From IMG/VR virus record IMGVR_UViG_3300009164_000248, positions 1 to 29,727 of that record: a stretch of 29,727 nt of DNA, one strand, 5' to 3'. The notes beneath the pieces were generated by a model, which saw nothing but the letters and a program-made list of their open reading frames with translations, was not told the origin of the DNA and searched no databases. Below are positions 1 to 29,727 of the stretch, piece after piece; position 1 is the stretch's first letter; each line of letters starts with the position of its first letter. The DNA comes from a virus. The position numbers and the translations under genes were made by a program.

Positions 1-1104
1 ACTTATGTTGGTAATGCAATTGCAAATCTTGTAAACTCTGCGCCAACAACGTTAGATACATTAAATGAATTGGCAACTGCGTTAGGTAACGATGCCAACT
101 TTAGCACAACAATTGCAACATCAATAGGTGTAACCAACTCATTTGCAAACGGTGCATTTCTAAGAGCCAATGCGTCTTATATTGCACAAAATACCACAGC
201 AACATTTGCTAATGCAGCTTTTATAACTGCTAATGCATCATATACAGCACAAAATACAACTGCTGGATTTGCTAACGCATCTTACATAACAGCCAATTCT
301 GGTGCATTATTTGCTAACAGTGCCTTTGTAACCGCTAATGCTTCTTATGCCTCTCAGAATACCACAGCATCATTTGCTAATGGTGCTTTCGATAAAGCAA
401 ACTCAGCTGCATCATTCGCTAACGGTGCCTTTGTAACTGCTAACGCAGCCTTCAATGCAGCTAACAATGCAACGGATCCGTGGGTTAGAAATCAAGCCAA
501 CAACGCATACAATACAGCTAACGCAGCTTTCATAGCAGCCAATACTGCCGGTGGTGCAGACACTTGGGCAAGAGCGCAAGCAAATGCGGCTTACAATAAA
601 GCAAACACCAGTTCTACTGCAACATTAACAGGTTTTGTTGATGTGTTTACTGGCGATGGTTCAAATTCAGCATTCACTTTGTCAACAACACCAGACAGTG
701 AAAACATAATCTTTGTTTCTGTACAAGGTGTGATGCAACCTAAAACTTCTTATAGTTTATCAGGAAACATTTTAACATTTGATTCTGTTCCACCAAACAC
801 AGCATACATTGAAGTCACAACATTATCAGGTACAAATATAAGTTCTAGTAGTTTAATATATAGAACATATACAGGCAACAATACTGCAACAAACTTTACA
901 GTAACCTCTGGTGTAAATGTAAACAATTTACTTGTTGCAGAAAACGGTATTTTACAGAGACCAACTACAGACTACACAGTATCTGGTGCAAACGTAGTAT
1001 TTGCAACTGCGCCTGCCACTGGTGTTGATATTCAAGTGCGTGAATTAGCAGTTACAGTATCTTCAGCTGAAACATTAAGCCCATTTTTATTAATGGGTGG
1101 ATAA
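1..1104 (+). CDS. Tail fibre protein with heptad-repeat shaft, 5' end cut by window
   Basis: The reading frame is open from base 1, so the gene starts upstream; the first possible internal start (TTG at 70) lies inside a conserved motif and is not the real start. 367 residues are visible. Residues 1-35 hold a motif common in phage tail fibres (key part LDTLNELATALGNDANF). Residues 45-205 are Ala/Asn-rich heptad-like repeats of the form FANGAFxxANxAAS plus a WVRNQANNAYNTANAAF block, expected to form a trimeric helical shaft. From about residue 210 two similar ~65-residue beta-rich modules follow (FTGDGSNSAFTL...GVMQPK and YTGNNTATNFTV...GILQRP). The C-terminus is the hydrophobic tip LSPFLLMGG, shared with other fibres here that precede a 109-aa gene. 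Paralogue of the 351-aa fibre at 15903. Fibre role is well supported; the receptor is unknown. Confidence 0.8.
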   Translation, partial: TYVGNAIANLVNSAPTTLDTLNELATALGNDANFSTTIATSIGVTNSFANGAFLRANASYIAQNTTATFANAAFITANASYTAQNTTAGFANASYITANSGALFANSAFVTANASYASQNTTASFANGAFDKANSAASFANGAFVTANAAFNAANNATDPWVRNQANNAYNTANAAFIAANTAGGADTWARAQANAAYNKANTSSTATLTGFVDVFTGDGSNSAFTLSTTPDSENIIFVSVQGVMQPKTSYSLSGNILTFDSVPPNTAYIEVTTLSGTNISSSSLIYRTYTGNNTATNFTVTSGVNVNNLLVAENGILQRPTTDYTVSGANVVFATAPATGVDIQVRELAVTVSSAETLSPFLLMGG

Positions 1105-1113
1105 GGAAAGAAC

Positions 1114-1443
1114 ATGGCAATCACATACAAAGTTTTAGGACAATCAAACCCGCTGGCAACAACAGCAACAACACTTTATACGGTGCCAGCAGCAACAAGT
1201 GCAATAGCTTCAACTATTACTATTTGTAATCAATCGGCTAGTAATGATTTTTATAGAATTGCAATACGACCAGCAGGTGCAACATTGGATCCAAAACACT
1301 ATATTGCATACAATGGTGCTATTCCATCTTACGATAGTATCAGTTTAACAATTGGTATCACACTAGCTAGTACTGATATAGTTACAGTATATGCAGGTAC
1401 TGCAAATCTAAGTTTCAACTTGTTTGGTTCGGAGATTAGTTAA
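1114..1443 (+). CDS. ~110-aa beta-rich virion protein, paralogue 1 (putative fibre connector)
   Basis: 109 residues. I do not recognise an experimentally characterised family. It has alternating hydrophobic/polar segments typical of a beta-sandwich, no signal peptide and no membrane segment. Motifs shared with the proteins at 4200 and 16968 are KxLGQxNPxxxTATTLYTVPA near the N-terminus, IAxRPAGA in the middle, LTxGxTLAxTDxxTVYA in the last third, and a C-terminal FGSE. It starts at an ATG 9 bp after the fibre stop with AAGGAAAG as ribosome site. Its stop overlaps the next start (TAATG). It always sits between a fibre and a Gly-rich protein, which suggests it bridges the fibre tip and the adhesin, or acts as an assembly factor. 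That role is inferred from position only. Confidence 0.72.
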   Translation: MAITYKVLGQSNPLATTATTLYTVPAATSAIASTITICNQSASNDFYRIAIRPAGATLDPKHYIAYNGAIPSYDSISLTIGITLASTDIVTVYAGTANLSFNLFGSEIS

Positions 1444-2408
1444 TGGTGGTAAAAACGCACAGCACAGAAAAACTTAGTGCTAAGGTTTTTAATAGCACAA
1501 GTATATCTAATCCATCAATACCAACAGCAAACGCAATTGAATATCTTGTCGTTGCTGGTGGTGGTGGCGGTGGTGCTTGGCTTGGTGGTGGCGGTGGTGC
1601 TGGTGGTTTTAAAACTGCAGCTGGTTTTGCAGTATCTCCTGGTGTATCATTAACAGTAACAATTGGTGCAGGTGGTGCTGGTGCAGCTGCATCAACAAAC
1701 CTTGCAGGTGCGAACGGCACAAATTCATCATTCTCAACAATTACATCTTTAGGCGGTGGTTATGGAGGATCGGGCATTGCAGGTAAAGGCGCATCAGGTG
1801 GTTCTGGCGGTGGAGGTTCTGATTCAGGAAGTGCTAGCGTAGCATCAGGTGGTGGTGCGGGCACCGCAGGACAAGGCAACAACGGTGGCGGTGGACTTGA
1901 TGGATCAGGCGGCGCAGGCGGAGGTGGCGGTGGTGCTGGCGCTGCAGGTTCTAATGCTATAGCAGCATCTTTCCCTTCTGGTGGAAACGGCGGAGCTGGA
2001 TTATCTTCATCAATAACCGGAACATCATTGTATTATGCAGGCGGTGGTGGTGGCGGTTGTTATAATACTGGTGTAAAAGGTGGTGACGGCGGCGCAGGCG
2101 GTGGCGGTGGCGGTAGTACGTGGTCAGGCACAACTGCCGGCACTGGCGGTAGTAATGGTGGCGGCAACGGTAATGTAGGTGCTGTTGCAGGCGCAGGTGG
2201 TATTAATTCTGGCGGTGGCGGCGGAGGTTCTAATGGTACTGCAGGATATACTTCAAGTGGTGCAGGTACAGGTGGTTCAGGCATAGTTGTTATTCGTTAT
2301 GCAGTTGATTATAAAGCAGCAACAGCAATTACCGGTTCACCAACAGTTACAGTTGCCGATGGTTACAGAGTTTATAAATGGACCAGTTCAGGTTCTATTA
2401 CATTCTAA
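1443..2408 (+). CDS. Gly-rich putative adhesin, paralogue 1
   Basis: 321 residues. Residues 1-32 are a short N-terminal segment (MVVKTHSTEKLSAKVFNSTS...) resembling the N-termini of the Gly-rich proteins at 4529 and 17297. Residues ~33-285 are a Gly-rich domain opening with EYLVVAGGGGGG, containing an LTVTIGAGGAG strand pair and ending in GSGIVVIRYA. Residues ~290-321 are a small beta module ending GYRVYKWTSSGSITF. Runs of up to seven glycines are not Gly-X-Y collagen; they resemble Gly-rich domains of phage structural proteins and the polyglycine-II sandwich of gp38-type tail-fibre adhesins. The start overlaps the previous stop by one base, with GGAG at 1431-1434 inside the upstream gene as ribosome site. 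Receptor binding is inferred, not shown. Confidence 0.75.
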   Translation: MVVKTHSTEKLSAKVFNSTSISNPSIPTANAIEYLVVAGGGGGGAWLGGGGGAGGFKTAAGFAVSPGVSLTVTIGAGGAGAAASTNLAGANGTNSSFSTITSLGGGYGGSGIAGKGASGGSGGGGSDSGSASVASGGGAGTAGQGNNGGGGLDGSGGAGGGGGGAGAAGSNAIAASFPSGGNGGAGLSSSITGTSLYYAGGGGGGCYNTGVKGGDGGAGGGGGGSTWSGTTAGTGGSNGGGNGNVGAVAGAGGINSGGGGGGSNGTAGYTSSGAGTGGSGIVVIRYAVDYKAATAITGSPTVTVADGYRVYKWTSSGSITF

Positions 2409-2417
2409 GAAAATAAT

Positions 2418-3653
2418 ATGACACTCAAAATTACAACAGATAACATAGCAACAGCAGCACTAAATTCTTTAGGTGGTGGTATTAAGATATCATCTGTAAC
2501 TTTTACAGGTAGTGCTACTGCTGCAAGGATAACCGGTGGTGAAACTGTAACAGTTAATGGTTCTGGTTTTAAAGCTGCTTCAATCGTTTATGTAAACGAA
2601 ACTAGTTGTAACACCACCTATGTAAGTGGTGCAAGTTTAACATTTATAAGTCCAGCCAAAACTGCTGGTACATATAATGTCTATGTTTATAATGATGATG
2701 GTTCTTCTGGAATTAAACCTGCTGGTATATCCTTTAGTGATGTGCCTATATGGTCAACTGCAAGTGGTTCTTTAGGTTCTTCATTTGTCGATGCAAGCAC
2801 ATCAATTACAATAAGTGCAAACAGTGATACCACAATTGCTTACAGTGTTACATCAGGCAGTTTGCCAACAGGATTAAGTTTAAATTCAAGTACGGGTGTA
2901 ATCTCTGGTACTACTACAGGTTCAGCTGCTACTTATAATTTTACAATTACAGCTACTGATGCTGAGTTACAAACAACTAGTAGAAGTTTTAGTATAAATG
3001 CTGTTACTGGTGTTGAATTAAAAACGCCAGCTGGCAAAACAAAACTACTAGGATTACAATTTAATGCTAGTGGTTTAACAGTAACAGGTTCTTACACAGT
3101 TACAACAGTAGGAACATTATCCTATCAATCAACTGGTGGTGTTAGTAATTCTGGTTTTGCAACTGGATGGGGAACAGGTACCTACTTAACAATAGACCAA
3201 TTAACTGACAACTCATCAACAAGAAGTAAAACTTATGTTGCTTGGTATAAAGGCACGCAAAGTAATACTGGAGGTTCTTATTCACCTAGTGTTGGAATCT
3301 TTGCTAACACCGGAAATGCCACTTATTGGGGTTTAGGTATGAGTAACGGAAAAATCACAGTAGCAAATGGAACAGATAATCAAGGAACAACTAGTGTTAA
3401 CACAGGCAGCTGGGTTATGTTAGCATGGGTTGTTAAATCCACTCTAAGAGTAGATTCTTATGTCAATGGAGTTAAAGAAACTTCTGCTAGTAATATTTTA
3501 GTTAATAGTAATTACATGGGAACAAATTATATAGGAACACAATACCCTTATCCAGGTGTAGCATCTCCTACATCACTAGATGCAATTCAGATTATAGATG
3601 GTGAATTGACTGATTCAGAAATTCTTTCCATATATACCGGCACAGCGATTTAA
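2418..3653 (+). CDS. IPT/Ig/LamG modular virion protein, putative carbohydrate-binding
   Basis: 411 residues in at least three domains. Residues 1-24 are a short lead segment (KITTDNIATAALNSLGGG). Residues ~25-108 look like an IPT/TIG Ig-like fold (GGETVTVNGSGF, then SPAKTAGTYNVYVYNDDG). Residues ~110-195 match the putative Ig (He_PIG) pattern, with LPTGLSLNSSTGVISGT. Residues ~250-411 resemble a concanavalin A/LamG fold (KTYVAWYKG, GSWVMLAWVV, VNGVKETSAS, LDAIQIIDGELTDSEI). LamG folds often bind sugars, so a surface-glycan binding role is plausible. It follows the Gly-rich gene by 9 bp and has no counterpart directly after the other three triads, although a LamG domain recurs inside the giant at 12275. 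Domain calls rest on motif recognition. Confidence 0.72.
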   Translation: MTLKITTDNIATAALNSLGGGIKISSVTFTGSATAARITGGETVTVNGSGFKAASIVYVNETSCNTTYVSGASLTFISPAKTAGTYNVYVYNDDGSSGIKPAGISFSDVPIWSTASGSLGSSFVDASTSITISANSDTTIAYSVTSGSLPTGLSLNSSTGVISGTTTGSAATYNFTITATDAELQTTSRSFSINAVTGVELKTPAGKTKLLGLQFNASGLTVTGSYTVTTVGTLSYQSTGGVSNSGFATGWGTGTYLTIDQLTDNSSTRSKTYVAWYKGTQSNTGGSYSPSVGIFANTGNATYWGLGMSNGKITVANGTDNQGTTSVNTGSWVMLAWVVKSTLRVDSYVNGVKETSASNILVNSNYMGTNYIGTQYPYPGVASPTSLDAIQIIDGELTDSEILSIYTGTAI

Positions 3654-3664
3654 AGGATTAAAAA

Positions 3665-3904
3665 ATGGCAACAAAAATCAACAGAAGAAACATAGACAAC
3701 CAAACATTAATTGATTTAGGATATACAAGTTCAGACACATTTACTCAGGTTAAATTTCCTTTGGGTGATTACGGTTCAGTAGCACAAGAAATTTTTGGTG
3801 GATTAGGTCTAGAACAGTATGGTAGAATTTGGGATAATAAAACAACAATATCAGTTTTTTATCCAGATAGTTTAATCCCACTCGATGCGGGTTATTTAAC
3901 ATAA
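3665..3904 (+). CDS. 79-aa protein of unknown function
   Basis: Small hypothetical protein, preceded by AAGGA with suitable spacing. Residues 1-20 (TKINRRNIDNQTLIDLGYT) echo the N-terminus of the 411-aa protein just upstream (KITTDNIATAALNSLG), which may mark a shared attachment segment. The rest holds short hydrophobic and aromatic stretches (QVKFPLGDYG, ISVFYPDSLIPL) with no catalytic motif that I can see. It could be a free-standing copy of a lead segment or the remnant of a longer fibre-like gene. It closes the first unit; the late-promoter-like octamer for the next unit overlaps its stop codon. Confidence 0.5.
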   Translation: MATKINRRNIDNQTLIDLGYTSSDTFTQVKFPLGDYGSVAQEIFGGLGLEQYGRIWDNKTTISVFYPDSLIPLDAGYLT

Positions 3905-3907
3905 ATA
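3900..3907 (+). promoter_or_regulatory. Late-promoter-like octamer CATAAATA
   Basis: CATAAATA differs at one base from the T4 late-promoter -10 consensus TATAAATA, read by the phage sigma factor gp55 with gp33 and the sliding clamp. It ends 19 bp before the ATG at 3927, followed by TTATA and an AAGGA ribosome site. The same octamer and a similar leader occur before gene 13 at 24365. It probably starts transcription of triad 2. Confidence 0.55.
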
Positions 3908-3926
3908 CTTATATTAAGGAATATAA

Positions 3927-4196
3927 ATGGCTACACAACTACAATTTAGGCGAGGAACTACTGCACAGACCATAATCTTTACCGGAGCAACCGGAGAAGT
4001 TACTGTTGACACAACTAAAGGTGTGGTAGTCGTGCATGATGGTACAACTGTAGGTGGTACACCATCAGTCACCGAAGCATTTGCAAGGTCTTCCGCAAAT
4101 ACAGCAAATTCTTCATACGCAACCGCTAATGTTGCATTAGTAAACGCTAATGTTGCATTAACATATACAAACACTTTTTTATTAATGGGAGCTTAA
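3927..4196 (+). CDS. Mini tail-fibre protein, almost shaftless
   Basis: 89 residues. Residues 1-45 carry the pattern QLQFRRGTTAQ...GEVTVDTTKGVVVVHDGTT, a small N-terminal domain found in many phage fibre proteins and resembling the N-terminal domain of the Bordetella phage tropism determinant Mtd. Residues ~48-78 hold only about four heptads (SSANTANSSYATANVALVNAN). The C-terminus YTNTFLLMGA matches the hydrophobic tip of the long fibres at 1 and 15903. The gene therefore joins an attachment domain nearly directly to a tip, as if the shaft had been deleted or never expanded. It starts triad 2 after a late-promoter-like octamer, with AAGGA as ribosome site. It may form a very short fibre or a base for the next two proteins. 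Confidence 0.7.
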   Translation: MATQLQFRRGTTAQTIIFTGATGEVTVDTTKGVVVVHDGTTVGGTPSVTEAFARSSANTANSSYATANVALVNANVALTYTNTFLLMGA

Positions 4197-4199
4197 CAA

Positions 4200-4529
4200 A
4201 TGCCATCGGTCTTAAAAATTTTAGGTCAATCTAATCCAGCACCAAATACTGCAACAACTCTTTACACAGTGCCAGCAGCAAACAGCACAGTAATTTCTAC
4301 AATTTCAATTGCAAATTTGTCAGCAAATACCACAGGTTTTAGAATTGCTTGTCGTCCAGCTGGTGCATCATTGGCCAATTCACAATACATTTCATACGAC
4401 ACAGTTTTAGGTGCAAGTGATACTGTTGCTTTGACATTAGGTTTAACACTAGCAGCAACTGATGTTCTTACTGTTTATGCTAACACAGGCAACGTTACCT
4501 TTAGTGCGTTTGGTTCGGAGAATTACTAA
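4200..4529 (+). CDS. ~110-aa beta-rich virion protein, paralogue 2 (putative fibre connector)
   Basis: 109 residues, clearly paralogous to the proteins at 1114 and 16968 along their whole length (LKILGQSNPAPNTATTLYTV, FRIACRPAGAS, LTLGLTLAATDVLTVYA, ending FGSENY). Three bases separate it from the mini-fibre stop, and the GGAG that can serve as its ribosome site lies in the mini-fibre's last codons. Its own last codons provide GGAG (4517-4520), 8 bp before the overlapping start of the Gly-rich gene. Function is unproven; conserved placement between fibre and Gly-rich protein suggests a linker or assembly role. Confidence 0.7.
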   Translation: MPSVLKILGQSNPAPNTATTLYTVPAANSTVISTISIANLSANTTGFRIACRPAGASLANSQYISYDTVLGASDTVALTLGLTLAATDVLTVYANTGNVTFSAFGSENY

Positions 4530-5422
4530 TGGCAATTAAAAAATCTTCCTTAAGTGGATTAGCTTTTAATAGGACTATATCTTACCAGCAACCAGTCGCT
4601 TCAGCTGGCGGTGGTGGCGGTGCTGTCACAGTTGGACCTACGGCCACAGGTGGTACAGTTACTACATTTATAGATGCAAATAATGCAACTTACAAAGTAC
4701 ATACATTCACATCAAGTGGTTCATTTGTAGTAAGTTCTTTAGGTGCATCCAATAATAGTATTGAATTGTTAGTTGTGGGTGCTGGTAGTGGTGGCCATAC
4801 GAGTACAACCGGTGGTGCTGGTGGCCAAGTAAAATATTATGGTGCAGAAAATTCAAATCTTTTTACTAGAGATATAGCTGTTGAGGGTTCAGCACTAGCA
4901 ACTTTAGCAGCAGCAACATACACAGTAACAATTGGTGGTGGCCAAGCAGCTGGGACTGTTGGTACTGCAACATCATCTTCTTTTATCGGAACAGGCATAA
5001 GTGTAACATCGACTGGTGGATCAAATCCACAAAGCGGACAAACCAGTTGGATATATTCTATCAGTGGCAATGGTTTCCAAACAGGTACATCAGGTAGCAA
5101 TTATTATTCACACGGTGGTTCTGGTGCAGCAGGCCGAGGAAGTCCCCTTGGTGGTGATGTAGGTGGTGGAGGTGGACCTCCACAATATTTTATGATAAAA
5201 GGAAACACAGTTACATTTGTTGGTGGCGGCGGCGGTATTGGAATTAATAGTGGATATGGACAAAACTATGAAAGATACAGAGGAATTGGTGGCCAAGGTG
5301 CCGGTAGAGCAGATGAAACTGGTGTAGCTAACATGGGTGGCGGTGGCGGCGCAGGCTGGAATGGCAGCGGTGCAAAAGCTGGTGGTTCAGGTATTGTAAT
5401 TGTTAAATATAGAATTTCTTAA
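4529..5422 (+). CDS. Gly-rich putative adhesin, paralogue 2
   Basis: 297 residues. The N-terminus MAIKKSSLSGLAFNRTIS resembles the lead segments at 1443 and 17297. A GGGGG patch at ~28-32 is followed at ~40-70 by a small beta module (GGTVTTF...YKVHTFTSSGSFVV). The Gly-rich domain proper runs from ELLVVGAGSGG at ~75 to the end, GSGIVIVKYRIS. Compared with the copy at 1443, the small beta module lies before rather than after the Gly-rich domain. Glycine density is lower, with Asn/Tyr/Ser-rich insertions around residues 180-215 and 240-265, which may be variable tip loops. No enzyme motif is seen. A receptor-binding adhesin is the favoured reading; the binding target is unknown. Confidence 0.72.
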   Translation: MAIKKSSLSGLAFNRTISYQQPVASAGGGGGAVTVGPTATGGTVTTFIDANNATYKVHTFTSSGSFVVSSLGASNNSIELLVVGAGSGGHTSTTGGAGGQVKYYGAENSNLFTRDIAVEGSALATLAAATYTVTIGGGQAAGTVGTATSSSFIGTGISVTSTGGSNPQSGQTSWIYSISGNGFQTGTSGSNYYSHGGSGAAGRGSPLGGDVGGGGGPPQYFMIKGNTVTFVGGGGGIGINSGYGQNYERYRGIGGQGAGRADETGVANMGGGGGAGWNGSGAKAGGSGIVIVKYRIS

Positions 5423-5431
5423 GAGGTAAAA

Positions 5432-5812
5432 ATGGCACATTTCGCACAAATAGATGAAAACAACATCGTAACAAAAGTTCTAGTAATAGAACAAGATGTG
5501 ATTGATACAGGTTTATTCGGAGAACCTAGTTCTTTCGTACAAACAAGTTACAACACACATGCCGGTGTACACACATTAGGTGGAACACCATTGAGAAAGA
5601 ATTATGCTGGTACAGGATATACTTATGACTCAGGTCGTGATGCATTCATACCACCTAAACCATATAATAGTTGGACATTAGTAGAAGACACTTGTTTGTG
5701 GACTGCGCCAGTCGCTATGCCTACAGATGGTAAAGTGTATAGTTGGGATGAAGAAACACTTTCATGGAAAGATATCTCTGACGGAGAATCAACACCAGTA
5801 GTAACTGTTTAA
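5432..5812 (+). CDS. Conserved small protein of T4-like environmental phages, function unknown
   Basis: 126 residues. I recognise the pattern MAHFAQIDENNIVTKVLVIE, LRKNYAGTGYTYDSGRDAFIPPKP and SWTLVEDTCLWTAP from hypothetical proteins common in marine T4-like phages; no biochemical role is known to me. It is aromatic- and Pro-rich in the middle (FIPPKPYNSW) and acidic at the C-terminus, with no signal peptide or membrane segment. AGAGG 6 bp before the ATG is one of the better ribosome sites in this region. It lies between a Gly-rich adhesin and a cupin, so a virion or fibre-assembly role is plausible, but the family is also found in other contexts and the position may be incidental. Confidence 0.65.
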   Translation: MAHFAQIDENNIVTKVLVIEQDVIDTGLFGEPSSFVQTSYNTHAGVHTLGGTPLRKNYAGTGYTYDSGRDAFIPPKPYNSWTLVEDTCLWTAPVAMPTDGKVYSWDEETLSWKDISDGESTPVVTV

Positions 5813-5827
5813 AAGGTTTATATTATT

Positions 5828-6205
5828 ATGTCATCGCATGAACTTGGTTATTTTGGAAACATTTGGGTTAGACAACATGTTTTGGAAAGAAAGGAAGATA
5901 AAGCTCCTGGCCACAAACATTTTTTTGACCATGTAACGTTACTAACAAAAGGTAAAGTAGAAGTTACTGTTGAAGGTAAAGAACCAAAACAATTCACCGC
6001 ACCAACTTTTATTATTATTAAAAAAGAACAAGAACATAAAATTGTTGCTTTAGAAGATGACACAATTTATTATTGTGTATTTGCTTTAAGAAATATTGAT
6101 GGGGAAGTGGTTGAAGATATTTATGGAGAACAGCATGATCCCAATTCAGCACAAACATGTCCAGAAGATTATTGGGAAAAAGTAAAAAAGATTGAAAACA
6201 TTTAA
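5828..6205 (+). CDS. Cupin-fold protein 1
   Basis: 125 residues, about the size of a single cupin beta-barrel. Cupin motif 1 appears at ~27-42 as GHKHFFDHVTLLTKG, with His29, His31 and His35 as candidate metal ligands. Motif 2 appears at ~57-75 as PTFIIIKKEQEHKIVALED, with one more candidate His. The tail (residues 90-125) is charged and probably helical. Single-domain cupins range from sugar isomerases and dioxygenases to plain ligand-binding domains, so no substrate can be assigned. It is paralogous to the cupin at 21680 (shared GHKHxF, ALED, CxxALRN). Its place inside a fibre array fits nucleotide-sugar metabolism, modification of virion proteins, or a structural barrel; none is demonstrated. 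Confidence 0.72.
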   Translation: MSSHELGYFGNIWVRQHVLERKEDKAPGHKHFFDHVTLLTKGKVEVTVEGKEPKQFTAPTFIIIKKEQEHKIVALEDDTIYYCVFALRNIDGEVVEDIYGEQHDPNSAQTCPEDYWEKVKKIENI

Positions 6206-6226
6206 GAGATATCACTTCAATAAAAA

Positions 6227-7159
6227 ATGTCACTATTAAAAATAAAACCATTTATTATAGATGATACAACTGCAAGTGATGCATTTGTACGGGCTAATGC
6301 AGCCTTTGGCCAAGCAAACACGGCAGCTGCATTTGCAAATGGTTCCTTTGATAGAGCTAATGCGGCATTCAATACAGCCAATAATGCAACCGACAGCTGG
6401 GTTAGAACACAGGCCAACAACGCATTTAATTCAGCCAACTCCGGTGCAACATTTGCTAATGCATCATTTACAACCGCAAACTCCGGTGCAACATTTGCTA
6501 ACGGTGCTTTCTTAAGAGCAAATTCAAGTTACGAACAATCAAACAATGCAGCCTCATTTGCTAATGGTGCCTTTGCTTCTGTTAATTCTAGTGCCTCATT
6601 TGCGAACAGTTCTTTCATAACAGCCAATGCAGCTGCATCGTTTGCTAACGGTGCTTTCGATAGGGCTAATTCCAGTTATGGAGTTGCAAACACAGGTTCT
6701 TCTTTTGCAAATGGTGCTTTCTTACAAGCAAACAATGCAGGTTCATTTGCTAACGGTGCTTTTGTAACTGCAAATGCTGCGGCCAGTTTTGCTAATGGTG
6801 CTTTTGATAGGGCTAATGCTGCCTATGCTCAGGCAAATACAGGTTCCACAGATACATGGGTGAGAAACCAAGCCAACAATGCATACAGTACTGCTAATGC
6901 AGCCTTCTTAAAAGCAAATACTGGTGGAGCAGGCATCACCTATACTGCATCAAACACTGCACCAACAAGTCCGAAAGTGGGAGACCAATGGTACATAATT
7001 GCAACAGACATTCTTTATGAATATATAAACGATGGCACAAGTAACAATTGGGTAGATATAGTATCACCAACATTTTCAAACACAACTACTGCATCTTCAA
7101 CAACAAGTTCCACAAATAATGCCAGGGTTGTTGGGTATTCATTAGTATTCGGAGGATAA
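6227..7159 (+). CDS. Tail fibre protein with heptad-repeat shaft (first gene of duplicated block 1)
   Basis: 310 residues. A short lead (MSLLKIKPFIIDDTTAS) is followed at ~20-235 by an almost pure shaft of 7- and 14-residue repeats (FANGAFDRANAAAS type) with two WVRxQANNAxxxAN blocks. Residues ~240-280 form a small domain seen in many phage fibres (PTSPKVGDQWYII...LYEYINDGTSNNWVDIVSP). The tip is RVVGYSLVFGG, related to but distinct from the LSPFLLMGG tips. No late-promoter octamer is visible in the 21 bp before it. It has no LDTLNELATALGNDANF motif, unlike its block-2 counterpart at 15903, so the two fibres have different internal modules. Trimeric stalk role inferred from repeat periodicity. 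Confidence 0.8.
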   Translation: MSLLKIKPFIIDDTTASDAFVRANAAFGQANTAAAFANGSFDRANAAFNTANNATDSWVRTQANNAFNSANSGATFANASFTTANSGATFANGAFLRANSSYEQSNNAASFANGAFASVNSSASFANSSFITANAAASFANGAFDRANSSYGVANTGSSFANGAFLQANNAGSFANGAFVTANAAASFANGAFDRANAAYAQANTGSTDTWVRNQANNAYSTANAAFLKANTGGAGITYTASNTAPTSPKVGDQWYIIATDILYEYINDGTSNNWVDIVSPTFSNTTTASSTTSSTNNARVVGYSLVFGG

Positions 7160-7160
7160 A

Positions 7161-7517
7161 ATGGCCGCACCAAATTTAATCAGTGCAAATACAATAACAG
7201 GCAAGACTGCCACAGCAAACTGTACAACCGTATCATCAAATGTTATTACTGTTTCAGCTAATACAGTTGTAAAATTAAATTCAATAATTTTTACAAACTA
7301 TAATAACTCAGATGTGGTTTCTGCTAATGCAATAATCAATCGTAGTGGCACAACATATTTCTTAGGTGCAAAAGTTAACGTACCTCCAAATTCAACATTA
7401 GTTTTATTAGGTAAAGATAGTCCAATTTATTTGGAAGAAAATGATGTGTTGCAAACTGTTGTGAGCGCAAACTCAGCAATACACATGTCAGCGGGTTATG
7501 AATTAATTACTATCTAA
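7161..7517 (+). CDS. Divergent ~118-aa beta-rich protein in the connector position
   Basis: 118 residues occupying the slot held elsewhere by the 109-aa family, but diverged. The TVPA and RPAGA motifs are absent. It keeps the general layout: KTATANCTTVSSNVITVSANTVVKLNSIIFTNY in separate strands, then a C-terminal strand pair ending GYELITI. The pattern (valine-rich strands, NRSGTTYFLGAKVNVPPNSTLVLLG) suggests a beta-sandwich and resembles small virion proteins of other phages. GGAGG lies at the upstream fibre's last codons. Its C-terminus lacks the FGSE/GGAG overlap of the other three. The downstream Gly-rich protein also has an unrelated N-terminus, so the pair may have changed together. Function unknown. 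Confidence 0.62.
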   Translation: MAAPNLISANTITGKTATANCTTVSSNVITVSANTVVKLNSIIFTNYNNSDVVSANAIINRSGTTYFLGAKVNVPPNSTLVLLGKDSPIYLEENDVLQTVVSANSAIHMSAGYELITI

Positions 7518-7518
7518 A

Positions 7519-8472
7519 ATGAGAACAAGAAGTAATTTTGGTATCATAGGTACAACACAAACAATATTAGGTAGTTCTAGTGGTGGTGTATACTCTGCTG
7601 ATGACCAAAGAATAGCTAAAGCTGCAGGCAATTGGCCTGCGCCAAGAATCAACATACAAGCACTTATTGTTGCAGGTGGTGGAGGTGGTGGAGGTTCCGT
7701 TAATTATTCGGGAGGCGGCGGTGCTGGTGGATTACTGTATGGTACCATAATAGTTTCAGCTGGAGCATATACTGTTACAGTTGGTGCTGGCGGAGGCACA
7801 AATGCAAGCGGTTCAAACAGTTTAATTACATGTCCATCATCAGTTTCTTTTGTTGCATCTGATGGATCAATTGTCGGCACATCAATTACTGCAATAGGTG
7901 GTGGTCGTGGTGGTTATTATGCCACTTACAGTGGTCTTGGTGGCGATGGTGGTTCTGGTGGTGGCGGTGGTCATGGGTCAAATGCAGGTGGCGCAGGTAC
8001 TGTTGGTCCTCCTAGACAAGGATATGGTGGCGGTACAGGATTCAACGCAGCATCTGCAAGTGCTGGTGCAGGTGGTGGTGCAGGTGGTGCTGGTGCATCA
8101 GGTACAGTAAATAGTAATGGCGCAGCTGGCGGTGTTGGATTATCTTTTAATATATCAGGAACATCAACCTATTATGCAGGCGGTGGTGGTGGCGGTGTAG
8201 AAAATATTAGCGCTTACGCAGGTGGTGCAGGTGGTCTTGGTGGTGGCGGACGTGGCGCTGGTAACAATGGCGGTCAACAAAATGGCACAGTTAATACAGG
8301 CGGTGGTGCCGGTGGCGGTGGTAGTGCCACTACAGGTGGTTCTGGTATTGTAATCATACGGTTTGCAGATTCTAATCCGGCAGTTACAGCAACATCAGGT
8401 TCACCAACATACACAGTAGCAGGTGGTTATAGAGTTTATGTATTTAATGCTTCAGGCTCCATTACGTTCTAA
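7519..8472 (+). CDS. Gly-rich putative adhesin, paralogue 3
   Basis: 317 residues. The N-terminal ~48 residues (MRTRSNFGIIGTTQTILGSS, then VYSADDQRIAKAAGNWPAP) differ completely from the KSSxxSLS-type leads of the other Gly-rich proteins. The Gly-rich domain runs from ALIVAGGGGGGG (~52) to GSGIVIIRFAD (~285) and includes YTVTVGAGGG and YYAGGGGGG segments nearly superimposable on those at 1443. A C-terminal module, SGSPTYTV...GYRVYVFNASGSITF, matches the end of the 1443 protein. It therefore combines a different attachment segment with a similar tip. The gene follows the 118-aa gene after 1 bp and its stop overlaps the octamer at 8471. Adhesin role inferred. Confidence 0.73.
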   Translation: MRTRSNFGIIGTTQTILGSSSGGVYSADDQRIAKAAGNWPAPRINIQALIVAGGGGGGGSVNYSGGGGAGGLLYGTIIVSAGAYTVTVGAGGGTNASGSNSLITCPSSVSFVASDGSIVGTSITAIGGGRGGYYATYSGLGGDGGSGGGGGHGSNAGGAGTVGPPRQGYGGGTGFNAASASAGAGGGAGGAGASGTVNSNGAAGGVGLSFNISGTSTYYAGGGGGGVENISAYAGGAGGLGGGGRGAGNNGGQQNGTVNTGGGAGGGGSATTGGSGIVIIRFADSNPAVTATSGSPTYTVAGGYRVYVFNASGSITF

Positions 8473-8478
8473 TAAATA
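8471..8478 (+). promoter_or_regulatory. Late-promoter-like octamer AATAAATA
   Basis: One mismatch to TATAAATA. It overlaps the stop codon of the Gly-rich gene and ends 26 bp before the ATG at 8505, a plausible distance for a short leader. It would start the sub-unit made of the second fibre, the ~100-aa protein and the two ~400-aa proteins. Confidence 0.45.
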
Positions 8479-8504
8479 TTCATAATACAACAGAGATATT
8501 TTAA

Positions 8505-9392
8505 ATGGCATTTCCAACCAGTCCAACAAATGGCCAACAGGCCACAGTAAATGGTATAACATATACCTATAGTACCACTTATGGTACATGGACAAGAGTT
8601 CCTACCGATGCAGGACAAGCATCAGCAACAGCAAATGCAGCTTTCATACAGGCAAACGCAGCATTTTCTCAAGCAAACAATTCTACAGACACATGGGTAA
8701 GAGGTCAAGCCAACAATGCATATAACACTGCAAACTCAGCAGGTTCATTTGCTAATGGTTCTTTTACTGTGGCCAATTCGGCAGCCAGTTTTGCTAATGG
8801 TGCCTTCACAACATCCAATTCAGCTGCAAGTTTTGCTAATGGTTCTTTTATAACTGCCAACTCAGCAGCCAGTTTTGCCAATGGTTCCTTTGTAACAGCC
8901 AATTCTGGTGCAATCTTTGCTAATGGTTCTTTTATAACTGCCAACTCAGCAGCCAGTTTTGCCAATGGTTCCTTTGTAACAGCCAATTCTGGTGCAATCT
9001 TTGCTAACGCAGCTTTTGCTAGAGCAAATTCGGCTTACAATGCTGCCAATACTGGCGGCGGTTCATCTGTAGATACATATATAAGTTTGACAATGACAGG
9101 TGCAATCACTTCACCATACACAGGCACAAGTAGGTTTTATCCACCTAGAGCAATGTCATTAACTACAGTATATGCCAATTTATCAACTGCGGCCACTTCT
9201 GGTAATTTCACGTACATTATTAAGAAAAATGGAACAAGTATAGGTAATACATTTACCATTACTCAGAATCAAACTGTTATGACTCCGGCAAATATAAGTG
9301 TAAGTTTGGCGACTACCGACTATCTAACTTTAGATGTGAACGGTGCATCCGCAACAGACTTATTTGTTAGAATTAAATATACAAACACCTAA
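8505..9392 (+). CDS. Tail fibre protein, second C-terminal class
   Basis: 295 residues. Residues 1-38 form a small lead domain (FPTSPTNGQQATVNGITYTY...WTRVP) seen in several phage fibres. Residues ~42-186 are the heptad shaft, including an exactly repeated 28-residue block. Residues ~188-295 form a beta-sandwich-like C-terminal domain with KKNGTSIGN, TTDYLTLDV and the end DLFVRIKYTNT. The same C-terminal domain, diverged, ends the 214-aa fibre at 18272. Both fibres of this class precede a ~100-aa gene and a ~400-aa gene rather than the 109-aa/Gly-rich pair. The sequence before the ATG lacks a strong ribosome site. The tip domain may bind the next proteins or a receptor directly. Confidence 0.78.
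   Translation: MAFPTSPTNGQQATVNGITYTYSTTYGTWTRVPTDAGQASATANAAFIQANAAFSQANNSTDTWVRGQANNAYNTANSAGSFANGSFTVANSAASFANGAFTTSNSAASFANGSFITANSAASFANGSFVTANSGAIFANGSFITANSAASFANGSFVTANSGAIFANAAFARANSAYNAANTGGGSSVDTYISLTMTGAITSPYTGTSRFYPPRAMSLTTVYANLSTAATSGNFTYIIKKNGTSIGNTFTITQNQTVMTPANISVSLATTDYLTLDVNGASATDLFVRIKYTNT
8832..9007 (+). repeat. Exact 84-bp tandem duplication in a fibre shaft
   Basis: Bases 8832-8923 are identical to 8916-9007, an offset of 84 bp with a 92-bp exact match. The unit is 28 codons, four heptads, so the shaft is lengthened in frame. Other shaft repeats here share protein pattern but differ at many synonymous sites, so this copy appears recent. Confidence 0.9.
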
Positions 9393-9402
9393 ATATAAGA
9401 CT

Positions 9403-9717
9403 ATGACAAATTACTATTTCAAACAAATTTTTTCAATTTATTCGGGTTATGTCTATGAATTTACAGGTAATGTTCCTGATGGTGAATCACCTTTATCATA
9501 TATTACCGAACAATTTGTGGCCGAACACGGTAACGGACAAATTCAAACTGCTGTTACTCAAGTACCAGCTGGTACATATTACTTTCATAGTTTTGAAAAT
9601 TTAGAGTCTGTAAAATTTATTCAGGTCGCAGATTTAAGCTATCAAGAACCAATAATTCCTGATCCAGTACCTGATGCAAATACAGAAGTACAATCAGTAT
9701 CACAAGGAGACCAGTAA
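9403..9717 (+). CDS. ~104-aa protein of unknown function, class-2 fibre partner
   Basis: I place the start at the ATG at 9403, just after the fibre stop; an alternative upstream start at 9343 would overlap the fibre by 50 bp and add an unconserved leader. 104 residues. The first ~70 have aromatic and beta-rich segments (YYFKQIFSIYSGYVYEFTG, GTYYFHSFENLESVKFIQV). The last ~30 are acidic and Pro-rich (PIIPDPVPDANTEVQ), probably disordered. It sits in the same slot as the 94-aa protein at 18920, which also ends in an acidic Pro-rich tail; direct sequence similarity is weak. The stop overlaps the next ATG (TAATG). It may be a fibre chaperone or connector for the ~400-aa proteins; this rests on position only. 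Confidence 0.6.
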   Translation: MTNYYFKQIFSIYSGYVYEFTGNVPDGESPLSYITEQFVAEHGNGQIQTAVTQVPAGTYYFHSFENLESVKFIQVADLSYQEPIIPDPVPDANTEVQSVSQGDQ

Positions 9718-10919
9718 TGTTAGTTAGATATAGAATGAACAGTACGGCTAACGTTACCACCATGAGAACTGATATAGATAATATCATTAGAGGTTTGGCC
9801 AATACGACAGCACATTTAAGTGTAGGTTGCGATACAGCAAACACAGTATTCTATGGAACATATCCTTCTGCAAAATATGCTCGAGTAGGAACTGCTGCAG
9901 GTTCAGACACTTACAGTAAAATACATAACGATTATGGCGACCTCGATTACATCAGATTATCTTATGATGCAACAAAATTAACAACCATAACACTTGCAAA
10001 CACATACACATCTGGTACCGATACTCTAGTTAATTCCAGAGAAGTAGTAAAGTATGAATCTATTGGATACATACAAGCAAAATTTTCTGGTACAACAATG
10101 ACAGTTAATGCTGTTGGCAATTTAAAACTTGGATACACACTGGCTGTTGGTGATATAATCGGTCCAAATTATGATAGATATTATTCTACTGGAACCGCAG
10201 GCGCCAACTTCAGTGGCGCCATGTGTTTGATGTTTCCAAAAGCTGGCGAATTTGCATTAGGAAATAGTGGCGCAAATTCTTATGATCCAAATAGTGTTTC
10301 TCCATCTACAACAATTTCATCACAAATAACTGGCACAACTGGATCAACCGGCACTTATGTTACGTCAACAACAAACGAGATGAACTCAGTATTTGGATTT
10401 ACTTACTGGCAAGTTTTTAGACCTGTAAGTGCCAACATATTACCAAACACATTTAATGCTTATGGTCTACAACACGGTATCGACATTGTTATAAGTAGTA
10501 AAATGCTTGTTATAAGTAGTCCATACAATGCAACATCTATTGGTATTTTTGACATTGGTAAAAATGGTGTGTCAAGAATATATACAGGCGAATCATTAAT
10601 GGTAGGCATTGATTTAGAATCTGAATATTTCGGTGGAACCAACGCCTATAGATATAAGTTTACAACTAATTCTTATGGCCCACAGGCCGCCATGAGCCTG
10701 GTCAGTACACCACCATTAAGAAAATATAATGAAAATGGTTCTGTAGTTGTAATAGAAAATCCAGTGTTTATTAATCACGAAGATAACGGCAACGTATTGT
10801 CTGTAATTTATGGATTATATAAAATTCCTGAAAATATATACGGAGCACACACAACTTACGTTGACGGAAGCAGTGTTCGAAGATTCACAATTAATGATTA
10901 TTCATTACTAACGGAGTAA
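9717..10919 (+). CDS. ~400-aa virion protein, member 1 of a four-member family
   Basis: 400 residues, no assigned family. The N-terminus (MLVRYRMNSTANVTTMRTDIDNIIRGLAN) resembles the start of the 435-aa protein in being a strand followed by a helix that ends IIRGLAN/FLRAIRAI. The body is Thr/Ser/Asn/Tyr-rich with beta character, and a central MFPKAGEFALGNSGANSYDP segment is followed by FGFTYWQVFRP. The C-terminal quarter holds GLYKIPENIYGAHTTYVDGS and ends FTINDYSLLTE. Translation is coupled to the 104-aa gene by TAATG. The matching slot in block 2 holds the 416-aa protein at 19204. Likely a distal virion component, perhaps the receptor-binding partner of class-2 fibres; this is inferred from block structure. 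Confidence 0.62.
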   Translation: MLVRYRMNSTANVTTMRTDIDNIIRGLANTTAHLSVGCDTANTVFYGTYPSAKYARVGTAAGSDTYSKIHNDYGDLDYIRLSYDATKLTTITLANTYTSGTDTLVNSREVVKYESIGYIQAKFSGTTMTVNAVGNLKLGYTLAVGDIIGPNYDRYYSTGTAGANFSGAMCLMFPKAGEFALGNSGANSYDPNSVSPSTTISSQITGTTGSTGTYVTSTTNEMNSVFGFTYWQVFRPVSANILPNTFNAYGLQHGIDIVISSKMLVISSPYNATSIGIFDIGKNGVSRIYTGESLMVGIDLESEYFGGTNAYRYKFTTNSYGPQAAMSLVSTPPLRKYNENGSVVVIENPVFINHEDNGNVLSVIYGLYKIPENIYGAHTTYVDGSSVRRFTINDYSLLTE

Positions 10920-10924
10920 AAAAT

Positions 10925-12232
10925 ATGTTATGTAGAATTAACCCATCAGTTAACGGTACAGTAACCGACCAAAAAGCAGTTGCTATAAATTTTTTACGAG
11001 CAATACGAGCTATAACTACTGCAGCTGCAAACTCAACACCAAGTGCTTTATCACAAACTGCACCGGCAGTTACACCTGCTGGAGCAGATGTAATCACACA
11101 GGTTATCAGTAATGCTGAAGGTGGTGGTTGGGCGAACACCGCTAATACAAACATAACTTCAGACTATAGTACAAGTTTTGCTTCGCCTTATACATTAGAC
11201 CTATCTAGAGATAGTGGTAAGGGTGCATATCCGTTTCGCAAGTTGAGTTTTAGAACTAATGTGAATCATCTTTTCAATGGAGCATATACAACTTATCCTC
11301 ACATATTAGTTTCACACGGTTTCAATACAACTGCTAATGCGGGTGGAAATTATTTGTTAGGTACAGCTCAATATATGCCTAGTTATGGTGGAGAATATAC
11401 TAGTAACCGATTTGATGTTAATAGAACAGATACTTCAACCACTGCATATAATTATACTCCATGGGGACCAGGAGTACAAGGAGGTGAATGGTTGGTGGCT
11501 AGCACTGAACGATATTTTATATTAATGTCAGGCGGCCTATCATCAACGGCAGGTTATGGACCTGGTGGTATGATGTATGTCGGACTAAGAACTACTCAAG
11601 CTTGGGAAGATTCATATAACGATAATCCACCGATAGCAAGTGTTTGTTATGATGCCTCGGCCTATTACGACCAATCTTGTGGATCAAATGCAAGTATGTG
11701 GACAAGAACTCTTTCAAGTTCAGGCACAGTAAACAATTCACCATTTTGGTATCGAATAAACAACCAAGTCAACAACGCCACATCTGCCGCTGTGCTTGAC
11801 CTATCAGGCAACTATATCGATCCACTTTCAGCTTATTCCTATTCAACATCACAGTGGAATACTTACATCAGAGATCCTAGATACCATTGGGCAAATGAGA
11901 TGCAAGTACCAATGTGTCCTTCATCAGGATTTTCCAATTTTAAATCAAAAATCAGAGGAAATTATCAAGTAACTGGTCCAACAATGGATCCATCGACAGG
12001 CACTTTTGTTCCTCCTGCATTTCCAATTGTATTTGCAAAGAACACACAAGGCGCAACAACTGCTGGCGGTACAGCAATAGGATTATATAAGAGTATGAGT
12101 GGATCAGATACTTTCTTACAACAATACTACACACCAGGTCAAACATTCGTGGTTAATAATGAAGCATATTATGCATACGTAATAGGAAATGACAGTCTAT
12201 ATAGAGACATGTTCTTGGTAAGAAAAGCTTAA
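10925..12232 (+). CDS. ~435-aa virion protein, member 2 of a four-member family
   Basis: 435 residues. The N-terminus (NPSVNGTVTDQKAVAINFLR) leads into a Ser/Thr/Tyr/Gly-rich beta body containing WGPGVQGGEWLVASTERYFI and GGLSSTAGYGPGGMMYVG. Its C-terminus (QQYYTPGQTFVVNNEAYYAY, ending DMFLVRKA) matches the pattern GDYYPGDEFSYGGKTYKI...RVGIAIPKE at the end of the proteins at 19204 and 20457: an aromatic turn, PGxxF, a Y-x-hydrophobic strand, then an Arg-led last strand. This makes it a distant paralogue of them. GGAG precedes the ATG by 8 bp. Members 1 and 2 lie side by side as do 3 and 4, suggesting paired subunits. No enzymatic motif seen. Confidence 0.65.
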   Translation: MLCRINPSVNGTVTDQKAVAINFLRAIRAITTAAANSTPSALSQTAPAVTPAGADVITQVISNAEGGGWANTANTNITSDYSTSFASPYTLDLSRDSGKGAYPFRKLSFRTNVNHLFNGAYTTYPHILVSHGFNTTANAGGNYLLGTAQYMPSYGGEYTSNRFDVNRTDTSTTAYNYTPWGPGVQGGEWLVASTERYFILMSGGLSSTAGYGPGGMMYVGLRTTQAWEDSYNDNPPIASVCYDASAYYDQSCGSNASMWTRTLSSSGTVNNSPFWYRINNQVNNATSAAVLDLSGNYIDPLSAYSYSTSQWNTYIRDPRYHWANEMQVPMCPSSGFSNFKSKIRGNYQVTGPTMDPSTGTFVPPAFPIVFAKNTQGATTAGGTAIGLYKSMSGSDTFLQQYYTPGQTFVVNNEAYYAYVIGNDSLYRDMFLVRKA

Positions 12233-12235
12233 CAG

Positions 12236-12253
12236 GAGTTTTTTTGAAAACTC
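12236..12253 (+). other. Small perfect hairpin after the 435-aa gene
   Basis: GAGTTTT (12236-12242) pairs with AAAACTC (12247-12253) around a 4-base loop, just after the stop codon at 12230-12232. The left arm contains part of an AGGAG ribosome-site-like motif (12234-12238). No U-run follows, so it is not a typical terminator. It could tune translation of the small reading frame at 12254 or of the giant gene at 12275, or protect the mRNA 3' end. Confidence 0.35.
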
Positions 12254-12274
12254 ATGTGGTTGATTAAAAAATAA

Positions 12275-15200
12275 ATGGCAAATGTATTAGCGACTTATGG
12301 ATTTCCAGATAGTTACGAGTTAATCGTAGCTGGTTCAGCATCGGTAAAATATGTAAGTGCTTCGGGTAGTGACAGTAATAACGGCAATACGGTAAGCACA
12401 CCGTACTTGACCATTGCAGCGGCATTAAGTGCAACAAGCGGTACAGCAACATCAGTAACCATTGTCATTCTTGCTGGCACATATAATATATCAGCAACCG
12501 CATTAGCTAATGGTTATGGCGCAGCATGTATAAGTGACGGTGGGAATCCTAGAATATTTGTTTGTTCTGCCGGTCAAGTAATCATAAACTGTACTGATGC
12601 AACCGCAGTACGAGATTTTGCGCCACTCAATTTTGTAAATTCTAGTTCGGCCATTTATGGCGCCATATTAAAGCGCAACAACAGTGGACGAACAACCAGT
12701 TATACAGTATCAGTTTTAAATGATGAGTCTGTAAACTTCAGAGGTTCGGCATATAATACAATATTCCAAGAAGTAAATTCCAACAATGCTTGGTCAGTAC
12801 AATATGATAACGGTGGTAATCCAACAGGTAAAGTATATAACTCTACGTTCTATAATGGAGCAAATGCCGCTGCTGATTATTCTGGCGGTGCAGGTTTAGT
12901 AATAACCGACACAGTATTCAATACGACAACATCAAGTTCTGCAACATTTACTGGTTGTTTGACCAGCCAAACAGTTAATGCAACAACTTATGTAACAACA
13001 GGCGTAACAACTAAGGGTGTTTATTCTGGTACATACGCATGGAATGGTACCACCACACCATTGGTCAATGGATTTTTAAATCCAGCAAACACAGTTTTTA
13101 GTGGAACAACTATCAATTTCACTTTGTATGATAGTAATTCAGCAAATGTATCTTATACAATAACTGGCGTAACAACAGCAGATTTAAACGGCACTTCTTT
13201 AACAGGTTACTTTACTTCAGCATCAGGTGCTTTCACACTTAGTGTACCAACAAAAGTCAAAGTTGCTGAAACAAAAACACTATCAATCACAACAGGAACA
13301 TATTCAGCAAATGTTGTAATCACTCCGGGACTTAGTTTTGAAGCACTAATTGTAGCTGGCGGTGGTAGTGGTGGTAACCACAATACTACTAATGCGAACG
13401 GCGGCGGCGGCGCTGGTGGTGTTCTTAGAGGATCCATTTCAACGGCCGGCGGTGTTTTTGCTGTGGCTGTTGGCGCAGGCGGTGCAGCAATTGCTAATGC
13501 TACTGCTCTCAATGGAGTTAAAGGTACTGATTCTGGTCTAGGTAGTTATGTTGCAGAAGGTGGTGGCGGTGGTGGTAGTTCAGGTGTAGGTTTTTCATCG
13601 TCAAGTCAGAACGGTGGTTCAGGCGGCGGTAATGCTTACTATCAATCTGGTGGCGGCCTAGCGAACAATAACCTTACAGCAGGAACATTAACTGTACTAG
13701 GTAATAACGGCGGATCAACATCAACAACTTGGACTGGCGCAGGCGGTGGTGGTGCTGGAGCAGTCGGTCAAGCCGGAACAGGATCAAGTCCTGGTGGCAA
13801 TGGCGGCATTGGTATTACTAATGATTGGACAGGAACCACTCGTTATCTGGCTGGCGGCGGTGGCGGTGGCGGTAACAGTAGTGAACGAGCAGGTGATGGA
13901 TTTTATGGTGGCGGCCGAGGTTCTGGTACAACCACATATTACAGTTATAATGTCTATACCAATGAAATAAATGCTACTACTAAAGGTAGCGGAATACCAA
14001 CTGCTGTAGTCAATACAGGTGGCGGCGGAGGCGGCGGATCTTATTGGGCATCTAACGGCGGATGGTCTACTGGTTCTGGAGCAGGTGGTTCTGGTATAGT
14101 AATTATACAGTATGCAGGAAGTCAAAAAGCGACAGGCGGTACTGTCACAACAGTTGGATCAAATACAGTTCATACATTCACTACTAGTGGAACATTTACA
14201 GTTCTTGGTGGTGGTTTATCAGCAAGCGCAAACACTTTATATTGGGGTGATAGTTTAACACTTACATATTCTGATGACTTAGCTGATGGAAGTAATGCTG
14301 CATACACAATATCCGGAGTAAGTAGTTCACAAATTAATAATGCATCACTTACTGGCAATTTTACTTTTGCTAACAGTACATCACAATTAATTATACAAAC
14401 GACACCAACAACTGCTACAGCAAACACATTAACTATTACTGTTGGTTCTTACACACTAAACATACCTATAACATTTTTAATATCTTTTACAGGACCAATT
14501 GGTGGATACTGGGGTGCAAATTTAACATACACAGCTGCGACAAGAGGTCTAAGTAATAACACATTGATTCCTTATGCCATCACAGGTAGTAATGTTACTA
14601 GTTCACAGTTAAATAGTTTGCCTTTGACTGGAACAATTACGAATATTGTTTCCGCACTACCATTGGGTAGTAATTATTTTGATGGTACTACCGATTATCT
14701 AAGTGTTACCAACGGTTCTGGTTTTCAGTTTGGCACAGGTGATTTTACTATTGAATGTTGGATTAAAACTACAGACCAAGCATTTGATATTATTAGTCAG
14801 CATGCATCAGGTGGAACTAATTGGAATTGGTTGATTATCAATGGTAATATATATTGGCAATATTCAAATGCTGGTGCTAATCTATTTTCTATTGCACTCA
14901 GTTCTTTGACTTCAAATCCAACTAATGGTTCTTGGACACATATTGCTGTTACTAGAACATCTGGCACAATGAAATTTTGGATTAATGGAACAGGTCAATC
15001 TACAACTGCTGCAGATAGTACTAATTATGCTGGTGCAGCTGCATTGGTTAGAATAGGTGGTTCTCAATATGCTGATTTTCAAGGAAACATTTCTAATTTA
15101 AGAGTCGTTAAAGGTCTTGCAGTTTATACATCAAACTTTACTCCTTCTGTAACACCATTATTTGCAACACAAAGTTCTGGAACAGGTATCGCTGCAATCA

Positions 15201-15853
15201 CAGGTACACAAACAAGTTTATTAACATGTAAGAGTCAAACTACTCTTACTGATTATAGTACAAATGCATTTGTTGTTACAGGTAACGGAAACGTTGCGGC
15301 CAATACAGAATATCCAGGAACATTTACTTCCGCTGGGCCAACTACAAACTTAGGAACAGGCACACTAATAATTACCACAAACACCTCGGCTCCTTTGTTA
15401 TCTTCAGCCAATGGATTTGTTACTGTTGGCGCAAACACAATAGCTATTACAGTTAGAACTTCAACTGCTGTTGTTACGAATAGTTTTTCAACAACAGTAG
15501 ATTCTTTTACACCAATTAACACCATCACAACAGATATACATTCACAGAATGTTGAAGCAATATTAAGTTCCAATGGATCAGTGGCATTGACAGTGTTGGA
15601 TGGAAATACTACTCAAAATACATTAACGTTTATTAATACCATTACAACAGATATACATTCACAAAATGTTGAAGGTATTGTAACTGTTAGCACAAATTCA
15701 TTTAATTCGGTAGTAACTTCTAACACAATAGATCCATCAATATCAACGATTGTTCCTCTACCAACATACGCATACAGTTCAGGTACGGAACTATCAGCAA
15801 ACGGAAATGCAATAGCCGCAACACCTACTGTCACTCAAACCTGGTACATCTAA
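12275..15853 (+). CDS. Giant mosaic virion protein: beta-helix, Gly-rich, Ig-like and LamG domains
   Basis: 1192 residues, the largest gene here. Residues ~22-245 resemble a right-handed beta-helix of the pectate-lyase/DUF1565 type (KYVSASGSDSNNGNTVSTPY, LTIAAALS, ILAGTYNI, IYGAILKRNN, VYNSTFYNG). Residues ~270-345 look Ig-like (YTITGVTTADLNGTSLTGYF). Residues ~355-615 are Gly-rich (EALIVAGGGSGG to GSGIVIIQYAG), followed by a VHTFTTSGTFTV module. Residues ~650-785 hold two more Ig-like repeats (YTISGVSSSQINNASLTGNF; YAITGSNVTSSQLNSLPLTG). Residues ~795-970 look like LamG (FTIECWIKT, WTHIAVTRTSGTMKFWINGT). The last ~120 contain INTITTDIHSQNVE twice, ending QTWYI. A sugar-binding or depolymerase-like adhesin is plausible; I see no identified catalytic residues. 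Paralogue of the 764-aa protein at 22051. Confidence 0.75.
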   Translation: MANVLATYGFPDSYELIVAGSASVKYVSASGSDSNNGNTVSTPYLTIAAALSATSGTATSVTIVILAGTYNISATALANGYGAACISDGGNPRIFVCSAGQVIINCTDATAVRDFAPLNFVNSSSAIYGAILKRNNSGRTTSYTVSVLNDESVNFRGSAYNTIFQEVNSNNAWSVQYDNGGNPTGKVYNSTFYNGANAAADYSGGAGLVITDTVFNTTTSSSATFTGCLTSQTVNATTYVTTGVTTKGVYSGTYAWNGTTTPLVNGFLNPANTVFSGTTINFTLYDSNSANVSYTITGVTTADLNGTSLTGYFTSASGAFTLSVPTKVKVAETKTLSITTGTYSANVVITPGLSFEALIVAGGGSGGNHNTTNANGGGGAGGVLRGSISTAGGVFAVAVGAGGAAIANATALNGVKGTDSGLGSYVAEGGGGGGSSGVGFSSSSQNGGSGGGNAYYQSGGGLANNNLTAGTLTVLGNNGGSTSTTWTGAGGGGAGAVGQAGTGSSPGGNGGIGITNDWTGTTRYLAGGGGGGGNSSERAGDGFYGGGRGSGTTTYYSYNVYTNEINATTKGSGIPTAVVNTGGGGGGGSYWASNGGWSTGSGAGGSGIVIIQYAGSQKATGGTVTTVGSNTVHTFTTSGTFTVLGGGLSASANTLYWGDSLTLTYSDDLADGSNAAYTISGVSSSQINNASLTGNFTFANSTSQLIIQTTPTTATANTLTITVGSYTLNIPITFLISFTGPIGGYWGANLTYTAATRGLSNNTLIPYAITGSNVTSSQLNSLPLTGTITNIVSALPLGSNYFDGTTDYLSVTNGSGFQFGTGDFTIECWIKTTDQAFDIISQHASGGTNWNWLIINGNIYWQYSNAGANLFSIALSSLTSNPTNGSWTHIAVTRTSGTMKFWINGTGQSTTAADSTNYAGAAALVRIGGSQYADFQGNISNLRVVKGLAVYTSNFTPSVTPLFATQSSGTGIAAITGTQTSLLTCKSQTTLTDYSTNAFVVTGNGNVAANTEYPGTFTSAGPTTNLGTGTLIITTNTSAPLLSSANGFVTVGANTIAITVRTSTAVVTNSFSTTVDSFTPINTITTDIHSQNVEAILSSNGSVALTVLDGNTTQNTLTFINTITTDIHSQNVEGIVTVSTNSFNSVVTSNTIDPSISTIVPLPTYAYSSGTELSANGNAIAATPTVTQTWYI

Positions 15854-15874
15854 AATTTTCAACAAAAAAAGTGA

Positions 15875-15882
15875 AATAAATA
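15875..15882 (+). promoter_or_regulatory. Late-promoter-like octamer AATAAATA
   Basis: One mismatch to TATAAATA, in one of the longest intergenic gaps of the array (49 bp), ending 20 bp before the ATG at 15903. It marks the start of duplicated block 2, between the giant gene and the 351-aa fibre. Confidence 0.5.
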
Positions 15883-15902
15883 GAATGAAAAGGTTATAAA
15901 GA

Positions 15903-16958
15903 ATGTCAACTCAAGTCCCACCGTCAAGATTAGATTCAACCAAAGACTTTTCATCTTTGGTTCCTTCTGCGTTCGCTCGTGCTAATGCTGCGTTCGCACA
16001 AGCAAATAATTCTACTGACACTTGGGTAAGAGGTCAGGCTAATAACGCATACAATACAGCTAATGCTGCATTTCTGCAAGCGAACAATTCTACCGATTCA
16101 TGGGTAAGAACACAAGCTAATAATTCTTTTAATAAAGCAAACTCAGCCGCAGAGTTTGCTAATGCATCCTTTTTGGTTGCCAACTCGGCATATGCTTGGG
16201 GCAACCACGCTACAGTTGGTTATGCAACAACAACTTATGTTGGTACAGCTGTTGCCAATCTAGTAAATTCAGCACCAAGCACATTAGATACATTAAATGA
16301 ATTGGCAACCGCATTAGGTAATGATGCCAATTTTAGTGCCACGATTACTAACATGGTTGGCACAGCAAACTCTTTTGCTAATGGTGCTTTCACACAAGCA
16401 AACTCAGCAGCATCATTTGCTAACGGTGCATTTGGTGTTGCTAATACATCAGCTAGTTTTGCCAATGGTGCTTTCCTACAAGCTAATGCTGTATTCAGCC
16501 AATCAAATACGTATGTTTGGCCAACAGCCAACTCAGCCGCAAGTTTTGCTAATAGTGCCTTTGCTCGTGCAAATGCGGCTTATGCTCAAGCCAATACGGG
16601 TTCTACCGATACATGGGTTAGAACTCAGGCTAACAATGCGTACACACAGGCCAATGCGGCTCTCATTCAAGCAAACTCATCACAATTATCAGCAAACGTA
16701 GATTCATTTATCGGTAATGGTTCAAACACAACATTCTTATTAACTGTAACACCAGCAGATAAGAAATTTACCATGTTAGTTGTTGATGGTGTTGCACAAC
16801 CAAAGAGTGCTTACACAATATCTGGTACAACACTTGCATTATCTTCAGCGGCACCTAACAATGCCATTGTAGAAATAACAACATTTGGTGGTAATGCATC
16901 CGCACCAACTCAAACATTACCTGACATTTTAAGTCCCTTCTTATTTTTAGGGATATAA
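15903..16958 (+). CDS. Tail fibre protein with heptad-repeat shaft (first gene of duplicated block 2)
   Basis: 351 residues. The lead segment MSTQVPPSRLDSTKDFSSLV resembles the lead of the 214-aa fibre (INPTSLDISKDFSF). Heptad repeats fill ~22-95. Residues ~96-150 contain YAWGNHATVGYATTTYVG and LDTLNELATALGNDANF, as in the cut fibre at 1. More repeats run from ~152 to ~262, and one copy of the ~65-residue beta module (SFIGNGSNTTFLL...DGVAQPKSAYTISG) follows; the fibre at 1 has two. The tip is LPDILSPFLFLGI. The near-parallel order with the gene at 1 makes these the closest pair of fibres here. Expected to form a trimeric stalk for the 109-aa and Gly-rich proteins that follow. Confidence 0.82.
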   Translation: MSTQVPPSRLDSTKDFSSLVPSAFARANAAFAQANNSTDTWVRGQANNAYNTANAAFLQANNSTDSWVRTQANNSFNKANSAAEFANASFLVANSAYAWGNHATVGYATTTYVGTAVANLVNSAPSTLDTLNELATALGNDANFSATITNMVGTANSFANGAFTQANSAASFANGAFGVANTSASFANGAFLQANAVFSQSNTYVWPTANSAASFANSAFARANAAYAQANTGSTDTWVRTQANNAYTQANAALIQANSSQLSANVDSFIGNGSNTTFLLTVTPADKKFTMLVVDGVAQPKSAYTISGTTLALSSAAPNNAIVEITTFGGNASAPTQTLPDILSPFLFLGI

Positions 16959-16967
16959 GGAAAAAAT

Positions 16968-17297
16968 ATGGCAGCTTTATATAAAATTTTAGGTCAAGCA
17001 AATCCAGCAGCAACAACAGCAACGACTGTATATACTGTGCCTGCTTTAACAAATACAGTATGTTCCACAATCTCAGTCTGTAATACTGGTGCAACATCCG
17101 CAACTTTCAGAATTGCCTTTAGACCAACAGGTGAATCTTTGGCACTAAAACATTATATCAATTATGATACAACTGTGGCAGGCAACGATTCAATGTACAT
17201 TTCATTAGGTGTCACTCTAGCAACAACCGATGTTGTTACTGTGTATGCAAGTAATGCCAATTTATGTTTCTCTATGTTTGGTACGGAGATTGTTTAA
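16968..17297 (+). CDS. ~110-aa beta-rich virion protein, paralogue 4 (putative fibre connector)
   Basis: 109 residues, close to the proteins at 1114 and 4200 (YKILGQANPAATTATTVYTV, FRIAFRPTGES, YINYDTTVAGNDSMYISLGV, TTDVVTVYASNANLCFSMFG). It starts 9 bp after the fibre stop with AAGGAAA as ribosome site, as at 1114. Its last codons carry GGAG at 17285-17288, exactly 8 bp before the overlapping ATG of the Gly-rich gene. Three Cys residues occur, unusual for this family in the window. Role inferred only from constant position between fibre and Gly-rich protein. Confidence 0.72.
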   Translation: MAALYKILGQANPAATTATTVYTVPALTNTVCSTISVCNTGATSATFRIAFRPTGESLALKHYINYDTTVAGNDSMYISLGVTLATTDVVTVYASNANLCFSMFGTEIV

Positions 17298-18253
17298 TGG
17301 GTATTAAGAGTGCCAGTCAACTGTCTGTTAGTAAGGGAAGATTCTTCTCATCAACCACCAGTGGTGGTTCGACTTCAGCAGCATTGGCAACAAGTACTGG
17401 TGGAACAATCTATTTGGGTAATAGAGTAGTACCAGTATCAAACACATACGTTGAAAACGGATACAGATATCATTTATATAAATCAAACGGAACATTTACC
17501 GCATCAGGAACAGGCACAGTTGATATACTACTAGTAGGTGGTGGCGGTGGCGGTGGCCAAGGCGGTGGCGGTAGCGGAGCAAATGTAATTATATTAACTG
17601 GTGTTACAGTAACAGCACAAACTTATACTGTAACAGTTGGTTCCGGTGGTGTTGCTGGTCGTAATGGTGGTTATGGTAGTACCAATCCAACAGCAGGCAC
17701 ACCTTCTTCTGTTACAGGTATTGCCGGTGCTACTGCAAATGGTGGTGCATCCGGCGATAACGCTAGTTATGCTGGTAATGGTTTTCCGGCCGGATCCGGA
17801 GCAGGCGCAAGCACCACATCACCAATAGGTCCATCTTCAAACGTTTATGTTGCATATGGTATATCAGCAGGTTATAGTTCACCTGGATCAAGTGGTGCAA
17901 CAGGCCAAAATGGTGCATCAGACAATGGTTTTTTAAGTTCCATCTCACAAAATTTTCCCGCAGTTGGTGAAAGATTGGGAACAAATACATATTTTGGAGC
18001 AGGCGGTGGAGGAGGTTGTAGTCAAGGAAACAACAATACTAACAGAGGTTACATAGGATGGGGTGGATTAGGTAAGGGTGGTGGATCAAAATATGGTGGT
18101 TATGGTGGTACTGATGTAGTAACCACAGCAGGACAAAGTGGTGCCGATAATACCGGATCGGGTGGATCAGGTGGTACGGTAATTGATAGTAACCAATATC
18201 CTGGCGGTGGTTCTGGTGGTTCTGGTGTTGTAGTCATAAGGTATGCCATTTAA
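17297..18253 (+). CDS. Gly-rich putative adhesin, paralogue 4
   Basis: 318 residues from the ATG at 17297. An upstream in-frame start at 17264 lies inside the 109-aa gene, and the TAATG overlap with a GGAG site matches the other triads, so 17297 is preferred. Lead segment MGIKSASQLSVSKGRFFSST resembles those at 1443 and 4529. A beta module at ~35-75 (GGTIYLGNR...GYRYHLYKSNGTFTASGTG) precedes the Gly-rich domain, which runs from VDILLVGGGGGGGQG to the end GSGVVVIRYAI. A Ser/Asn/Pro-rich insertion at ~175-230 (SGATGQNGASDNGFLSSISQ, then NFPAVGERLGTN) has lower glycine content and may be an exposed variable loop. Adhesin role inferred. Confidence 0.74.
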   Translation: MGIKSASQLSVSKGRFFSSTTSGGSTSAALATSTGGTIYLGNRVVPVSNTYVENGYRYHLYKSNGTFTASGTGTVDILLVGGGGGGGQGGGGSGANVIILTGVTVTAQTYTVTVGSGGVAGRNGGYGSTNPTAGTPSSVTGIAGATANGGASGDNASYAGNGFPAGSGAGASTTSPIGPSSNVYVAYGISAGYSSPGSSGATGQNGASDNGFLSSISQNFPAVGERLGTNTYFGAGGGGGCSQGNNNTNRGYIGWGGLGKGGGSKYGGYGGTDVVTTAGQSGADNTGSGGSGGTVIDSNQYPGGGSGGSGVVVIRYAI

Positions 18254-18261
18254 CTCATCTA

Positions 18262-18269
18262 AATAAATA
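18262..18269 (+). promoter_or_regulatory. Late-promoter-like octamer, badly placed
   Basis: AATAAATA occurs at the same position in block 2 as the octamer at 8471 in block 1, before a class-2 fibre. It ends only 2 bp before the ATG at 18272, so a transcript from it would start inside the gene. It may be a decayed promoter, or simply AT-rich start context, or serve the next gene at 18920. Confidence 0.25.
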
Positions 18270-18271
18270 TT

Positions 18272-18916
18272 ATGCCATTACAAAAAATTAATCCAACCAG
18301 TTTAGATATATCAAAAGATTTTTCTTTTGCGAATATCAACGTCACTGGAAGTTTGATAGTCAATACTGTTAATATTGGCCAAACAATTCTTTCAGGAACA
18401 GTTGCATCTAATGCAGCCTTTGACCGTGCCAATGCGGCTTATAATGCAGCTAACACAGCAACAGATACTTGGGTAAGAGGTCAGGCTAATAATGCATTTT
18501 CTGCGGCAAATTCTGGTGCAACTTTTGCCAATGCGGCTTTTGCTAGGGCCAACGCAGCCTATGCACAAGCAAATACTGGTGGTAGTGGTGGCACTACCGC
18601 AGCTTATGTGAAAACATATTATTGGAAAGGTGCATTAACGGAAAACGTTGGCACACTAAGACACTATATACCTCTTGTAACAGCAAACGTAACATCAATT
18701 ACTTCCTATTTGGCTTCTCCAGGTTTAACACAAAGTACAGTTGTTGTTAAAAAGAACGGTACTGTTATAAACACAATAAGATTTGCGGCTGCTGGAACAT
18801 CAAACACACAAACTGGTTTATCAATTCCAGTAACTTCATCAGACTACTTAACAGTTGATATTACACAAAGTAGCAGTGGTTCAGATTTATACATTAACTT
18901 CATATATCAAGGATAA
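18272..18916 (+). CDS. Tail fibre protein, second C-terminal class, short shaft
   Basis: 214 residues. The lead segment INPTSLDISKDFSFANINVT is like that of the 351-aa fibre. The heptad shaft is short (~47-106: NAAFDRANAAYNAANTATDT, then WVRGQANNAFSAANSGATFA), ending in a GGSGG linker. Residues ~110-214 are a beta-sandwich-like domain (VVVKKNGTVINTIRF, TSSDYLTVDI, end DLYINFIYQG) homologous to the C-terminus of the 295-aa fibre at 8505. The stalk is less than half as long as in that paralogue, so the two fibres would project their tips to different distances. No ribosome site is evident before the ATG. It precedes the 94-aa gene by 3 bp. Confidence 0.76.
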   Translation: MPLQKINPTSLDISKDFSFANINVTGSLIVNTVNIGQTILSGTVASNAAFDRANAAYNAANTATDTWVRGQANNAFSAANSGATFANAAFARANAAYAQANTGGSGGTTAAYVKTYYWKGALTENVGTLRHYIPLVTANVTSITSYLASPGLTQSTVVVKKNGTVINTIRFAAAGTSNTQTGLSIPVTSSDYLTVDITQSSSGSDLYINFIYQG

Positions 18917-18919
18917 GTT

Positions 18920-19204
18920 ATGAGATTCGAAGAAATACAAAACATCTTTCAAACTCCATGGTTGGCACCGTGGCAACATGATTATTATGCAGCAACATTT
19001 TTGGAACCAAAAACAGGCCAAGAATTCTTAGACTATGCATATAGTAAGATTGAAAATCTTTCAGGCATTTGGTATGAAGTGGCTGGTCCAATGGCATATT
19101 TTGTTGTGGTCAAAGGCACTGTAATACCAGAAGATTTTGCTTATGCATTAGCGCAGGTTGATGATGCGCCGGAACAACCTGCACCGGAAGAAGGAACAGA
19201 ATAA
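18920..19204 (+). CDS. 94-aa protein of unknown function, class-2 fibre partner
   Basis: 94 residues. The N-terminal two thirds are Trp/Tyr/Phe-rich (IFQTPWLAPWQHDYYAATF, EFLDYAYSKI, IWYEVAGPMAYFVVV); the C-terminal ~22 are acidic and Pro-rich (QVDDAPEQPAPEEGTE). It lies between a class-2 fibre and a ~400-aa protein, like the 104-aa gene at 9403, and ends with the same TAATG coupling to the next gene. AAGGA lies 6 bp before the ATG, inside the fibre's last codons. A small assembly factor or connector is plausible; no known family recognised. Confidence 0.6.
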   Translation: MRFEEIQNIFQTPWLAPWQHDYYAATFLEPKTGQEFLDYAYSKIENLSGIWYEVAGPMAYFVVVKGTVIPEDFAYALAQVDDAPEQPAPEEGTE

Positions 19205-20454
19205 TGTATATTAAATTAAACTTTACCTCAGACAAATATTTAAATCATATATTTCGTATAGTTAACGAAGTTATCAATACACCTGCAATTGCTAACGTTG
19301 CGTCTTTACAAAGTACTGCAACATCGGGCAATTGGTGGGCAACTTTGTTAACTGGTCTTGATGCAAATACGAGTGAAATTATTAGAACAGGCACTGGTAC
19401 TACAGGACTAACATCAAACACAGTTTCACGATATGCTAAAAATGGAGGTGGTACAAGTTATGCGGACGAACATGCATGGACACTTGAGTTCTCCAATTAT
19501 GATGATAACACTAAAAAATATTATATTCAACATGTTAATGCTTCTGAAGGTGGTTACACATCAACTGTTAGGACAGCCAATGGATTGTCTAGTGGAACAT
19601 TATCAAGTTTAACAAGTCAAGCGATTTCACAATCTGGTACCATAAACACCACTCCAGGCACAGCACCCACATTCAATAATTCAGTAAATTCAGGATCATC
19701 AGGATCTGCTGGTAGTAGCACTAGTGGTTTTTTAAATGTAAGATGTTTCACTATGTATCTAAGTGATAATGCTCTTGTCTGGTGTGCCACAAATGGCAAC
19801 ACATATAACGTTGGATTTGGAAACACTTATTCTGCCAGTACATCATATATTGGTCCATTCATTTATAGTCAATACAACAGATTTGATTACACAAATACCA
19901 ATGCAACATTTATAACTCCATTGATGTTTACAAATTATAATAGAGGTGTAGGTATTGGGTTTGGTGGTGTAGCTGATTGGAATAGAATAGAAAATACTCA
20001 GTATAATACTACCAGTAATTCACATGCATTTAGAGTGTTCAACTTATATAACGCTTATCCATCAACAACTCCTAGTTGGCCAATGGTGTTGCAACCGTAT
20101 GTCAGCTGGGGCGTAGGTTCTAGATACTCACAAGATTCCGCTCTAACAGCCGCAGCAACCGGTGGTGGCACCGTTTCTAATCCAACATACGGTGCAGTTG
20201 TTTTCACAACAACAGCTACACGTTATCCTAGCGCAGATTTAAAAACACAAACATATGGCATGTTACCAATTTCATGGAGAAATTCATACTATTATAATGC
20301 TGGTGGTGATGCCGGAACACAAGGTGGTTGGTATTTATTTAATGGCGATTATTATCCAGGAGATGAATTTTCATATGGTGGAAAAACATACAAAATTTTG
20401 CCGACTTGGACTGGATATACAGACCGTGTTGGTATAGCAATTCCAAAGGAATAA
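19204..20454 (+). CDS. ~416-aa virion protein, member 3 of a four-member family
   Basis: 416 residues. The N-terminus MYIKLNFTSDKYLNHIFRIVNEVINTPAIANVASLQSTATSG (shown in part: IKLNFTSDKY, VINTPAIANVASLQ) is paralogous to the next protein (IKLSFTTNTR, IINTSSITSVSTLQ). The body is beta-rich with FGNTYSASTSYIGPFIYSQY and TNYNRGVGIGFGG, matched downstream by WGSTYSNSTLQGGPFFQTQY and TNQRGTGIGYG. The C-terminus GGWYLFNGDYYPGDEFSYGG...DRVGIAIPKE is nearly superimposable on that of its neighbour. Whole-length paralogy of adjacent genes points to a tandem duplication. Function unknown; position suggests a tail-associated adhesin or baseplate appendage. Confidence 0.68.
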   Translation: MYIKLNFTSDKYLNHIFRIVNEVINTPAIANVASLQSTATSGNWWATLLTGLDANTSEIIRTGTGTTGLTSNTVSRYAKNGGGTSYADEHAWTLEFSNYDDNTKKYYIQHVNASEGGYTSTVRTANGLSSGTLSSLTSQAISQSGTINTTPGTAPTFNNSVNSGSSGSAGSSTSGFLNVRCFTMYLSDNALVWCATNGNTYNVGFGNTYSASTSYIGPFIYSQYNRFDYTNTNATFITPLMFTNYNRGVGIGFGGVADWNRIENTQYNTTSNSHAFRVFNLYNAYPSTTPSWPMVLQPYVSWGVGSRYSQDSALTAAATGGGTVSNPTYGAVVFTTTATRYPSADLKTQTYGMLPISWRNSYYYNAGGDAGTQGGWYLFNGDYYPGDEFSYGGKTYKILPTWTGYTDRVGIAIPKE

Positions 20455-20456
20455 TC

Positions 20457-21677
20457 ATGTTTATTAAATTAAGTTTTACAACAAATACTAGAGTTACAAT
20501 TCCATTAAGGATGTTAGCTGATATCATTAATACTAGTTCTATTACAAGTGTAAGTACATTACAAAGTAGATTTACTTCTGCTAGTTATTCGGCTCCAATA
20601 TATGCAAACTTTGATGCAACAAACAGCACAATTATTAGAACTGTTAATCCAGCAAATACAATTTCTCATATAATGTCCGGTGAAATGGGTTCTAATTACA
20701 TAACATTAACATTAGAACAACCGGTATATGATGCATCTTCTAGTAAAATTTATACACAAATTAGGTCTACTTCGGGAGCAACCCCATATTTTGATATTGG
20801 TACTGCAATTTCAGGTGGAACTATAACGGCTTCGGGAATGCCGGTAACATTTCCTGAAGCTGGCAACGGTAACGCATCAGGTACAACATTGACATTAGGT
20901 GGAAACAATTATGGTTCTAGCGCTGTTTGTTTGTCGGGATCCAATGGTTTTGATAACATTAGAACATTTTGGGCTTATGTAACAGATAAATGTTTCTTTT
21001 GGGCTGTTACTAACAATAATAGTTATAATGCTGGTTGGGGTTCGACATATTCAAACTCAACACTTCAAGGCGGGCCGTTTTTCCAAACACAATACACTCG
21101 TTATGATTATCACAACCTTGACAGTAACGGAATTTATCCAGTAATATATACAAACCAAAGAGGTACAGGTATTGGATATGGAACAACAAATGATTTAACT
21201 ACTGTTCAAAATTTAAATTATGTCACCACGAGCATTTTGACACCTTTGCGAGCTCACAGTATGGTGTCAGCGTTACCACAAGTTGGTACATCATGGCCAA
21301 AAATTTATAATCAACAGGTTCATATGACTATGGCAGGTAGAAGTTCAAGTCATTATGCCTTGAATGCTGGCCAAACTCTCGGAACGGTAACTACTGCTAC
21401 AGCAGCGACATACGCAGGTGCCATCAACACCACGGCAAGTTATCGTTTTCCAAGTGCCAATTTGGGAGGAACAGGTTTTGGTTTAATGCCATTTGGTTGG
21501 GAAGCAAATTATTATGGCAATCACGGCGGTAATGCTAGTGACCAAAATGGTGTATACATCTTCAATGGTGAGTATACACCTGGAGATACATTCACATATA
21601 ACAATAAAATTTATATGATTTGGCCTATGTATAGTGGTTACAGTAATCGTGTAGGTTTTGCGGTTCCAATGGAATAA
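20457..21677 (+). CDS. ~406-aa virion protein, member 4 of a four-member family
   Basis: 406 residues from the ATG at 20457, 2 bp after the previous stop. An in-frame start at 20406 would overlap the previous gene by ~50 bp and add a segment with no counterpart in the paralogue. It is a full-length paralogue of the 416-aa protein: same N-terminal strand-helix, the central aromatic block NIRTFWAYVTDKCFFWAVTN (paralogue NVRCFTMYLSDNALVWCATN), and the C-terminal GVYIFNGEYTPGDTFTYNN...NRVGFAVPME. The two may form a hetero-oligomer or be alternative tips. I see no catalytic signature. It ends directly before a cupin gene, which block 1 lacks at this place. Confidence 0.68.
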   Translation: MFIKLSFTTNTRVTIPLRMLADIINTSSITSVSTLQSRFTSASYSAPIYANFDATNSTIIRTVNPANTISHIMSGEMGSNYITLTLEQPVYDASSSKIYTQIRSTSGATPYFDIGTAISGGTITASGMPVTFPEAGNGNASGTTLTLGGNNYGSSAVCLSGSNGFDNIRTFWAYVTDKCFFWAVTNNNSYNAGWGSTYSNSTLQGGPFFQTQYTRYDYHNLDSNGIYPVIYTNQRGTGIGYGTTNDLTTVQNLNYVTTSILTPLRAHSMVSALPQVGTSWPKIYNQQVHMTMAGRSSSHYALNAGQTLGTVTTATAATYAGAINTTASYRFPSANLGGTGFGLMPFGWEANYYGNHGGNASDQNGVYIFNGEYTPGDTFTYNNKIYMIWPMYSGYSNRVGFAVPME

Positions 21678-21679
21678 CA

Positions 21680-22048
21680 ATGGCACAACCCAAGATAAAA
21701 ATTGCATGTGTTGCAAATCTCTATACTAGAGAAATGAAATTTGAAAAGGTAGGCGACACTGAATTGGGTCACAAACATCCTTTCAATCACATTACATTTT
21801 TATCTTCAGGTAAATTAAAAGTAGAAACTGAACTTGGTATATCCGAATTTACTGCACCACAAATGATTTTTATTCATAAAGATTATATGCATGAATTAAC
21901 TGCGTTAGAAGATAATACCATGGCCTATTGCATACACGCACTAAGAAACGGTGATGGTGTGGATGATATCATTGACGAAGATATGATTCCAAAAGGCATA
22001 AATGTTCCAGAAATTTTTGATATTGCCAAACTGGTTGTTACGGGATAA
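21680..22048 (+). CDS. Cupin-fold protein 2
   Basis: 122 residues. Motif 1 is GHKHPFNHITFLSSG at ~31-45, with three His that could ligate metal; motif 2 is APQMIFIHKDYMHELTALED at ~57-76, with two more His. The pattern ALED...CIHALRN matches the cupin at 5828 (ALED...CVFALRN), so the two are paralogues about 16 kb apart. The C-terminal ~30 residues differ (MIPKGINVPEIFDIAKLVVTG) and lack the Cys seen in the other. Start at the ATG 2 bp after the previous stop. It sits just before the 764-aa giant. Enzymatic, sensory or purely structural roles are all open. Confidence 0.72.
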   Translation: MAQPKIKIACVANLYTREMKFEKVGDTELGHKHPFNHITFLSSGKLKVETELGISEFTAPQMIFIHKDYMHELTALEDNTMAYCIHALRNGDGVDDIIDEDMIPKGINVPEIFDIAKLVVTG

Positions 22049-22050
22049 TC

Positions 22051-24345
22051 ATGGCAAATCAATTAGCCTCATATAATTTTCCAGACACATATTCTACCCT
22101 AGTCAGCGACTTCGTTGGCACGGTAAAATATGTTGCTAGCACAGGAAGTAATTCAAATGATGGAAGTTCAGTATCAACTCCATATTTGACTATTGATTAT
22201 GCATACAGTCAGACAAGTGCTACCGCAAACGTGATGTTTGTTGTGCTGCAAGGCACATATACAATGACGGCTTTATCTGTATCAGGTAGCAATTCAGGTG
22301 TATTACGAGATGGTGGAAATAAAAGAGTTTTTGTTTGTTGTCCAGGTAGAACAATCATTCAATGGACTGCCAGTACGGCTGACCGTGATTGCTCGATGGC
22401 ACAATTTACTAATGCCGGTAGTGCGGTTTATGGTGCCATTCTAAAAAGAAATAATAACGGCAGAACAACAAGTTACACAGTAGCATATTTCAGAAGTTAT
22501 GATGGTGCATTAAAAGGTAACTTCTATAATTGTGTATTCTCAGAAACAAACGCAAATAATGCTTGGACTTACCAATACGACAACTATGGTGCGGCAAACT
22601 TTGCAATAAGAAACTGTACATTTTATAACGGCGCCGCAGCCGGAGCTAGTTATAGCGGTGGCACCGGCGCTTTAACAATTGATTCTGTCTTTAATACCAC
22701 ATGTGCGACTGTTGGGACAGAAACCAGCGTTTTAAAATCACAAACAGTTAATGCAACTACGTATGTAACAACAGGTGTATCTACTGCTGGTGTATATTCC
22801 GGTACATATTCATGGAGTGCAACCACAACATTTGACGCAGTTATAGTAACCGGAACAACAGGTTCACCAACTGTAATAAGGTCAGGATCATACACATACT
22901 ATAAATTCGCAAATTCAGGTGGCATAACTTTTGGTAATTCTGGCGCACCTATTGAGGTTCTAACAGTTGCTGGTGGCGGTGGTGGTGTTGGTGCTTATGG
23001 CGGTAATGCTGTCCCTTCAGGTGGTGGAGGTGCAGGTGGTGTAAATTATCATCCGTCATTTTCAATATCTGCGGCCACATATGCAATTACAGTTGGTGCA
23101 GGTGGTGCCAAAGTGGCCACAGCAGGTTCCGCAATAACTGGTGGAACAGGTAGTGATTCTATCTTTGGTGCTAATACTATTATTGCAAAAGGTGGCGGAG
23201 GTGGTGGTTGGTACACAACAGGTGGCACGGGTGGTTCTGGCGGTGGCGGTGGTTACAATGGTGCTGCTGGTGGTAGCACTAATCAATCCAGTTCCGGTGT
23301 AAACCCAGCAGGCAGTATATATTATGGAACTGCTGGTGGCACAGGTGCTACCATCAGTACAGGTTCTGGTGGCGGTGGCGGTGCAGGTGGCGCAGGTATT
23401 GCGGCATCAGGTACATCAGGAAGTGCTGGCGGTGTTGGTGCAAGTAACAATTCAACATTATTGGCGGTAGTAAGTGCTGGTGAATTATCAGGCGGAGTAA
23501 GATACATTGCTGGCGGTGGTGGCGGTGGTGGTTCATATGCTAATGGTGGAACTGGTGGCGCTGGCGGCCTAGGTGGCGGTGGTATAGGTGGATACAATGG
23601 CGCTAACGCTGGTGCAGGTGTTGTTAATACAGGTGGCGGTGGTGGTGGTTCACCAAACACATACTTGGGTGGTGATGGTGGTTCTGGTATTGTTATTCTT
23701 AAAGTTTATACTGGTATACCAACAGACCCCGGATTATATTTGAGTGATTCATCTGGTAGTATCAACTCAGGCAATTCAATAACAGCTACACTAAGAACAT
23801 CCGGTATTGCAAATAGTGTAACAGTTCCTTACACCATTAGTGGTGTAACGTCTGCACAAATTAATGGTGGTTCATTGACTGGTAATTTTACAATAACCAG
23901 TAATACCGGCACACTAACAATAAACACCAATCCAAATATTGTTTCGGCCAATTTGGTTATTTCTGCAAATGGATATACAACAAATACCTTAATATCATAC
24001 GCTGTATCAATAATTACAGAAACTATATTGATTGGGACTACATCAAATACGGCCAACTATACTAATCCAATTGCAGGACAAATGAATGTGATTCAAAGTC
24101 TTGTTACTTCAAACATAGTTTCTGATGCAAATATATACACAGTTTCTGGCCAGATGAATATCAATCAAAGTGTAGTCACCTCAAATATAGTTTCTGATGC
24201 AAATCTGTTATTGGTAGCTACCAATGGTATGCAAAACGCCGCAAGCAAATCATATACGACAATGACAAACAGTTTTAATGGCAGAATAGACTCTGATATT
24301 ATCAAAGTCTTCGGAGAAATCGCACAAAGAGAATATTGGATGTAA
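22051..24345 (+). CDS. Giant mosaic virion protein: beta-helix, Gly-rich and Ig-like domains
   Basis: 764 residues, paralogue of the 1192-aa protein. Residues ~24-260 resemble a beta-helix of the DUF1565 type (KYVASTGSNSNDGSSVSTPY, LQGTYTMTAL, AVYGAILKRNNNGRTTSYTV, IRNCTFYNG, VNATTYVTTGVSTAGVYSGT). A short module at ~268-292 (GSPTVIRSGSYTYYKFANSG) precedes a Gly-rich domain, ~298-552, ending GSGIVILKVY. An Ig-like repeat (YTISGVTSAQINGGSLTGNF) follows at ~560-655. The last ~110 contain a short repeat (VTSNIVSDAN twice) and a probably helical end (FNGRIDSDIIKVFGEIAQRE). It has no LamG domain, unlike the 1192-aa paralogue, so the tip domains have been exchanged while the N-terminal attachment and helix are kept. 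Probable adhesin or glycan-acting spike; catalysis unproven. Confidence 0.75.
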   Translation: MANQLASYNFPDTYSTLVSDFVGTVKYVASTGSNSNDGSSVSTPYLTIDYAYSQTSATANVMFVVLQGTYTMTALSVSGSNSGVLRDGGNKRVFVCCPGRTIIQWTASTADRDCSMAQFTNAGSAVYGAILKRNNNGRTTSYTVAYFRSYDGALKGNFYNCVFSETNANNAWTYQYDNYGAANFAIRNCTFYNGAAAGASYSGGTGALTIDSVFNTTCATVGTETSVLKSQTVNATTYVTTGVSTAGVYSGTYSWSATTTFDAVIVTGTTGSPTVIRSGSYTYYKFANSGGITFGNSGAPIEVLTVAGGGGGVGAYGGNAVPSGGGGAGGVNYHPSFSISAATYAITVGAGGAKVATAGSAITGGTGSDSIFGANTIIAKGGGGGGWYTTGGTGGSGGGGGYNGAAGGSTNQSSSGVNPAGSIYYGTAGGTGATISTGSGGGGGAGGAGIAASGTSGSAGGVGASNNSTLLAVVSAGELSGGVRYIAGGGGGGGSYANGGTGGAGGLGGGGIGGYNGANAGAGVVNTGGGGGGSPNTYLGGDGGSGIVILKVYTGIPTDPGLYLSDSSGSINSGNSITATLRTSGIANSVTVPYTISGVTSAQINGGSLTGNFTITSNTGTLTINTNPNIVSANLVISANGYTTNTLISYAVSIITETILIGTTSNTANYTNPIAGQMNVIQSLVTSNIVSDANIYTVSGQMNINQSVVTSNIVSDANLLLVATNGMQNAASKSYTTMTNSFNGRIDSDIIKVFGEIAQREYWM

Positions 24346-24364
24346 TTTGGGTGGAAACCTGAAG

Positions 24365-24372
24365 CATAAATA
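24365..24372 (+). promoter_or_regulatory. Late-promoter-like octamer CATAAATA before gene 13
   Basis: Same octamer as at 3900, ending 18 bp before the ATG of gene 13 and followed by TTATA and an AGGGGGA ribosome site (24380-24386). It separates the adhesin array from the neck/terminase operon and probably starts late transcription of genes 13-17. Confidence 0.6.
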
Positions 24373-24390
24373 TCCTTATAGGGGGATATA

Positions 24391-25167
24391 ATGGCAAAAA
24401 CTATCACAACAAGAACGGCATTCAAAGATTATTGCCTGCGTAGACTAGGGTTTCCAGTAATCGAAATCAACGTTGATGACGACCAGGTAGAAGACCGTAT
24501 TGATGATGCACTTCAATATTGGCAAGACTATCATTTTGATGGTCTGCAAAAAGTCTATTACATAAAAAAAATAGACCAAACAGATATCAACAATAGATAC
24601 TTGAACATTTCTCAGGCCAAAGATTCATCAAACAACGTACTACAAATTGCTGGTATCACCAGAATATTTCCCGTTTCTGATTCACAATCACAGGTCAATA
24701 TGTTTGACTTGAGATACCAACTACGTCTGAATGAGTTGTATGACTTCACCTCTGCATCCTACATCAACTACACCATGACACTACAACATCTGCGTATGTT
24801 GGAACAACTGTTCTCTGGTGAAGTTCCTATTAGGTTCCAAAGACACATGCAAAGACTATACATTGACTGGGGTTGGGGCCACGGAGAAGCACCAGTTGGT
24901 ACAACTGTTATTGCCGAATGTTATGCAGTGATTGATCCTGATGTGTACACACAGGCATGGAATGACCGTTGGTTAAAAGAATATGCAACAGCACTTATCA
25001 AACGTTCTTGGGGTAACAACCTTAAAAAGTTCGAAGGCATTCAATTGCCAGGTGGCGTCAAGTTAAATGGTGACAAAATCTATAGTGAAGCCAAAGAAGA
25101 AATTGATGCACTACACGCAGAAATTGGCGACAAGTACGGTGCACCACTAGAAATGTTCATGAACTAA
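24391..25167 (+). CDS. gp13: Neck protein gp13 (head completion)
   Basis: 258 residues, somewhat shorter than T4 gp13 (309). The N-terminal FKDYCLRRLGFPVIEINVDD, followed by QVEDRIDDALQYWQDYHFDG, is the recognisable start of T4-like neck proteins, and the C-terminal half contains RFQRHMQRLYIDWGWGHGEA and YAVIDPDVYTQAWNDRWLKE. In T4, gp13 and gp14 close the portal vertex after packaging and form the docking site for the completed tail. The gene opens the neck operon after a late-promoter-like octamer, with a strong ribosome site, and is followed after 1 bp by gene 14. Identification is firm by sequence pattern and by the 13-14-15-16-17 order. Confidence 0.92.
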   Translation: MAKTITTRTAFKDYCLRRLGFPVIEINVDDDQVEDRIDDALQYWQDYHFDGLQKVYYIKKIDQTDINNRYLNISQAKDSSNNVLQIAGITRIFPVSDSQSQVNMFDLRYQLRLNELYDFTSASYINYTMTLQHLRMLEQLFSGEVPIRFQRHMQRLYIDWGWGHGEAPVGTTVIAECYAVIDPDVYTQAWNDRWLKEYATALIKRSWGNNLKKFEGIQLPGGVKLNGDKIYSEAKEEIDALHAEIGDKYGAPLEMFMN

Positions 25168-25168
25168 T

Positions 25169-26050
25169 ATGGCAACCTCGGTTTATTTCAATAACTATAA
25201 CTCTCTTGCTGAGCAAAGGGTAGTTGAAGACTTGATTGTTGAGTCAATCAAGATTATGGGTTTTGATGCCTACTATTTACCTATTGAAAATGAAACCGAT
25301 AGAGACATTTTATACGGTGAAGATCCAATTAAAAGATTCAGTGCGGCCTTTCCAATTGAATTCTACCTGTCAAGTTCTATGGAATATGGTGGTGAAAAAG
25401 AATTCTTTTCTAAATTTGGCCTTGAAATTAAGAACACTGTCAACATCATATTATCAAAACGTTCTTTCTCTCAACGTGTACCGCAAGATATATTCACAAG
25501 ACCAAGAGAAGGTGATTTGATTTATGTACCGTTCTTAAATGGTACTGGTGAGTTGTTTGAAATTAAATTTACAAACCAAACAAAAGACTTCTTCATGTTG
25601 GGACGTAAGATACCATTCTTCTATGAATTGGAACTAGAGAAATTCAAGTACTCACAAGAAGTTATCGACACTGGTGTGGAAGACATTGATGATGTAATGA
25701 TTCAATCAAGTTACACACTAGACTTGACTACTGGTACTGGTACTGGAACATATGAAGCTAGAGAAGTTGTATTTCAGTCTACAGATAATACACAAGCAAA
25801 TGCATGGGTTGTGGCTTTAGTACAAGAATGGATCAAACCAGATGACTCACTAAAGGTCACAAATATTGCAGGCGAATTCCGTGACAACGTTGCAATCATT
25901 GGTGCAACAAGTAATGCAAGATACTATTTGGCATCTTATGATCCATTAAAAGATAGTACAAAAAATGAAAGTTATGACAATTCTTACTTCTTTGATACTG
26001 CCAATAATATTATTGACTTCACCGAAACCAATCCGTTTGGAAAAATTTAA
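25169..26050 (+). CDS. gp14: Neck protein gp14 (head completion)
   Basis: 293 residues, slightly longer than T4 gp14 (256). Features typical of the family are the acidic N-terminal half (NNYNSLAEQRVVEDLIVESI, DAYYLPIENETDRDILYGED), the segment SFSQRVPQDIFTRPREGDLI, and FMLGRKIPFFYELELEKFKY. With gp13 it builds the neck ring that seals DNA in the head and joins it to the tail. The stop overlaps the start of gene 15 by one base (TTTAATG), suggesting coupled translation. A TGTGTG repeat-like segment (LTTGTGTGTYE, ~190-200) makes a flexible loop. Nothing suggests degradation. Confidence 0.9.
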   Translation: MATSVYFNNYNSLAEQRVVEDLIVESIKIMGFDAYYLPIENETDRDILYGEDPIKRFSAAFPIEFYLSSSMEYGGEKEFFSKFGLEIKNTVNIILSKRSFSQRVPQDIFTRPREGDLIYVPFLNGTGELFEIKFTNQTKDFFMLGRKIPFFYELELEKFKYSQEVIDTGVEDIDDVMIQSSYTLDLTTGTGTGTYEAREVVFQSTDNTQANAWVVALVQEWIKPDDSLKVTNIAGEFRDNVAIIGATSNARYYLASYDPLKDSTKNESYDNSYFFDTANNIIDFTETNPFGKI

Positions 26051-27066
26051 TGTCAACATATAATCGTGTCATAAGAAAACTGGTTGTAGGATTTGGTAAT
26101 CTATTTGATAGCATTACTTTGTATAGATTTAAACCAGACAATACCGAATCAGAAAGATTTATTGTTCCTATTGCGTATGCAAGTAAAGAACGTTATGTCA
26201 TGCGCCTTGAGGAAGATTTAAACCTAGATAAAAAAGTTCAATTGACTTTACCACGTATGTCATTTGAGATGGCCGGATTATCATACGATTCAAGTAGAAA
26301 ACAAAACACAAACATTAAAAACTTTTCGGGAACTCCACCCACAGGAATACTTTCGCAATACAATCCAGTACCATACAATTTTGATTTTAATCTTTACATC
26401 TATGTACGTAACATAGAAGATGGTACACAAATCATTGAACACATTTTACCATTCTTCACACCAGATTATACGATTAAATTAAACCTTATTCCTGAGATGG
26501 GAATTATCAAAGAAGTTCCTGTTATTTTAAACTCCACACAACATGAAATTACTTATGAGGGTGGTAGAGATAATGAAACTAGAATGATTGTTTGGACATT
26601 AAACTTTACAGTCAAAGGTTTTATATTCGGTAAGGTTACAGAGACTAGTGTTATCAATCGTGCCTTTGTTTCTGTATACAACCTAGTGTCACAAGAAGAA
26701 GTAATTGAATTTTACATGAACTTAGATTCCGGTTACGGAACATATAAAGTGGGTGAAAAAGTATATCAAGGTTACACCTCAGATGATGCAACAGCAACAG
26801 GCATGGTTGTTCAATTTACAGATAATGTATTGAGACTAAAAGAACTAACAGGAAACTTCGTGTCAGACAAACCTATATACGGAATTAACACATTGGCAAA
26901 TTATAACTTTACATCATACAACTTGAACCCATTGAAATTCGTTGAAGTCGATTCGATTGGTAGAGTTAGTACAGATATTGACTATATGTCAGTTGATAAA
27001 GAAGACGCTAAGGCTGATAACACATTGGCTGAAGTTACTACAATCAATAAAGCTGCAAATCAGTAA
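26050..27066 (+). CDS. gp15: Tail sheath terminator / proximal tail protein gp15
   Basis: 338 residues; T4 gp15 has 272, so this version has extra length, mainly C-terminal. N-terminal YNRVIRKLVVGFGNLFDSIT, the segment KERYVMRLEEDLNLDKKVQL and PRMSFEMAGLSYDSSRKQNT are characteristic of the family. PYNFDFNLYIYVRNIEDGTQIIEHILPFF and TPDYTIKLNLIPEMG (cited in parts) also match T4-like gp15. The protein caps the tail tube and stabilises the sheath at the head-proximal end, where it meets gp13/gp14. The C-terminal ~110 residues (VYQGYTSDDATATGMVVQFT) resemble a small domain found in other phage structural proteins and may be an added surface domain. Confidence 0.9.
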   Translation: MSTYNRVIRKLVVGFGNLFDSITLYRFKPDNTESERFIVPIAYASKERYVMRLEEDLNLDKKVQLTLPRMSFEMAGLSYDSSRKQNTNIKNFSGTPPTGILSQYNPVPYNFDFNLYIYVRNIEDGTQIIEHILPFFTPDYTIKLNLIPEMGIIKEVPVILNSTQHEITYEGGRDNETRMIVWTLNFTVKGFIFGKVTETSVINRAFVSVYNLVSQEEVIEFYMNLDSGYGTYKVGEKVYQGYTSDDATATGMVVQFTDNVLRLKELTGNFVSDKPIYGINTLANYNFTSYNLNPLKFVEVDSIGRVSTDIDYMSVDKEDAKADNTLAEVTTINKAANQ

Positions 27067-27084
27067 ACAAAACGAGAGAAATAA

Positions 27085-28827
27085 ATGGCTAAACAAACTA
27101 TCAATATTGGTATTAGAGCAAATGATGGCAAAGGCGATTCATTAAGAACGGCTTTTACTAAAACAAATAACAACTTTACTGAGTTGTATACTACAGTTGC
27201 TTTGCGTTCCAATACATCAAATACGTATTATGAAACCAACCAAGAGTTGGCACAAAATGCTTTCAACAAAGCAAACACTGCTTCGTTGGGTGATATTTTA
27301 TTTGATAAAACCACAATGTATAGTAATACAAAGGTTGAAATTGCTACAGACCCAAATGAACGTAGAGCTTGGGGTATGTTGTTTGGCCAAATAGATACAC
27401 AAGCCAACAATGCATATGGCCACAGTGTTGCATTTGATTCTGCAAATAATATTGTAGTATCAATGACAACACAGAATGAAGTTACTGGTTTACCACAGGC
27501 AACAGTTATTAAATTTGATCCATATGGTTCAATATATTGGAGAAAATCTGTTCCTGCGGCCAACGTGAGTGGAACACTAGTAGCAAGTTATGGTGACTCT
27601 GTAACAGTTGACGGAAATAACAACATATACCTATTGACAAACATTCCTTCCGACAGGTCAACCCGTGTTACAAAATTCAATTATCTTGGACAAAATGTTT
27701 GGAACACTTTAGTTACGGATTCAATTGGTTCTAAAGATATATGTGTTGATGATGAAGATTTTCCTTATTATACTGGTGAACACAACTTAATTACAGGCCT
27801 CGATATTACAGGCGAATTGTATTTTACATTTTACAATGCAGGCACTGCGGCAAACGCATCAGTTATTATTGCTTTACCTAATCGTGGTGGTTTGTTAGTT
27901 GGCTCAGCAAACGGCCAAGTCCATAAGTTTGATACAGAAGGTGTTTACATTAGAACAAGTAATGTTAACAAATATGGAAACACAATCATTGGGCTAAGTT
28001 ACGATTCTTCAAACAATTGGTATGCTGCAACGAATACAAACATCTATATGTTTAGAGCAAACAACCAATTGGTTTGGGAAAAAGAAATAACTGGTGTAAC
28101 ATCACCAAAAATTAATTGGATTAAGTATAGTAATAATTATCTATATGTAAACGGAACAACCACAGACCCTAACAGTAAAACTGGATTCATTAATTACAAG
28201 GTGCTTGCATCTAATGGTTATCTTGCTTGGGCAAATTCACTTCAGGTTCCAGGTGCAGGTCAAAGTATTAGACTTGGTCATAGACAGATGGATGTGAAAG
28301 GTGATTTTCTTGTTGGTACTGGATATGCGTATCCAAATGGCAGTACAAAAGCAATTGCAATTACCTATGAATTACCAATAGACGGAACTTTACCTGGTCT
28401 GTATGCATATTCAAGTTCAACCAAATGGGGCGACTTTACATATGTGAAAGTACCATCTGCAGCAACCACAACAAGTACAACAGTTGGTAGTGGAAACACA
28501 ACAGTAACGCTTGCTATCAATACAACATATTCATATACAATGAATGCTGTTACTTATCAAAATCCTAGTCCAGAAAATGAACAAACAGTTGATTATTTTA
28601 ATGAACAATGGGAATTTACAAGCAACGGAACAATTGTTATACCTTCTTCAGGTTCAAGCAATGTAGCTTTGGATCTAAGTGGAAAATCTTTTGCGAATGT
28701 TGCAAGTATTCAATTCGCAAACAATACAATTCAAGTTGGTGCTTCTGTACCTTTGGCTAATCTAAAGGTACTGGTTGCAGCATCATCTGACTTCAATGAC
28801 TTTAAGAGTAGAATCGCAGCATTATAA
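27085..28827 (+). CDS. Propeller-like structural protein inserted between genes 15 and 16
   Basis: 580 residues. The N-terminus INIGIRANDGKGDSLRTAFT, followed by KTNNNFTELY, is a short domain known from virion proteins of T4-like environmental phages. A few heptads follow (LAQNAFNKANTAS), linking it to the fibre shafts upstream. Residues ~95-450 contain repeated strand patterns such as VIKFDPYGSIYWRKS, VTKFNYLGQNVWNTL, VHKFDTEGVYIRTS and MFRANNQLVWEKEI, typical of PQQ/NHL-like beta-propellers. The C-terminal ~130 residues are Ser/Thr-rich, ending ASSDFNDFKSRIAAL. T4 has no gene here between 15 and 16. Its place in the neck operon suggests a head- or neck-attached decoration or whisker-like fibre; no direct evidence for the site of attachment. 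Confidence 0.68.
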   Translation: MAKQTINIGIRANDGKGDSLRTAFTKTNNNFTELYTTVALRSNTSNTYYETNQELAQNAFNKANTASLGDILFDKTTMYSNTKVEIATDPNERRAWGMLFGQIDTQANNAYGHSVAFDSANNIVVSMTTQNEVTGLPQATVIKFDPYGSIYWRKSVPAANVSGTLVASYGDSVTVDGNNNIYLLTNIPSDRSTRVTKFNYLGQNVWNTLVTDSIGSKDICVDDEDFPYYTGEHNLITGLDITGELYFTFYNAGTAANASVIIALPNRGGLLVGSANGQVHKFDTEGVYIRTSNVNKYGNTIIGLSYDSSNNWYAATNTNIYMFRANNQLVWEKEITGVTSPKINWIKYSNNYLYVNGTTTDPNSKTGFINYKVLASNGYLAWANSLQVPGAGQSIRLGHRQMDVKGDFLVGTGYAYPNGSTKAIAITYELPIDGTLPGLYAYSSSTKWGDFTYVKVPSAATTTSTTVGSGNTTVTLAINTTYSYTMNAVTYQNPSPENEQTVDYFNEQWEFTSNGTIVIPSSGSSNVALDLSGKSFANVASIQFANNTIQVGASVPLANLKVLVAASSDFNDFKSRIAAL

Positions 28828-28841
28828 ACTAAGTTAAAAAT

Positions 28842-29255
28842 ATGAATACATTTGACAAAAACATGGAAAAATTATTTGATGTAACACCGGTAGAACAAGA
28901 AGTAAAACCTCTGTTACCGGTAGTTACTAAGACTGAAGAAGGTCCAGATTTAAAAACAGATTTACAAGATGCCTATGAACAAACAAAGGACAATCTACAA
29001 GAGTTGATTGATAATGGCAAAGATGCAATGGAAGAACTACGAAACATTGCATCTGCGGGACAACATCCACGGGCATTTGAGGTCTATGCAACACTACTAA
29101 AGAATGTTGTTGATGCGAACAAAGAACTTCTGGCGGTACAAAAACAAATGCGTACAATGGATGGTAAACAAAAAGAAGGTGATACCAAAATTGATAAAGC
29201 CATTTTCGTTGGTTCAACCGCTGAATTAAATAAACTTTTAAAAAGTAAAGAATGA
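28842..29255 (+). CDS. gp16: Terminase small subunit gp16
   Basis: 137 residues; T4 gp16 has 164. The central part (DLQDAYEQTKDNLQELIDNG, KDAMEELRNIASAGQHPRAF, EVYATLLKNVVDANKELLAV) is highly helical and is the oligomerisation region recognisable in T4-like small terminases. gp16 forms a ring that recognises concatemeric DNA and regulates the gp17 motor. N-terminal ~35 residues are acidic and probably flexible; the C-terminal ~25 are Lys-rich. The stop overlaps the gp17 start by four bases (ATGA at 29252-29255), consistent with coupled synthesis of the two terminase subunits. Confidence 0.88.
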   Translation: MNTFDKNMEKLFDVTPVEQEVKPLLPVVTKTEEGPDLKTDLQDAYEQTKDNLQELIDNGKDAMEELRNIASAGQHPRAFEVYATLLKNVVDANKELLAVQKQMRTMDGKQKEGDTKIDKAIFVGSTAELNKLLKSKE

Positions 29256-29727
29256 TTGATAATGTCGATTTAAAATTTGGTGAAGCATACCGAGATAATC
29301 CATTACTTAAAAAGGCCGGTGTTAAGGTAGAGTATACACAGGAACAAGTTGATGAATATATAAAATGTGCTAAAGACCCTGTTTATTTTTCAAAAAATTA
29401 TATCAAGATTGTTAACGTTGATGAAGGTCTAATCAACTTTAAGATGTGGCCATTCCAAGAAAAGATGTTAAAACTTTTCAAAGACAACCGGTTCGTTATC
29501 ACTAAATGTCCTCGACAGGTTGGTAAAACTACAACCACGGTAGCGTATATGTTATGGGCAACCATATTTACCGACCAACAAAACTGTGCAGTTCTAACAA
29601 ACAAGGGTGCATTGACCCGTGATATTATGTCCAAATACCAACTTGCATATGAAAACTTACCAATGAGGTTAAAACAAGGTATCGTTAAATGGAACAAAGG
29701 TAACGTAGAACTTGAAAATGGTTCCAA
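29252..29727 (+). CDS. gp17: Terminase large subunit gp17, 3' end cut by window
   Basis: 158 residues are visible from the ATG at 29252; the rest lies beyond the window. T4 gp17 has 610 residues, with an N-terminal ATPase and a C-terminal nuclease. A Q-motif-like MWPFQEKML places Gln at ~69. The phosphate-binding loop is CPRQVGKTT at 86-94, with Lys92 in the Walker A position; T4 has the related SRQLGKTT. The loop sits ~70 residues earlier than in T4, so the T4 N-terminal extension is largely missing, as in other marine T4-like phages as far as I know. The segment CAVLTNKGALTRDIMSKYQL fits the strand and helix after Walker A. The motor packages DNA through the portal. Confidence 0.92.
   Translation, partial: MIDNVDLKFGEAYRDNPLLKKAGVKVEYTQEQVDEYIKCAKDPVYFSKNYIKIVNVDEGLINFKMWPFQEKMLKLFKDNRFVITKCPRQVGKTTTTVAYMLWATIFTDQQNCAVLTNKGALTRDIMSKYQLAYENLPMRLKQGIVKWNKGNVELENGS

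Follow-up and report, generated by a model that had tools for sequence, protein, structure and literature searches.

Host-recognition genes of an uncultured T4-like myophage: a probable array of shuffled cassettes with two putative old sister adhesin cores

Results

Genes of the region

The window, ie the whole stretch of 29,727 nucleotides analysed here (IMG/VR record IMGVR_UViG_3300009164_000248, positions 1 to 29,727), comes from an uncultured T4-like myophage and covers a portion of its host-recognition region. It lies just upstream of the neck genes gp13 and gp14 (24391-26050), which form the boundary of the region; all features given by coordinates are on the + strand. A variable, fibre-rich island ends at the neck genes, and its gene content varies among relatives. 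In contig G001, genes with shaft repeats span from about 41 to 87 kb, up to gp13. The first-pass annotation had described two blocks, A (6227-15853) and B (15903-24345), in which eight genes match one to one. The parallel gene order is present and the ends of the reading frames were confirmed.

Block A opens with a first fibre, A1 (6227-7159), which has a docking N-terminus, a repeat shaft and a C-terminal domain of its own. It is followed by A2 (7161-7517), a 118-aa protein of the MAAPN subfamily; A3 (7519-8472), a Gly-rich protein (Gly_rich_2, PF21722, E 2e-17); A4 (8505-9392), a second fibre with a C-terminal domain, here called tip4, at residues ~186-295; and A5 (9403-9717), a 104-aa partner of the A core with a family of 9 distinct rows. 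A6 (9717-10919) and A7 (10925-12232) are the first and second genes of a pair encoding ~400-aa proteins. The last gene, A8 (12275-15853), encodes a giant with a domain common to B8, Gly-rich, LamG and C-terminal parts; "beta-helix" is the first-pass label, given from sequence, for the domain common to A8 and B8.

In block B the first fibre is B1 (15903-16958), followed by the ~110-aa protein B2 (16968-17297), of the same subfamily as b and g (below), the Gly-rich protein B3 (17264-18253; PF21722, E 8e-17), the second, tip4-bearing fibre B4 (18272-18916) and B5 (18920-19204), the 94-aa partner of the B core. B6 (19204-20454) and B7 (20457-21677) form the ~400-aa pair. After a cupin-like gene, Bc (21680-22048), comes the giant B8 (22051-24345), which has the N-terminal domain common to A8, a Gly-rich part and a C-terminal part; the last of these exists as a lone gene in relatives. 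The starts given for A5 (9403, 104 aa) and B7 (20457, 406 aa) are the more likely ones.

Two further triplets of fibre, ~110-aa and Gly-rich genes stand upstream of block A. The first, a-b-c (1-2408), comprises a (1-1104), the last 367 aa of a repeat-shaft fibre (1417 aa in all) which starts before the window and whose best match within it is B1; b (1114-1443), a ~110-aa protein of the subfamily of g and B2 (55% identity; nearest row L059, 81%); and the Gly-rich protein c (1443-2408; phrog_2295, E 4e-45). The second, f-g-h (3927-5422), comprises f (3927-4196), an 89-aa short fibre-like protein (phrog_9648 tail protein, E 3e-14), the ~110-aa protein g (4200-4529) and the Gly-rich protein h (4529-5422; phrog_2295, E 1e-16). 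Directly before block A lies the cupin-like gene j (5828-6205), 42% identical to Bc and with weak PHROG matches only. Bc itself is 87% identical to its counterpart in phage contig G014 (L121) and matches a PHROG "short tail fiber protein" (E 3e-8); nothing was found for it in Pfam. The cupin described as extra to block B is there, with a similar gene already in front of block A; "cupin" is in both cases the label of the first-pass annotation.

Megablast of window positions 1-24999 gave no match, and B8, B6, A7 and A6, searched in named phage records, gave no relative at that sensitivity.

Relationship between matching genes

At the DNA level blocks A and B are similar in short pieces only, the longest being 306 bases at 67%. 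The paralogy proposed for the individual slots proved to be of very uneven degree. It is borne out for the Gly-rich proteins, A3 and B3 both being PF21722, and for the C-terminal domains of the second fibres, which are homologous (32%; hhalign 100%). A1 and B1 have the repeat shaft in common (71% over 87 aa), whereas neither the N-terminal peptides nor the C-terminal domains of the two belong to a common profile. The 109/118-aa slot had been called a clear case. A2 and B2 gave no match by BLAST or with thin profiles, and emerged as distant homologues once the families had been iterated (hhalign 99.7-99.8%). Their tree places them in different well-supported clades, A2 nearest L054 and B2 nearest L150/L152, with B2 grouping with b and g and not with A2. 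For A5 and B5, thought to be weakly paralogous, no relation was detected (hhalign 0.2-0.3%). The giants are 54% identical over the N-terminal 260 aa and mosaic in the remainder; even the N-termini are not sisters, that of B8 falling in a group with L121/L144/L151/L153, apart from A8 (AU p 0.0004, an optimistic value as the group was named after the tree had been seen).

The genes of the upstream triplets bear on the same question. B1 is at least as close to a as to A1, and B2 at least as close to b as to A2; with g, too, B2 shows a match equal to or better than that with A2. In the tip4 tree the tips of A4 and B4 are each nearest to outside phages. Thus, wherever trees were made (B8 N-terminus, A2/B2, A4/B4 tips), the members of a slot are closer to other phages than to each other, the outcome which the first-pass annotation had said would speak for independent assembly. 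Any old duplication would produce part of this pattern, as sister strains always come out nearer.

The ~400-aa pairs and a predicted likeness to JBD30 gp47/gp48

Comparison of A6-A7 with B6-B7 gave no BLAST match, thin profiles were negative, and larger families still gave weak values (hhalign 3-19%). Within block B the adjacent B6 and B7 are 35% identical; a profile comparison of A6 with A7 found no match (hhalign 0.2%). Evidence from fold covers B6, for which the model is good, and A7, for which it is poor (mean pLDDT 49). In the structure search the B6 model matched chain K of PDB 8rk3 with a Z of 17.1 (275 residues aligned, 4.1 A), and chains G and K of the same entry took Foldseek ranks 1-2, with modest TM-scores (0.33-0.48) and only one E-value below 0.001. 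The top match of the low-confidence A7 model was 8rk3_G (Z 11.4, 247 residues aligned, 4.3 A), the chain assigned to gp48. Rows below JBD30 in the structure search had Z under 5 and included many viral spike and lectin domains; they were given no weight. By length, the 8rk3 chains agree with the NC_020198 products gp47 (318 aa) and gp48 (307 aa). B6 and, with the reservation due to its model, A7 are accordingly predicted to share the gp47/gp48 fold. None of the sequence profiles links A6, A7 or B6 to gp47/gp48, there is no similarity to their PHROG, phrog_687, and the A7 and B6 families matched no PDB chain at E 0.001.

In the JBD30 study, gp47 and gp48 are described as forming an arm which grips type IV pili (PMC11445458). 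The proposed likeness is one of adjacent genes whose products would have similar folds; the two chains of the arm are the top two matches of B6. JBD30 is a Pseudomonas siphophage with one such pair annotated, whereas the T4-like phage studied here has two pairs, placed after its tip4 fibres, and the proteins are ~100 aa longer and without sequence match.

Fused and split fibres

In the nearest relatives, with gp14 99-100% identical, there is one fibre per block, composed of an A1 N-terminus and an A4 C-terminus, and likewise of B1 and B4. Of the 80 loci of a scan with j, the best 11 were compared individually, and the A1-type N-terminus was searched across 270 loci. In 8 of the 11 informative contigs which carry it there is a single fused A1N-tip4 fibre, with A2-A3 not in between; two, the window's phage and the near-identical L137, are split, and in one (G006) the N-terminus sits on another fibre. 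For block B, 7 of 12 informative contigs have a fused B1N-tip4 fibre, two, of the same phage as before, are split and three have other N-termini, a count which excludes five contigs with distant B5 genes (L123-L126, L136). At the A and B cores the split state was confined to the window phage. L045 and L033 have a split-like order with different partner genes, ie the arrangement as such is not unique to the window. The fused fibres imply that the A2-A3 and B2-B3 cassettes were gained in the window phage or lost in relatives, and either direction would fit.

At block A the junction coincides with a repeat. An exact 17-bp repeat, CAAGCCAACAATGCATA, lies in the A1 shaft linker at the left junction of the cassette (6869-6885) and again at the right junction (8706-8722). 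Joining the window sequence at this repeat preserves the reading frame, and over 386 residues the product has 95.9% identity with the G003 fibre, which tracks A1 up to the repeat and A4 beyond it; A1 residues 1-226 are 97% identical to this fused fibre. The block-B junction is not sharp, since G003 departs from B1 near nt 240 and enters B4 near nt 420, and the join is not at a 26-bp repeat common to B1 and B4. The nearest relatives are also without the N-terminal part of B8 and without the block-B cupin. Their short B8-tail gene was considered as a deletion remnant and this was dropped, as a GTG after the B7 stop can start a complete small gene.

Core mosaicism across phages

The module order recurs among 38 loci, picked by hand, which were compared with the window. 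In the tip4 tree, of 33 rows, one clade (100/100) gathers the 11 tips that have B5- or B6-type genes next downstream, and another clade of 11 (100/100) has a Gly-rich gene next in 9 and unassigned DNA in 2. Altogether tip4 fibres were found with three kinds of partner genes, and the domain is present in an Alteromonas phage. The giants of L144/L145/L153 are chimeric, with a B8-type N-terminus on an A8-type tail. Both cores occur together in three lineages (the window group, L120 and L121), and in the two distant phages L120/L121 they stand in reverse order. Compared with L121, six of seven B-core parts of the window are 55-87% identical and the B8 tail 39%, against 34-41% for three A-core parts and 33% for the gp23-type capsid protein. 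The two cores therefore diverge discordantly between the same pair of phages, and B at least has probably moved between lineages.

Discussion

We consider it likely, at roughly seven chances in ten, that the window holds two sister adhesin cores of old origin, each a tip4 fibre with a ~400-aa pair, set in an array of shuffled cassettes in a hypervariable host-recognition region, a reading which includes arms and filament binding as proposals. At the level of sequence the comparisons establish the modular array, the fused and split fibres, the chimeric giants and the discordant divergence. We infer heterodimer formation, filament binding and presence in the virion. The two sets show deep relationship in the second-fibre tips and, more distantly, the 110-aa proteins on sequence grounds, and in B6 and A7 on predicted fold, with the poor A7 model in mind. 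The first-pass expectation of two parallel adhesion complexes survives to the extent that two adhesin sets are encoded and that their cores appear to share ancestry or predicted fold.

The array would be built from two kinds of cassette. One would consist of a docking N-terminus, repeat shaft and C-terminal domain followed by a ~110-aa and a Gly-rich protein; the other would have a docking N-terminus, repeat shaft and tip4 domain, followed by a small protein, a ~400-aa pair and a giant. Blocks A and B would then both be of the second kind, with an old kinship between them. A cassette of the first kind may have entered their fibre genes through recombination in the repetitive shafts, or may have been lost in this way from relatives, with giant domains and the cupin-like gene moving separately. 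A repeat-shaft fibre would bear each adhesin set in the virion. The ~400-aa pair may form a heterodimeric arm like that of JBD30 gp47/gp48, gripping a surface filament such as a pilus, and the ligands of the tip, Gly-rich and LamG domains would be sugars or proteins of the envelope. Several adhesins could be displayed at once and changed by cassette exchange.

How the two cores came to lie together is less clear, and two origins, both compatible with the array of sister cores, seem to us about equally plausible and each somewhat short of even odds. A small core may have been duplicated long ago in one phage lineage and the rest added later. This would account for tip4 homology, the shared predicted fold and the co-occurrence of both cores in L120 and L121; it sits poorly with the much closer match of the B core than of the A core when distant phages are compared, and with A5 and B5, which showed no relation. 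Alternatively the cores may have been acquired independently from different phages, their likeness being a common adhesin grammar only. The three kinds of partner genes, the tip4 domain in an Alteromonas phage and the discordant divergence agree with this, but cores found together in three lineages would then demand repeated joint acquisition or one old event.

A bolder extension, which we regard as tentative and rather doubtful, is that two JBD30-type arms (in L136 possibly more) are plug-in cassettes, each with a cognate tip4 fibre and small adaptor, which cross between lineages with far-diverged capsids by in-frame recombination at conserved shaft linkers and let a single virion use any of several pilus or filament receptors.

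The original proposal, that one complete eight-gene block was duplicated in tandem and diverged, with relatives later losing pieces, now appears unlikely. The common gene order suggested it, as did the homologous tips, 110-aa proteins and N-termini of the giants and, probably, by fold, the ~400-aa pairs. The matching genes are nevertheless neither all homologous nor nearest paralogues, nor are they inherited as a unit: A5 and B5 showed no relation, the 110-aa proteins and N-termini of the giants separate in their trees, genes upstream match block B at least as well as block A does, and the same genes are missing from both blocks in most informative relatives. The stronger evidence against it is the chimeric giants, the reversed core order and the discordant core divergence. 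Diversification by a reverse-transcriptase system (a diversity-generating retroelement) or an invertible switch, which repeated adhesin genes with variable ends might bring to mind, is very improbable and the retroelement was rejected, RVT_1 being matched in none of the 12 records, several of which are fragments.

The array of sister cores replaces a duplication story by a concrete, testable rule for the way in which such phages remodel the parts that bind receptors: fibre tips are tied to particular partners, and the sets are exchanged within repetitive shafts. It also gives a first structural lead for the unannotated ~400-aa protein families, and the models suggest that filament-gripping arms known from a siphophage may also serve T4-like phages.

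A search of the literature, in which subscription journals were thinly covered, gave no report of such cassettes. The closest order seen for part of a triplet is in Pontimonas phage phiPsal1 (MG835450), where genes 20-21 encode an 86-aa protein and a ~110-aa protein 51% identical to b, as in f-g; a search with the f profile failed to pick up the 86-aa protein, and in this 31-kb phage the annotated genes that follow have no Gly-rich label. The setting resembles the host recognition cluster (HRC) of pelagimyophages and cyanomyophages, a large variable tail-fibre island in the structural region which ends at a neck gene. In pelagimyophages it lies between VrlC and gp14, with a mean of 44.6 kb, and glycosyltransferases are common in it; the portions of that account available to us describe no fibre-plus-partner cassettes, split or fused fibre states or JBD30-like pairs (PMC7029224). 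Here, a 1044-aa gene with baseplate-wedge matches lies at the border of the island opposite the neck genes.

The two blocks and their surroundings

The open reading frames and gene order of block A (genes A1-A8, 6227-15853) and block B (B1-B8 and the cupin-like gene Bc, 15903-24345) are as the first-pass annotation described them, and the pattern is real. The slot pairings were examined by all-against-all comparison and profile work. The first fibres, A1 and B1, have a shaft in common, A2 and B2 are distantly related, A3 and B3 are both Gly-rich, and the second fibres, A4 and B4, clearly have a C-terminal domain in common, here named tip4. The giants A8 and B8 are 54% identical over their first 260 residues. 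By the same methods no relation was found between A5 and B5, and no clear sequence relation between the ~400-aa pairs, A6-A7 and B6-B7; within the second pair, B6 and B7 have 35% identity. At the DNA level the blocks match only in short stretches.

To the left, outside the blocks as originally drawn, genes a-b-c and f-g-h form two extra triplets of fibre, 110-aa and Gly-rich genes, and the cupin-like gene j, immediately before block A, is 42% identical to Bc. B2 has 55-56% identity with b and g, and no BLAST match to A2. Next to the 1417-aa fibre of G001 (the record containing the window), on its upstream side, lies another gene of the 110-aa family (L094:17397-17720), the fifth copy in the examined part of that record.

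A tandem duplication of the eight-gene block, as first proposed, is the wrong explanation, as relatives take the blocks apart and the giants are mosaic. The best reading of the region is a host-recognition array put together from cassettes, in which two cores, each a tip4 fibre, a small protein and a ~400-aa pair, are old sisters. This type of array is already known. A 'host recognition cluster' is described for pelagi- and cyanomyophages in excerpts of PMC7029224, and as outlined there it has the same place and character as the window region. The window is bases 62875-92601 of G001, a viral contig of 179,754 bases; baseplate genes and a gene resembling a long tail fibre are found upstream, and shaft-repeat genes span ~41 to 87 kb. 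The right part of the window carries, by PHROG match, gp13, gp14 and the tail-sheath stabiliser gp15, together with genes for proteins of 580 and 137 aa and a gene whose G001 copy matches the terminase family. Among the best 25 matches to gp14 in named phages, cyanophage proteins are nearest (35-37% identical); its relatives in IMG/VR number 338, the best 80 of which are 75-100% identical.

The 580-aa protein (27085-28827), encoded after gp15 and before the 137-aa gene, has a match in its N-terminal part to phrog_677 (E 2e-12), a baseplate wedge tail fibre connector; its Pfam matches are all sub-threshold. Protein i (126 aa, 5432-5812) matches phrog_7759, and recurs in several relatives beside Gly-rich genes and directly before gp13.

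Fused and split fibres

In the closest relatives (G002, G003 and G004, gp14 99-100% identical) block B has one fibre with the B1 N-terminus and the B4 C-terminus, followed by B5, B6 and B7, and after these comes a short gene that corresponds to the B8 end. B2, B3, the cupin-like gene and the N-terminal giant are all missing from this site. In G003 and G004 the fibre of block A is also single, with the N-terminus of A1 and the C-terminus of A4, and A5 to A8 come after it; the G002 contig starts within this fibre.

A search of 270 loci found the A1-type N-terminus in 14 contigs, of which three (L183, L191, L211) end before the end of the fibre. It is fused to tip4 in 8 of the 11 informative contigs and split from it in two, the window record and the near-identical L137. 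The remaining one, G006, has the A1-type N-terminus on a B1-type fibre, and no A core is seen in its layout (L036). The block-B set was 14 contigs (12 from a B5 scan, L147 and L137), and two, L088 and L017, start inside the fibre. The B1 N-terminus is fused to tip4 in 7 of the other 12 and split in the same two as for block A; L120 and L121 have other N-termini, and L023, a contig without upstream sequence, has an A4-type one. Thus one phage showed the eight-gene likeness. L045 has a split-like order, in which an A1-type fibre end precedes a 110-aa gene, a third gene and a tip4 fibre, with a Gly-rich partner; the order in L033 is similar. In G004 the homologue of A6 (L100:871-2724) is 617 aa long and carries insertions that the 400-aa form lacks.

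The A fibre of G003 corresponds to A1 up to a 17-bp stretch, exact and in the same codon phase in A1 and A4, and resembles A4 beyond it. It is 98.8% identical to A1 over nt 91-667 (88% over the first 90 nt); the neighbouring genes f to j and A5 are 89-96% identical to the window. The two copies, at 6869 and 8706, are 1,837 bases apart, and a scripted join of the window there gave an in-frame 442-aa fibre, 95.9% identical to that of G003 over 386 residues, barring one repeat gap of ~56 residues. The shaft repeats of A1 and A4 also match in phase at other places over 17-20 bp, so it is the switch of parent, and not just the repeat, that marks the junction. The only other exact copy in the window is at 27400, in the gene of the 580-aa protein, with no obvious relevance. 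In block B the parents change within the shaft, at nt 240-420 of the G003 gene, and no exact repeat marks the place; B1 and B4 have 26 identical in-phase bases away from it. As there is a single split lineage, gain of the triplet cassette by the window lineage is a simpler reading than loss by the others.

Cassettes and probable movement between lineages

Gene order was laid out beside the window for 38 loci (37 contigs). Behind an A1- or B1-type fibre end, a 110-aa gene and either a Gly-rich gene or one of ~380 aa are often found; tip4 fibres are followed by A5-A6-A7-type, B5-B6-B7-type or Gly-rich genes. In a tip4 tree of 33 rows, one clade (100/100) is made up of the 11 tips that have B5- or B6-type genes behind them. 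A second clade of 11 (100/100) has nine followed by a Gly-rich gene and two by unassigned DNA; the remainder, 10 A-partner tips and an Alteromonas phage row, form no single supported clade as drawn. As the clades follow the partner genes, tip and partners appear to move as a set. In the Alteromonas phage, vB_AmeP-R22Y (L158:5967-9632), the tip4 domain (36% identity) lies in a 676-aa fibre, and a 277-aa ORF of unassigned family and a LamG protein come next.

In L120 and L121, from records G013 and G014, the B core comes first and the A core second. Their gp23-type capsid proteins are 33% identical to that of G001 (86-95% for G008, G010 and G012), and no gp14 match was found in either (G013 is a 68-kb contig). 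L121 matches the window at 55-87% identity in six of seven B parts (tip 58, B5 65, B6 55, B7 64, cupin-like 87, giant N-terminus 71%; B8 tail 39%) and at 34-41% in three A parts; for L120, six B parts are 52-70% and four A parts 27-44% identical. G003 shows the reverse in DNA identity (A6 94%, A7 90%; B6 78%, B7 73%). The two cores therefore have separate histories, and the B core has probably been transferred between lineages. In G014 (L121 and L122; 186-kb contig) both cores lie near 97-118 kb, and four additional B6/B7-type genes near 14-35 kb.

The giants carry a B8-type N-terminus on an A8-type tail in L144/L145 and L153. In the N-terminus tree, where L156 and L120 are long branches, B8 groups with L121, L144, L151 and L153 (87/93), and A8 with L148, L013 and L115 (96/99). 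Joining B8 to the A8 group, a group named after the tree was seen, was rejected by the AU test (p 0.0004).

The ~400-aa pairs

The B6 model is good (pLDDT 86, pTM 0.90). Its best solved matches are JBD30 baseplate chains G and K (first and second in Foldseek; E 9e-5 and 0.03, TM 0.33-0.48), with a VIA Z of 17.1 to chain K over 275 residues (next entry 3.6); among viral matches the best is to an uncharacterised protein of a phage (33% identity, TM 0.84-0.87). The A7 model is poor (pLDDT 49), and the JBD30 entry again leads alone, through chain G (Z 11.4 across 247 residues; the row after it has 4.8). Residue ranges and lengths suggest that chain K is gp47 (318 aa) and that chain G is gp48 (307 aa). 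Excerpts of PMC11445458 describe JBD30 gp47 and gp48 as alike in fold, with three heterodimers forming the arm by which the type IV pilus is embraced. No sequence method tried linked the families to gp47/gp48. The pairs are therefore read as probably JBD30-arm-folded, on a good prediction for B6, a poor one for A7, the homology of B7 to B6, and position only for A6. They may act like the pilus-embracing arm, a proposal by analogy. Literature search listings gave no report of the cassette grammar, the split and fused fibres or JBD30-like pairs in a T4-like phage, a weak indication that these are new. The relative L136 (gp14 72% identical) has eight B6/B7-family ORFs in ~11 kb (L136:40-11296), of which one is partial and another carries a LamG-like insertion.
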